From Hermatobates lingyangjiaoensis (lineage: Eukaryota; Arthropoda; Insecta; Hemiptera; Hermatobatidae): a stretch of DNA of 64,000 nt. Where the stretch lies: contig JAPFBL010000610.1 in the NCBI GenBank assembly GCA_026182355.1, positions 216,001-280,000 of the forward strand, read 5' to 3'. A program made the translations under genes and the position numbers. Within the stretch, counting starts at the first letter, position 1. Each line of letters starts with the position of its first letter. Below are positions 1 to 64,000 of the stretch, in pieces. The notes beneath the pieces are model-generated. The model ran no database searches. It saw only the letters and a program-made list of their open reading frames with translations, and had not been told where the DNA came from.

Positions 1-279
1 AGGGCAAGCATTGGCCCTTTGTGATACCACACAATGAAGATTGATTATACAGTGGGAGTCCTAAATTTTGCCTAACTCAAATGTATTTAGAGTAGGGATC
101 TTTAACGAGTACCTGACATCGTACAGGCTCGGGACCGACGGTTTAACGTCCTTCTCCGAGGGATGACATGCTCAGATTTATTCACCTCCCGCATGAATAA
201 ATCGAGGGCCAGGTGAGGATCGAACCCCGGTCCTATCAGATCAGAGGCGAGCACGTAACCAGTGAGCTACCCTGACCCC
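1..279 (-). mobile_element. tRNA-derived SINE, cut by window edge
   Basis: Reverse-oriented copy of the same SINE found intact at 38998-39266. The body (CCCTTTGTGATACCACAC, then GATTGATT and TCCTAAATTTTGCC) is followed by the tRNA-like head near 190-279, where the complement of box B (GGTTCGATCC type) and box A (TAGCTCA type) can be read. The 3' tail lies off the window. No coding capacity; it would depend on a LINE for mobility. Confidence 0.85.
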
Positions 280-479
280 CCAACTTTATGTATTACAAAG
301 AATTTGTGAAATTTTTGTACAGTGTAGACATATAAGAAAGAAAGAAAAAAATATTATATCATAGAATGAAGAATCATTGTAAGAAAAAGTAACTGGAAGA
401 AGTATTGTGGTCAATTTGACGATGATGTATGTAATACACAGTGGAACATGCTGGAATAAATTATAAAATTAAAAAAATG

Positions 480-1480
480 AACTTTATAATGAATAAAACA
501 AAGTGCTTAGTCTGTTGACGGCAGGCTAAGACAAGCCCCATGGGATATATATCCTAACCTCAAGGCAGTTTAGTGGGGTTAGACCGTCTGAAAACTGTAA
601 TGGCCGATTTGAAAAGATTTGAATGAAATTGGAGTAGCGTAGGCCTATGAGAAGGGAGGATAGCTAGGCATATGAGAAGGGAGGATAGCTAGGCATATGA
701 GAAGGGAGGATAGCTAGGCATATGAGAAGGGAGGATAGCTAGGTATATGAGAAGGGAGGATAGCTAGGTATATGAGAAGGGAGGATAGCTAGGCATATGA
801 GAAGGGAGGATAGCTAGGCATATGAGAAGGGAGGATAGCTAGGCCTATGAGAAGGGAGGATAGCTAGGCATATGAGAAGGGAGGATAGCTAGGAATATGA
901 GAGGGGAGGATAGCTAGGCATATGAGAAGGGAGGATAGCTAGGCATATGAGAAAGGAGGATAGCTAGGCATATGAGAAGGGAGGATAGCTAGGTATATGA
1001 GAAGGGAGGATAGCTAGGTATATGAGAAGGGAGGATAGCTAGGTATATGAGAAGGGAGGATAGCTAGGCATATGAGAAGGGAGGATAGCTAGGTATATGA
1101 GAAGGGAGGATAGCTAGGCTATTCTCTGCCTCATCTTGCTTTAAATCACAATCATCAAATACAGGTGGATACTGTTAGTTTATGTTTATTATACTTTAAA
1201 ATATGTAATAATATTATTGCTTATACATAATAAATGTATAGCTTCCTTAAGATAACAAAATTATCTAGGAAGTAGCCAATTTACCAGGCTACTAGGTAAT
1301 TTATTACGATTTTACTAGTTTACTAGGAGTAGCCTAGGCTACTCAGTCTCACTCGGCCCTCATTGTGAATTAACCAATACCCAGATAATAATTTATGCTA
1401 TTTAGAAGTAAAAAAAACACTATTGAAACTTAAATGTACGGTTATTTAAAATACGGAAACTCGAGGAACCAGTGTATTTA
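480..1480 (+). repeat. Dispersed element carrying a 25-bp minisatellite
   Basis: About 19 head-to-tail copies of a 25-bp unit (TATGAGAAGGGAGGATAGCT plus AGGCA) occupy roughly 645-1118, with few substitutions. Unique flanks on both sides match, in reverse complement, the flanks of a second array at 31395-32180, so the array is an internal part of a roughly 1-kb dispersed repeat. No terminal inverted repeats or target duplication were recognised. Some DNA transposon groups carry internal minisatellites, but the class here is unassigned. Confidence 0.8.
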
Positions 1481-1648
1481 GTAAAATTGATTTCATTTGA
1501 TTCAGAGGACCTAAAAAAGTGTTTTTGCATTGATTATTCCAATTATAAATTTTCAATTGAATTGAAAATCATTGATTATAGTTATCATTTATTTATAGCT
1601 ATAATAACTATACAGTTACACGAATTTCAAATGGTTAAACATCTAAAC

Positions 1649-2490
1649 CAGTGGTTCCCAACCTGTGGGTCGCGACCCCAAACGGGGTCGTGATACCAAT
1701 GCCATGGGGTCGCCAATTGATTTTGACCCGAACGTGAATATTATATAAAACACGGTAAAAACAGAAGACAGTTAAATAAATAACATTATAAAATAATATT
1801 AAGACAATTATTTAAAATTCACACTATGATACTAAATGTGACAGTTCATTAAGTCACTGAACATAACGTACGAGACATGTATTGAACATGTTTCGTTTCA
1901 CTTGAAAGACCTTAAGTCTTCTTTCTCTTTTCTTATGTGGTTTGGACGTAAAAAAAACACTACTTAAAAAGTTATGCAAAAATATACAAGCATGATCTAG
2001 TTATGCTAGAAATATTACGCACCCTTTTGATGTTAAACAACCAATGTAGACAATAGATCGAAAAAAATATCTGATTAAACTGCAGACCGAAATAAATTAG
2101 ATGTGGAACACGACTTGAGGTGTGCCATATCGACAACGCAGCCCAGGATAGAATTGCTTGCTAAAAAGCTACAATACCAGCCGTCTTATTAAGGTCAGTT
2201 CATAAACATACTTTAGTAAAGTTACATAACGGTATGAAATTTGTTTGTTTGAATACTTTGAAATTGATTTGCAATTAATTAATATTTTGTAGGAGCTTTG
2301 AGATTAATGAATAAATTCTATATTAATAATATATTTAAGGAATATACAGTTACTTCACTAATAAATTGCAATATATGCCAGTTTCTTATAGAAAAAAATA
2401 AATGTATAAAAGATATTTTAACGATTGGGGTCGCTTCCTGATTGCTTGTTCTAAAATGGGTCGCTATATTTGAAAGGTTGGGAACCGCTG
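1649..2490. mobile_element. Non-autonomous hAT-type DNA transposon
   Basis: Terminal inverted repeats CAG(T/C)GGTTCCCAACCT at both ends are flanked by a perfect 8-bp target duplication, ATCTAAAC, at 1641-1648 and 2491-2498. The 8-bp duplication and the CAGNGGTTCCCAACCT terminus are hallmarks of hAT elements of the Charlie type. The 842-bp interior contains no transposase-like frame and is AT-rich, so it is a deletion derivative that would need a transposase in trans. Confidence 0.9.
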
Positions 2491-3354
2491 ATCTAAACAT
2501 TATAAAGTACTTTCCTTTGTCTACATTTCACGAGCAGAGCAAATTAAAGTAAAATACTACTCATAAAAACAAGTCATAACCTGTTTTTTCTTAATGTAGA
2601 AAATGGGTATTAATAATCAAAAAAATGTTCAACATTGTTAGAAAGATGTTTCTTTCAGAATACAAATATAAAGATCATTAAATCACATATTTTTTTTCAC
2701 AAAATAATTATATAATGACCCAATATATAGAAATGTTTTAAGCTACTCAGCTGTATTTGTTTAGAATGAATTAAAATAAATGCATATCATTACAAAACAC
2801 CAATCCAAGAAGTCGTATAAATTATGTTAAGTAGTAACACAAATATTTCATATGATTGAAATTAACTGTATTGAATTTAAAAAAAAAAACAAAAATAAAA
2901 ACAATCAAAATAGAATACAAATTATTTAAAGTATAAATAAATAATACTAGAATAATAGAAATTAAACTTTAAAAGTAGTATAAGGCTATATTACTTAAAT
3001 ATTGGACACACAGCGCCACAAACGGACATTTCAGGAATCAAATTCTTATATACTAAATTTAAAAACATGTGGTTACTCCAAAATAAATAATTTTATCCAA
3101 ATAGATCTTTTTTCTGTAAAGTGGTATAAAATCCATGTAAAATACATCATATTAAATCAATAATTCAATAAATAATATATTATGGAACATTTAATGTAAT
3201 TTTATTGGAATTAGTTAAGTTATTATGGGATCTTGATATAGGAGAGAAATTCTGTGCATTTTTTTTTTGATACGATTGTACAATGAACTTTACAAAATTC
3301 TTATGCGAAATATTCATAAGAATATCATATTACATTACAAACAATTTGAAGTTA

Positions 3355-3665
3355 TTGTAGGGTTAAAAGCTAATGTGAAATGGTCTCTACATATAAAAAT
3401 TTAATGGTATAAACAAGGCGTTTCGAACACTTAGTGTTCTTCCTACTAAAAAAATACAATGTCATCAGAGAGTTATCTATAGTACAAAGTAAATATAGAT
3501 AACTCTCTGATGAAGTTGTATTTTTTAGTTAATGCCTGAGGAAGAACACTAAGTGTTCGAAACGCGTTGTTTATACCATTAAATTTTTATATGTGGAGAC
3601 CATTTCATTAGCTTTTTAGCCTACAATTAGTAAATACCACCTAATAACTGATTGCACTGCGTTAG
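3355..3665 (+). mobile_element. Penelope-like snap-back element with 12-bp TSD
   Basis: A 311-bp inverted-repeat element. The left arm is the reverse complement of the right arm but lacks its last roughly 45 nt (AATTAGTAAATACCACCTAA through GCACTGCGTTAG). The perfect duplication AATTTGAAGTTA at 3343-3354 and 3666-3677 marks the insertion. The same termini (TTGTAGGG at the left, ATTGCACTRCRTTAG at the right) bound the copy at 16927-17102. Each arm holds a hammerhead-like core. Assignment to Penelope-like elements rests on the shared architecture with copies elsewhere that keep coding remnants. Confidence 0.8.
3536..3568 (+). ncRNA. Hammerhead-ribozyme-like motif
   Basis: CTGAGGA is followed by one unpaired A, a 6-bp hairpin GAACAC-TAA-GTGTTC and then GAAA plus CGCGTT. 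This order (CUGANGA, stem II, GAAA, short stem III, NUH) is that of a type I hammerhead with a minimal stem III. The additional base between CUGANGA and stem II departs from the canonical core, so activity is uncertain. Confidence 0.55.
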
Positions 3666-3758
3666 AATTTGAAGTTAACTAGTTTTCAATTAATTATTTC
3701 AAATTACAGTAGAAAACTCAGTTTACTTAATGTATTCAAATTATAGGCTAGATTGTAC

Positions 3759-4100
3759 TTTAGGAGCCCCAGCGTTTACAGAGATGGGCCTTTACACAGA
3801 GGTTATAAGGGTTTCCCTATTCTCCAGTAGGGATTTTGGAGTCATTTCTTTTTCTTAAATGGCAACTCATAATTATAAACCAGTAATATTTCTTTCAATA
3901 TAAGTTTAATTAGTTCTTGATATATTCCTGGTTTGGGAGAATACAAAACACTTCTTTCAGTCTAATAAATAAGACATTATTTACCTGAAATTATCAATTA
4001 CAACAAAATCCATAGATGTTTACATTTTGAAATTACTAAAACAAATTAGTTTTATAAACATTTTGGCCATTGTTGATTTGTCAACTCTGGGGCTCCTAAA
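3759..4100. mobile_element. MITE with 18-bp terminal inverted repeats
   Basis: TTTAGGAGCCCCAG(C/A)GTT at 3759-3776 is mirrored at 4083-4100. The 342-bp interior has no coding potential. A target duplication was not clear, so the superfamily is not assigned. Confidence 0.6.
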
Positions 4101-4242
4101 CTCCCTCTGTTCCAAATTATATTAAATTAATTAAAAACATTTAAAATCATTAGTTGTGCAATCCGTAATTGTGTGGTATTTACTCATTCTGAGGTCAAAT
4201 GGATAAACCAACAAAAGTCTCCACACAAATGAAGTTTTATTC

Positions 4243-4275
4243 AACGCGTTTCGAACACTTTGTGTTCATCATCAG
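4243..4275 (-). ncRNA. Hammerhead-ribozyme-like motif, inverted arm
   Basis: On the minus strand: CTGATGA, one base, GAACAC-AAA-GTGTTC hairpin, GAAA and CGCGTT. It is identical in core to the three direct units to its right, so an RNA across the element could also pair arm to arm, competing with ribozyme folding. Confidence 0.55.
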
Positions 4276-4315
4276 GAAAACACCAACCCGTCAGTACCAC
4301 TTCCTTGGTGTTTTC

Positions 4316-4348
4316 CTGATGATGAACACAAAGTGTTCGAAACGCGTT
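4316..4348 (+). ncRNA. Hammerhead-ribozyme-like motif, first of three tandem copies
   Basis: CTGATGA (the exact consensus form) is followed by T, the 6-bp hairpin GAACAC-AAA-GTGTTC, GAAA, then CGCGTT. Copies begin again at 4445 and 4574. CGCGTT after GAAA can be read as a two-pair stem III ending in a GUU cleavage triplet. One additional base sits between CTGATGA and stem II. Confidence 0.6.
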
Positions 4349-4852
4349 GAATAAAACTTCATTTGTGAAATTACTAAAATGAGGAAACTCCTACTAGTTG
4401 TTTTCACTTGACCAACCCGTCAGTACCACTTCCTTGGTGTTTTCCTGATGATGAACACAAAGTGTTCGAAACGCGTTGAATAAAACTTCATTTGTGAAAT
4501 TACTAAAATGAGGAAACTCCTACTAGTTGTTTTCACTTGACCAACCCGTCAGTACCACTTCCTTGGTGTTTTCCTGATGATGAACACAAAGTGTTCGAAA
4601 CGCGTTAAATAAAACTTCATTTGTGTGGAGACTTTTGTAGGTTTATCCATTTTACCTCAGAATAAAAACATTTAATGGTCGTATAATTATTTACCATTCT
4701 TTGCTAAACTACTTTACTATTTCATATATAAATATAAAATTTCAAAACTAAATGTATTTGTTTTTTAATTATTTTATCTGGATTTATACCACTTTTAATG
4801 TAATAAAAATAAATTATGCTTACAAAAAAAACCCTTTTGTGATTCTCATAAA

Positions 4853-4858
4853 TTTATT
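4853..4858 (-). promoter_or_regulatory. Candidate poly(A) signal of FPPS
   Basis: AATAAA on the minus strand about 86 nt past the FPPS stop codon, the first such hexamer downstream. Its position suits cleavage of a short 3' UTR, but AT-rich DNA gives this hexamer often by chance. Confidence 0.45.
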
Positions 4859-4943
4859 TTTTCTTCTTTAGTTTCTTCAAATGTTTTGTAGATCTAGCAC
4901 AATAACTAATTAAAGATATAAAAATAGCATCAGACTTGAAATC

Positions 4944-6116
4944 TCATCGCAGTCTTTTATATATGTTTTCTAAAAGATTAAAAAATAATTTATGAGGCAT
5001 TCCTCGACTTGTTTGTTGTATAGTCGTTTCAATTATTTTATACGATTCCTCCTCATAGGCATTGAAAATCGATGGCAGACCTAATTGAAGATAAAGATTT
5101 TTCACTTCTTCTATTTTATTTAAATCATTTGAACCATAGCAGTCTTCCATTATCTTCCTTTGTTCTGTATTACATCTTTGTAAAGCAACAACTGAAAGCC
5201 AAGTACATTTTCCTTCTCTTATATCAGATGATGTTTTTTCATTATTACCAAAAACATCGATATAATCATCTTGAACTTGAAAAAATCTTCCAATTTCTAA
5301 AAGAATGCTTTTTGCTTGTCGATAAAGTTCTGGATCTGTTATTCCTGCTAATTGCATTCCAAGAGCAACAGGTAGATGGAATGTATAATAACTAGTCTTA
5401 TATTTAACCAAAGAATTATATGCATCCATTGTTAGCTTGGATAAATCACCAGAATTAGAAATATTTCTTGCTAATTTCGCATCCAAACATTGACCAATAG
5501 CTGTTTTAAAAGCAATATCATGAAATAATTCAAGCATATTTGTATAATATGGTTTTTTATTAAAATGAACTTTAAGTAATTCATAAATACTGCTCTCAAT
5601 TAGTAATGCATCATTAATAGCTGTTAAACCAACATCAGGATTTTTATGCCAAGCCGGCATACCTCTTCGTAATTCAGCATCATCGATGATATCATCAACA
5701 ACTAATTGATAACCCTGAAACATTTCTACACACCAACCTAAAATTTGAGACAATCTGATAGTTTCATCTGTTATTAAATCACTTGAAGCCATTGATTTAA
5801 AACTATAAACAACTGTTAAACCACGCAATCTTTTACCACCTGAAGATGCCAAATAAACTTCATCTCTTGTTGCAACATTATGTTGTAAAACTTTCGCCAA
5901 CCAAATTTTTATATCCGTTACATCACCATATTTTCCAGTATTTGTTAAATCTCTAACAACATCTGGAAAAACAGCCATGAAATCTCTTCTATCATCTTTA
6001 GTTATTGAATTAGCAACAACAGCGAAATTTTTATTCAATTTAATATTATTCAAGACACCGGAAAATTTATAAGCTTTGAAAAGCTTATTCATTCTTGATA
6101 GATTACAAGAAAACAT
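4944..6116 (-). CDS. FPPS: Farnesyl diphosphate synthase, single exon
   Basis: A 390-residue polyprenyl synthase that should condense DMAPP/GPP with IPP to farnesyl diphosphate, the precursor of juvenile hormones, dolichol and prenyl anchors. The substrate-binding loop GGKRLRG is at 93-99, the first Asp-rich motif DDIID at 141-145 with RRG at 150-152, KYKT at 238-241, and the second Asp-rich motif DDYID at 283-287 preceded by FQVQ. The basic C-terminus ends KRLR. All expected Mg2+ and IPP ligands are present, so it reads as a working enzyme. Residues 4 and 5 before the first Asp motif, usually two aromatic residues that set chain length, are Gln137 and Tyr136. Residues 1-40 contain no acidic residue and several Lys/Arg, resembling a mitochondrial presequence; Met9 is an alternative start in an equally good context. 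There is no intron, unlike many animal FPPS genes, which suggests a retrocopy, although no poly(A) tract or target duplication was recognised. It lies inside a protein kinase C intron, same strand. Confidence 0.93.
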   Translation of the reverse strand: MFSCNLSRMNKLFKAYKFSGVLNNIKLNKNFAVVANSITKDDRRDFMAVFPDVVRDLTNTGKYGDVTDIKIWLAKVLQHNVATRDEVYLASSGGKRLRGLTVVYSFKSMASSDLITDETIRLSQILGWCVEMFQGYQLVVDDIIDDAELRRGMPAWHKNPDVGLTAINDALLIESSIYELLKVHFNKKPYYTNMLELFHDIAFKTAIGQCLDAKLARNISNSGDLSKLTMDAYNSLVKYKTSYYTFHLPVALGMQLAGITDPELYRQAKSILLEIGRFFQVQDDYIDVFGNNEKTSSDIREGKCTWLSVVALQRCNTEQRKIMEDCYGSNDLNKIEEVKNLYLQLGLPSIFNAYEEESYKIIETTIQQTSRGMPHKLFFNLLENIYKRLR

Positions 6117-6696
6117 AATTTTGAAATAAGCTTAATAAAACTCATATATTTACCACTAAGAAACTTTAAACTGAATACCTAAAGAAACAAAATGAATTTA
6201 ATTTAATTCCAACTAATTCCTACTCAATGACACTACTGATAAGACCTAAAACTTGTAAACAATCTATAAGGCAACACTGCCAATAATTTTCACTAAAAAC
6301 CAATAATACCTTCCTTTTTTTTTATTTTAATAATGAATTATGAGCACGATAAAAGCAAAATAAATTTAGCTGTTTTTCAAATATATGTTTTAAAAAATTT
6401 ATAAATATACAGACGTGGCGTGCAAAGGTGAGGACGAAGTTAATATAATAAAATATGATAATATGATAAATTTAAATTTTCAACAATAGTGAATCAAATT
6501 TTACAGAACAACCCTACCGAAAAAAAGTTGTTAATCATTTATTCTTGTATAGATACTCGTTCAGAAATTACCTGGAAATTTACGATACCCAAACACGCTT
6601 CATTATTATTATATTAATTCTTTTGTTATTCTTTGCTTACTTTAGTCTTTACATCTCATCATGTTTTTTTTTATTTTTTAAAGTTAATTGTTAAAA

Positions 6697-7045
6697 ACAT
6701 AACCATAATTTGGCGAAAATTGCTTCTTGTAAAGTTTTTTCTACCTTCACGAATAACATTTTTGTTATTCCATCTACATTAGATAACACACTTACTACTG
6801 TTAACATGTTTCAACTCTTTCCTAGAGCCATTTACATAAAGAGAATGATTCTCTAAATGTATTCTCCTTTTATATAGGCAAAGTAGAGAATCATTCTCAT
6901 CCAGATGATGGCTGTAGGAATGAGTTGAATCATGTTGATAGTAAGAAGTACGTTATTTAGTTTAGATGTAATTACAAAAACGTTAATCAGGAACACAGAA
7001 TAACCTAACAAAGAAGCAAGTTTCACCAAATTATGGTTTATATTT
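6697..7045. mobile_element. Foldback/MITE-like inverted repeat
   Basis: Two diverged arms of about 160 bp face each other around 6862-6886. The outer ends read AACCATAATTTGG and its complement, the inner ends AGAGAATGATTCTC. No coding capacity was seen and no target duplication was certain. It is the main recognisable element in the roughly 1 kb upstream of the FPPS start codon. Confidence 0.55.
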
Positions 7046-7136
7046 TTATTAATATATACTTACAACGAGGACTGCTACCAAAATTTTCAAATATTAGAAT
7101 TTATCTAAACAGAAGTTATAAGATATAAAATTATAT

Positions 7137-7570
7137 ATGATCAAACCACAATAAGAAAATGTGAAAACAAGACTAAGATCTTTCAACCGTAACAAGCGGT
7201 CTTCGTCAGAGTCAAAAACCCAACTGAGTCAGTTCGTCAGAGTGCTCACCTCGAGAGTGAGTGATTTTCATTTGTCTATTCGTCAGAGTGCTCACCTCGA
7301 GTGGGTGATTCCCATTTGTCTATTCGACAAAGTGCTCACCTCGAGAGTGAGTGATTTTCATTTGTCTATTCTTCAGAGTCTTCACCTCGAGAGTGGGTGT
7401 TTCCCATTTGTCTATTCGTCAGAGTTCTCACCTCGAGAGTGGGTGATTCCCATTTTTCTATTCGTCAGAGTCTTCAACTCGAAAGTGAGTGATTTTCATT
7501 TGTCTATTCGTCAGAGTCCTCACCTCGAGAGTGGGTGATTCCCGTTTGTCTATTCGTCAGAGTCCTCATC
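7137..7570. repeat. PLE arm running into a 46-bp minisatellite
   Basis: 7137-7230 is one arm of the Penelope-like family whose plus form reads CTCTGACGAAGACCGCTTG. From about 7205 to 7570 a unit of about 46 bp (starting CGTCAGAGTGCTCACCTCGA) repeats about seven times. The unit contains the CGTCAGAGT piece of the PLE arm, so the array probably grew from it. Because 46 is not a multiple of three, the open frame across it changes frame each unit and is not taken as a gene. Confidence 0.7.
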
Positions 7571-7673
7571 ACCAGAGTGGGCAGCAGGCCATACTGATTG
7601 CGTAGACTAGCTAACAGGCGGAAGGTTTTGTAGTCACTCACCTTACCTGCAGCCAAGGTATTTAAATCCACAT

Positions 7674-8021
7674 CTTAATTTAACATACAATTATCAAAGA
7701 ACACTGGCACAAATAAGAACAGCAGACGGTGACACTCTACACCTATCATTCAAAAGTATCTCATATAAAATTAAAACTGAGCAACTCTGTACAATATGCA
7801 ATATGCAGGAATATGAGACTTTGGCCCATATAGTATTGAGATGTCCTATCTATGGCCCTCAAAGGGAAGCCTTCTTACCCCACAGCTTTTTCAATAAACA
7901 GTGACCGGATATAACCAACCTTGTCTCTCTCCTAGGAATTATACATAAAAGACAGGTTGCAAATATATTACAATTTCTTGTAAATATTTTAAAAGTTAGA
8001 GCTTTTAATTTAAATGAGTAA
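7674..8021 (+). pseudogene. LINE ORF2 C-terminal fragment
   Basis: A 116-codon reading frame with one internal TGA encodes the C-terminal tail of a non-LTR retrotransposon ORF2: CTICNMQEYETLAHIVLRCP has the C-x2-C...H...C knuckle pattern typical of that region, followed by YGPQREAF and a terminal stop. It is 5'-truncated and dead. It lies just right of the 46-bp minisatellite. Confidence 0.7.
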
Positions 8022-8239
8022 ACACCAATGATATTCCTTTAAGAAAGGTATTTCAGTATATTTCAAAAATATACAGTATATATACAGAAATATTTCAGTA
8101 TATTTTAAGAAATATCAGTATATTTCAGATTTTATTTTTTTTTATTTATGTATTTCGTTATTATTGATTATATCATGGCTTGCTTAATACACTTGTAATG
8201 TGGAAGTATTTCGAGAAAGGAGGACAAATAAAATATTAA

Positions 8240-9010
8240 ATATAGTTAATGGGTTAGTTCCACTGAGGTTAGTAATATTAGAATTAGTAATAATACATTC
8301 CGTCATACCTCATAAAGTCTTAGAAAAGCTTGACCGGTTTCGGGTCCGTCTGGAACCCATCTTCAAGAGCACTTAACTGACTGTGAATGTTGTTTTCCTA
8401 TAACATACCTATATATAGCATCTACATTGTGTAATCAGTGTTGTGTGTGTAGTTATTTTTTTTTCTTTTTTTTTCCTATTTCTTTAATTGCTATGTTTTT
8501 TTCTTTTATTCCTTATTTCATTATCTAGTTCCAGTTCCTTTTGTCGTCTTTTAAATGTTATTAGTGGTTTTGTTAAAATGTCGGTTTGGTGGTTTGTTTA
8601 TCCATTGATTATATTGTCTGTCATTTTATGTTTATATATTTCTATTTGTTCCTGTATGTTCATTCGTTGTCCTTTTTGTCCCGTCTGTAGTAAGTCCATT
8701 GTGTTTTCCATACTGTCTAGATTTTAACAAAACCACTAATAACCTTTAAAAGACGACACAAGGAACTGGAAATAGATAATGAAATAAGCAATAAAAGGAA
8801 AAAAACATAGCAATTAAAGAAATAGAAAAAAAAATAACTACACACACAACATTGATTACACAATGTAGATGCTATATATAGGTAGGTTATAGGAAAACAA
8901 CATTCACAGTCAGTTAGGTGCTCTTGAAGATGGGATCCAGGCGGACCCGAAACCGGTCGAACTTTTCAGAGACTTTACGAGGTATGACGGAATGTATTAT
9001 TACTAATTCT
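8240..9010. mobile_element. Penelope-like palindrome, two 3' ends joined head to head
   Basis: 8240-8727 is the reverse complement of a PLE 3' end and 8720-9010 repeats it in plus orientation. The sequence matches the last codons and 3' UTR of the PLE at 52688-55135, including AAAACCACTAATAAC, AAAGACG and the ACCGGTC motif. The two copies meet at their 5' breaks near 8720. Each arm carries the GAAACCGGTC motif. Confidence 0.8.
8923..8958 (+). ncRNA. Hammerhead-like motif with GUC triplet
   Basis: CTTGAAGA, T, a GGG...CCC hairpin, then GAAACCGGTC. The last ten bases can form A-U and C-G pairs around CG and end in GUC, the most common hammerhead cleavage triplet. The first element is UUGAAGA rather than CUGANGA, a base change that should weaken or abolish cleavage. 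A mirror copy is at 8332-8368 on the minus strand. Confidence 0.45.
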
Positions 9011-9384
9011 AAATAAACTATTGTTAGTTTTTATTAAAACTAGACAATTGATTAATAGCCCTTTTACTCATTTCCAATAAAGACAGTCACTGTACACTGA
9101 CAAGTGAAGAGAAGTCAACTAACTGGTTCAATCAGAGGTCAATCAACCAACCAGACCTTAGAGTTTAGAGCGAAGATTTAAATTTACATACTTTGCATAA
9201 TACTTTAAACTATGAAGCAATGTAATAAAATTAATACTTAAATAAAATAAATAAAATGTATAAAATTAATACTTTAAAATCAAATATTATTCTATTCTAT
9301 TCTACCTGAAGCCAAGGCAGGTTCAATAGTACTTTGATACAGAGTTTTACGTGAAAGCTCTTCAAATATCCTCAGAATCACTAT

Positions 9385-10215
9385 CATTGGTATATTTTTA
9401 CTTATTTTTAAAATATTTTTTAATGTTTTAAAAATTTCAATGATTTTTAAAATGTACTTTATTATTTTTGAAAATATTTCTTATAGTTTTTAAATGAATT
9501 TTTACTTATTTTTTTAAAAATATTTTTAATCTTTTAAAAAGTTTAATAATTTTTAAAATATACTTCATAATTTTTGAAAATATTTGTTAAAGTTTTTAAA
9601 AGAATTTTTACTTATTTTTAAAATATTTTTTAATGTTTTAAAAATTTCAATTATTTTTAAAATGTACTGTATTATTTTTGAAAACATTTCTTATAGTTTT
9701 TAAAAAATTTTTTTTACTTATTTTTAAAATATTTTTTAATGTTTTAAAAAAATCAATGATTTTTAAAATGTACTTCATTATTTTTGAAAATATTTCTTAA
9801 AGTTTTTAAAAGAATTTTTACTTAATTTTTTAAAATATTTTTTAATGTTTTAAAAATTTCAATTAATTTTTAAAATGTACTTTATTATTTTTGAAAACAT
9901 TTCTTATAGTTTTTAAAAAAAATTTTTTACTTATTTTTAAAATATTTTTTAATGTTTTAAAAAGTTCAATGATTTTTAAAATGTACTTCATTATTTTTGA
10001 AAATATTTCTTAAAGTTTTTAAAAGAATTTTTACTTAATTTTTTAAAATATTTTTTAATGTTTTAAAAATTTCAATTAATTTTTAAAATGTACTTTATTA
10101 TTTTTGAAAACATGTCTTATAGTTTTTAAAAGAATTTTTACTTATTTTTAAAATATTTTTTTTTATGTTTCAAAAAGTTTAATGATTTTTAAAATATACT
10201 TTATTCTTTTTAAAA
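9385..10215. repeat. AT-rich tandem array, about 105-bp unit
   Basis: About eight copies of a unit beginning TTTTTACTTATTTTTAAAAT, varying by small A/T-run indels. No coding potential. The A- and T-runs recur at short spacing, which may favour curved DNA. Confidence 0.75.
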
Positions 10216-10849
10216 TAAGTAAAATAAGTGAATAAGTTGGCAGGTGGACTTGGAAAGTGGTACTCACTTTGGAGAGACTTGGTACCTGGTAAGAGGTACT
10301 TCCTTTTGGGAGGGCGAACAAATCCTAATGGAATAATGGTAGTCCAAAAAAATCAAAGGAGTAAATAGATCTATATCATAATAATTTTATGAAAAGGAAT
10401 AATTATGTTTCAAAACTCTTTAGCTAATGTTGAAATATGTTAGACCACTAGGTAGATAATGGTGATTAGATGATGAACAATTCATGAATTTTTTCATTAT
10501 TTCAAATAACAATATAAGACTAAAAATAACAACCATCAACACTTGGTGATTTTTTTTACCTTAATCTAAATTATTATATAAATCTGTTTAATTGATCAAA
10601 GCTGAGTTAGTTACTATATTTGACAACAGAGGGTAGCACTATGACAAAAGGAAGATGGTTGACTACAAGTTATACTTGTTAATATCAGTTTATGCCAAAT
10701 TATTCAAATATATATTAAATACAATTGAATAGTGTATTACATTCAATTAAAAAATGTAATAAATTCAAAGTGTATTACATATACCTAGTTTGAAGTGTAT
10801 TACATTAAAAAATAGGAGTAGTAATGGAGTGATTGAGCATCTCTAAGAG

Positions 10850-11945
10850 CCTCGAGCACTCAACTCAGACTTTCGGCCTTCACGAGGCTACCCTGTTAAC
10901 CTGCTATATGCAGGGACAAACGAAAGAGGAGGAGAAGGTGATCAGAGGCTGGGCCTGACCACCTTCACGAGGCTACTCTGTTAGCCTGCTATATGCAGGG
11001 ACAAACGAAAGAGGAGGAGAAGGTGATCAGGGGCTGGGCCTGACCACCTTCACGAGGCTACTTTGTTAGCCTGCTATATGCAAGGACAAACGAAAGAGGA
11101 GGAGAAGGTGATCAGGGGGTGGGCCTGACCACCTTCACGAGGCTACTCTGTTAGCCTGCTATATCCAGGGACAAACGAAAGAGGAGGAGAAGGTGATCAG
11201 GGGCTGGGCCTGACCACCTTCACGAGGCTACTCTGTTAGCCTGCTATATGCAAGGACAAACGAAAGAGGAGGAGAAGGTGATCAGGGGCTGGGCCTGAAC
11301 ACCTTCGTTTCACAACCTTCCTAATCCCCAAATCCCCTCCTTTTATCCCAGCCCCAATCTAAGGTGTTATGCAATCCGGGTCGAAGGATGGATGGAGCCT
11401 CAAGGGGACCAGGTGACCACCTTGAGTAAATAGCCTTACTCCGGTATGCGGTGCTCTGCCTGAACAGACAAAATACCACCGATAGAGCTTCAGGGATTTT
11501 CCCCTGTATGATACTAAGAAGAAGGAAGTCTAGAGACCATCTTCCGGAAGCTTAGAGGGTCCAAAATCTCTAACTAGTGGGAGCCAACCTCCCACAAGTG
11601 CACCTAAGGATCCGAAGAAGACCCTCCCGATGAAGAAGAAAGGAAGTTACTTTCTCACAAAACCTAGGGAGTCTGAATGGACATTATCAATGATGGTTTA
11701 AGCAGATTCTGTAAAAAAGGAGGAAAAAACACCGCTGCACCTGCTGACTGACTGTACCTGCTGCACAGAGATAAGTGCTTTGGGACACTCAACAAAACAA
11801 TAGAAAAACTTTTGCCGCTGAATCAGCAAAAGTGCTGAGCTTCTTGGAGGCGTTGAAGCTAACTGCTGGGTTACTTTAGTACAGAAAGAGATAAGTACAA
11901 TAGTTTTTAAGACGCAGTACTATAGTCAGCCTCAAATAATAATAA
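10850..11945 (+). mobile_element. Internally deleted LINE: 5' monomers joined to 3' end
   Basis: Five copies of an 85-bp unit (ACCACCTTCACGAGGCTACT...) at about 10879-11303 precede a GC-richer block (11304-11670) that resembles a LINE 5' region. At about 11677 the sequence switches to the 3' end of an ORF2, GACATTATCAATGATGG onward, homologous to 35412-35614, and closes with (AAT)n at 11936-11950. The coding part carries frame breaks. It is a non-autonomous derivative lacking most of both ORFs. Confidence 0.65.
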
Positions 11946-12184
11946 TAATACATTTAAAATAAATAAATTCTCTCAACAGAAGTAAGGAAAGTAAATGAGT
12001 CTAGATGTAAAATCTATTCCTTATACAGAATAAACCTAACGAAAGATCTCAGTCACATTTTTTTATTCAAGTCTTATTCACTTTTACTTTTGAATACATT
12101 TATCTTCATTTTTTTGGCAAAATTCATTTTATTTCATTATTATTAAGTTTAATAATAATAATAGAATTAAAAATTATTATTAAT

Positions 12185-12680
12185 TTGTTAATAATAACAA
12201 AAAATATTTTAACTTCCTCAAAAAACTGAGATATCTTAAATTATTTTCAAACATGTTTAGATTATTATTTTAACATCTAAAACGGTTATCATTATAATTT
12301 ATTTTTTATAATTTTTACCAAGGTCTCCTAGGGCAGTTCCTATGATTTCAAATAAATCATAGTCCTATATTTTAAGATAAATTGAATATAAAGTTTAAAT
12401 TTATGATAAATATAAATAATAAATGAATAAATAATTAATTATTAATAATAAATTATTAATGAATTAATAAATATATATTAAATTTAATCATAAATCATAA
12501 ATAAATGATAAATATAAATCATAAATTTAAACTTTATGCCTTAGAAGACCTAGGTAAAAATTATAAAAAATAAATTACAATAATAACTGTCTTGGATATT
12601 ATAATAAATCTAATCTAAATATGTTAGAAAACAATTTAAAATATATCAGTTTTTGGGAGAAGTTAAAAAAATATTAGAAA
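12185..12680. mobile_element. AT-rich foldback element
   Basis: Two arms of about 200 bp mirror each other around 12430-12490, with matched landmarks AGACCTAGG / TCTCCTAGG and AACTGAGATAT / ATATCAGTTTT. Strong divergence indicates age. No coding potential and no assigned superfamily. Confidence 0.55.
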
Positions 12681-13039
12681 AAAGAATTTTTGAAATAAAA
12701 AAATTTTTTATAAAATAATTAGATGAATTCCCTTGAATACACGAAGCACAAAACTATCATTTATTGTTTTCAAATAGAATTTGATCAAAATTTAAATTTC
12801 TTTCCAAAGATTAAACTCTTAATTTTAGATAATTCAAAATATTTCTCAAATAATGAAAGTCGAATTACTAATTGTATTTTTTAATATTGGTAATAAAATA
12901 TAAAAATAACTATTTATAAAGAATGAATGAAAATTTACTTTAGGATCCCATTTAATTTATTGTTTTTTAAATTTTTTAATATTTTACAATTCACTTGATA
13001 AACGGAAGGACGATCCAAACTGGACACAATAACAGTTCA

Positions 13040-13159
13040 AAATTGAAGATAGGTAGCACACAAAGTAAAGAAACACACTTACAAACTCAACTTTTCGGGC
13101 AATCCGTCTTCAGGAGAAAAGAGAAAGAGAGACCAACCACGTTGTAGATGCAACGGCTA

Positions 13160-13200
<41 letters not shown>
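13040..13200 (-). mobile_element. Penelope-like 3' end (CTGAAGACGGATT family)
   Basis: The minus strand reads CTGAAGACGGATTGCCCGAA near 13095-13115, the same family as 16201-16290, 35150-35300 and 43975-44060. It ends in a (TA)n tract at 13160-13198. Confidence 0.65.
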
Positions 13201-13201
<1 letters not shown>

Positions 13202-13202
13202 A

Positions 13203-13787
13203 ACTAGAATTTAAAAAGAACACATAGAAAAGAAATCACTGAACTCACTACTATATTTCGATGTCCTCGTCTTCAGGAAAAGAAGTGAATCGCTCCAAAG
13301 GCTGATAACGACTGGCTTGGCGTTCAAACCGAAGCACTCAAACAGTGTAGCCAACTTTCGGAGGAAAGGTAGACAAGGAAGATAAAGAGATAAAAGCCAA
13401 ATAAAAATTAAAAAATGAAAACATTTAACTAAAATAAAAATAAAAGCTGATAACAACTTATAGAAAAAAAAATCAACTATTGAGGTTAAGCCCAGGAGCC
13501 GATCTACCGCCCAGAAGACTAATAAGTGCTTCTTCTGAAGCTCTCAGAGTAACTTTCGAATTAGTCTGATCAATCTGCCTCAGGACCTGTACACGGAAAC
13601 AGTCATTAAAACTGAGTCCGTGAGAACTGGCATGAGTAGCAACGGGAAGGTCACTGCGTTTGCCAACGGATGACCTGTGATTATTCATACGCAGGCTTAG
13701 CTTGGTGGAAACCCACATAAAAAGAATCACACTGGGTGCAATCCAAACGGTAAACGCAGTTACCAGAGGTACAAGAGGTGTACAAGA

Positions 13788-13841
<54 letters not shown>

Positions 13842-13890
13842 TAAAATTTTCAAAAGAGCACATAGAAAATAAATCATTGAAAATCACAAC
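13203..13890 (-). pseudogene. Penelope-like GIY-YIG endonuclease remnant plus 3' UTR
   Basis: On the minus strand two frames together carry the end of a PLE polyprotein: CTQCDSFYVGFHQAK with the YxG core in one frame, then LRMNNHRSSVGKR, HASSHGLSFNDC and APGLNLNS before the stop at 13473 in the other. A frameshift separates them. The 3' UTR to about 13205 contains CTGAAGACGAGGACATCGAA, a hammerhead-like core, and the element meets (TA)n on both sides (13160-13198 and 13788-13840). The GIY-YIG domain is the endonuclease that nicks target DNA in Penelope-type elements. Confidence 0.75.
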
Positions 13891-14204
13891 TATATTTCGA
13901 TATCTTCGTCGTCAGGAATAGATAAGAATCTCTCCAAAGGCTGATAACAACTGACTAGCGTTCAAAAAGAAGCACTCAAACAGTGTAGCCAACTTTCGGA
14001 GGGAGAGGAGACAAGGAAGATAAAGAAATAAAAACTAAATAAAGATTAAATGAACGAAAACATACAACTTTAAATTAAAAAATATGTTGGTATGGGATGC
14101 CAATATATTCAATAGACGCTTGTAGCCTTCCATGAATTTTCAAAAATCAACAAAATTACATAATATCTTCCATATTATAAAGTCCATATATCTTTCATAA
14201 ACCA

Positions 14205-15150
14205 TAGTAGTAGAATATTCTACTAGGTATCTTGGTAGTAGAGGTATAAAATACTAGGTATATGGGTAGTAGTAGAATATTCTACTAGGTATCTAGGTAG
14301 TAGTAGTAGAAGAAGAAGAGATACGGCTAGATATCTATCTAGTAGTAAAAAAATACTACTAGGTATCTAGGTAGATAGAAGATATTTATAGGTATTTAGA
14401 TATTAGTAGTAGATATTACTAGGTATTTAGACAGTAGCAGTAAAAAATACTGATATATATCAAGGTAGTAGAGGTCGATACTACTAGGTATCTAGGTAAT
14501 AGTAGAAGGAGAAGAAGAAGATATGGCTAGATATCTATCTAGTAGTAAAAAATACTACTAGGTATCCAGGTAGATATAAGATATTTCTAGGTAGTTAGAT
14601 ATTAGTAGTAGATATTACTAGGTTTTTAGACAGTAACCTAGTTAGACTGTAAAAAATACTGATATATATCAAGGTAGTAGAGGTAGATACTACTAGGTAT
14701 CTAGGTAGTAGTAGAAGAATGGCTAGATATCTAACTAGTCGTAAAAATACTACTTGGTATCTAGGTAGTAGAGAAGAAACTGCTAGGTATCTATATATTA
14801 GTAGTAGATGCTACTAGGTATCTGGGTAGTAGTAGTAGAAACTACTAGGTATATGGGTAGTAGTAGAAGATTCTGCTAGGTATCTAGGTAGTAGTAGAAG
14901 AAGAAGATACGGCTAGATATCTATCTAGTAGTAAAAAATACTAATAGGTATCTAGGTAGTATAAGAAATTTCTAGGTATCTAGATATTACTAGTAGATAC
15001 TACTAGGTATCTGGGTGGTAGTAGAATAGTCTACTAGGTATCTAGGTAGTAGCAGCAGTGGTTTCTACTAGATTCAAGACAGTACTAATAGATACCACAA
15101 GGTATTTATAGGGTAGTAGTAGGTACTATTAGGTATTTACTAGGTAGATA
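14205..15150. repeat. Irregular CTAGGTAT/AGTAGTAG minisatellite
   Basis: Irregular repeats of TACTAGGTATCTAGGTAGTA and variants with AGTAGAAGAAG runs fill about 950 bp. It ends only about 15 bp from the splice donor of the kinase C1B exon at 15165, so it lies at the very start of the following intron. Confidence 0.75.
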
Positions 15151-15164
15151 GGAAGTAGATTTAC

Positions 15165-15294
15165 CTTGGCACTTGAGTCCCTGCTTGAAGAGACCATAGA
15201 GCAGAGCCCCGCAGTGGTAACAGAAGGTGGGCGACATAAAGGTGTGTACTTTGAACCTGTGCGGTACATCTAGCTTGAACCGCTCTCTCAGGTA
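15165..15294 (-). CDS. Pkcdelta: Protein kinase C exon: linker and first part of C1B
   Basis: Acceptor TTTTCAG precedes the exon and donor GTAAAT follows it. Its 43 codons begin [16 protein letters not shown] and continue [18 protein letters not shown] to KCQ, leaving one base (phase 1). It contains the first His and the first three Cys ligands of a C1 domain with the expected spacing H-x12-C-x2-C-x13-C. The linker and the PHRFKV start match delta/theta-type novel PKCs, which are DAG-activated and Ca2+-independent. Position 22 of the C1 domain is Tyr, the residue usual in conventional PKCs; novel isoforms usually have Trp, which raises DAG affinity. The next exon, expected to carry the rest of C1B, was not found in the 15 kb to the left. 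Confidence 0.92.
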
Positions 15295-15369
15295 CTGAAA
15301 ATTACAACATAGTTAATGTATATGCATACTTATATAACAAGATTTCACATAAACACGTGAAAAAATAAC

Positions 15370-15590
15370 TATGAATTATCAAACCACAATATGAAATGGG
15401 GAAAAAATACTAAGATATTTCAATCGGAACAAGCGGCCTTCGTCAGAGTCAAACGGACTCCAACCGTCTCTGATCCAGTGCGCTTGGTTTCCCTCTCATA
15501 TCTTTCCTGAAGACGGTTCAAACCAAAAATTAGAGACTGTAAGTGTGTTCTTTTGATTTCTCTATGTTTCTTTGTCTATATTGAACTATA
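15370..15590. mobile_element. Two adjoining Penelope-like fragments
   Basis: 15375-15455 is a minus-strand arm of the CTGACGAAGACCGC family (here CTGACGAAGGCCGC). 15460-15590 is a plus-strand 3' end with CTGAAGACGGTTCAAACC followed by AAAAATTAGAGACTG; the related copy at 55320-55470 keeps GAAA. It lies in the intron right after the 15165-15294 exon's acceptor side. Confidence 0.65.
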
Positions 15591-15593
15591 TAT

Positions 15594-16085
15594 ACATGAT
15601 ATAATTTTTTTGAGGGTTGAGGTCCAATGATTTGAAACTAGTCCTTTTGCCGATATTTCGACGTATATTTATGTCATCTTCAGGGCTACAACATGATTGT
15701 TTTACAATTAGCACTACTATTACTACTATTTGGTAATTTATTACATTTTAATATGTACAGTAACAAAGAGAAATTTATTGATAAATCAGTTATTTCGGCT
15801 ATAGATTTTTTTATACATTGACATAAAGATATTGTTATAATTATTCTATTGCTTTAGAATTATTTCATAAGTATAGAGATCACTATTTGATTACCTTGAT
15901 CTTTGTTACTGTACATATTAAAATGTAATAAATAACCAAATAGTAGTAACAGTAGTGCTAATTGTAAAACAATCATGTTGTAGCCCTGAAGATGACATAA
16001 ATATACGTCGAAACATCGGCAAAAGGACTAGTTTCAAATCATTGGACCTCAACCCTCAAAAAAATTACATCATATAAATATTGGG
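15594..16085 (+). mobile_element. Penelope-like snap-back element (ACTAGTCCTTTTGCCG family)
   Basis: Left and right arms mirror each other from TTTTTTTGAGGGTTGAGGTC to its complement. The right arm alone carries a tail, TAAATATTGGGTCAAGAAAA. The right-arm core CTGAAGA, T, GAC...GTC, GAAA lies at 15986-16013. A close relative is at 40410-40727. Confidence 0.75.
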
Positions 16086-16281
16086 TCAAGAAAACAAAAC
16101 ATGATGAGAATGGGAGACCAAGCACGTTGTAGACGCAACGGTAAGTAACCCGTTTACTTGCCGTTGCGTCTACAACGTGCTTGGTCTCCCATTCTCTTTT
16201 CTCCTGAAGACGGATTACCCGAAAATTTGAGTCTGTAAGTGTGTTTCCCTACTTTGTGTGTTGCTCTTTGTTAATCTCCAA

Positions 16282-16290
<9 letters not shown>
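16086..16290 (+). mobile_element. Penelope-like 3' end with short inverted arm
   Basis: A short inverted piece (GAGACCAAGCACGTTGTAGA, 16110-16135) faces its complement at 16160-16190. The plus arm continues through CTGAAGACGGATTACCCGAA near 16205 and ends in a long (TA)n tract, 16286-16337. Confidence 0.65.
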
Positions 16291-16337
<47 letters not shown>

Positions 16338-16339
<2 letters not shown>

Positions 16340-16590
16340 ATGATAAACGAAAAACGGTCCGGCAGGACAAATAACAATTAAAATAAGCAGTGACACATAA
16401 ACAGAAACACAACAAAGACTCACTTTTCAATATTTCGACCGTAATTTCAACTTGACTGTCGTCCCTCCATCAATTCACTTCTTCTCCTGAGGACGACCGC
16501 CATTACGGTCGAAATATTGAAAGGTGAGTCTTTGTTGTATTTCAGTTTATGTGTCACTGCTTATTTTAATTGTTATTTATATATATATAT
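16338..16590 (+). mobile_element. Penelope-like snap-back element (AATATTGAAAGGTGAG family)
   Basis: Arms run from ACGGTCCGGCAGGACAAATA... at left to GTCACTGCTTATTTTAATTG at right, flanked by (TA)n on both sides. The plus arm has CTGAGGA, C, GACCG-CCATTA-CGGTC, GAAA at 16487-16514, a clear hammerhead-like core; the minus arm's core is damaged. Confidence 0.7.
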
Positions 16591-16595
16591 ATATA

Positions 16596-16770
16596 TTTCC
16601 ATTCATAGGTATATGTGATCACCATTCATCTTCAGGACGTAAACACTTCTTAGGTGAATCTTGTCAAAGAAAAGTGAAGACAGTGGTGACTATTTCTGCC
16701 GACTTGAGTGTTATTTTCAATAATTTATGGCTTAAGAAAGGACTGTTACCAATATTTACAAACACTTATT
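16596..16770 (+). pseudogene. Penelope-like N-terminal coding fragment
   Basis: The reading frame ends in WLKKGLLPIFTNTY, matching the FNxxCLxEGLLPxYT segment that recurs at 21870-21930, 47160-47360 and 48800-48868. It is the beginning of a PLE ORF as found in the long-arm tail of these elements. Function as protein is not expected. Confidence 0.5.
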
Positions 16771-17698
16771 AACTTAACCAGGCTATTGATGTAGGCCTGC
16801 ATTGGTTGCTACAACAGGATCAGGGTGATTACAAAACAGCAGTCTTAAGGACAGATAGTTCAGTGGCAATAGCAGCAATAAGAGACCACGAAAATCATAA
16901 CTGCACTGTTCAAATCATTAGAAGCATTGTAGGGTAATTTTTTTTTTTTTTTTTTTTTTTTTAGTTAATGCCTGAAGAAGAACACTACGTGTTCGAAACG
17001 CGTTGTTTATATCATTAAAAGTTTTATATGTGGAGACCATTTCATTAGATTTTTACCCTACAATGAGTAAATACCACATAATAACAGATTGCACTACATT
17101 AGAATCATTAGAAGCAGTCTGTGGAAATTAAGAAAATTACATCAATGGAATATTTCTATCTTATGGGTAAAAGGACATGCCGGACACGAGGGCAACGTAA
17201 GAGCTGAGGAATTGGCAAAAAGAGCTGTACAAGATGAAATAATACCAACAGTATACATCAAAGTACCCTTGACATATATTAAAAGACAAGAACACATTAA
17301 AAGCATAGAGAAATGGAACAATATATGGCTCAATGCAACCAAAGGGGCGGTAACAAAAACGTACTTCAGGAATGTATATATAAGAAATAAAACTATACTG
17401 AACCATATATACAAGACAATGGTTCTGACGGGACACGGTAGAAATAGGTCATATTTGTACCGATTTAAGCATGTCGCTTTGCCCTACTTTCCCTGCAATG
17501 AAGAAGAGCAGACCTTTCAGCACATTGTATTTAACTGTCCAAATTATAAATAATTATAGACAAAAACTAATAAAAAATATCATCCTACAAGGAAAACGTG
17601 GCCCGAAAACGTGGCAGGAAATGCAAGAAAACCTAATCACCAAGTACAACAAAGACTTCTTTGGTTTTATAAACAATCTACCAATCGATGAATTATAA
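16769..17698 (+). pseudogene. LINE RNase H and C-terminal fragment, split by a PLE
   Basis: Codes for the RNase H domain of an I-like non-LTR retrotransposon: RTDSSVAIAAIRDH upstream, then WVKGHAGHEGNVRAEELAKR after the interruption, followed by LTGHGRNRSYLYRF and a C/H-rich knuckle ending HIVFNCPNYK. A PLE insertion at 16927-17102 breaks it, and one frameshift near 17550 is needed to continue to the natural end at 17698. RNase H normally removes RNA from the RNA-DNA hybrid during target-primed reverse transcription. Dead copy. Confidence 0.8.
16927..17102 (+). mobile_element. Penelope-like insertion with 14-bp TSD
   Basis: Perfect duplication AATCATTAGAAGCA at 16913-16926 and 17103-17116. 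The element starts TTGTAGGGTAA, runs through a T-tract, the core at 16972-17004 (CTGAAGA, A, GAACAC-TAC-GTGTTC, GAAA, CGCGTT) and ends GCACTACATTAG. Termini coincide with those of the 3355-3665 copy. Confidence 0.85.
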
Positions 17699-17734
17699 CT
17701 AACATATATGCAGTTCAAATATTAATAACAACAA

Positions 17735-18245
17735 GCAGAAATACCCGGCGTTGCCCAGGTCTAGAAGTTTTAAGTATAAAATATGAAATGATCGAAATGA
17801 AAATTGGGTTCAATATTATTTTATGCATTTTTGTCTTACGATTCTTTATTCATGATCTACAGTCCCTTGGATGTTTTTTAACATTTTCAGGAGAATAGTG
17901 GTACCTAGGCTATGAAAAAAGCATCCTAGAAAAAAAAAAAAAAAAAAAAATCATTAAATAACATTGAGCTCGATTTTTATTTCCAACATTTCATATTTTA
18001 TGCTTTAAGGACGTAGACGCCATATTTCTTGAGAAAAAATGCAAAAAATAAAAATTGGCAAATTTTTGAGGTTTTTGGGCCCTAGGGGGCCGGGGTTAGG
18101 CTGCCCCCCAGAGTTTAATAGCCTATAACCTCCCCAAGACCTATAGAAAGTGCCTTGCAAAAGAATTTTTGAAAAAGGTCCATTGTAGGCCGAATGCATA
18201 AGGTACAAACATACATACATACATACATACAGAGCCACGAAGAGA
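17735..18245 (+). repeat. Unclassified dispersed repeat ending in (ATAC)n
   Basis: Begins with AATACCCGGCGTTGCCCAGG, a motif widespread in arthropod repeats, and ends with four or more ATAC units before GAGCCACGAAG. No ORF of note. The class cannot be assigned from this copy. Confidence 0.45.
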
Positions 18246-18510
18246 ATTTATATATTGATGTACGAGATGAGAAGACCTGAACCAAATGGGAACAGGTTAG
18301 CGAAAATAAACACCCTCATGGTAGGGTTACAACCCGTGAGGAAAACATAAAAAAAAATATTAACTATTCATCTATAATTTGTCCACTGTTTTTTATCTCT
18401 TACATGTGCCACTTCATTGCCAATTGACTTTAATCAATGAAATCAATCAAATAATTGTTGTAATTTTGACAGAAATAAATTGTCAAAAGTGAACTACTCG
18501 AGCGACTTAC

Positions 18511-18596
18511 CATGGTGGACTCTGAAGTGAGTCCAGACCCTGGACATTTCGTCAATAACTTGTCGTGGCATTTCTTATGAACTGCTGTCTGACAAC
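18511..18596 (-). CDS. Pkcdelta: Protein kinase C exon: second half of C1A
   Basis: Acceptor TTTTCAG and donor GTAAG bound an 86-bp exon. Its first two bases complete a Ser codon started in the 20243-20274 exon, after which it reads CQTAVHKKCHDKLLTKC and PGSGLTSESTM, ending on a whole codon. It supplies the fourth Cys, the second His and the last two Cys ligands of C1A with exact C1 spacing (C-x2-C-x4-H-x2-C-x7-C). The linker after the last Cys resembles delta/theta PKCs rather than alpha/beta. Confidence is high because the splice phase, zinc ligands and neighbouring exons all agree. Confidence 0.93.
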
Positions 18597-18961
18597 CTGA
18601 AAACAACAAAATTAATTAAATCGTAATTAGCCTTATATAAAAACATATTAATTAATGGAAATTAAACAAGTTGTTGTAGTAGTACTAGGCCGTCCCATTA
18701 CGACCAACGACCAACGAATATATCAGCGCACTATAGTGCACGTCGTACTCGTAACTAGCAGTTCCAGACCAGAGGCATTCTACTGCTTGATTACTGTGCT
18801 ACTATAACATGGAATGTCAGTAATTCATGTCAGATATTAAGTTAGTCTGTACATGTAATGATGTCGTATTCGCGGTCATGTGGTCTTGTTAGTCATAGTT
18901 TTTAATGCTTTTAGGCATAAGCTGGAAAGGTAGTCAGATAGTCACTGGATGAAGTAATTGT

Positions 18962-19590
18962 TCAGTGAGGTTGAGGAAGGTTGGCGACAGGATTTAGAGT
19001 TTGTATAAGGAGGTTTGGATGAGTAGATAGTTTGTTGTCTTCATTGGTAGTAAGTCGGGTGATGTAGCTATCTATGGATTCCATTTTCAAATCATGGTGA
19101 ATATCAACATTACGGGCGTACCAAAGAGCCCTGGCTATAAGGCGGGCACACTTATTTTGAACAATCTGGATACACGCCTTGTTCGTTGGTGCAGCTCTAA
19201 ACCAGACGGGGCATCCATAAGTCATCGCTGAACGAAGAACCACCTTATAAACAAGGTCCTTGACCGAATCAGGAGAATTCCTTGATTTGAAAAGAGAATA
19301 TAGATTACACATCAAGTAAATTCCACGCTTGGATTTCTTATGGAGGTGTCGCTTGAATGTTAATCTAGAGTCTAAAATCAGACCCAGATATTTTACATGG
19401 GTTTGGTAGGGAATGATCTGGTTACCAATGAAGACAGGAGGAGGACGGGGAGGGACACCCTTACAGAATCGAACATGGGAACTCTTTGTTGGATTCACCG
19501 CTAGTTTCCACTTTGTGAACCAATGCTATGAATCAAGGAAACATTGCAATTTCCTGGTGGTATAACTCACATTAGCACACCTATAAGCTA
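18962..19590 (-). pseudogene. Jockey-type LINE reverse transcriptase, C-terminal part
   Basis: The minus strand encodes FTKWKLAVNPTKSSHVRF, then VKYLGLILDSRLTF and YGCPVWFRAAP, the conserved end of the reverse transcriptase in Jockey-like elements, finishing NLPQPH. Upstream the frame continues to about 19590 (CANVSYTTRKLQCFLDS) with one in-frame TAG. A SINE fragment abuts the broken 5' side at about 19600. Upstream domains are missing. Confidence 0.8.
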
Positions 19591-19599
19591 CAGTCCCAT

Positions 19600-19760
19600 T
19601 AGGTTACAGTGGCTGTCCCACAAGGGAACACACATAAGCCGAACATTGGGCCCTTTGTGATACCACACAATGAAGATTGATTCTACATTGAGAGTCCTAA
19701 ATTTTGCCTAACTCAAATGTATTTAGAGTAGGGATCTTTAACGAGTAACTGGCATCGTAC
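19600..19760 (-). mobile_element. SINE 3' fragment
   Basis: Contains the SINE body and a TTAGGTTA tail remnant (minus orientation), ending at ACTGGCATCGTACAG before the tRNA-like head. It is the only copy here broken at that internal point. Confidence 0.75.
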
Positions 19761-19764
19761 AGAT

Positions 19765-20195
19765 GTGCGATAACTTAATATCTGGATCTTAAAAATATTT
19801 GAAAAAATCTTATCTCAAAATTTTGATGGAATTACATGTTTCGAGGTACCAGAAATCGTTTTATAAATTTTTTTCGACGATGTCTGTGTGTGCGTGTATC
19901 TCTGTAGACGCTAAGGTCCAGAATCTTAAATGGATCAAAATGATATATTGTACATAAAAAAAAGGCCTCATAGTGTAGATGTGCTGTATAGTTTGAAAGC
20001 AATCATGCATGATGAGAAAATCACTTTTTTTTGCCAAAATTGTGTTTTTAAACATTTTCTTTTTCTTCCTAAACTATTAATTCTAGTATCTTGAAAATTT
20101 GGTTATCTTTCAGGCAAAAAAAAGTAATAGTGGAAGAATCATCAGATTTTTAAAACAATTAAAAACAATTTTTTCTCAATAAAATATAAAAATTG
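19765..20195 (+). repeat. Dispersed repeat, AATTACATGTTTCGAGG family
   Basis: Shares TTTTGATGGAATTACATGTT and the later GGCCTCATAGTGTAGATG with copies at 23380-24120 (minus), 24545-25100 and 25285-25870. No coding frame persists across copies. Complete copies begin next to a TTTACTATAAGTAAA-type palindrome. Confidence 0.6.
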
Positions 20196-20242
20196 TGAAT
20201 TATAATTGGAACAAAAGTCATATTCTTAAATAAACTACTTAC

Positions 20243-20274
20243 TCTGACATTGATATCCCTGCTTCCCGAATCCC
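20243..20274 (-). CDS. Pkcdelta: Protein kinase C micro-exon, middle of C1A
   Basis: A 32-bp exon with acceptor TTTTTTAG and donor GTAAG. One base completes the Trp codon from the 22586-22724 exon, ten codons read GFGKQGYQCQ, and one base begins the Ser codon finished at 18596. It holds one zinc-ligand Cys and the DAG-site loop GKQG. Such a short exon is easily missed by gene prediction, but the phases on both sides and the family sequence leave little doubt. Confidence 0.9.
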
Positions 20275-20571
20275 CTAAAAAAGAATAAAAAAAAATATTA
20301 AAAATTCCATTAATAATAAATTATTTAAACATTTATTAATCGTGTGATTAATCGCAGTTAAAAATTTTAATCGTTGCCCAGTTATAATTTGAAAAAAATC
20401 AGTTTACTATTCACAAAATAGAATATAAAAGAATTAATATATAATTAAAAATAAAATTGAATATTAAAATAAAATAAAAACATTATCTTTTTCATCAACA
20501 TTAATATTAATTAACAGTTATAAAAATTAATAATTATAATGTTGTAATATGTGTATATATATATATATATA

Positions 20572-20860
20572 ACAAACACTTTTTCTTTTTCTCGGAGTTT
20601 GGTCAGGGTAAATATATGGAATCACCTTTTTGCCAACGTTTCGTCTTTATTTCAAGACATCCTCAGGGCTATAAATATATAAATTATATAAACATATAAA
20701 TATATATAATATAAATATAAATTTATAGCCCTGAGGATGTCTTGAAATAAAGACAAAACGTTGGCAAAAAGGTGATTCCATATATTTACCCTGACCAAAC
20801 TCCGAGAAAAAGAAAAAGTGTTTGTTAATATTTTGTGGTCAAGAAAACAGTACCGTATAT
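20572..20860 (+). mobile_element. Penelope-like snap-back element (GATGTCTTGAAATAAAGAC family)
   Basis: Arms run between AACAAACACTTTTTC and its complement around AT-rich 20670-20725. The plus arm has CTGAGGA, T, GTCTT...AAGAC and then AAAACGTTGGC; the minus arm keeps GAAACGTTGGC. The right arm alone carries the tail TTTTGTGGTCAAGAAAACAG, and (TA)n lies on both sides. Related to 42905-43565. Confidence 0.7.
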
Positions 20861-20869
20861 ATATATATA

Positions 20870-21530
20870 AATTCAAACAAGGGGTTCTTGAGGATTTTGG
20901 TCATAAAACATATAACTCCTGATTATAAGCCGACGTTTCGTCAAAAATTGTTTGGCATTTTCAAGGCTAAAAAACAATTTATTAACGACATACGAGTAAG
21001 TAAAGCAAGATAAATACATCACCGGACACCACCCAACAGAAAACAAACAACATAAACATTTGTGATTATTAAAATCAAATATTAATTGATTTTTCTTTCT
21101 TTTTTTTTTAGTTATTTTTCTCTCTGTAGTTACTAGCTTTCCTAGGGCAGCTAGCAGAGTGTTGCTAGCATAAATAATTTGTTATTATTATTAAAAATAA
21201 TAATCAGTGTTGTGATTATTATTGTTCTGAATAATTAATAACCAGTAATTAGGTTTAAACAACCAAGTCGGTTTTTAAATAATAACAATAACAATAACAA
21301 TAGGTATTTTATGATCCTTTGTGGTTCTCTTGTTACTAAATTTTTGTTTGTGTTCTTTGTTTTCTGTTGGGTGGTGTCCGGTGATGTATTTATCTTGCTT
21401 TACTTATGTCGTTAATAAATTGTTCTTTAGCCTTGAAAATGCCAAACAATTTTTGGCGAAACGTCGGCTGATGATCAGGAGTTGTATGTGTTATGACCAA
21501 AATCCTCAAGAACCCCTTGTGTGAATTTAT
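20870..21530 (+). mobile_element. Penelope-like snap-back element, about 660 bp
   Basis: Arms mirror from CAAGGGGTTCTTGAGGATTT to its complement; 21010-21060 mirrors 21345-21400. The right arm carries CCTTGAAAATGCCAAAC...GGCGAAACGTCGGC, a degenerate relative of the hammerhead-like core (UUGAAAA in place of CUGANGA). Bordered by (TA)n at 20858 and 21525. Confidence 0.7.
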
Positions 21531-21555
21531 ATATATATATATATATTATTAAAAA

Positions 21556-21917
21556 TTATGCCAATTCTAACTTTTGTTCTTTTCCGGGTTAACTTTTCAA
21601 GTTTTCTGACTATGGATTTCCACCTTTCTGGTAAAATATAAAGTAATTCACCAAAAGATTTATTCTTGACATCCATTTTTTTCATTAAATATTGTAATTT
21701 CACTATTTTGACTATTTCACTATTATTTCACTAAATCCATTTTTTAGTGAAAAAATGGATGTCAAGAATAAATCTTTTGGTGAATTACTTTATATTTTAC
21801 CAGAAAGGTGAAAATCCATAGTCAGAAAACTTGAAAAATTAACCCGGAAAAGAACAAAAGTTAGAATTAGCATAATTTTTAATAAAACATGTTTGATTGA
21901 AGGTCTGCTCCCAAAAT

Positions 21918-21930
<13 letters not shown>
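21556..21930 (+). mobile_element. Penelope-like N-terminal palindrome
   Basis: Inverted arms 21556-21700 and 21745-21890. The right arm encodes RKLEKLTRKRTKVRIS then FNKTCLIEGLLPKYT, the N-terminal PLE segment, and then passes into (CA)n(TA)n at 21917-21990. The left arm stops earlier, as in the other snap-back copies. Confidence 0.65.
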
Positions 21931-21987
<57 letters not shown>

Positions 21988-21993
<6 letters not shown>

Positions 21994-22116
21994 CACCTAG
22001 AAAAGAGAAAAACAGAGAAAAACACCCACAAAAAAGACTCACAGCGATATTTAGACATTCGTAGTCATCATGCAGCAGTAGTCCCTTTGAGTAGCTGAAG
22101 CTAACTCATACATTTT

Positions 22117-22120
<4 letters not shown>
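21988..22120 (-). mobile_element. Penelope-like 3' end fragment
   Basis: The minus strand matches the 3' UTR at 55505-55660 (AGTCTTTTTTGTGGGTGTTT; CAGCTACTCAAAGGGACTAC). The hammerhead-like core is decayed (ATGATGACTACGAATGTCTA). Flanked by (TA)n at 21945-21990 and 22117-22176. Confidence 0.65.
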
Positions 22121-22178
<58 letters not shown>

Positions 22179-22268
22179 GTTAAAAAGGTGACCAATAGGA
22201 GAGTAGAGTTTATAGAGTCCTACGCCTTTTTTACGAATCATATTTCTTTATCCGGACAACTCATAGAA

Positions 22269-22315
<47 letters not shown>

Positions 22316-22585
22316 TGAAGGTTGGTAGCAATCCTTCTTGCAAACATGTTTCTAAAAATTTTATGCTAATTTCATGCTTGGTTACCTTTTTGGAGAGTTT
22401 CCCTAATGTCTTAGAGGCTCTTCTGAGTTACTCAGGGAATAAAAAAATCAACTGGCCCAAACTTTTCCTTTCATATATACACATTCTGACACTGTTTATA
22501 TGGAACACTATTTAATAACTAACTAAATATTATTTTCAATAAACATATCGTTGTTTTATTGAAAGTATATATAATGTATACTAAC

Positions 22586-22724
22586 CACAAAAAATCTTTG
22601 CAAAATGTACAAAAAGTCGGCTGTCTAAAGAACTTGGCCAAAAATTTATGACCCTTGACCTCGTGGACTTTTTGATGTTTGACAGCGCCTCTCCTATAGG
22701 CGATTCCACCGGAACTGGCCTCTT
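22586..22724 (-). CDS. Pkcdelta: Protein kinase C exon: linker and first half of C1A
   Basis: Acceptor TTTATTTCAG and donor GTTAGT bound 139 bp. After two bases completing a Glu codon it reads [20 protein letters not shown], then [14 protein letters not shown] and KDFL, ending with the first two bases of a Trp codon. The first His and first two Cys of C1A have spacing H-x12-C-x2-C, and the split Trp is C1 position 22. RRGAVK just before C1A is the pseudosubstrate-like segment of PKCs, with Ala at the phospho-acceptor position (R-R-G-A-V), which holds the kinase inactive until DAG binds. The FFRQPTFC region resembles both conventional and novel PKCs. Confidence 0.94.
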
Positions 22725-23379
22725 CTGAAATAAAAAAAAAAAAAAATTGTTAAACATGGTAATTTGGGTTAAAATGCAGTATGAGGGGCCCTTGTTGTTA
22801 TTACAGGCCCAATTAGTTTACATATTTCTGTGACATTATTAATTGCTTTTCTGAATAACTCGAGATGTTTGCCATGACATATGTCTGATGATTTACATCA
22901 GGAAATGAAACAATTTTCAGTTGAAATCACTCATTTGTTTAAAAACAAAACTTATATTAAACAAAAAGATCTATATTTAAATTAGACTTTATAATAATTT
23001 TGTCTAATACAATATTAATTACAAAAAATCTGGAGTGGTCTACACTCATCTTTACTATAAGTAAACTTAATATCAATCTTCTTGGGTATATAATATATAA
23101 TGTCTCATTTAAGAAAAAATAATCCTGTAAATGGGAGATGTTTATTAGTATTTAATTCCTCAGTAAGTACAGATAGTGATTGATCAACATATCAATATAA
23201 TATCTAAACACTGTTTAATCTAAAAAATAAGATTTTAGTTTAGATTACATCTAAACATTATATTATTTCAGTGAATTCTAAGTCAATGTAAAAAAACATC
23301 AAAAATTCCACAAGTATAGCAGGTAATCCCTTAGTCTAGAATAAACAAACAGTTTTTATAGCTTTATTGCTCTTTGACG

Positions 23380-24120
23380 TAATTGATTTTTCATGAATTT
23401 TTTTTATAAATTGCTAATTTTTAATTCCATTTTTGGACAAATTTTCATGATTTTTGAATGAGCCGTTTAGCGTCAAAAAAACATTTTCTGAAAACAGAAA
23501 TCATACCCTTTGGTGAATGCAATTTTGAAAAAAATTACCTCAAATCATTCTCCATATAATGTTCTATTTTTAAGCATAGCTTCATTTTGATCCGTCAATT
23601 GGCATAGCTTGTATCACTCTCACAAGCTTTGAGATTGAATTATACAAATTTTTACATTTTATTGAATAAAAAATATTTCTCTTTGTTTTAAAATTTTGAA
23701 TATATTATTCGTTTATTCCATTTGTAACCGCAAAGATAATGCAAAAGTTTCAAAACTCTAGAGTTAGCAGTTCAGGAGAAAAAAAATGTTTTCTAAAAAA
23801 GGGTTTTGGACAAAAAAGTGACTTTCCCGTCATGCATAATTCTTCCCAAACAATAGAGATCATCTACACTATAGGGCCCATTTTTGTGTAAAATATCAAC
23901 TTGATCTATGAAAGATTCTGGACCGTAGCGGGTATCAAGCAATGCTAACACACTCACCCACCCACACACAGACATCATCGAAAAAACTTCATAAAACGAC
24001 TTTTAAAACTCTCAAAACATTTAATTCCGTCAAAATCTCGAGATCGAATTTTTTCATGATCACTATACTTTACTTATAGTAAAGTAAAAATCCGCTTCTT
24101 TCATTTCTTTACTAAAGTAA
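23380..24120 (-). repeat. Dispersed repeat, same family as 19765-20195
   Basis: Reverse copy with GGGCCCATTTTTGTGTAAAA, TTAATTCCGTCAAAATCTCG and the palindrome CTTTACTTATAGTAAAGTA at 24067-24086, which appears to be a terminus of the family (also at 25275 and 50650). Confidence 0.6.
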
Positions 24121-24136
24121 AAGCTTGGTATCTGTA

Positions 24137-24460
24137 TTATATTAAACAAAGAGATCTATATTTAAACTAGATTTTATAATAATTTTTTCCAATACAATAT
24201 TAATTACAAATAATTAGTTTTGTCCGATAAATTATTCGAAAAAGATTTATTTCACCAAGCTATTTGTTGCAACTTTTCTTACCATGATATCCCTGAAAGG
24301 ATATCAGAGATGCCCTTTACAAAAATCAAACACAGCTTGATGAAATAAATATTTTTCGAATAATTTATCGGACAAAACTAATTTTTTGTAATTAATATTG
24401 TATTGGAAAAAATTATTATAAAATCTAGTTTAAATATAGATCTCTTTGTTTAATATAATG
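24137..24460. mobile_element. Foldback element
   Basis: Arms of about 130 bp (ATTAAACAAAGAGATCTATA ... and complement) surround a 60-bp centre with GATATCCCTGAAAGGATATC. A third partial arm copy lies at 22957-23025. Confidence 0.65.
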
Positions 24461-24544
24461 CCACAATCAACAATATTATGAATAATTTTCTGTTAAAATA
24501 ATTATTTTAATATTTTAAATCAAGAAACGAATGTTATGAATAAA

Positions 24545-25870
24545 AATTCTAACAATACATGGGTGTATGGGTGGGTGGGTGGTTTGTATCCAAAAGTTTG
24601 TATAGACTTGCCTTAATCAACAATATTTGATAGATGAAATTCATATTTACTCAAAAATAGGCCTCATAGTGTAGATGAACCACTATGCAAAGTTCTTTGG
24701 GACAAATTATACATGATAAGAAAGATATTTCTTTTTTTTGGCTAAAATGTATTTTTGGACATTGTTTTATTCTCTTAAAACCATTAATTCTAGAGTGTTA
24801 AAATTTTCGTATTATCTTCGAATCTATAAAAAACAATAACTGAAAATATTCTAAAATTTTTAAAAAAAACTGGAAAAACATTTTTTTAATCAAATGTAAA
24901 AAATTTTGAATTATAATTGGAACAAAATTCTAGAGCTGAACCTTCGACATTATCTTTGAGTCTACAAAAGTAGTAAACGAAAACTATCCTCATATTTTTG
25001 AAACAACAGGAAATATTTTTTTTACATTAAAATGTAAACATTTTGTCTTATCATGAAATCTGAAAGCTTGTGAGCAACACAAGCTATACCATTTGATTGA
25101 TTAAAATTAAATTTACCTAAACAAATAGAGAATTTTTTTAGGGGTTAAGTTAAGGTAATTTTTTTAAGGAAATTATATTAACAAAAAAAAACCATAGTCA
25201 ATTTTGTTATATTCTAAATTGCAGAAATACAATGTTCTGTAATTTTTATAATTAGAGAACAATAGAGAACTTATAATTTTTGCTTTACTATAAATAAAGT
25301 ATAGTGATCGTGAAAAAATTCCATCTTGAGATTTTGATGGAATTACATGTTTTGAAATCATTTTATGAAGAATTTATAGATGAAGTCTGTGTATGTGTAT
25401 GGGTCGGTGAGTGGTTTGTATCAAAAAGTTTGTACAGATGCTACACTCCACAATATTTGAGAGATCAAATTTATATTTACACAAAAATAGGCATCATAGT
25501 GTAGATGAACCCTATTATTTGGAACAAATTATACATCATAAAAATCTATTTCTTTTTTTTGGCTTAAATATAGTTTTGGACATTTTTTTATTCTCTTAAA
25601 CCATTAACTCTACAGTATTGATATTTTCGTATTATCTTAGAATCTATAAAACCAATAACTAAAAAAATTCTAAATTATTTAAAAAATCTGGAAATATTTT
25701 TTTCAATAAAAGTAAAAATTTTGACATAATTAAATCTGAAAGCTTGTGAGCAACACAAGCTAAACCGTTTCATAGATCAAAATAAAATTATACCTAAAAA
25801 AAGAGATTTCTTTTTAGGGGTTGAGTTGAGGTAATTTTTTCAAGAAAATTATATTAACTAAAGTGATATA
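24545..25870 (+). repeat. Two tandem-adjacent dispersed repeat copies
   Basis: Copies at about 24545-25100 and 25285-25870 share GGCCTCATAGTGTAGATGAA-like sequence, GGACATT, TTATTCTCTTAAACCATTAA and CTGAAAGCTTGTGAGCAACA. Both belong to the family at 19765 and 23380. The apparent short frames here are not conserved between copies. Confidence 0.6.
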
Positions 25871-26074
25871 CGCATTCATGTTTTGTAATTATAATTCATA
25901 TTCATACAATATATAATATTGGTATATTTAGAAAATTTCAAATAGGCCATAGTCAACTTTGTTATATTCTAATTGAAGAAATGTATTGTTCTCTAATTTA
26001 ATTTGGTGTCTTCAGATTCATTTCTGGGCACTAGAACATTTAACTTTTCACAAAACAGTCCATAGAAAAGAGGT

Positions 26075-26083
26075 AGAGAGAGC

Positions 26084-26121
<38 letters not shown>

Positions 26122-26895
26122 AAGGTAGAGAGAGAGAGAGAGATGGAGAGAGAGATAGAGAGAAAGAGAGAGAGAGGGAGCGGGAGAGAGAGAGAGATAG
26201 AGAGAAGGAGAGAGAGAGAGTTGGAGAGAGAGATAGAGAGAAAGAGAGAGAGATAGAGAGATGGAGAGAGAGATAGAGAGATGGAGAGAGAGATAGAGAG
26301 AGAGAGTTGGAGAGAGAGATAGAGAGAAAGAGAGAGAGAGATGGAGAGAGAGATAGAGAGATGGAGATAGAGAGAGAGATAGAGAGATGGAGAGAGAGAG
26401 TTGGAGAGAGATTGAGAGAGATATAGAGAGATGGAGATAGAGAGGGAGCGGGAGAGAGAGAGAGAGAGAGTTGGAGAGAGAGATAGAGAGAAAGAGAGAG
26501 AGAGGGAGCGGGAGAGAGAGAGAGGGAGCGGGAGAGAGAGATAGAGAGAAAGAGAGAGAGAGGGAGCGGGAGAGAGAGAGCGGGAGAGAGAGAGAGAGCG
26601 ATGGAGAGAGAAATAGAGAGTGAGGGAGCGGGAGAGAGAGATGGAGAGAGAGATAGAGAGAAAGAGAGAGAGAGGGAGCGGGAGAGAGAGAGAGTTGGAG
26701 AGACAGATAGAGAGAAAGAGAGAGAGGGAGCGGGAGAGAGAGAGGGAGCGGGAGAGAGAGAGAGGGAGTGGGAGAGAGAGAGATAGAGAGATGGAAAGAG
26801 AGAGTTGGAGAGAGAGAGAGAGAGAGAGAGAGGGAGCGGGAGAGAGAAAGATTGGGAGAGAGAGAGAGAGAGAGAGAGTGGGAGAGAGAGAATGA
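26075..26895. repeat. GA-rich microsatellite tract
   Basis: About 820 bp of almost pure purine, (GA)n interrupted by GGAGCGG, TTGG, ATAG and ATGG variants. It is open in several frames (Arg/Glu or Ser/Leu repeats) only because of composition. Purine mirror tracts of this kind can form triplex DNA. Confidence 0.9.
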
Positions 26896-26899
26896 GTGA

Positions 26900-29800
26900 G
26901 ATAATTTCATTCTGAACTTCTCAGAAAAAATGTCATGATAATTCTAATATTTGTGTTACCACCTTCTACACTGAAGAATTCAACCAAAGTCTTCGTTGGA
27001 GACTTCTAAGTATTTTCCTATTTTATTTGATAAATGTCAGAAGCACTCATCAAAAAATATCACCGAGAAATCAGCCTAAAATTAATATCAGTTTTATAAT
27101 ATAGTACAACAGAGTCTATTCCTTGGACAATATTACCCAGAGATAATACTATTCGTAAACACAAGAAAATATACATCGGATATTAAGTTTTGTTCAAGTG
27201 TGCAACATGTAGATTGATTAGGGTATTTTGTTAGACAAATCCATCATACCATGGAAACATAGAAATTATAAGTGATTGGCGTAAATTTTTTAAATGTAAA
27301 ATTTTATTCTTCTTACATCTCATATTAGGTAATAAATTACATTTTTTAGTCATTTATGCTAAAAAATAAATATATGATGAATCAAAAAGCTAATGTAATG
27401 TAGTAGTGAAATCAAGACTTGCAATAATGAAATATTTTATTAAAAATTCATTCAAATTTGCATATCTTTAGATCTTTAGTCTATCTATACTAATTTAAAA
27501 TTTAATACCCAAGCTAATAAAATATTTACTATCAAAGTTAATTGTTAATAAAATTTTAATACAATAAGTAATGCTACTTTTTTTTAAAAAAAGAAAAGTA
27601 TGAATTGTGTTTATTATTTTCATAATTTAGACAAAAATAAAATAATTAATAACTGAAAATTAAAATAATGTTAAAAAACTTTTAGTTATTAATAAAGTAA
27701 GTAAATTGCACTGTATTTAATTGCAATATAATATTAGCTGGTGCATTTTAAGTTTTTAAGTAATTTTAACATGAAATGCAGTATTCAATCCTTGATAGAT
27801 TAGTAAAAGTGTACATTACTTAATGATGTCTATCTTTATCAGAACTTTGTTGTTTATTCTATGCTACTAAATTATAATAACAAGAACATAAACCATTAAT
27901 AAAAGCATTTTGTTTTCATTAGGTTTAAATGCAGTTATAATAATATTTCATAACTCATTACATTTAATTAAATATAACCTTCTTTAATTACAAATAGAGA
28001 TCTACTTAAAATACTACCTAAAGGTGATTTTTAGGCAAAATATTTGTTATAACTACGCAGTATTAAATACTGAAAATAACCCAATATTGAATGTTTGAAA
28101 TCTGTTTTGTTACATCATAGGTAATCCATAAGATTGTATTCTTAATTCTTAATTAATGATAACAGACAAAATGAATAATAAGCTACTATTCATGCCATTG
28201 AAAGTATTAATTAAGTAATTATTTTCATTAATTATTAATATGCAACTAATTCAGTATTCATAATAGACTAATTTAGAGCTCATTGTAAATACATAAATAA
28301 GTTAATAATAAATCAAACTTACACTTTGAAGTCTTTATGAGGAATGAATCATTAACTAAAATAAAGTTTTAAGTTATTAAAACTGAACTGAAGGCACTAA
28401 ACGGATAGCATGACACAACAAATCGAGAGTAATTATCGCCATTTTAGAATTACTTGGAACTTTTCATGCCTTTTAAACCAATGCCTTCTAAATCACTTCA
28501 ATACAGATTTTATTAAAATGCAAATAAATTTATTACGGAAAGTAATTTATTTATTTATGAAAAAAAATCTGGACTAGTCTACGCTCAACTTTACTATAAG
28601 CGAATATATTACCATATTAAAGACAATAAATTTAATAAAATAATTATAATGTCATCAATGCGTAAACAAAAAGCTTTCATATTTACTACTTACTAGGGTT
28701 AGAAACTAGATTATCAATTTTCGGTGTCATGCTTTGTTATCAACAATTTATGACCTTTTGTTGATAACAACAAACTATAAAATTATTATAGTTTATTATA
28801 ATAAACTATAGTTTCATTAATAATAAAACTGTAGTTTAATAATAAACTATATATTATTATAGTTTATAATAAAATTATTATAGTTGAAATTTTATGACAC
28901 GCTAATCTTTATCATAAAATTACATTTCCTTCTCTTTGTCAAAAATCATAAAATCTAATTTACTCTGAGGGAGTGTTAGCTTTATCCTGCGTGCTGTACT
29001 ATGTTGTAAATATAAATAGAGAATAAATATTTCAGTAATTAGCCAGTTTTTTATACTCAAGTTAACTTCAAAGCCGGCTTTTCAATATAATTGAAAACTT
29101 TAATAGCTGGAAGCTTGAACATTTTAATAAAGCATAAATATGTACTATTAGACTAGAATAGTAAAAATCTGGAGTGGCCTGCACTCAACATTACTATAAG
29201 TAAATATAATATCAATCTTCTTGGTTATATAATATATAATGTCTTATTATGTCTTATGCATAATGTAAACATCTAAATGGGATATGATTATTAGTCTTTC
29301 ATTCCTGAGGTAGTAAAGATAGTGATTGAAGGACATATCAATATATAAGCTTATTTTTGTACAACACACAGCTGATGAAAAATCTCATTAGTATAACTAC
29401 AGCAGTAATAACATTTATGAAAAGCCAAAGTGAAAATTTCTTGATACGAAATAATCTCCTACAAGAGAACATAGCTTTTGTTCAAATAGCCAGTGGATTT
29501 CTTACATCGTTTACTTGACCTCCTTCTATATTGAATATTTAAGCCAATTTTAAAATTTAAAAAAGGAAAACACTCTTATTTTCTCTGATACACATCAAAG
29601 AAAAAATGTCATTTTAAGATAATTTATAATTAAGGATGTAAGATAATTACATTTATAAATCTTCAAACGAAAGACTTCAATTCTGAATTATGTTTTACAT
29701 TTTTGGCCTTTTATAGAATTATTATACTGGGAATTTTATGGCTTCTTAGTATTTAATGAAATCATTTTTCTTCCCCTTGTCAATATCATATATACGAATT

Positions 29801-29990
29801 TTCTCTGAGCGAGTATTATTTTTTTCCTGCCTGCTGAACTCTGTTATAAGGTTGCTATGAATGTACATTGAGAAAAATTATGTGAGTAATTAGCCAGTTT
29901 ACATACTCAAATCAATGTCAAAGCCAGCTATTCAGTATAATTTAAAACTTTTAAAGTTAGAACCTTCTAATTTTTGAAAATATAAAAATG
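26900..29990. other. AT-rich intron sequence, no gene seen
   Basis: No exon or long frame recognised. Contains partial copies of a dispersed repeat beginning (A/G)TCTGGA(G/C)T(A/G)G(T/C)CT near 28566 and 29166 (also 23029), an AT-rich palindromic stretch at 28760-28890, and otherwise unique sequence. It lies between the 31183-31246 and 22586-22724 kinase exons. Confidence 0.6.
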
Positions 29991-30019
29991 AACTAGTTGA
30001 CTAGAATAGTTAAAAAACT

Positions 30020-30190
30020 AGAAATTTGGTAACCAGTTGGGTTTTTGACTCTGACGAAGACCTCTTGTTACGGTTGAAAGATCTTAGTCTTGTTTTCCCT
30101 TTTTCTTACTCTGACGAAGACCTCTTGTTACGGTTGAAAGATCTTAGTCTTGTTTTCCCATTTTCTTATTGTGGTTTGATTATAGATTGT
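30020..30190 (+). mobile_element. Penelope-like end with direct duplication of the core
   Basis: Two direct copies of a 60-bp segment, CTCTGACGAAGACCTCTTGT onward, follow each other at about 30048 and 30108. Each has CTGACGA, ACCT...GGTT and GAAA. Most copies of this family in the window are inverted, so this is a direct-repeat version. Confidence 0.75.
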
Positions 30191-30239
30191 ATATATATAT
30201 TGTATATATATAACTTTAAATTACACAAAGCACGACACA

Positions 30240-30860
30240 GAAAAATGAATAAAAAGAACACTTAGAGAATTCAATATTTGGAACTGTTGTTCGTCATCAG
30301 GAGTAGAGTCGAAGAGAGGACGAAGTGAGAGAGATCTCCCCACGTCGAAGAGCGGAGCGCGAATGAAGCAATAAAGAGTCAACCGATGAGAGCAGCACTA
30401 GCGTAAAAAAGGAGCTAGGCACTAAAGGTCGGAGAACGGAAAAGGCAAAAACAATAGATAAAATTATAAAATTCAAACTATATAAAAGGAAATAATATAT
30501 ATATATAAATTAAAAGGAATAACATATAAAAGTTAACGATTCTGATTTAAACCGGGATCTGATCTGGCCCTCAATAACCATATGTGGGCCTTCTCAGACG
30601 CTCTTAATGTCAAACTACGGTAATCAGTGGTCACTAGCTTAATTATTTGAACACTAAAGCAGCCATTAAAAGAAAGGTTATGACTGTTGGCATGGATGGC
30701 TACAGGAAGCTGTTTGCGCTGACCGACCGAAGCTCTATGGCCGTTCATACGCTCATTGAGCTTGGTAGAAGTCATACCAATGTAGAATGCTCCACATTGT
30801 CTACAGTTCATGCTCCACTTGTCACAGTGGACTCGTTCTTTCACAATAATTGTCTATTTC
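30240..30860 (-). pseudogene. Penelope-like GIY-YIG endonuclease C-terminus with 3' UTR
   Basis: The open frame 30533-30844 encodes KWSMNCRQCGAFYIGMTS, then LNERMNGHRASVGQR, HANSHNLSFNGC and a tail ending SDPGLNQNR. The CxxC before YIG and the Arg/His after it fit the GIY-YIG endonuclease of Penelope-like elements, the domain that supplies DNA nicking. The RT part is missing. The 3' UTR ends at about 30245 after CTGATGACGAACAACAGTTC and then CAAA instead of GAAA, a mutated hammerhead-like core. This links the coding family to the non-coding snap-back copies. Confidence 0.82.
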
Positions 30861-30939
30861 TATTTATCCTCTTCATTTTAATCATTTTAATGTTTGTTTA
30901 ATCTTTTCAAAATTGTTATTGCGCTAGTTTACACTTTAT

Positions 30940-31160
30940 CAGTTTATACGTTATACCTGATGATGATTTCAGTGAAATCGAAAGCTTGTAAGTAAAAAAT
31001 ATATTATTGAGTAACCTACGAAATTATTTCTTCGATGTCACTGGGACAACTCCTTCATGAAATCACTCCCTACCAAAGAAAACTAGTTAGAAAACTAGAA
31101 AACACTAACAAAAAGGTCGTGAATGCGGAAGCTGCCGTCTACTTTAATATATATATATAT
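30940..31160 (+). mobile_element. Penelope-like leader with hammerhead-like motif and ORF start
   Basis: A strong core at 30957-30983 is followed 52 nt later by ATG (31035) and codons MSLGQLLHEITPYQRKLVRK and AAVYFN, the start of a PLE ORF, before passing into (TA)n at 31148-31161. It shows that the motif lies upstream of the coding start in this family. Confidence 0.65.
30957..30990 (+). ncRNA. Hammerhead-ribozyme-like motif
   Basis: CTGATGA at 30957-30963, T, hairpin GATTTC-AGT-GAAATC (30965-30979) and GAAA at 30980-30983, then GCTTGTA. Stem II is a perfect 6 bp. One additional base sits before stem II, as in the other families. Confidence 0.55.
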
Positions 31161-31182
31161 ATTTAAGGAGTTTGGCTCTTAC

Positions 31183-31246
31183 CCAATGATCGTTCAGACG
31201 GAAGCCTGCTGTTAAGAGAACCAGACCTTACAGGAGTCCTCGAAAC
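31183..31246 (-). CDS. Pkcdelta: Protein kinase C exon: Ser/Arg-rich linker
   Basis: Acceptor AATGTTTCAG and donor GTAAGAG bound a 64-bp exon with only one open frame: VSRTPVRSGSLNSRLPSERS plus L and one base, which with the AA of the 22586-22724 exon makes Glu. Phase agreement and good splice sites support it; the peptide itself is low-complexity and not diagnostic. It would lie just N-terminal to the pseudosubstrate and could be alternatively spliced. Basic and Ser-rich, it is a plausible phosphorylation target. Confidence 0.72.
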
Positions 31247-31394
31247 CTGAAACATTAAAAATCAATATTTTAATCTCAAAGTCGTCTTCACGTTATCAAA
31301 CATCCACACTTATCAGCTTCTAATCTTATCTTATGACTAAGAGGTTAAGAAAGTACACTTCGACCATAAAGTTTCCGTACTTCAAATAACTGTA

Positions 31395-32180
31395 ACATGA
31401 GGTTTCTGGCTTTTTTTTCTTCTAAATAACATAAATTATCATCCTGGTATTAGTAATTCACAATGAGGGCAGAGTGAGACCGAAAAGCCTGGGCTACTCT
31501 CACGTTATGTTAAGCAAACTATACCTTTATTATACATCAACAATATTGTTATTAATATGTTTTGTAGTGTACAATAAACATAAACTAACAGTATCCACGT
31601 GTATTTGATGATTGTGATTTAAAGCAAGGTGAGGCAGAGAATAGCCTAGCTATCCTCCCTTCTCATATGCCTAGCTATCCTCCCTTCTCATATGCCTAGC
31701 TATCCTCCCTTCTCATATGCCTAGCTATCCTCCCTTCTCATATGCCTAGCTATCCTCCCTTCTCATATGCCTAGCTATCCTCCCTTCTCATATGCCTAGC
31801 TATCCTCCCTTATCATATGCCTAGCTATCCTCCCTTCTCATATACCTAGCTATCCTCCCTTCTCATATGCCTAGCTATCCTCCCTTCTCATATGCCTAGC
31901 TATCCTCCCTTCTCATATACCTAGCTATCCTCCCTTCTCATATGCCTAGCTATCCTCCCTTCTCATATGCCTAGCTATCCTCCCTTCTCATATGCCTAGC
32001 TATCCTCCCTTCTCATATACCTACGCTACTCCAATTTCATTCAAATCTTTTCAAATTGGCCATTACAGTATTTGGCTGGACTAACCATTCTAAACTGTGT
32101 TCAGGTTTGGTTATATATCTTGTTGTGCGTTTTGACCTGCCGTCAATAGTTAGGCTAGGCTTTATTTATTCATTATAAAG
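31395..32180 (-). repeat. Inverted copy of the 25-bp minisatellite element
   Basis: Reverse complement of 480-1480. About 15 copies of the 25-bp unit occupy 31644-32025, and both flanks (CAATGAGGGC...; CTCCAATTTCATTCAAATC) match those of the left copy. Copy number differs (19 against 15), as expected for independent array drift. Confidence 0.8.
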
Positions 32181-32539
32181 TTTATTATGTATTAATAATA
32201 GTGTTTATTTAAATGAAATGTCTTACGTGTTAGGTAAAGAAAATTGAGGTAGCCTAGTCCTTCTATAAAGTTTTAGTAAGGTTATGTATATAGTACGTCT
32301 TGGCATGCTGTCAACCACTTAGCCTACCCTACCCACCATTAGGCTACCACTTACCAGTGTTACCAACTTCCGGACTTTTCTGTTTCCGGACCTGTCTTGG
32401 TCCCTATTATAAGGAAATTCGAGGTTCAAGTGTATTACTCACTGCTATTTCGGTACATATGATGAAAAACTTAAACTAAACTAAACTAAAAAATGAGCTG
32501 GCCAAGTGACTAAAAAATAATAAATAACATTCTAACAGC

Positions 32540-32690
32540 TTGACGCCCTCTTCAAGGAACGACAAGCTTTGATTTATTCTATTCACCTCCCAAGTGAATA
32601 ATTCGAGGACCAGAGTGGATATTGAACCCCGGATCTTCCAGTCCAGAGGCAAGTACGGTAACCATTGAGCTAACCTTTGTCCCTGTTTCT
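32540..32690 (-). mobile_element. SINE-related fragment
   Basis: Minus-strand tRNA-like head with box B complement (ATTGAACCCCGGAT) and box A complement (ACCATTGAGCTAACC) plus the TTCACCTCCC...GTGAATAA palindrome typical of the SINE body. Diverged from the main family, so possibly a subfamily. Confidence 0.65.
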
Positions 32691-32734
32691 TAGAAAAATT
32701 ACTATATTGTTTTTGAACTTTATACTATTCTAAG

Positions 32735-33625
32735 TATAATGATCGTGAAGAAATTTGATTTCGAGATATTGACAAATTTACATGTTTTTGAGGTTCTCAA
32801 AATCATTTTATGATAGTTTTGCTATACTATAAATGGAAAAAATCAATTTCGAGATATTAACGGATTTGCATATTTTTGAGGTTCTCAAAATCATTTTATG
32901 ATATTTTTTTACTTTACTATAAATGGAAAAAATCGATTTCGAGATTTTGACGGATTTACATATTTTTGAGGTTCTCAAAATCATTTTATGATATTTTTTT
33001 ACTTTACTATAAATGGAAAAAATCGATTTCGAGATTTTGACGGATTTACATATTTTTGAGGTTCTCAAAATCATTTTATGATATTTTTTTACTTTACTAT
33101 AAATGGAAAAAATCGATTTCGAGATTTTGACGGATTTACATATTTTTGAGGTTCCCAAAATCATTTTATGATATTTTTACTTTACTATAAATGGAAAAAA
33201 TCGATTTCGAGATTTTGACGGATTTACATATTTTTGAGGTTCTCAAAATCATTTTATGATATTTCTACTTTAATATAAATGGAAAAAAGCGATTTCGTGA
33301 TTTTAACGGATTTACATATTTTTGAGGTTCTCAAAATCATTTTATGATATTTTTACTTTACTATAAATGGAAAAAATCGATTTCGTGATTTTAACGGATT
33401 TACATATTTTTGAGGTTTCAAAATCATTTTATGATATTTTTACTTTACTATAAATGGAAAAAATCGATTTCGTGATTTTAACGGATTTACATATTTTTGA
33501 GGTTTCAAAATCATTTTATGATATTTTTACTTTACTATAAATGGAAAAAATCGATTTCAAAATTTTGACGGATTTACATATTTTTGAGGTTCTTAAAATC
33601 ATTTTATGACGTTTTTACTTAACTG
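32735..33625. repeat. 90-bp tandem array
   Basis: About ten copies, period 90 shrinking to about 87 bp, unit starting ACTTTACTATAAATGGAAAA. The unit resembles the first 90 bp of the dispersed repeat at 25275 (TTTACTATAA, CGAGATTTTGA, GGATTTACAT), so the array is probably amplified from that terminus. An open frame on the minus strand (repeated KICKSVKISKSIFSIYSK) is a product of the period. Confidence 0.8.
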
Positions 33626-34335
33626 TAATAAATATATTTGAACAGTTTGTACTTCTAGCATACCGAGTTTACATATAACCTGATAGACTAAATATTGAAG
33701 GACAAAAATTTGACAAGCAGGTTTTTAACCAGTGACTGTTTAAGTCTGTTTCAGACTGTCTTTAACAGAGGGTGGAAGTTGTAGGGGTTGGGGGTTAGGG
33801 GTGGTATACCAAATAAAAGGTGTTGTAGATGGGGGTTAAAAAGGGGTTAAACGCTTCCTTGAAAACAAACCAAGATTATGAATGAAGCCTTATTCCCAAA
33901 TTAATTGGCATATTATCGCGCATGCGTCAATATGACGTCACAGCTATCCTCCAACAACCATCCTACAGCACACTTACTAAACAATTATATAATATAATTC
34001 ATAAATATTATATATATATATATATATATAATTTTGAAAAATGAATAATCAGTCATAACAATAATAGAAGTTCCTATGTTGATTTGTATTATTCTCATTT
34101 TTTTTTTGTTTTCTCTAATCTATTTTTAAAATGTTGTTTATTTTTGGTTTGTCAACTATTTTTAAATTAAATAGAGGGGGGAAAAAAATATTTTAACTTA
34201 TTTGAGTCATTACAAGAGAGATGATTCAGAAGTATTTATATTTAAAAAAGTGAGAATTTACGTTTTATCTAATATTGGTGGAAGACTTAAAATAGTTGAG
34301 TTTATTTTAGTTGTTTGAACAAAAGATGGGAACAG
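33626..34335. other. Non-coding stretch
   Basis: No gene recognised. Contains a G-rich short run (33770-33840) and a (TA)n at 34008-34030. Confidence 0.5.
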
Positions 34336-34374
34336 AATGTATGTGTGTGTGTATAATATATATATAAAGTATAT

Positions 34375-34840
34375 GGACAAAAAGAACACACAGAAAATGA
34401 AACAGAAACTCACTACTATATTTCGATCGCCTCGTCATCAGTATGATAGAAACGAGTCACTCCGAGGCAGACCACGACACGCACTCTCTCTCTCTCTCTC
34501 TTTTCTCTGTATATATATATATATATATATGGATTAATTTACCACAATGAAACAAACTTGGAAACAATGCTCTAAGGCCTTTCGTCAACACATCTAACAT
34601 ATATATATATATATATATCAATGATCAAACCATAATAAGAAATGGGAAAACAAGACTAAGATCTTTCAACCGTAACAAGCGGTCTTCGTCAGAGTCAAAA
34701 ACCCAACCGTTGGGTTTTTGACTCTGACGAAGACCGCTTGTTACGGTTGAAAGATCTTAGTCTTGTTTTCCCTTTTCTTATTGTGGTTTGGTCATTGATT
34801 GTTATTTCACGTGTTTATGTGAAACCTTTTTATCGATATA
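34375..34840. mobile_element. Cluster of three Penelope-like ends
   Basis: 34375-34500 is a minus-strand 3' end with CTGATGACGAGGCGATCGAA. 34530-34600 is a minus fragment of the AAGGCCTTTCGTC family. 34620-34835 is a plus snap-back element whose arms meet at CCAACCGTTGGG (34703-34714) and whose right arm alone has TTTCACGTGTTTATGTGAAA. (TA)n separates them. Confidence 0.75.
34724..34760 (+). ncRNA. Hammerhead-ribozyme-like motif (CTGACGA family)
   Basis: CTGACGA, AG, stem ACCG-CTTGTTA-CGGT, T, GAAA, then GATCTTAG. It recurs with the same core at 40140, 41400, 47855, 49935 and 51205 on the plus strand. Confidence 0.5.
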
Positions 34841-34859
34841 TATATATATATATATATAC

Positions 34860-35080
34860 AATTAAAAGAAACGGTCCAGCGGACTTTTTTAAAATAAAAT
34901 AAATTCAAAACGAAGGAAACACACAGAAAGACACAGACATAACTCACATCGATATTTCGACCATCGTCGTCATCAGGAGGTGTGAAGAGCGAAGAGCGAA
35001 GAGTCCCGCAGGAAGACAGGGCGGTACTGACTGAGTAATTAATCCATCTATTATATCAAGTGTTATTTTGATTATTATTC

Positions 35081-35131
<51 letters not shown>

Positions 35132-35300
35132 CTTTACTCAATAAAACGAAACACGATCCAAACTGGACACAATACGAGTTCAAAATTCAAGAAGAGTAAC
35201 ACACAGAGTAAGGAAACACACTTACAGACTCAAATTTTCGGGTAATCCATCTTCAGGAGAAAAGAGAAATGGAGACCAAGCACGTTGTAGACGCAATGAC
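34860..35300 (-). mobile_element. Two Penelope-like 3' ends
   Basis: 34860-35040 (minus) has CTGATGACGACGATGGTCGA at about 34957-34976, the family also at 44085, 46800 and 47535. 35130-35300 (minus) has CTGAAGATGGATTACCCGAA. (TA)n tracts at 35083-35130 lie between them. Confidence 0.7.
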
Positions 35301-35302
35301 AA

Positions 35303-35675
35303 GTAATCAACCGTTTGTTACCAGAGGCATGGTTCTCACCTCTAGACTGGTTGATCCGAGGTTCAATAACCACTTTGGACTTTGATTTATTCACGTGGGA
35401 AGTGAATGATGACATTATCAATGATGGTTTACGTAGATTCTACAAAGAGGAAGAAACACCGTTGCACCTGCTGACTGACTGTCAGGCAACTTTTCTGCAA
35501 AGATGTAGGTGCTTCGGGACACTCAACAAAACTATAGAAAAACTTTTACCGCTGGACCCAGCAAAAATGCTGAGCTTCTTGGAAGCGTTGAAGCTAACTG
35601 CTGGGGTACTTTAGTACAGAAGGGTATAAGTACACAAGTTTTTAAGACGCAGTGCTGTAGGCACACTCAAATAAT
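35303..35675 (+). mobile_element. tRNA-like head fused to LINE 3' end
   Basis: 35308-35410 resembles the SINE head (box B-like GGTTCAATAACC) and body start. At 35412 it changes to the C-terminus of a LINE ORF2, DIINDGLRRFYKEEETPLHL with a partial C/H knuckle and FLEALKLTAGVL before the stop, then (AAT)n at 35670-35690. The junction motif GACATTATCAATGATGG is the same as in the deleted LINE at 11677. A SINE with a LINE-derived 3' end would be recognised by that LINE's reverse transcriptase. Confidence 0.65.
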
Positions 35676-35794
35676 AATAATAATAATAATAGAAACGATG
35701 GTTTATTGAAGTACTGAAAGTCGAGGGTCAGGTGTATTTAGCCTACTTGTGTTCTCTCGTGAGACTACCACTTCGCCCTAATCTAATCCGTTTG

Positions 35795-35905
35795 ACTCTC
35801 ACTCTCTCTCTCTCTCTCACTCTCTCTCTCTCACTCTCTCTCTTTCTCTCTCTCTCACCCCCCCCCCCACCTCTCTCATCTCCACATCCCCCTCCCACTA
35901 CTTCA
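35795..35905. repeat. (CT)n microsatellite with C-run
   Basis: CTCTCTCACTC-type repeat followed by a C-run and CCACATCCCCCTCC. Non-coding. Confidence 0.8.
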
Positions 35906-36294
35906 CGATACTTGCTCTAAAACCAATGCAACTCTAATTTTACACAACTCAATTATTAAAATAATTCAATTAAAAAAAAAAACAATAAATGGCATCAGAT
36001 CAATGGTTATGTACACTGGCTTTGAGCCAATCTAAACAGTCGAAATAAACTGATGAATTCTGGAACAAAGTTCTTTATTCAAGGTCGGCTAATTCTTTTT
36101 ATAGATTTTAAAACGCTAGTTTCCTTTTGGTTGAAAGATGTTTAATGCTTTCAGAGGCGTTACTGTTTATGAGTCAGCTGTTTTTCTGGAAGATTGAAAT
36201 AGAGAAGGAGTCAGTAAACCCTGAGGGAATAACGTCGACAATAACTTGACCTTGTGTGAAAATATGCAGATTGTTATCATTGTTAAACTTATGA

Positions 36295-37735
36295 TTATGA
36301 ACCATCATTATCATCACTAGATAGTTACTCTATCATTATCATTACTAGATAGTTACTCTATGATTATCATCACTAGATAGTTAGTCCAACATAATCATCA
36401 CTAGATAGGTACTCTATCATTATCTTTACTAGATAGTTACTCTATCGTTATAATCACTAGATAGTTACTTTATCATTATCATCACTAGATAGTTAGTCCA
36501 ACATAATCATCACTAGATAGGTACTCTATCATTATCATTACTAGATAGTTACTCTATCATTATCATTACTAGATAGTTACTCTATCATTATCATCACTAG
36601 ATAGTTACTCTATCATTATCATCACTAGATAGTTAGTCCAACATAATCATCACTAGATAGTTACTCTATCATTATCATCACTAGATAGTTACTCTATCAT
36701 TATCATCACTAGATAGTTACTCTATGATTATCATCACTAGATAGTTAGTCCAACATAATCATCACTAGATAGGTACTCTATCATTATCATTACTAGATAG
36801 TTACTCTATCATTATCATCACTAGATAGTTACTTTATCATTATCATCACTAGATAGTTAGTCCAACATAATCATCACTAGATAGGTACTCTATCATTATC
36901 TTTACTAGATAGTTACTCTATCGTTATAATCACTAGATAGTTACTTTATCATTATCATCACTAGATAGTTACTCTATCATTATCATCACTAGATAGTTAG
37001 TCCAACATAATCATCACTAGATAGTTACTCTATCATTATCATTACTAGATAGTTACTCTATCATTATCATCACTAGATAGTTACTCTATCATTATCATCA
37101 CTAGATAGTTACTCTATCATTATCATCACTAGATAGTTACTCTATCATTATCATTACTAGATAGTTACTCTATCATTATCATTACTAGATAGTTACTCTA
37201 TCATTATCATCACTAGATAGTTATTCTATCATTATCATCACTAGATAGTTACTCTATCATTATCATCACTAGATAGTTATTCTATCATTATCATCACTAG
37301 ATAGTTACTTTATCATTATCATCACTAGATAGTTAGTCCAACATAATCATCACTAGATAGGTTACTCTATCATTATCATTCACTAGATAGTTACTCTATC
37401 GTTATCATACTAGATAGTTACTCTATGATTATCATCACTAGATAGTTAGTCCAATCATTATCATCACTAGATAGTACTCCTAATCATTATCATTACTAGA
37501 TAGTTACTCTATCATTATCATTACTAGATAGTTACTTTATCATTATCATCACTAGATAGTTAGTCCAACATAATCATCACTAGATAGGTACTCTATCATT
37601 ATCTTTACTAGATAGTTACTCTATCGTTATAATCACTAGATAGTTACTTTATCATTATCATCACTAGATAGTTACTCTATCATTATCATCACTAGATAAT
37701 TACTCTATCATTATCATCACTAGATGGTTATTGTT
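36295..37735. repeat. 28-bp minisatellite, about 50 copies
   Basis: Unit TCATTATCATCACTAGATAG plus TTACTCTA. Variant units (AGTTAGTCCAACATAATC and ATAGGTACTC) recur as blocks every several units, giving a higher-order pattern. Small slips around 37360-37500 break register. No coding potential. Confidence 0.92.
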
Positions 37736-37787
37736 TTTTTTTTTTTAAACCGATCCCTTAGTGAGTTAAAAATGTCAGCCCTTTACG

Positions 37788-38340
37788 GTCTTTTTGTTTG
37801 ATCGGTGATTTTACATTGGGAGTCCTAAATTTTGCCTAACTCAAGCGTATTTAGAGGTGGTTAGAGGTGGTAGGGATGTTTAACGAGTACCTGGCATCGT
37901 ACAGGCTTGGGACCGACAGTTCAACGTCCTCTCCGATGGACGATGTACTCAGATTTACTCACCCCCTCATGAATAAATCGAGAGCCACGTAGGTTTCGAA
38001 CCCGGCACCTACCAGTTCAGAGGCAAACACGTTAACCACTGAGCTAACATGGTCCCGACTAGATTATTATTATCATAGGTATTCTCCACTAAGAATTGTG
38101 TCAAAGATTGTATTTCGATTCTTTTAGCATCCCTTTCATAAATTGAATTCATGTTATTGTATATATAAGTCTAACGGGCTTGGTTAGATCAGTGGCAACG
38201 TGTTCTCCTCTGATGATATTACAGAATAAACATTCTACATTGGGAGTCCTCAATTTTGCCTTAATTCTAGTGGATTTAGAGTAGGGATTTTAACGAGTAC
38301 CTAACATCGTACAACCTCAGGACCAACACTCATCCTTGGT
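37788..38340. mobile_element. SINE copy followed by a rearranged SINE
   Basis: 37788-38055 is a minus SINE copy. 38165-38210 is a plus-oriented head (TTGGTTAGATCAGTGG) joined at about 38225 to SINE body in minus orientation (CATTGGGAGTCCTCAATTTT). The second is therefore a head-to-inverted-body chimera. Confidence 0.7.
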
Positions 38341-38985
38341 TATTATGCCTGAAGAAGAATACAACGTATAAGAAACGCATTGTTTATATTAACTAACACC
38401 GAATTGTACCACAAACACTCATACTTGGTTATTATGCCTGAAGAAGAACACAACGTGTTAGAAACGCGTTGTTTATATTAACTAACACCGAATTGTACCA
38501 CAGACACTCATTCTTGGTTATTATGCCTGAAGAACAACACAACGTGTTAGAAACGCGTTGTTTATATTAACTAACACCGAATTGTACCACAGACACTCAT
38601 CCTTGGTTATTATGCCTGAAGAACAACACAACGTGTTAGAAACGCATTGTTTATATTAACTAACACCGAATTGTACCACAGACACTCATCCTTGGTTATA
38701 ATGCCTGAAGAAGAACACTACGTATAAGAAACGCGTTGTTTATATTAACTAACACCGAATTGTACCACAGACACTCATCCTTGGTTATTATGCCTGAAGA
38801 ACAACACAACGTATTAGAAACGCGTTGTTTATATTAACTAACACCGAATTGTACCACAGACACTCATCCTTGGTTATTATGCCTGAAGAAGAACACTAGG
38901 GGTTAGGAACGCGTTGTTTATATTAACTAATACCGAATTGTGCCACAGACACACATCCTTGGTGTTATGCTTGAAGAAGAACACT
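38330..38985 (+). repeat. 89-bp tandem array of hammerhead-like units
   Basis: About eight copies, CTGAAGA beginning near 38349, 38438, 38527, 38616, 38705, 38794 and 38883. Each unit has CTGAAGA (or CTGAACA), a hairpin of GAACAC and GTGTT type, and GAAACGCGTTG, then TTTATATTAACTAACACCGA. Some units have compensatory-looking or degenerate stems. The unit matches the Penelope-like family at 16927, so this is a satellite-like expansion of that motif. Confidence 0.8.
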
Positions 38986-38997
38986 ACGTGTTAGAAA

Positions 38998-39266
38998 AGG
39001 GGCCAGGCTAGCTCAGTTGTTACGTGCTCACCTCTGAACTGATAGGACCGGGGTTCAATCCTCACCTGGCCCTCGATTTATTCACGCGGGAGGTGAATAA
39101 ATCTGAGCACGTCGTCCCTAGGAGAAGGATGTTAAACCGTCGGTCCCGAGCCTGTAGGCAAAATTTAGGACTCCCATTGTAGAATCAATCTTCATTGTGT
39201 GGTATCACAAAGGGCCAATGCTTGGCCTACGTGTGTTCCCTTGTGGAACTGCCACTGCAACCTAAC
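38998..39266 (+). mobile_element. Full-length tRNA-derived SINE with 14-bp TSD
   Basis: Box A TAGCTCAGTTG (39009-39019) and box B GGTTCAATCC (39052-39061) fit the RNA polymerase III internal promoter. Perfect target duplication CTACGTGTTAGAAA at 38984-38997 and 39267-39280 shows it inserted into the last unit of the 89-bp array. The 3' end is CTGCAACCTAAC, a tail of the AACCT pentamer. About 269 bp; the body contains a TTCACGCGGGAGGTGAA palindrome. Transcription in plus orientation. Confidence 0.93.
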
Positions 39267-39280
39267 CTACGTGTTAGAAA

Positions 39281-39370
39281 CGCGTTATTTATATTATTAG
39301 ACTTCTATATGTGGAGACTATTTCATTAACTATTTTACCCTAAAATTAGTAAATACCACTCATTGCTCTG
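39281..39370 (+). mobile_element. Penelope-like 3' tail
   Basis: Continuation of the interrupted unit: ACGCGTTATTTATATTATTA through TTTTACCCTAAAATTAGTAA and ATACCAC, matching the long-arm tail of the 3355 and 16927 copies, and so the end of the 89-bp array element. Confidence 0.65.
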
Positions 39371-39975
39371 TCTTAGAAATAGGAGGATGTATTTAGTTTA
39401 AACTTTTTATAAAATAATTATTTTATTAGTTACTTATATGTATATTTATATTTTTTTTATCACTTAAAATTAACAGATATTCTAAAATTCAGAAATAATA
39501 AAACATATATATTAGAATTTCACAGAGCAAAATAACGGTTAAAATTATTAATTTAATTATCTTTATTTTTATTCCTTTACTAGTAAGCTTGAAGATTCTA
39601 TTGTGATAGCTTTGAATCAGTGTTACCTTATTTCGATTGGATTTCTAATTCACTAATACAGCATAGCGTCTAATAATAGAACTAAATTCGTTGATGGAAA
39701 CACTGCGACTACAAAAAAGCCTCTGGCTACAATACACCCCAATCAATCAAGAAACCTAAAAACAGTTTCTATTGGGAGCCTTTAAAAAGGTATCTAGTGT
39801 TGCATAAATTTATTCTATCTCGTCCTAACCTTGTTTTTCTTCTAACAATTGAAACAGTGTTCCTTTTGGCAGCAAATTTATCTAAACACTATTGTTTGTT
39901 TTCTTTTAGTTGTCACTCAGGATTGTTTTATTACTATAAAACAATAGGGTATACGTTACAAATAAATTAATCAAA
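39371..39975. other. Unique AT-rich stretch
   Basis: No repeat or exon recognised. Confidence 0.5.
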
Positions 39976-39976
39976 C

Positions 39977-40007
<31 letters not shown>

Positions 40008-40015
<8 letters not shown>

Positions 40016-40213
40016 TTTCACATAAACACGTGAAATAACAATCAATGATCAAACCACAATAAGAAATGGGAAAACAAGACTAAGATCTTTCAACCGTAAC
40101 AAGCGGTCTTCGTCAGAGTCAAAACCCAGTTGGGTTTTTGACTCTGACGAAGACCGCTTGTTACGGTTGAAAGATCTTAGTCTTGTTTTCCCATTTCGTA
40201 TTGTGGTTTGATC

Positions 40214-40255
<42 letters not shown>

Positions 40256-40379
40256 AATTCAAAACGAAGGAAACACACAGAAAGATACAGACATAACTCA
40301 CATCGATATGTGAGGTCCTATCAGCTCACATGATGAATCAAGCTATCACATCGATATGTCCGCTGGACCGTTTCTTTTA

Positions 40380-40390
<11 letters not shown>
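40008..40390 (-). mobile_element. Two Penelope-like elements in (TA)n
   Basis: 40010-40215 is a minus snap-back of the CTGACGA family (long arm at left with TTTCACATAAACACGTGAAA), arms meeting near CCCAGTTGGG at 40125. 40250-40385 is a rearranged copy of the CGTCGTCATCAGG family that has lost its core. (TA)n tracts border both. Confidence 0.7.
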
Positions 40391-40409
<19 letters not shown>

Positions 40410-40416
<7 letters not shown>

Positions 40417-40724
40417 TAATTTTTTTGAGGTTTGAGGTCCAATGATTTTAAACTAGTCCTTTTGCCGACGTTTCGACATATATTTATATCATCTTCAGGG
40501 CTTGGATATCTGTTTATGTTGCAAACAGATAGTTTATGAAAACAAATAGTAGCCATCATGAAACAGTATTAAATTAGAATGCTGCAACATAAACAGATTT
40601 CCAAGCCCTGAAGATGACATAAATATATGTCGAAACGTCGGCAAAAGGACTAGTTTAAAATCATTGGACCTCAAACCTCAAAAAAATTACATCATATAAA
40701 TATTGGGTCAAGAAAACAAATCAT

Positions 40725-40727
<3 letters not shown>
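40410..40727 (+). mobile_element. Penelope-like snap-back element
   Basis: Second copy of the 15594-16085 family, with shorter loop (40505-40600). Left arm ends at TTTTTTTGAGGTTTGAGGTC; the right arm continues through TAAATATTGGGTCAAGAAAA. Right-arm core at 40608-40639. Confidence 0.78.
40608..40639 (+). ncRNA. Hammerhead-ribozyme-like motif
   Basis: CTGAAGA, T, 6-bp hairpin GACATA-AATA-TATGTC (40616-40631), GAAA (40632-40635), CGTC. The GUC triplet is present, but stem III would have no loop unless formed between two molecules. Confidence 0.5.
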
Positions 40728-40753
<26 letters not shown>

Positions 40754-40755
<2 letters not shown>

Positions 40756-41040
40756 GGATTAATTTACCACAATGAAAAGAATTTTTTGAAACAATGCTCT
40801 AAGGCCTTTCGTTAACACATCGTCAGAGAACAAGTGAACTAAAAAAACAATAAATACTTGTTAACTTGGCTGATTGAAATTTCCAGAATTGATGGCAACC
40901 CTGAATGTGTTTAATGATGAAGTCTTCATCTGTTTAATTAACCCGCTAATTAAAACTCCATCTAATTTGTAGAGTCCTAGGCTATTGTTCATCAACTTCA
41001 CATAAAAGTTCTTTATGAGCGACTTTCCACGATATATTAC
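40754..41040 (-). pseudogene. Penelope-like C-terminus and 3' end
   Basis: Minus strand: NNSLGLYKLDGVLISGLIKQ, similar to the PLE C-terminal segment at 50452-50640 (SSPGLFKLDNILVEGIV). The 3' UTR follows with CTGACGATGTGTTAACGAAA at about 40807-40826, then (TA)n at 40728-40755. Confidence 0.6.
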
Positions 41041-41046
41041 TTATAC

Positions 41047-41515
41047 TTGTATATATATATAAAATTACCTATTATTACCTATGAAAAATCAATGTTGTTA
41101 GGAAATATTATTGAATCGTCTCTAATTAAATTTAATAGATCTAATATTATAAACATTAGTAACTGTCTCTTCAAACTTGATACTTTCGTCATGAGGGCAA
41201 TAGCCTCTTCAAAGAGGGTTGACAGCTAGCGGATAGTTTTTTACTTTTTCTTACTGTACTCCTTTGTTTCCCCAAACATCCCTTTCTGGACATTAGTCTT
41301 TTCCTGCGCTTTCACCTTTTTAAAATACCACTCTTCCCTCCCACTCTTCTCAACTCCTCACCAGATGTTTTCTGCATCTAGTGTTCAGTTGGGTTTTTGA
41401 CTCTGACGAAGACCGACTGTTACGGTTGAAAGATCTTAGTCTTGTTTTCCCATTTCTTTTTGTGGTTTGATCATTGATTGTTATTTCACGTGTTTATTTG
41501 AAAACTTTTTATATA
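41047..41515 (+). pseudogene. Penelope-like C-terminus with 3' end of the CTGACGA family
   Basis: 41047-41229 encodes NIIESSLIKFNRSNIINISN, CLFKLDTFVMRAIAS and a stop, a PLE C-terminal pattern (E-S-x-L-I-K ... N-I-S/N ... FKLD). The 3' UTR runs to the GTTGGGTTTTTGACTCTGAC motif at 41390 and the long-arm tail at 41515. It is the most complete source for the 3' end whose short copies recur as snap-back elements. Confidence 0.65.
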
Positions 41516-41741
41516 ATATCATTAATATAACAACAGCAGTAAGAACATTTTGAAAAGCGAAAGTATAGATTTTGTGTTACGAAATAATCTCTTACAGGAT
41601 AACATAGTTTTTGCTCAAATAGCCGGCGGATCTCTTACATAGGTTATCTAACCACGTTCTACTTCGAATACTTAAGACAATGTTTCCCAGTTAAAACTTG
41701 AAAATATTCCTATTTTCACTGAAAAATGTCAGAAATATATA

Positions 41742-42069
41742 GGTTAGGTTAGGTTAGGTTGCAGTGGCAGTTCCACAAGGGAACACACATAGCCCGAGCA
41801 TTGGCCCTTTGTGATACCACACAATGAAGATTGATTCTACAGTGGGAGTCCTAAATTTTGCATAACTCAAGTGTATTTAGAGTAGGGATCTTTAACGAGT
41901 ACCTGACATCGTACAGGCTTGGGACCGACAGTTTAACGTCCTTCTCTGAGGGACGACACACTCAGATTTATTCACCTCCCGCGTGAATAAATCGAGGGCC
42001 AGGTGAGGATCGAACCCCGGTCCTATCAGTTCAGAGGCGAGCACGTAACCACTGAGCTAGCCTGACCCC
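41742..42069 (-). mobile_element. SINE with (TTAGG)n-type tail
   Basis: Minus-oriented full copy. The 3' tail reads (AGGTT)4 at 41742-41761 on the plus strand, that is (AACCT)n on the SINE strand, identical to the arthropod telomere repeat. Head ends GGGGTCAGGCTAGCTCAG at 42069. Imperfect flanking duplication AGAAATATAT / AGAAAGATAT. Confidence 0.88.
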
Positions 42070-42900
42070 TAAAGAAAGATATAAGAAAAAAATGTAGAAG
42101 AATAAAAAAATGTAGAAGATGAAGGATAATTTTATTTAGTATTTTTCAATTTTGAATTATGTTTTACATTTTTGATCTTTTAAAAAAAATTATTACACTG
42201 GTAATTTTATAGCAGCTAGTGTCCTTTAAAAAATTACTTTTGTTTCCCTGTGTCAAAAGTATAATTTAGTCTTCCTGCATGATCTACTTACTATAAATGC
42301 ATATTGAGAGAAAAAATATCAATAATTGGCCAGTTTTTGCACATTCAAATCAAATTCAAAGCCGGCTTTACAGAATAATTTAAAAATTTTATCACTCCAA
42401 GCTTGAATATTTTTGAAAATAATAGGTATGAACTATTAGACTAGGATAGTAAAACAAAAAATTGGATATTTGTCATAATGATAGGAAAAGGTCCATTCGT
42501 CACTCTTCAATATTACCCAAAGATACTATGATTCATAAACACACAAAAATTACATCTGACATTAAGTTTTGTTCAAGGGTTCAATTTTATTTTATTGTAG
42601 AGTAAAAGCAATTAAGTGTTCAGTATGTGAACGAATTAAACTGCATTGTTTGCTAATTTTTTTGCAAATCACATTAAGATAAAATTAATTTAAAATAAGG
42701 TTCTTACTTTGAAGAAGAAGCATTTTTAAGATAGAAAATCTATCAGCAAATCACATTCTGAGGTGTAAACGTGTTTATCTAATCTTCCCAGCTAAGTACC
42801 ATGTCCGGATTATTATGATAACAAAAAATCATCACAAGAAGTCTTCATCTCTTTTAAAACACATCGTTTTTTCTTTCTTAAAATGTATATAATTTTTAAA
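42070..42900. other. AT-rich stretch without gene
   Basis: No exon seen. Parts (GCCGGCTTTACAGAATAATT) resemble 29060-29100 and 29920-29950, so an old dispersed repeat is present. Confidence 0.45.
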
Positions 42901-42904
42901 GTAA

Positions 42905-43565
42905 GAAATTGTTTTCTTGACCACAATTTACTATAAAAAACTTTTTCTTCTTCTTGGAGTTTGGTCAGGGTTTATACACGGAATCACCTTTTCGCTAACG
43001 TTTCGTCTTTATTTTATGACATCCTCAGGTCTATAAACTAACAAAAAACAATGGAAATTTGTCATATCTACTTTACAATCATCATAACAAATCAAAAAAC
43101 TTACTCAAGGCTAGCTTCTTGCTAATACCGAACCAACAAAACCGTTATCTGTCATTGCATGTGCTGCTACCCAGCGACATTTCTTGAAAACACTGTTATT
43201 TATATTACAACTAATCAATGGCAATATAAAATAAGATGACATTTCAACATTAATTATTTATAATAGAACTATATATCCTACTTAAATTATCAGTATCGGT
43301 TTAAGTAGGATTTATAGTTCCAGTATAAATAGTCAATGTTGCAATGTTATCTTAGTTTATATTGCCATGGATTAATTGTAATACAAAAAACAGTGTTTTT
43401 ACAATATATGTCGCTGGGTAGCAGCACATGCAATGACAGATAACGGTTTTGTTGGATCGGAATTAGAAGCTAGCCTTGAGTAAGTAATTTTTTGAATTTG
43501 TTATTATGATTGTAAAGTAGATATGACAAATGTCCATTGTTTTTTGTTAGTTTATAGCTCTGAGG
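42905..43565 (-). mobile_element. Penelope-like snap-back, truncated at right
   Basis: The left long arm includes TTGTTTTCTTGACCACAA and GAAACGTTAGC complement. The arms mirror from 43050-43260 to 43310-43560 around a centre near 43290. The right arm stops at CTCTGAGGATG where another PLE begins. Confidence 0.7.
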
Positions 43566-43569
43566 ATGT

Positions 43570-43965
43570 AGTCACTACAGAACTCATTTCAATATTTCGA
43601 CATCCATCGTAATCAGGAAGAAGTGCAAAGTACTCGCATTGAGAAGCAAACTGCAACTGGCCTACAGAATAACTCGTGGAACCATCGCAATGCTGCCCCC
43701 CCCCCCCCCCCCCCCAAACGGAGGAGAGGAAAAATAGAAATCCCTCCAATATTTATTTATACAACAAGATAAATAATATAATATGAAATAGTAATGAAGG
43801 CAACGATAAGTATATAAATAAAATTAAAAGAATAAAAAGAATAAACAATGAGAATCAATAAAGTAATTATTATATATAAATATATATATTAAAAAAAAAT
43901 TAACGGTAGTGGTTAAGACCTGGAGGAGAGCGAGACCCAAGGGTGACATGGGAATTAGACTATAT
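43570..43965 (-). pseudogene. Penelope-like endonuclease C-terminal tail and 3' UTR
   Basis: Minus strand: SNSHVTLGSRSPPGLNHYR then stop near 43905, the same ending as the GIY-YIG remnants at 13473, 30533 and 55793. The 3' UTR contains a long G-run (C-run 43693-43715 on plus) and ends after CTGATTACGATGGATGTCGA. Only the last residues of the endonuclease remain. Confidence 0.65.
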
Positions 43966-43974
43966 ATATATATA

Positions 43975-44290
43975 AGTACGGGTTTCCGACGTGCTTGGTC
44001 ATTTCCTCCTGAAGACGGATCATCCGAAAATTTGAGTTTGTAAGTATATCTTAAATGAAACTGTCCAACGGACTTTTAAATAAAAACCAATTAAAAAAGA
44101 TTGCACACAGATAGACACAGGAATAACTCACTTCTATATTTCGACCATCGTCGTCATCGACCATGAGTCGCAGCTCTGCCTTCCTGCGGGACTCTTCGCC
44201 TCCTGATGACGACGATGGTCGAAATATAGAAGTGAGTTATTCCTGTGTCTATCTGTGTGCTATCTTTTTTATTTGGTTTATATAAATATA
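43975..44290 (+). mobile_element. Penelope-like end and snap-back element
   Basis: 43975-44060: plus CTGAAGACGGATCATCCGAA family. 44075-44280: arms AACTCACTTCTATATTTCGA and complement, plus-arm core CTGATGACGACGATGGTCGA at 44205-44222, adjoining a (TA)n. Confidence 0.7.
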
Positions 44291-44549
44291 TATATAATTA
44301 GTGTATTAATATAATATATATTAATCTTGTATCAAATATATAATTTGATATCTGATTTAATTATTTTTTACTTATTTTAAATATATCAAATACAAAGTTT
44401 GTCTGTCTGTCCGCTCTAGAAATAAAACTGCAGATATTTAGATCTTATATAATTTTTTTTCGGGGAAACTAACTACGGTATTTTGATTTTTATCAGGATC
44501 CTTGTTTGTGATCTACTTTATAAAATGTTTCTTAATTGGGGATCCCAGG

Positions 44550-44582
44550 AGAAAAGCCCCCCCCCCCCCCCCCCCCCAGTTT
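44550..44582. repeat. C-run
   Basis: AAAAGC followed by a run of about 20 C. Likely unstable in copy number. Confidence 0.8.
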
Positions 44583-45059
44583 CTCTTTATTTTGCTGCAA
44601 GAAGTTGAAGGATATTTGATAACTGAAAATTATTTAAATTCCCTCGAGAAAGTTAATGATGCAATTTTGATTTTGATGATAATCTACTCTTCTATACCTT
44701 CCTATAAAATATAATATAAATTTTATATTATATATTCTTTTTTTTTTGTTTTTTGCTTAATCTATAATATACATTCTCTATTATTTTTTTTTATCTCAAA
44801 AAAAAACTTAAGTGTATCGGAATTCTAGAAAATTTAAATTGTTTTCGTTATATGTAATTTCTTTTTTATTTATTTATTTTTTTATTACAACTACCCAACA
44901 GGTAACAAGTAATATTGATAAGTGATAAATAACAAATGAAATAAAAGAGTGGAGAAACCACCCATTAGTGGTACTCCATATAAATTATTGTTGTCACTGG
45001 AAATCAGTTAGTATTGCTCAGTAAATCTAGGGGCCAACATCTTTTAGGCTTCTGGTAGA

Positions 45060-45890
45060 GATGGTAGGAATCTGGTGGGATGATAATTGCTGAATTAAAG
45101 GGTTTAGGTCATAGAAGGTAAAGATTCATAAAATTTGCGGTATCGCGATCGGATTTCCTGGTGGATAAAAGGAATTTTTAAATTGTTATGAATTGCATCA
45201 TTAGAAACATAAAAGGGAGCTTCTACAATTTTCCGAAGGATTATGGATTGCGCTGTTTGTATTCTGTGGATATTTGTACGCTTGGCTGATCTCCAGATTT
45301 CGAATACGTAAATCCAAATCGGTTTAAGTATTGTAGTATTCTTGTTTATTACTATTAATTTAAGTATGTATAAATATTACTTCATGATATAGGTAAAGAT
45401 AAATTTGATATATTCCCTATAATTAATAAGATATATATTGTATATAATTAGATATAAGATATATTAAAGTTGTGATAAATGTGTAATTAGTAAATGTGAT
45501 AAATGTATATAATTAGATATAAGATATATTAAAGCTGCGATAAATGTGTAATCTATAAGGGAACACATTGTAAATATACGGTCCTGATGCAGGGTTACTG
45601 TGTTGGGGAAAAAAAAAAAAAAAAAAAAAAGTATTGTAGTATATATTAGTCTTTTGTTGCGTAGAGTCAATGTTGATCTTTTGTCGTTGAAGTCTAGATA
45701 GCATCTTATATCGTCTCATTAAGTCTCGTCGTTTCAGTCTTGTATGTGGATTCCACGTCAGTCGTTTGTCGATGTACATCCCCAGATATCGCACTACATT
45801 CGCAATGTAATTTCTTATATTTATTATTAATTATTAGAGTTAAAATTAAATTGTTTCCTGGATAACAATTAGCTAGTTTTAAATAAAACA
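45060..45890 (-). pseudogene. Jockey-type LINE reverse transcriptase remnant, split by a retroposon
   Basis: 45643-45810 encodes NVVRYLGMYIDKRLTWNPHT and ends STQQKTNIYYNT; after the inserted 45340-45628 the frame resumes as ILKPIWIYVFEIWRSAKRTN, HRIQTAQSIILRKIVEAPFY and VSNDAIHNNLKIPF. This is the end of the RT region of Jockey-like elements, in good order once the insertion is disregarded. Upstream RT motifs are absent. Confidence 0.82.
45340..45628 (+). mobile_element. Poly(A)-tailed retroposon insertion with 14-bp TSD
   Basis: AAGTATTGTAGTAT occurs at 45326-45339 and 45629-45642. The insert ends with GGGTTACTGTGTTGGGG and an A-run of about 22, so it is a plus-oriented, probably 5'-truncated LINE end. 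An internal direct repeat (GATATAAGATATATTAAAG) occurs twice, near 45451 and 45515. Confidence 0.85.
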
Positions 45891-45957
45891 TGGTATTCGA
45901 TTTGTTTTCTAATAAACTTCACTAAACTTAAATTAGAAAAAAAACTTAAATTACGTA

Positions 45958-46192
45958 TAGTTATTGGGTTAGTTCTACTGAGGTTATAATAATATTAGAA
46001 TTATTAGTAATAATGTCCGTCATACCTCTTAAAGTTTCTGTATAGCTCGACCGGTTTTGGGTCCCGTCTGGTTGCCATCTTTAAAAGCAACTTAAAGTGC
46101 TCTTGCTCGAGTTCCTCTTGAAGATTGGACCCAAAACCGGTCGAGCTCTACAAAAACTTTACAAGGTATGACGGACATTATTACTAATCATT
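45958..46192 (-). mobile_element. Penelope-like snap-back element with 12-bp TSD
   Basis: TTAAATTAC(G/A)TA at 45946-45957 and 46193-46204. Arms carry the GAAACCGGTCGA motif family of 8240-9010 and 52688-55135 (here CAAAACCGGTCGAGC). Long arm at left with TAACCTCAGTAGAACTAACC complement. Confidence 0.8.
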
Positions 46193-46385
46193 TTAAATTA
46201 CATAATTTAAGGCACCTGTTAGTAAAATGAAACCTGCATTACGAATTGGAGAAAAAATATGTGTAATTAACGATGAGTCATACCACAACAAGGTTAAAGG
46301 GAAGAGGAGAGGGGAATGGCCCATATCTTGACAAGCAGAGGAAGTAAAAGACCTATGATAAACGCTATCGCCAGAGTTCATGATA

Positions 46386-46510
46386 CCTCGTCTACAAGTC
46401 TATTTCTATGGTAAATATCGAGTCAAACTTAAATAAACCATTATTAAAGTTTATAATATTTGTTCAAATAGATTTAATTAACGAAGATTCTATAATATTT
46501 CTTAATGTGG
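46386..46510 (-). pseudogene. Penelope-like C-terminal fragment
   Basis: Minus strand: LRNIIESSLIKSI, stop, TNIINFNNGLFKFDSI. It parallels the 41047-41229 fragment. One in-frame stop. Confidence 0.5.
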
Positions 46511-46715
46511 TAAAAAGTAATATATAAAATAAAATAAAATAAATTTTCCTGTTAAAAAGTGAAAAGAAGCAAAAAGAGAAACGTAAATTTACTACAGATG
46601 TGTGATATATATATTTATTGTCTTGAGGGAAGGGAAGTGAGTTTTTGTGTTTCTTTCTGTGTGCTTTCTCAGTCAATTTGTTATAGATAGTTCACTGAAG
46701 AGTTCTCAATTATCA

Positions 46716-46752
<37 letters not shown>

Positions 46753-46789
46753 ATTTCACATAAACACGTGAGGTGGTTTGATCATTGAT

Positions 46790-47105
46790 ATATATATATA
46801 AATAAAATAAATTCAAAATGAAGGAAACACACAGAAAGACACAGACATAACTCACATCGATATTTCGACCATCGTCGTCATCAGGAGGTGCGAAGAGCGA
46901 AGAGTCCCGCAGGAAGACAGGGCGGTACTAGCCCTGTACTGAGTACCGCCCTGTCTTCCTGCGGGACTCTTCGCTCTTCGCACCTCCTGATGACGACGAT
47001 GGTCGAAATATCGATGTGAGTTATGTCTGTGTCTTTCTCTGTGTTTCCTTCGTTTTGAATTTATTTTATTTTAAAAAAGTCCGCTGGACCGTTTCTTTTA
47101 ATTGC

Positions 47106-47107
<2 letters not shown>
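46790..47107 (+). mobile_element. Penelope-like snap-back element (CGTCGTCATCAGG family)
   Basis: Arms mirror from AAATAAATTCAAAATGAAGG to its complement and meet near TACTAGCCCTGTACTGAGTA (46925-46945). The right arm alone extends through AAAAAGTCCGCTGGACCG. Plus core CTGATGA at 46987-46993, C, GAC-GATG-GTC, GAAA. (TA)n on both sides. Confidence 0.78.
46987..47015 (+). ncRNA. Hammerhead-ribozyme-like motif
   Basis: CTGATGA, C, GAC-GATG-GTC, GAAA, TATCGATG. Only a 3-bp stem II (or 4 bp if the C pairs with the G of GAAA). The same core recurs at 47742-47771 and, in reverse, at 34957 and 46861. Confidence 0.45.
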
Positions 47108-47159
<52 letters not shown>

Positions 47160-47167
<8 letters not shown>

Positions 47168-47459
47168 TATAGGTTGGTAGCAAATCTTCTTGGAGGCATA
47201 TTTTGTTGAAATGTACCGCAGCTTGGGTATTAACAACTTTTAAACTAAGCTGTTCCGGTCTCCTGACAGTCTTACGAATATAATGTGCTAATTCCCAAAT
47301 GAGATGTCGAAAGGACATTGGACAAAAAAGTGTCTCAATGTCCTTTGGACAACTCATTTGGGAATTACCACCTTATATAGACCGAAACATTGGTAATGAG
47401 AGTTTAATTTGAATCTGAAGAACTGACAGAGTCCCGATAAGCTTTAGTTTTATTATATA

Positions 47460-47460
<1 letters not shown>
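47160..47460. pseudogene. Penelope-like N-terminal fragment and arm
   Basis: Minus strand 47165-47270 encodes KVVNTQAAVHFNKICLQEDL and LPTYT, the PLE N-terminal segment. 47375-47455 (plus) matches the arm family at 48930 and 52500 (GACCGAAACATTGGTAATGA). Flanked by long (TA)n tracts 47106-47165 and 47461-47535. Confidence 0.6.
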
Positions 47461-47516
<56 letters not shown>

Positions 47517-47534
47517 ATATATATATATATATAT

Positions 47535-47970
47535 ATAAATACATATACAATTAAAAGAAACGGTCCAGCGGACTTTTTTAAATAAAATAAATTCAAAACG
47601 AAGGAAACACACAGAAAGACACAGACATAACTCACATCGATATTTCGACCGTCGTCGTCATCAGGAGTGTGAAGAGCGAAGAGCAAAGAGTCCCGCAGGA
47701 AGGCAGGGCGGCGACTCCTATGTCTTCGCTCTTCACACCTCCTGATGACGACGACGGTCGAAATATCGATGTGAGTTATGTCTGTGTCTTTCTGTGTGTT
47801 TCCTTCGTTTTGAATTTATTTTATATATATATATAATTTGTCCTTTGGGTTTTTGACTCTGACGAAGACCGCTTCTTACGGTTGAAAGATCTTAGTCTTG
47901 TTTTCCCATTTCTTATTGTGGTTTGATCATTGATTATTATTTCACGTGTTTATGTGAAATCTTTATATAT
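47535..47970 (+). mobile_element. Two Penelope-like elements
   Basis: 47535-47830: second close copy of the 46790 family, with plus core at 47742. 47840-47965: right half of a CTGACGA-family element with the TTTCACGTGTTTATGTGAAA tail. They are separated by (TA)n. Confidence 0.72.
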
Positions 47971-47984
47971 ATATATATATATAT

Positions 47985-48868
47985 ATATTTCGTTGAACAG
48001 CTGACCGTATTTCGCTGATGTCATTTTCTTCACTAGTTTTTCAAGGTTTCTGAATACCTTCTTCTTTCCTTCATCCAAACGTTGGAGAATGTTAATTAAG
48101 TTATAACCGACATGTTTCGACTGGCTTCCAGTCATCTTCAGGGTGATTAATTAAACAAAGAGGAAAATTATTAGTCTTTGGAGTTGGTATTAAAACACAT
48201 TATATAGTAGAAGTTTGAAGTAGCTGCTCTTCGGCCTGATTCGCAAGAGCAACTGACTGTGGTGGGGTGGATGGTGGGGTGGGGGTACTGACAGTTAACG
48301 GTTTTTTCATCCAATCAGGCGAGTATAGTTTAAGCACTCTCTCACTACTACCCGTCTGTATATTTATTGTAGGTTTATTCTGTTTAATTAATTTAATCGG
48401 CTGCAAATCGCAGAAGCAATAATAATTAAACAGAATAAACCTACAATAAATATACAGACGGGTAGTAGTGAGAGAGTGCTTAAACTATACTCGCCTGATT
48501 GGATGAAAAAACCGTTAACTGTCAGTACCCCCACCCCACCATCCACCCCACCACAGTCAGTTGCTCTTGCGAATCAGGCCGAAGAGCAGCTACTTCAAAC
48601 TTCTACTATATAATGTGTTTTAATACCAACTCCAAAGACTAATAATTTTCCTCTTTGTTTAATTAATCACCCTGAAGATGACTGGAAGCCAGTCGAAACA
48701 TGTCGGTTATAACTTAATTAACATTCTCCAACGTTTGGATGAAGGAAAGAAGAAGGTATTCAGAAACCTTGAAAAACTAGTGAAGAAAATGACATCAGCG
48801 AAATACGGTCAGCTGTTCAACGAAATATGCTTAAAAGAAGGACTGCTTCCAAATTTTACAAATATATA
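47985..48868 (+). mobile_element. Near-perfect Penelope-like palindrome
   Basis: Arms 47985-48390 and 48423-48828, each 406 bp with no indel seen, around a 32-bp centre. The right arm continues about 40 bp further (TTAAAAGAAGGACTGCTTCC) before (TA)n; the left arm stops at (TA)n. Each arm encodes MTGSQSKHVGYNLINILQRL and LVKKMTSAKYGQLFNEI, a PLE ORF start, and the right arm completes CLKEGLLPNFTN. Lack of divergence implies recent formation or arm-to-arm conversion. Confidence 0.88.
48672..48704 (+). ncRNA. Hammerhead-ribozyme-like motif overlapping an ORF start
   Basis: CTGAAGA at 48672-48678, T, hairpin GACTGG-AA-(G)CCAGTC, GAAA at 48695-48698, then CATGTC, readable as a 2-bp stem III with loop AU and a GUC triplet. 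The ATG of the PLE reading frame starts at 48678 inside the motif. The mirror copy is 48109-48141. Confidence 0.58.
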
Positions 48869-48919
48869 ATTATATATATATATATATATAATATATATAT
48901 AATATATAATTGATAAAAG

Positions 48920-49150
48920 TATCGACCGTGTAATAGAAACACAACTAAAGTTTATCGGGACTCGGTCAGTTCTTCATGTTCAAATTAAACTCTCATTGCC
49001 AACGTTTCGGTTTATATTTAAAACCTTTTTCATAGGCAGAAGTATAAATTTTGAAACAGAAAAACTAAGTATTACAAATCATTACAAATTATTATTACAA
49101 TATTATTACAAATTATTTTACAAAGAAAAATAGTCTGTATATTTCAACAC
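48920..49150 (-). mobile_element. Penelope-like arm
   Basis: Minus strand GGTTTTAAATATAAACCGAA then ACGTTGGCAATGAGAG, the family also at 47375 and 52500. The CUGANGA element is degenerate (CCTATGAAAAAGG). Confidence 0.55.
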
Positions 49151-49790
49151 TGTCTAGTTTGAATGAACACGTAAGACTGCACGTAACACTTATGTATATT
49201 TTCAAAATAGACATGTCTGTGAAGTGAGCCAAAGATAGCTTAAAAGTCCACAACTTCCTTTCCACGTTTGAATTTTCAATCCATTTAAAGCCTATATTTT
49301 AAGATAATATACACAAACCTTATTTCCAAGGTTTAGCTTGACTTGTAACAAAATTTTGCGGACAAACAGACAGACAGAAATTTTTCTAAGAGTGCATTTG
49401 GTTTCACTAATGTATGAAACGTAAAAATAACTTGAAATGAGTCAGTTCTAAGTAATGTACAAACAAAATCATTCTTTTATTTATAAAGATAGATAATGTT
49501 ATTAATAATATTGTTACTTGAATCAAACATCGAGTCAGTGGCTGCTGAATAAACTTAATGAAGTGCAGGGTAACAACACTGCAGGCATTATCGCTTATCT
49601 AAAGGTCTTTATGTCGTAATAAAACAAAAAACACCGCTATACAGACATTACACTTTATCTTCATACGAGACATTGCGAGGATGAAGAAAAAATTTATTTC
49701 TATGACATGCTAAATAGAATAATTTAATCGTTTTTTTTAAAAAATATATGAGGGAATGTGGAAATGTAGTTGGGAAATGAGATAAGAGAA
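49150..49790. other. Unique stretch without gene
   Basis: No exon, ORF or known repeat recognised. Confidence 0.45.
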
Positions 49791-49804
49791 ATCAATTATA
49801 TATA

Positions 49805-50021
49805 TATATAATATATATGATCAAACCACAATAACAAATGGGAAAACAAGACTAAGATCTTTCAACCGTAACAAGCGGTCTTCGTCAGAGTCAAAAACCC
49901 AACTGCCTCTGGGTTTTTGATCAGTTGGGTTTTTGACTCTGACGAAGACCGCTTGTTTTTCCCATTTCTTATTGTGGTTTGATCATTGATTGTTATTTCA
50001 CGTGTTTATGTGAAATCTTTT

Positions 50022-50030
<9 letters not shown>
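49805..50030 (+). mobile_element. Penelope-like snap-back element (CTGACGA family)
   Basis: Arms 49815-49905 and 49923-50000. The right arm carries an internal deletion (GACCGCTTG directly to TTTTTCCC), removing GAAA, and the long tail ACGTGTTTATGTGAAATC. Bordered by (TA)n. Confidence 0.72.
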
Positions 50031-50110
<80 letters not shown>

Positions 50111-50119
50111 TATACTAAA

Positions 50120-50645
50120 TAATCACAATAAACACGTGATGAAAACTAATGAACGTATAAGCCACAAGGAAAAAGTAAAAAAGACACAGAAAATGTGCTC
50201 TAAGGCCTTTCAAATATATATCATCAGAGAGCAACTAAATATTGATAACAACAAAGGTTACAAAAAATTGATTAAGGTTTGTTACAAAAAAACAAAATAT
50301 GGGGAGACACTACAAAACACATGTTAAAATATAAAAACATATAAAATACAAGCTAAAAAGATAAAACAACAAAGAAAAAAAAATATACAATTTAACAAAA
50401 AGGAAACAAAACACTAGGTACCAAATGGAGAAACATCAGTTCAATTAGAGCTCATATTGTAAGGTTTAAAACATCAAGAGGTCCAATTTGCCTGACTATA
50501 CCTTCAACCAAAATATTATCTAATTTAAAAAGTCCTGGGCTGCTGTTGATCAAATATTGTCCTGTAAACCTTATCAACAGCAGCCCAGGACTTTTTAAAT
50601 TAGATAATGTTTTGTTTTTAATCTCAAGATCGAATTTTTTCACGA
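50120..50645 (-). pseudogene. Penelope-like C-terminus with 3' end
   Basis: Minus strand around 50455-50560: SSPGLFKLDNILVEGIVRQI and PLDVLNL, then stop. The 3' UTR continues to CTGATGATATATATTTGAAA (50206-50225) and ends near (TA)n at 50103. A short inverted piece at 50570-50620 mirrors 50510-50560. Confidence 0.6.
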
Positions 50646-50971
50646 TCACTATACTTTACTTATAGTAAAGTAAAAATATATTGTCAGAATATTTTTTATA
50701 TCGAGAATAATAAACAGGTAAGATAAAGTTAACCATCAATATTCTAATAGATTAATATATCATGGAATTTATTCCCTGATGTTTTTTTATATCTTTTGGA
50801 GATATTTTAGGCAAAATATTACGTAAAATATACTTAGTAATTTGTACTAAGTATAAATGTACATAACATATTTGTTAAACAAGCTAAAGGTAATACGCGA
50901 TTCACTAACAATTGGAGGTACGAAGTTCGCAGAGTCAGCTGGTTCTTTAATAATTTAGATTTCAATAGAAT

Positions 50972-51572
50972 GTTGTAAGAGTAATGAAATAGTTTCCAGA
51001 TATAGAAATTTAATAGTATAAACAACACGTTTCGAACAAGTAATGTTCTTCTTCAGGCATTCAATAAAAAAAAACCATGTTATCAGAGAGTTATCTATAG
51101 TATAAATGATCAAACCGCAATAAGAAAATGGGAAAACAAGACTAAGATCTTTCAACCGTAACGAGCGGTCTTCGTCAGAGTCAAAAACCGAAACTGGAGT
51201 TGGGTTTTTGACTCTGACGAAGACCACTTTTACGGTTGAAAGATCTTAGTCTTGTTTTCCCATTTTTTTATTGTGGTTTGATCATTGATTGTTATTTCAC
51301 GTGTTTATGTGAAATCTTTTTATCTATGGTATAAAGTAAATGGTACAAAATAAAATAAGATAAGGAAGAAAGTATATACCTAAGGGTGAATGTCTAAGGT
51401 ACAAATTACTGGGAATAGGATGGAAATGGAAGAGGGTATGGAGTGTACATGTGTTTTCATATTGGAAAGCAAGTATATTTCTTTGTTATTTTTTCTCTAA
51501 TGTTAATTTTCATTTGATTATTACTCTAAAACATGAGTAAATACTACATAATAGCTGATTGCACTACCTTAG
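50972..51572 (+). mobile_element. Penelope-like element with a nested PLE
   Basis: Outer element of the 3355 family: left terminus TTGTAAGAG, right end TGATTGCACTACCTTAG, minus-arm core at 51025-51057. It was interrupted by the 51107-51319 element. Confidence 0.75.
51107..51319 (+). mobile_element. Nested Penelope-like snap-back, 14-bp TSD
   Basis: ATCTATAGTATAAA (51093-51106) and ATCTATGGTATAAA (51320-51333) flank a 213-bp CTGACGA-family snap-back that begins TGATCAAACC and ends GTGAAATCTTTT. It gives the true element ends, since no (TA)n is present on either side. Confidence 0.85.
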
Positions 51573-52000
51573 AATATCACAATAGGTTAGCTCTGCAGGA
51601 AAGGAGGCCAGGAATATTGAGAGGACCGAAGAGAGGATATTAAGATGAGAATCTATAAGATAACTCGACTCAGAGCAAAGTATTCCAGGAATTTGGAATA
51701 AACGGATACAAGTAAACTGCGATAATAATTGTAATCTGGATCCACACAGCTGAGTCAATTTCTATAATTGGAAAAAAGAGATATTTATAAAGAGTAACGA
51801 AAGAATTTTCGTTTCTTTCAGATCATACTTGTTTTTGTAAAATATGTTTTAATATATTTTTTTTAAAAGTTGTTTTCTGATAGACCTTTAACCATAAATT
51901 ATCTGGAACATGTTTTTTTTTTTATTTTGAGTTGATATTGGTTTCATTGTAACTGCAAAATTTGCATTTCTATTGAGTTTAGGAGTTCAGGAGAAAAAAA
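51573..52000. other. Short unique stretch
   Basis: No exon or repeat recognised; 51945-52100 is a diverged copy of the 23380 dispersed family. Confidence 0.4.
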
Positions 52001-52139
52001 ATGGTATCTGCAAAACACATATTGGCCAATAAAGTAGAGTTTGCATACGCAATATTCATCCTAAACCATATAGATCATCTATACTATAAGGGCTACGTTG
52101 CTATACATACATATACACATACATACATACACAATACAC

Positions 52140-52164
52140 TCACACACACACACACACATACACG

Positions 52165-52198
<34 letters not shown>

Positions 52199-52690
52199 AT
52201 TTCACATAACCACGTGAAATAACAATCAATGGTCAAACCACAATAAGAAAATGGGAAAACAAGACTATAAGACTAAATAGACTAAATAAGACTAAAACTA
52301 CTATATTAGTCTTGTTTTCCCATTTTCTTATTGTGGTTTGATCATTGATATATATATATATAAGAAAACAAGACTAAGATCTTTCATCCGTAACAAGCTG
52401 TTTTGTCAGAGTCAAAAACCCAACTGAACACTAGATGCAGAAAACATCTGGTGAGGAGTTGAGAAGAGAGAATATATATATATATATATACAAAACTAGA
52501 GTTTATTGGGACTCAGTCAGTTCTTCAGGTTCAAATCAAACTCTCATTTCCAACGTTTCGGTTTTTATTTCAAACCTTTTTCATAGGCAGAAGTATAAAT
52601 TTTTTAAACAGAAAAACTAACTACCATATTACATTAAAAATTATTTTACAAAGAAAAATAGTCTCAGAATTTTAACAACAACAACAGTTG
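52140..52690. mobile_element. (CA)n/(TA)n tract and Penelope-like arms
   Basis: (ACAC)n 52138-52160 and (TA)n 52167-52194, then a CTGACGA-family snap-back 52195-52350, a minus arm 52360-52480 carrying the upstream GAACACTAGATGCAGAAAAC segment shared with 41370, and a minus arm of the 48920 family at 52495-52640. Confidence 0.65.
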
Positions 52691-53191
52691 TTTTTGAAAT
52701 CCACAGAAATATGGATTTGGTTTGAAAACCTATACACTTCTGTGCCTGTTACAGAAAGACTTAAGATAATACGCGAACTAACTAATGTACACGAGCATGA
52801 CAATAGTACAGATGAACTAATAAAACCAACTAAAACAACTCTCAAACAGAACTACTTCAGATTTAACAATGAATTCTACAAAGCAAATGATAGATTAGAA
52901 ATGGGACATCGAACATCTGTGATACTTTCAGAAATTTTCCTCCAAGAACTTGAAAAGGTCTATGTAAATGTTCTAAAGTCAAAATTTAACGTTGTTTACT
53001 ATTGTAGATATGTTGATGACTCCTTCCTAATAGTCAATAACCCTAGTAACTAAAATATAATAGACATAAAGAATTATCTCAAGTCATTAAACAACAAGAT
53101 CAAGTTCACCCACGAAATAGAAACAAATGATAAACTGAAATTCATAGACTTAACAATAGGAAAAACTAAAGGTAAACTCAGCTTTCAAATA

Positions 53192-53942
53192 CAGTGGTAC
53201 CTCGGGATACGAGTGCCCCAAAATACGAGTTATTTGAGATACGAGCTGTCAAATGAGCGAAATTTTGTTTTGAAATACGAGTGAAATTTGAGATACGAGG
53301 AACAGCAAATTGTAGTATCAGGTCATTTATAAATATGTGCATTTCTTTTTTCTACGATGCCGCCTACGGCCAGTTTACCTTTGAAAATTGGAAGATCTTG
53401 GGAATGTGGGAGAGAATTTCACAGTTCGTGGCAAAAAAGCACCCCGAATAAGTTGCAACTAGTCGTGCATCGAATATGTTTAATGAAACTTGCCTAACCC
53501 ATTTCCGTAGCATTCTGAAAGGGAGGAAGAAACAAACCTCCTTGTACAGTTTTTTTTGTAATCCTGCTAAAAAGGCAAAGACCAGTGAAGAGAAAAGCAG
53601 TAACTAAAATTAAGTATACAGTAGCATTTAAGTTATGTCTAAGTTAATTTAAATAACGAAAATACTAATTACACGTGTACGTAAACTTAATAAAACCAGT
53701 TTTTCTAACAACCTCTACATTCTCTTTTATTATGTTTTTATACAATATTTGTCATTTGTAAATACATCTTTGTTTTTCAAAATTACGTAACAAAAACAAT
53801 TAGGGGTAAGTATTTTTGGGGCTGGAACGGATTAATGACATTTCAATTGATTTCAATGGGGAAAATTGCTTTGAGAAACGAGCAAATTGACATACGAGCA
53901 AGGTTACGGAACGAATTAAACTCGTATCCCGAGGTACCAGTG
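53192..53942 (+). mobile_element. pogo/Tigger- or mariner-type DNA transposon remnant
   Basis: Terminal inverted repeats CA(G/C)TGGTACCTCGGGATAC at 53192-53213 and 53921-53942 with TA on both sides (53190-53191, 53943-53944). The interior retains a broken frame with ASNMFNETCLTHFRSIL and KGRKKQTSL, resembling the C-terminal tail of Tigger-like transposases. 751 bp, so most of the transposase is deleted. Confidence 0.85.
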
Positions 53943-53948
53943 TATACC

Positions 53949-54096
53949 TGTTTTGATCGCTATGCACCCTAGCTTTCCAGTCATTTACACCTTTTGATCA
54001 AATCAGGCTGACTATTTAACGTGGTGCCCTTTTTGTCACCTCCAAGTTTAGCCACCCAAACTTGGGGTGTCCAAACTATATCATTTGTTGTTTACG
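53949..54096. mobile_element. 148-bp insertion with 10-bp TSD, split from its left TSD
   Basis: CAAATATACC at 54097-54106 matches CAAATA (53186-53191) plus TACC (53945-53948), once the Tigger-like element and its TA duplication are set aside. The 148-bp sequence has a weak internal hairpin (CCAAGTTT...AAACTTGG) and no known relative here. Confidence 0.6.
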
Positions 54097-55319
54097 CAAA
54101 TATACCGCAAACCAACTGCCACCGACACAACTATACATAAATCATCACTCCACCCACCACAACAAAAAACATCCGCGTATAGATATATGATTGATAGATT
54201 ACTAAACGTATCCATGAATCCAACTAACTATAGTAAGAAATTAAATACTATAAAAACAATAGCAAAAAATAACGGGTATATGGAAAAAATTATGCAAAGA
54301 CTAATAAACGAAAGAAGAAATAAACACAATACTAACAGTACAACACCGGGAGTAACGAACAGATACGCGTCTTTAACTTACATAGGTAAACCTAGCGAAA
54401 AAGTTACGACTCTTCTGAGAAAATATTCATTAAAAATAGGTTATAAAACGAATAACACTATAAACCAAATCACAAACAACACAATAGAGAACATAGATAA
54501 TAAATTTGAAAAGAGCGGAATATAGAAAATTAAATGCAAAGATTGTGGTAAAAACTACATCGGGCAAACGGGAAGAACACTAAAAGACAGATTTAAAGAA
54601 CACATTAAAGACTACACCAATAACACAAACAAATCAAACTATGCACACCACCTAAAGAAATTTGGACATAACCCAGATAGTATGGGAAACACAATGGACT
54701 TACTACAGGCGGGACAAAAAGGACAACGAATGAACATACAGGAACAAATAGAAATATACAAACATAAAATGACAGACAATATAATCAATGAACAAACAAA
54801 ACAACAAACAGACATTTTAACAAAACCACTAATAACATATAAAAGACGGCAGAAAGAACTGGAAATAGATATTGAAACAAGAAATAAAAGGAAAAAACAT
54901 AACAATAAAAAAAAAATTAACCACACAGACAACACTGATTCCACAATGTAGACGGCAAGTGTAGGTAGGTTATAGGAAAATGGAATACACAGTCAGTTAG
55001 TTGCTCTTGAAGATGGGATCGGGCCGGACCCTAAACCGGTCAAGCTTTTCTAAGACTTTACGAGGTATGACGGACAGTATTACTACTAATTATAATATTA
55101 CTAACCTCAGTGGAACTAACCCATTAACTATATTATTATTTGTATTTTGAGTTTTATTTTATTTTTTCATAGCTTAAACCGTACTTTTATTTATGTATCA
55201 ATTTCTCTGTTCATCACTCAATTTTTTCTTTTATTTGTACATTATGTTTTCGAATTCCACTAATTTAATTTCATTATAAACTGATTCGTGTCTAACTTAT
55301 TTTCTGTGACCAGGCGCGC

Positions 55320-55475
55320 ATGCGGCAACATTGTTGGTCTCCAACCGTCTCTGAACCAGTGCGCTTGGTTTCCCTCTCTTATCTCTCCTGAAGACGGTTC
55401 AAACCGAAAATTAGAGACTGTAATTGTGTGATTTTAATTTCTCTATGTTTCTTTTTCTACATTGGACTATATTTG
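55320..55475 (+). mobile_element. Penelope-like 3' end
   Basis: CTGAAGACGGTTCAAACCGA at 55387-55406 with AAATTAGAGACTG: CTGAAGA, C, GGTT-CA-AACC, GAAA, an intact hammerhead-like core. Sister of 15460-15590. Confidence 0.65.
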
Positions 55476-55504
55476 TTCGTTTCGGTTTTCGTATTTCCAA
55501 CAGA

Positions 55505-55968
55505 AAAGTATATATATATAGTTCTCTCAGGAAAGAGAAAAACAAATAAAAACTCATACAAAAAAGACTCACAACGATATTTCGACATTCGTCGTCATCG
55601 GGCAGAAGTAGTCCCTTTGAGTAGCTGAAGCTAACTGAGTGGTCGGTCGAATGCGACGAACACGCACGCACTCTGCCGGTCGCCCTAGGTAAGCTACTAA
55701 CTACAGATAGAAAAATAACTAAAAGAACAAATAAAAATAACAAAAGGAGAAGAATATTAAATGAATGAATGCAAATTTAAAAAAAAAAAAAATTAACGGT
55801 ACAAGTTGAGGCCAGGAGGAAAGCGGGATTTGAGAAGACAGATAATTGCCTCCTCTGAAGCTCTTAAAGTAACGCGAGAAGACGGTACAGGGATCTGATT
55901 AAGGACTTGGACACGGCAGCAGTGATTAAAGTCCAGTCCATGGGAATTAGAGTGGATAGCAATAGGAT
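55505..55968 (-). pseudogene. Penelope-like endonuclease C-terminus with 3' UTR
   Basis: Minus strand from 55968: AIHSNSHGLDFNHCCRVQVL, VTLRASEEAIICLLKSRF and PPGLNLYR, stop at 55793, then a 3' UTR to 55508 with CCGATGACGACGAATGTCGA (C-to-C change of the usual CTGATGA). Both sides meet (TA)n. It lacks the YIG half of the endonuclease. Confidence 0.75.
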
Positions 55969-55984
55969 ATATATATATATAGTA

Positions 55985-56385
55985 GGTCATTTTTATGTTG
56001 ATTTTCTTGCGGCATGCTTTATTTTAATATTCTGAAGGATTTCCTCGTTAACCGTGTATAAGGCACTGGCTGTGTTGTTGGTTATTGTTATTGAAATGAC
56101 TTGTTACTCCTCATGGCGCCATAACTCCTAAGTGAGTTTGAGATTCTTAATACATACACTTAAAGGATGTTAGGGTATGGTTAGAGGTTTACTTCTGTTT
56201 CTTTTTCTCTATCAAGTAAGCATAGTTCAGGAGATCAGTGCACTCCGCCTGTAATGGTTACATTCTGTACTCCGATTGTATTAATTACATCTCTACTTCG
56301 ATTGTAGTGGTTACATTTCGTATTCTGGCTTGTAGTAGTTACATTTAAGATTTGTCGTTTTATTTTGTAAAAAAAATTCTAGTAG
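55985..56385. other. Non-coding stretch
   Basis: No gene recognised. TGGTTACATT-type motifs from 56250 appear to be degenerate leaders of the following array. Confidence 0.45.
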
Positions 56386-56389
56386 TTAA

Positions 56390-57545
56390 ATTTGTACACT
56401 AGATTGACGTTCTAAATTGATTTTCTAGATTGTATTGGGAAAATTTGTACTCTAGATTGAAGCAGTCAAAGTAATACTCTAGATTGTATAGGTTAAGTTT
56501 GTACTCTAGCCTTAAGTTTGTATTGGTTAGATTTGTACTGTAGTCTGAAGCAGTCAAAACAATACTCTAGATTGTATTGGTTAGATTTGTACTCTAGTCT
56601 GAAGAAGTCAAAATAATACTATAGATTGTATTGGTTAGATTTGTACTCTAGTCTGAAGCAGTCTAATTGATAATCTAGATTGTATTGTTTCAATTTGTAC
56701 TCTAGATTGAAGCAGTCAAATTGATAATCTAGATTGTATTGTTTCAATTTGTACTCTAGTCTGAAGCAGTCAAATTAATAATCAAGATTGTATTGTTTAG
56801 ATTTGTACTCTAGACTGAAGCAGTCAAAACAATACTCTAGATTGTATTGGTTAGATTTGTACTCTAGATTGAAGCAGGCATATTGATACTCTAGATTGTA
56901 TTGGTTAGATTTGTACTCTAGTCTGACGCAGTCAAATTGATAATCCAGATTGTATTGGTTAGATTTGTACTCTAGACTGAAGCAGTCAAAATGATATTCT
57001 AGATTGTACAGGTTAAATTTGTACTCTAGATTGAAGCAGTCAAATTGATACTCTAGGTTGTATTTGTTAGATTTGTACTCTAGTCTGAAGTAGTCAAATT
57101 GACAATCCAGATTGTATTGTTTAGATTTGTACTCTAGACTGAAGCAGTCAAAACAATACTCTAGATTGTATTGGTTAGATTTGTACTCTAGATTGAAGCA
57201 GGCATTTTGATACTCTAGATTGTATTGGTTAGATTTGTAGTCTAGTTTGAAGCAGTCATATTGATACTCTAGATTGTATTGGTTAGATTTGTAGTCTAGT
57301 TTGAAGCAGTCAAAATGATATTCTAGATTGTATAGGTTAAATTTGTATTTTAGATTGAAGCAGTGAAAATACTACTCTAGATTATATTGTTTAAATTTGT
57401 ACTTTAGATTAAAGCAGTCAAATTGATAATCTAGATTTTATTGTTTAAATTGATACTCTAGATTGAAACATTCAAATAACTACTCTAGATTTTATTGTTT
57501 AAATTTGTACTTTAGAATGCAGAAGATATATTTTTTACTCAAGAC
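56390..57545. repeat. 54-bp minisatellite, about 21 copies
   Basis: Unit CTAGATTGTATTGGTTAGAT then TTGTACTCTAGTCTGAAGCA and GTCAAAATGATACT, 54 bp. Two half-units related by TACTCTAGATTG/TACTCTAGTCTG suggest an older 27-bp ancestor. Ends degenerate on both sides. Confidence 0.88.
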
Positions 57546-58475
57546 GGTAATAGTTAATTTGTATTCTGGATTGTAGTGGTTACATTTTATATTCAAGGTG
57601 GTCGTAGTAAAAGTTGTACTCATATTGTACATTTATACTTACAATAGTATTTTGCAATTACACCACACGCACTATAATTACATCATAGCAGTTTATCTAA
57701 CTGTGATCTCTTGTTTTGTCTATTATTCTTCATGAACCATCTTATAACAATAGTATTGTTATAGTAGTTTTAGTAAGTACACAGATAGCTTATCATTCAT
57801 ATTTCTACATTTCATTGCCTTCAGATTATTTTTTCATAAACTACTATCAGTATGTAAACCTTTTTATAACCTTCTTCAATATTTTCAAATATATCATTTA
57901 AAAAATAAACATTATAATATATAAATCAGTTTATAAGTAATTAAAATTATATATTTTCAGTAAAACAAACTTTAATTACTTAGTAAATGTTGAGTTTAAT
58001 AAATTTTTAACATAAATCATTAGTTTACTTATAAATAGTCTTTCACACTAATTATAAATGCAAGAATTAAATGTAATGAAAGCCTTTTAAAATTAATATT
58101 AATATTTTGTAAAAAGTAATATCTTAATGCTCAAAAAATTATTAAGGTGTAATGTAATAGTTTTTAATTTCTGGTACATACATAAAGTAATTAGTCTTAA
58201 ATAACAAAGTGAAATTCTGTTTAATGTATTAGTAATATATGAATTCAATTAAAAGTTGACACTTGTATATGTATGAAAGAAATGAAATGTTTTTGAATTA
58301 TTAATATTTCATTGAGGCTGTTTATTAGTCGTTTTTGTAATTTAGTTTTAAACGTATGATTCATTCATTGATAGTAGAGTTTTAAGTCAAATAAAGTATA
58401 ATTAATTTGCATAGTTTGTTAATAAATGTTCTGTTATCAGTTTTAGCTTAATAAATGTTCTGTTATCAGTTTTAC
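57546..58475. other. AT-rich stretch without gene
   Basis: No supported feature; a short direct repeat TTAATAAATGTTCTGTTATC occurs at 58420 and 58449. Confidence 0.5.
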
Positions 58476-58550
58476 CTTATCAGAGAGATGTTGAGAAGTT
58501 TTATTCCTGACAGTTCTATTTCGTCTGCAATGACTTCCAGTGAACATCAT
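58476..58550 (-). CDS. Candidate first coding exon of the kinase C gene
   Basis: Minus strand: ATGATG opens MMFTGSHCRRNRTVRNKTSQ and HLSDK, ending AAG at a GTAAAA donor in phase 0, which would join the phase-0 start of the 31183-31246 exon. The context before ATG (GTAAAC) is acceptable. Upstream, 58560-58900 is less AT-rich, with TATAAAAAAA (minus, near 58686) as a possible TATA-like box. The peptide has no diagnostic homology, the donor is moderate, and a 27-kb intron would follow. The novel-PKC C2-like domain was not found anywhere in between, so this would be a short N-terminal isoform or a false call. Confidence 0.25.
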
Positions 58551-58559
58551 GTTTACTAA

Positions 58560-59335
58560 CTAGGAACCTTATTGGTTCCATTACGTCAAAGTAAAAAACT
58601 TAAAACAAACAACTTTCTTTCTTTCTTCTTTTTTTCCTTCCTTTTAAATTAAAACAATATTTTTTTTAAAAAAAAAGTTTTTTTTTATAAACTCCCGCAC
58701 GTAATCAAACAGAGATTCAACTTCTGTCTAGAAGGGCTATTTTTGGCTTTTTCTCTTCCCCCCACTCCAACTAATACAGTACTGGCTTTAGTTCTTATAG
58801 CATCCGAACTCAACTGGGCTCAATCCATTCTGTTTGTTAAGATCATCTTTTAATACAAGCTGTCCGCCTTGTGGCGCTATCTGTTGTAAGTAATGTCAAC
58901 TAAAACTGATGACAAACTTTATGTCCTTATCAATCAGAATAATTTATAAACTAACGAACAAATAATAAAAAAATTAAATAATTTTTATTTTTTCATACTA
59001 TTATATGCATTTATCATTTCTGAATTCTAGAGTTGATGCTTTAATTGTAATTAAATGGGAATTTACTAGATATAAAGGAAAATAATTCACACCAACAAGT
59101 AAAACGTTATAAGTGTGAATTTATAAAATTATAATATTCAGCGATTACAAATAAATAACTTATTGTTTATAATCGCAGCATTACAATGCAGGATGCTACT
59201 GTAGTGAGATTCCTACCCTATTTTTTTAAGTATGAGGTGTTCCTTCAATAGGAGGATAGATAAAACATATTTCTTGACACTATTTTATGCTATTCTATTC
59301 TTTTTCTTCGATGAGTAAATCTCTATACTCTTATA
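58560..59335. other. Intergenic or 5' flanking sequence
   Basis: 58690-58900 has the most balanced composition in this part of the window (CTCTTCCCCCCACTCC; GCCTTGTGGCGCTATCTG). It may hold a promoter, but no motif is decisive. Confidence 0.3.
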
Positions 59336-59339
59336 TAGA

Positions 59340-62300
59340 AAGTCAAAATAGAGGTATTAAAAACAGCTCTAATTAATGAGCGTTTAAACGGGATAAAAAG
59401 AGGACCCAAGTTATGAGTAGAAAAAAATGTTCTAAGAGTCCAAGTCAGATAAAAATCTAGGGCTCTGTGACTATGTGTTGGCAAAAAAAAAAGTGCCCTA
59501 AAGGTCTGTAAAGGATAAAAAGGGTGGTGCCCTGTAGTCTAAGTTGAAAAATTGTTTTTCTACGAGTTTGACAAGCATAAATAGAACTCTAGGAGTCTGA
59601 GATGGATAAAAAAGTACCCTAAGGGTGTACAAAGGATAAAAAGGGCGGTGCCCTGTAGTCTAAGTTGAAAAATTGTTTTTCAAAGAGTCTGACAAGCAAA
59701 AATAGGACCCTAGGAGTCTGAGAAGGATAAAAAAGTGCCCTAAGGGTCTGTAAAGGATAAAAAGGGCGGTGCCCTGTAGTCTAAGTTGAAAAATTGTTTT
59801 TCTAAGAGTTTGACAAGCATAAATAGAACTCTAGGAGTCTGAGATGGATAAAAAAGTACCCTAAGGGTGTACAAAGGATAAAAAGGGCGGTGCCCTGTAG
59901 TCTAAGTTGAAAAATTGTTTTTCAAAGAGTCTGACAAGCAAAAATAGGACCCTAGGAGTCTGAGAAGGATAAAAAAGTGCCCTAAGGGTCTGTAAAGGAT
60001 AAAAAGGGCGGTGCCCTGTAGTCTAAGTTGAAAAATTGTTTTTCTAAGAGTTTGACAAGCATAAATAGAACTCTAGGAGTCTGAGATGGATAAAAAAGTA
60101 CCCTAAGGGTGTACAAAGGATAAAAAGGGCGGTGCCCTGTAGTCTAAGTTGAAAAATTGTTTTTCAAAGAGTCTGACAAGCAAAAATAGGACCCTAGGAG
60201 TCTGAGAAGGATAAAAAAGTGCCCTAAGGGTCTGTAAAGGATAAAAAGGGCGGTGCCCTGTAGTCTAAGTTGAAAAATTGTTTTTCTAAGAGTTTGACAA
60301 GCATAAATAGAACTCTAGGAGTCTGAGATGGATAAAAAAGTACCCTAAGGGTGTACAAAGGATAAAAAGGGCGGTGCCCTGTAGTCTAAGTTGAAAAATT
60401 GTTTTTCAAAGAGTCTGACAAGCAAAAATAGGACCCTAGGAGTCTGAGAAGGATAAAAAAGTGCCCTAAGGGTCTGTAAAGGATAAAAAGGGCGGTGCCC
60501 TGTAGTCTAAGTTGAAAAATTGTTTTTCTAAGAGTTTGACAAGCATAAATAAGACCCTAGGAGTCTGAGAAGGATAAAAAAGTGCCCTAAGGGTCTGTAA
60601 AGGATAAAAAGGGTGGTGCCCTGTAGTCTAAGTTGAAAAATTGTTTTTCTAAGAGTTTGACAAGCATAAATAGGACTCTGGGAGTCTGAGATGTGCCCTA
60701 AGGGTCTGTAAAGGATAAAAAGGGTGGTGCCCTGTAGTCTAAGTTGAAAAATTGTTTTTCTAAGAGTTTGACAAGCATAAATAGGGCCCTAGGAGTCTGA
60801 GAAGGATAAAAAAGTGCCCTAAGGGTCTGTAAAGGATAAAAAGGGTGGTGCCCTGTAGTCTAAGTTGAAAAATTGTTTTTCTAAGAGTTTGACAAGCATA
60901 AATAGGACCCTAGGAGTCTGAGAAGGATAAAAAAGTGCCCTAAGGGTCTGTAAAGGATAAAAAGGGTGGTGCCCTGTAGTCTAAGTTGAAAAATTGTTTT
61001 TCTAAGAGTTTGACAAGCATAAATAGGACCCTAGGAGTCTGAGAAGGATAAAAAAGTGCCCTAAGGGTCTGTAAAGGATAAAAAGGGCGGTGCCCTGTAG
61101 TCTAAGTTGAAAAATTGTTTTTCTAAGAGTTTGACAAGCATAAATAGGACCCTAGGAGTCTGAGAAGGATAAAAAAGTGCCCTAAGAGTCTATAAAGGAT
61201 AAAAAGGGTGGTGCCCTGTAGTCTAAGTTGAAAAATTGTTTTTCTAAGAGTCTGACAAGCATAAATAGGACTCTAGGAGTCTGAGAAGGATAAAAAAGTG
61301 CCCTAAGGGTCTGTAAAGGATAAAAAGGGTGGTGCCCTGTAGTCTAAGTTGAAAAATTGTTTTTGTAAGAGTTTGACAAGCATAAATAGGACCCTAGGAG
61401 TATGAGAAGGATAAAAAAGTGCCCTAAGGGTCTGTAAAGGATAAAAAGGGTGGTGCCCTGTAGTCTAAGTTGAAAAATTGTTTTTCTAAGAGTTTGACAA
61501 GCATAAATAGGACCCTAAGAGTCTGAGAAGGATAAAAAAGTGCCCTAAGGGTCTGTAAAGGATAAAAAGGGTGGTGCCCTGTAGTCTAAGTTGAAAAATT
61601 GTTTTTCTAAGAGTTTGACAAGCATAAATAGGACCCTAAGAGTCTGAGAAGGATAAAAAAGTGCCCTAAGGGTCTGTAAAGGATAAAAAGGGTGGTGCCC
61701 TGTAGTCTAAGTTGAAAAATTGTTTTTCTAAGAGTTTGACAAGCATAAATAGGACCCTAGGAGTCTGAGAAGGATAAAAAAGTGCCCTAAGGGTCTGTAA
61801 AGGATAAAAAGGGTGGTGCCCTGTAGTCTAAGTTGGAAAATTGTTTTTCTAAGAGTCTGACAAGCATAAATAGGACTCTAGGAGTCTGAGATGTGCCCTA
61901 AGGGTCTGTAAAGGATAAAAAGGGTGGTGCCCTGTAGTCTAAGTTGAAAAATTGTTTTTCTAAGAGTTTGACAAGCATAAATAGGACCCTAGGAGTCTGA
62001 GAAGGATAAAAAAGTGCCCTAAGGGTCTGTAAAGGATAAAAAGGGTGGTGCCCTGTAGTCTAAGTTGAAAATTGTTTTTCTAAGAGTTTGACAAGCATAA
62101 AATAGGACCCTAGGAGTCTGAGAAGGATAAAAAAGTGCCCTAAGGGTCTGTAAAGGATAAAAAGGGTGGTGCCCTGTAGTCTAAGTTGAAAATTTTTAAA
62201 ATTGAAATTTTTTTCTAAGAGTTTGACAAGCATAAATAGGACCCTAGGAGTCTGAGAAGGATAAAAAAGTGCCCTAAGGGTCTGTAAAGGATAAAAAGGG

Positions 62301-63115
62301 TGGTGCCCTGTAGTCTAAGTTGGAAAATTGTTTTTCTAAGAGTCTGACAAGCATAAATAGGACTCTAGGAGTCTGAGATGTGCCCTAAGGGTCTGTAAAG
62401 GATAAAAAGGGCGGGCCCCTGTAGTCTAAGTCGAAAACTTTTTCAAAGAGTCTGACAAGCATAAATAGGACCCTAGGAGTCTGAGAAGGATAAAAAAGTG
62501 CCCTAAGGGTCTGTAAAGGATAAAAAGGGTGGTGCCCTGTAGTCTAAGTTGAAAAATTGTTTTTCTAAGAGTTTGACAAGCATAAATAGAACTCTAGGAG
62601 TCTGAGATGTGCCCTGAGGGTCTGTAAAGGATAAAAAGGGCGGGACCCTGTAGTTTAAGTCGAAAACTTTTTCAAAGAGTCTGACAAGCAAAAATAGGAC
62701 CCTAGGAGTCTGAGAAGGATAAAAAAGTACCCTAAGGGTCTGTAAAGGATAAAAAGGGCGGGACCCTGTAGTCTAAGTTGAAAAATTGTTTTTCATAGTC
62801 TAAGTTGAAAAATTGTTTTTCTAAGAGTTTGACAAGCATAAATAGGACCCTAGGAGTCTGAGAAGGATAAAAAAGTGCCCTAAGGGTCTGTAAAGAATAA
62901 AAAGGGCGGTGCCCTGTAGTCTAAGTTGAAAAATTGTTTTTCAAAGAGTCTGACAAGCAAAAATAGGACCCTAGGAGTCTGAGAAGGATAAAAAAGTGCC
63001 CTAAGGGTCTGTAAAGGATAAAAAGGTTGGTGCCCTGTAGTCTAAGTTGGAAAATTGTTTTTCTAAGAGTCTGACAAGCATAAATAGAACTCTAGGAGTC
63101 TGAGATAGATAGAAA
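59340..63115. repeat. 121-bp satellite with dimeric higher-order section
   Basis: About 30 units of 121 bp (AAGGATAAAAAGGGTGGTGC, CCTGTAGTCTAAGTTGAAAA, ATTGTTTTTC...). From about 59560 to 60540 two unit types alternate (CAAAAATAGGACCC with GTGCCC against CATAAATAGAACTC with GTACCC), a 242-bp dimer repeated about four times. Later units are more homogeneous, with short-deletion variants (GAGATGTGCCC). The open frame across 62503-62691 on the minus strand is a repeat artefact. Confidence 0.93.
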
Positions 63116-63800
63116 AAGCGCTCTAAAGATCTGAACTGGATAAAAAAGGCCCCAATAGTCTGAGTAGAATGTATTATAGTTCTAGGAGTCCGAGTAGGAT
63201 AAAAAGGACTCTAAGGGTTTAATTCGGATAAAAAGGGCCCCAATAGTGTGAGTAGAATGTAATGTAGTTCTAGGAGTCCGAGTAGGATAAAAAGGACTCT
63301 AAGGGTTTAATTCGGATAAAAAGGGCCCCAAGAGTCTGAGTAAAATAAAATGTGTTTCTAGGTGTCCGAATCAGATAAAAAGAACTCTAGGAGTCTGAGT
63401 TGGTCAAAAAAAGGGCTCTAAGGGTTTGAACCTGATAAAAAGAACCTCAATAGTCTGAGTACAATAGAATCTTGTTTTAAGAGTCCGAGTTGGATAAAAA
63501 GGGCACTAGTAGTCAGAGTTTAATAACATTTTGTTCTAGGAGTCTGAGAAGAATAAAAAGAGCTCTAGGAGTCTGAGTTGGTCAAAAAAAAGGGCTCTAA
63601 GGGTTTGAACCTGATAAAAAGAACCTCAATAGTCTGAGTACAATAAAATCTTGTTTTAAGAGTATGAGTTGATAAAAAAGAGCTCTAGTAGTCAGAGTCG
63701 AATAACATTTTATTCTAGGAGTCTGATTTGGTCAAAAAAAGGGCTCTAAGGGTTTCATCCGGATAAAAAAACTTGAGTCGGATAGAAAGGGCCTTAGGAA
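63116..63800. repeat. Diverged edge of the satellite, 30-bp and 60-bp units
   Basis: Units of about 30 bp, (A/G)GTCTGAGT(A/T)GGATAAAAAG and GGCTCTAAGGGTTT, with two larger direct duplications (63160-63240 against 63241-63320; 63370-63470 against 63550-63650). The same 30-bp theme is found four times inside each 121-bp unit, pointing to the ancestral monomer. Confidence 0.8.
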
Positions 63801-64000
63801 TCAGGGTTGGGAATTTATTTCTGGTGGTCTTGCTATTAGTAGTAACAATTCTAAATCTACACCTACATTACATAATCTAAATATTAACACTAAGTACTCC
63901 AAAACTACTCACGACAATATTGAAATAGATTTTTATTTACAATTAACCCTCTTCATTTTGCTCATACAACAACAAGCACAAGTCTTCTCATCACAGTTGT
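63801..64000. other. Non-repetitive edge
   Basis: Unique sequence leaving the satellite. No gene seen. Confidence 0.5.

Follow-up and report, generated by a model that had tools for sequence, protein, structure and literature searches.

Predicted hammerhead ribozymes with one extra core base in Penelope-like elements of Hermatobates lingyangjiaoensis, and a start codon within the core of coding F8 copies

The 64,000-nt stretch of Hermatobates lingyangjiaoensis DNA analysed here (the window) contains 37 exact copies of a hammerhead-like core in which one extra base precedes stem II. In the F8 lineage of Penelope-like elements (PLEs), both in the window copy and in open reading frames elsewhere in the genome, this base belongs to the start codon of the element's protein, the AUG being A9-U10-G10.1 of the ribozyme core. 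As a whole, the material is very probably explained by hammerheads of several PLE lineages, mostly small non-autonomous head-to-head terminal-repeat insertions, with a start codon in the core of coding elements, a messenger/template switch and insertion from two reverse-transcription starts. PLE hammerheads as such are already known, while the start-codon link and the strict tail rule described below look new when compared with the titles and review summaries of Cervera and de la Pena (2014) and Lunse et al. (2017).

The exact motif was defined as CTGANGA, n extra bases, a stem of at least 3 bp (G-U allowed), a loop of 3–12 and GAAA. On both strands of the window, all 37 exact copies have n = 1, and spacings of 0, 2 or 3 gave none, which confirms the one additional base before stem II noted originally. 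In 200 dinucleotide shuffles the mean was 0.115–0.130 motifs (maximum 2); with stems of at least 5 bp, 23 motifs were found at n = 1 against a shuffle mean of 0.02 (maximum 1). A looser regular expression returned 38 rows in the window, 37 with one extra base and a single one without (17204, with a 19-nt loop), which looks like chance. The motif is present at all nine sites originally named and the quoted stem sequences are correct; the last core begins at 55388 rather than 55387, and its stem reads GGT/ACC with loop TCAA. All 37 copies have the hammerhead core C3UGANGA9 ... G12AAA; F9 and F10 deviate from it at C3, and F10 also at G8. Stem II does not directly follow A9 in any of the 37, one base intervening throughout, but since insertions of one or two bases at this place are known from natural hammerheads, the extra base is taken to indicate a variant and does not exclude a hammerhead. 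A search of the window with Rfam 15 returned no hammerhead, either at gathering score or at E ≤ 10, and counts against the original prediction; the sub-threshold matches listed, mostly to miRNA-type hairpin families, are taken as inverted repeats.

Pairing was assessed in 12 lineage representatives, which are only partly independent because they are sub-lineages of nine groups drawn by eye. The first three pairs of stem II are paired in 36 of 36 cases (5000 partner reshuffles: mean 25.6, maximum 33), and the first four of stem I in 38 of 48 (mean 25.4, maximum 36). Extended to six pairs, stem I is weaker (48/72; mean 36.1, maximum 49, with 0.08% of reshuffles reaching 48). A stem III palindrome and H17 follow GAAA in all 12 representatives, compared with 164 of the 1039 GAAA in the window, and in 35 of 37 individual copies. 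Three stems and an NUH cut site are present, stem III solely as an intermolecular palindrome. The dimer-type stem III with its NUH site and the stem I pairing are hammerhead features that did not figure in the original prediction. The ribozyme would be of a minimal type I, with an open stem I, a loop-capped stem II and a stem III palindrome of 2–3 bp; because this palindrome can pair only between two copies, two ribozymes, either in tandem or on separate RNAs, should be required for activity. Six sequences were folded as monomers and dimers. Only the F1b dimer gave the stem III duplex; RNA folding was uninformative for the other five.

The extra base (N10) is A in 15 copies, T in 13, C in nine and G in none. 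It is T in F1b (4316..4348, plus strand; further copies at 4445 and 4574 in tandem 129-bp units and at 4275 on the minus strand), in F3a (40608..40639, plus, with a GUC cut site; partner at 40498, minus), in F3b (20635..20666, minus; partner at 20731, plus, with AAAA for GAAA), in F4 (30957..30987, plus) and in F9 (8332..8366, minus), where the core reads TTGAAGA (C3 to U). It is A in F1a (16972..17004, plus) and F2 (40144..40178, plus, with AGAUCU as stem III), and C in the hammerhead-like motifs of F5 (46987..47012, plus, with a 3-bp stem II; partner at 46884, minus), F6 (55388..55413, plus, stem II of 3 bp) and F7 (16487..16518, plus). A further F5 pair has its two C3 bases at 47664 (minus) and 47742 (plus). 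F4, F5, F6b and F7 have a GTRAGT close to the cut on its 3′ side, as GTAAGT right at the predicted cut at 30957 and as GTGAGT 5 nt 3′ of it at 16487. Splice donors were rejected as a general feature, GTRAGT being absent 3′ of the cut in the other lineages.

For the C10 families F5–F7, there is a substantial, if somewhat less than even, chance that the extra base is not a true insertion. C10 can pair with G12 in the representatives of all three, which would lengthen a stem II that in F5 and F6 is otherwise just 3 bp and would leave no GAAA, so that these would not be insertion hammerheads. Against this, the palindrome, H17 and stem I are in register with those of the other families, and an F6-type copy at 35222 (minus) has T at N10 in the same layout.

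That the motifs belong to PLEs, as originally proposed, is borne out by tails, target duplications, reverse transcriptase (RT) and GIY-YIG pieces in the window and intact F8 copies in the genome; the original interpretation as a whole is partly supported, catalysis being predicted from sequence. The 856-aa F8 protein matches Pfam RVT_1 (E = 4e-12), and its residues 334–748 align at 29% identity with P0005, a protein with RT and GIY-YIG domains; Pfam called no GIY-YIG domain in the F8 protein, and a YIG motif is seen by eye. The combination of RT and GIY-YIG expected of a PLE is therefore found, as are target-site duplications and pseudo-LTRs, tandem or inverted, with an optional 30–40-bp tail. 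In the window, a coding remnant (54052..54951, plus) carries GI*..YIG, with a stop at the expected Y, and has 43 homologs at E ≤ 1e-3, P0005 among them; an F9 copy (55007..55041, plus), with the core TTGAAGA and TAAA in place of GAAA, lies 55 nt beyond the stop codon that closes a PLE endonuclease frame. An RT fragment (52676..53050, plus; RVT_1, E = 8e-6) and a weak GIY-YIG fragment (30536..30853, minus; E = 0.06) are both under Pfam's cut-off; the latter has a decayed hammerhead some 230 nt downstream of it (30300, minus). Pfam found no domain in three N- or C-terminal fragments. Viral contigs yielded neither a relative of the endonuclease nor a match to the motif pattern. In genome contigs the pattern gave 21 prokaryotic matches, which were set aside as chance because 19 have a stem II of at most 2 bp. 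For comparison with retrozymes, non-autonomous hammerhead retroelements whose tandem non-coding units form circular RNA, tandem units of 129, 89 and 60 bp are present; in the 89-bp array, the closing pair is broken in those hammerheads that were examined.

The F8 hammerhead of the window (48672..48704, plus, N10 = T) has its AUG at 48678–48680, opening a frame of 63 codons and a stop (48678..48869, plus) that corresponds to the N-terminus of a PLE protein. Nine F8 copies fetched from the genome each contain two hammerheads, 2630–2640 nt apart. The frame from A9-U10-G10.1 encodes 856 aa in five of them and 866, 794, 625 and 102 aa in the other four; each of the nine has an in-frame stop a short way upstream, with five codons between and no other ATG. 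N10 is T in 71 of 71 F8 hammerheads, a count biased by the choice of all 39 loci through a protein match beginning with that AUG. A start codon built into the core accounts for the extra base in F8, but this explanation reaches no further than the U10 families with open frames, which are F8, in part F9, and Anolis. The idea of a core AUG in every family is rejected: F1a and F2 (A10) and F5–F7 (C10) have none at that place, and the frames from the core AUG stop after two codons in F3 and after ten in F1b and F4. In all these families the extra base must have a different cause or have been inherited. In coding elements, the extra nucleotide would be a U that makes the start codon of the PLE protein; with the start codon inside the core, uncut RNA would be the messenger, and a cut after the ninth codon (F8) would remove the AUG and release a unit spanning the ribozyme to the next ribozyme. 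It is tentatively suggested, at a little under an even chance, that PLE hammerheads form a class whose catalytic core holds an invariant extra nucleotide, since the element's start codon is welded into it, that translation and self-cleavage are exclusive fates of one RNA (a messenger-to-template switch), and that each insertion uses both reverse-transcription start sites once, one per target strand.

As 51 of 54 copies run on upstream of the predicted cut by 17 nt or more, cut RNA is rejected as the usual template. One F2 insertion lacks a hammerhead (52208..52349); its arms, one long and one short, both start within 5 nt of the predicted cut. That most copies were made from RNA uncut at that site would also fit a reading, which we consider rather unlikely, of the motifs as mostly inactive hammerhead relics, kept as part of a reverse-transcription start, a protein-binding site or coding sequence. 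C10, U3 and broken closing pairs in many copies point the same way, as does a PLE of Anolis, in which cleavage is dispensable for in vitro insertion and RNA-seq reads ending at the cut are reported as absent (PMC11167929). Against this reading, paired stems, H17 and stem III palindromes are retained across sequence-divergent lineages, and the motif is complete in the F8 copies.

Arm lengths are unequal in the head-to-head insertions: 54 of the 55 pairs that were scored combine a long arm with a short one, which ends about 40 nt earlier at a fixed site. The rule holds in 16 of 16 scorable window pairs, in 18 of 18 F1 pairs whose selection did not depend on the tail and in 20 of 21 F8 pairs, the last selected for at least one long arm; it implies two separate starts of reverse transcription. 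An F10 pair (20964, minus; 21433, plus), which lacks a tail reference and is outside the scored pairs, goes against the rule, both arms seemingly having the same end. Target duplications of 10–14 bp flank 14 of 18 F1 pairs, compared with 13 of 306 mismatched flank pairs; a 10-bp duplication is absent from the other four F1 pairs and from an F3a pair (15683/15986). Among 12 window pairs, four have a target duplication, seven lie within (TA)n and one shows none. The F1b insertion (4132..4675), with its long arm on the left and short arm on the right, has a 13-bp duplication, TAAAAACATTTAA (4132–4144/4663–4675). An F1a insertion (3343..3677) has one of 12 bp, AATTTGAAGTTA, with a hammerhead at 3536 (plus) and a minus-strand copy near 3444 that has lost CTGA. 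The F9 hammerhead-like core at 8332..8366 and its partner at 8924 (plus) share a 12-bp duplication with one mismatch, and an F2 insertion (51091..51335; cores at 51178, minus, and 51214, plus) has one of 16 bp, also with one mismatch. Another F2 pair (34617..34850; 34692, minus; 34724, plus; N10 = A) has (TA)n flanks. The F8 copy at 48672 is paired with a minus arm (48109..48141), the arms being 406 bp long and 100% identical.

Reverse transcription may begin independently on either side of a staggered break, using two RNA sites that lie about 40 nt from each other, and read back through the uncut ribozyme, after which the two cDNAs would join head to head. Snap-back self-priming of one cDNA, put forward for Penelope of rotifers on the basis of palindromic junctions (PMC3846280), is an improbable source of these pairs: a snap-back copy would be expected to duplicate the first arm's end, at odds with the shortening by about 40 nt at a fixed site in 54 of 55. 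In its favour are the F10 pair with seemingly equal ends and an F5 remnant (40309, minus) with a snap-back-like junction. Chance hairpins in satellites or in palindromic DNA transposons, suggested by the inverted-repeat form and tandem arrays, are very improbable given the PLE reading frames, the tails, the start-codon link and a motif count far over chance (37 against about 0.1).

The closest known systems include the Poseidon element of Anolis carolinensis (PAc), whose RNA reads CUGAGGA-U-GCC...GGGC-GAAA-CGUC and shares a core with one extra U, an NUH cut, a reading frame that the authors start at stem II, a palindromic stem III (ACGU), two reverse-transcription starts and a 30–40-nt tail (PMC11167929). 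It differs in host and stems and in that cleavage with protein was demonstrated in vitro, being lost with G8C or C3G and partly regained with both, whereas activity is predicted here; the text available for PAc passes over the extra base. An A10 inserted between A9 and G10.1 is likewise described for the plus hammerhead of Chrysanthemum chlorotic mottle viroid, an unrelated element, in which U at position 10 sped trans-cleaving 3–4-fold, and C (strongly) and G were harmful (PMC3705267). Since an extra U occupies the corresponding position in Anolis and an A10 is found in the viroid, the extra base is not the lineage-specific variant first suggested. The minimal PLE hammerheads (Cervera and de la Pena, 2014; Lunse et al., 2017) are summarised as minimal type I, with a weak or absent stem III, located in PLE pseudo-LTRs, and may cleave as dimers. 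Penelope families of Adineta vaga, in an account whose available parts do not discuss hammerheads, also have inverted head-to-head pLTRs, a 31-bp tail on one pLTR, 8–10-bp duplications and the first 12 codons of the reading frame within the pLTR, but their copy number is very low, compared with thousands of F1 copies here (PMC3846280). Across the genome F1 alone has 9756 places with one extra base and 11 without, motifs of a kind that Rfam models missed in the window. The one-long-one-short rule and the roughly 12-bp duplications directly constrain the insertion route of PLEs, itself unsettled, and where a review calls the in vivo activity and role of PLE hammerheads "still a mystery" (PMC7761336), a start codon within the core and upstream of the cut gives them a concrete, testable role.

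The hammerhead-like core CTGANGA, followed by one additional base (N10, between A9 and G10.1), a stem II hairpin and GAAA, is found in 37 exact copies on the two strands of the window, against a mean of 0.115–0.130 in 200 dinucleotide shuffles, while the same rule with zero, two or three intervening bases yields no copies on either strand. The original observation that many repeat families share a core with one extra base is borne out by these counts. Families F1–F9 of these Penelope-like elements (PLEs), with their sub-lineages, are groups drawn by eye, and the names F1–F10 were coined here. Hammerhead numbering, the class name type I and the term NUH, here the predicted cut site, follow standard usage. 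Additional, more decayed copies in the window were picked up by a relaxed scan and by a custom covariance model, trained on 12 lineage representatives, which returned 48 matches up to E 0.0045 and 69 up to E 5; its E-values are rough and the match counts include the training sequences. The Rfam hammerhead models, proposed earlier as a check, gave no match in the window even at E ≤ 10; a likely cause is that stem III has no loop and the core carries one base too many.

Stem pairing, previously noted to be kept across families, holds in the 12 representatives: the three core-proximal pairs of stem II are formed throughout (36/36), as are 38/48 of the first four pairs of stem I, and both values exceed all 5000 partner reshufflings. 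Over six pairs stem I is weaker (48/72; reached by 0.08% of reshufflings). All 12 also carry, 3′ of GAAA, a 4- or 6-nt palindrome running from A15.1 to U16.1 and then a non-G base (ACGCGU-U, AGAUCU-U, ACGU-C, AGCU-U, AUAU-C, AAUU-A, ACAUGU-C, ACCGGU-C and others), a pattern with a window background of 164/1039. The evidence on stems I and III adds to the original observations. Judged from sequence, the copies are laid out as type I hammerheads, with a stem III that can form only between two of them.

The two F10 cores, at 20920–20968 (−) and 21429–21477 (+), read TTGAAAA, with U3 and A8 replacing C3 and G8; they have U10 and an ACGU palindrome, and stem II is full in the plus copy and has one mismatch in the minus copy. 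U3/A8 is possibly a natural compensated C3–G8 pair, with F9 (U3, G8) as an intermediate. Of 43 sites examined, nine have a splice-donor-like GTRAGT 0–6 nt beyond the predicted cut on its 3′ side, all of them in F4–F7 (16487, 30957, 34976, 44009, 44203, 46884, 46987, 47664 and 47742; background 0.00048 per base), and the motif is present in decayed F5/F6-type copies as well. An F1-type hammerhead array of 89-bp tandem units (38326–38997) is satellite-like, with the stem II closing pair broken in the copies inspected, and two tandem 60-bp units at 30048–30168 are each barely more than an F2 hammerhead. Elsewhere in the window are a 25-bp satellite unit in opposite orientations at 635–1119 and 31644–32028, a large array of ~121-bp and 30-bp units near the window end (59487–63738) and, near an F1 insertion, an uninterrupted polyprenyl (farnesyl-type) diphosphate synthase frame (4944–6131, −; Pfam E 1.4e-66).

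Of the 37 copies, 15 have A at N10, 13 have T and 9 have C, while none has G. Across the 909,949,117 bases of the genome, the F1 pattern occurs at 9756 places with one extra base and 11 without, the reversed-pattern control giving 0 for both. N10 is T in 71/71 F8 hammerheads from 39 loci, of which only about 32 counts are unbiased, because one per locus was picked via a match beginning at the core AUG. According to passages of a review, A10 in a viroid hammerhead slows cleavage moderately, U10 makes it 3–4-fold faster, and C10 and G10 are harmful (PMC3705267).

The F8 copy in the window has a 63-codon frame beginning at the core AUG. Genome-wide, the F8 N-terminal peptide was found at at least 150 scored places (from 40947 first-look candidates), all those listed being 100% identical. 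In all nine F8 genome copies examined, which were picked for long frames or tandem spacing, the hammerhead pairs are 2630–2640 nt apart, and an in-frame stop lies just upstream of the core AUG, with five codons and no other ATG between. The frame from A9-U10-G10.1 spans 856 aa in five copies; the remaining four have frames of 866, 794, 625 and 102 aa. Its product contains an RT domain and aligns with P0005, a PLE protein homolog with RT and GIY-YIG domains; a YIG motif is visible, yet the endonuclease was not called by Pfam. The predicted F8 cut falls after codon 9, so cutting would part the AUG from its frame. F9, whose core has U3, has frames of 16, 28 or 45 codons from the core AUG, the shortest closing at a stop missing from sister copies. 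The core AUG is also found in F1b, F3 and F4, with stops after 10, 2 and 10 codons, respectively, and is absent at this position in the A10 and C10 families.

Head-to-head pairing is frequent among the copies. Twelve such pairs were compared in the window (arm identity 91–100%), and the outer end of one arm per pair bears an extra stretch, or tail. Scored against tails from other copies of the same family, except for F8 and one F3a pair, each of the 12 combines exactly one long arm with a single short one, the F3b pair being the weakest. Four more window pairs are also long-short (named by core positions: F5 44158/44203, F2 49888/49925, F2 52267/52303 and F9 46095/46076). The F7 pair is long-short by eye, an independent tail reference lacking, and the F10 pair, whose arms seem to share the same end, is an apparent exception. 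The 18 F1 genome pairs, which are every head-to-head neighbour within 1.4 kb among 100 places listed and were chosen with tails disregarded, are all long-short, the long arm being left in 8 and right in 10. Among 21 F8 pairs, whose loci were selected for carrying one or more long arms, 20 are long-short and one is long-long, giving 54/55 scored pairs for window, F1 and F8 combined.

Target duplications of at least 10 bp flank 14/18 F1 pairs (nine are 12 bp), whereas flanks of different F1 loci share this much in 13/306 controls. The F1 duplications sit 89–97 nt from the core on the short arm and 128–139 nt on the long arm, and tail length measured from them is 30–41 nt. Duplications of 12–16 bp flank 4/12 window pairs, two with one mismatch; seven of the twelve are embedded in (TA)n, where duplications cannot be judged, and none was found at the F3a pair 15683/15986.

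Since 51/54 copies reach 17 nt or more upstream of the predicted cut, the usual template was RNA uncut at the ribozyme site. Three copies, belonging to two insertions, start no more than 6 nt from the cut and hint weakly that cleaved RNA can be copied too. Both arms of the F2 insertion at 52208–52349 begin about at the predicted cut, with ~35–40 nt of filler between them. In the mechanism we propose, reverse transcription would start once at each RNA site, on opposite strands of one staggered break; the long-short rule fits two such separate starts.

Neither the extra base nor its link to the start codon is stated in the literature passages found, and both may already be in print, possibly in Cervera and de la Peña 2014, Lünse et al. 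2017, Craig et al. 2021 or de la Peña and Flores 2001. The Anolis PLE ribozyme, as printed in passages of PMC11167929 (CUGAGGA-U-GCCUGC..GUGGGC-GAAA-CGUC-AGG), likewise has one extra base, U, between core and stem II, so the suggestion of a lineage-specific variant does not hold. Its authors place the ORF start at stem II, preceded by C3 and G8, and set the cleavage site 26 nt 3′ of the start codon, an arrangement that fits A9-U10-G10.1 as the AUG. The same passages describe an Anolis protein that cuts and extends both target strands, with two adjacent RNA start sites and no strand preference in vitro (PMC11167929). In rotifer Penelope, as in the present pairs, a tail is found on one of two inverted repeats, for which the authors, in the passages found, favour self-priming (PMC3846280).
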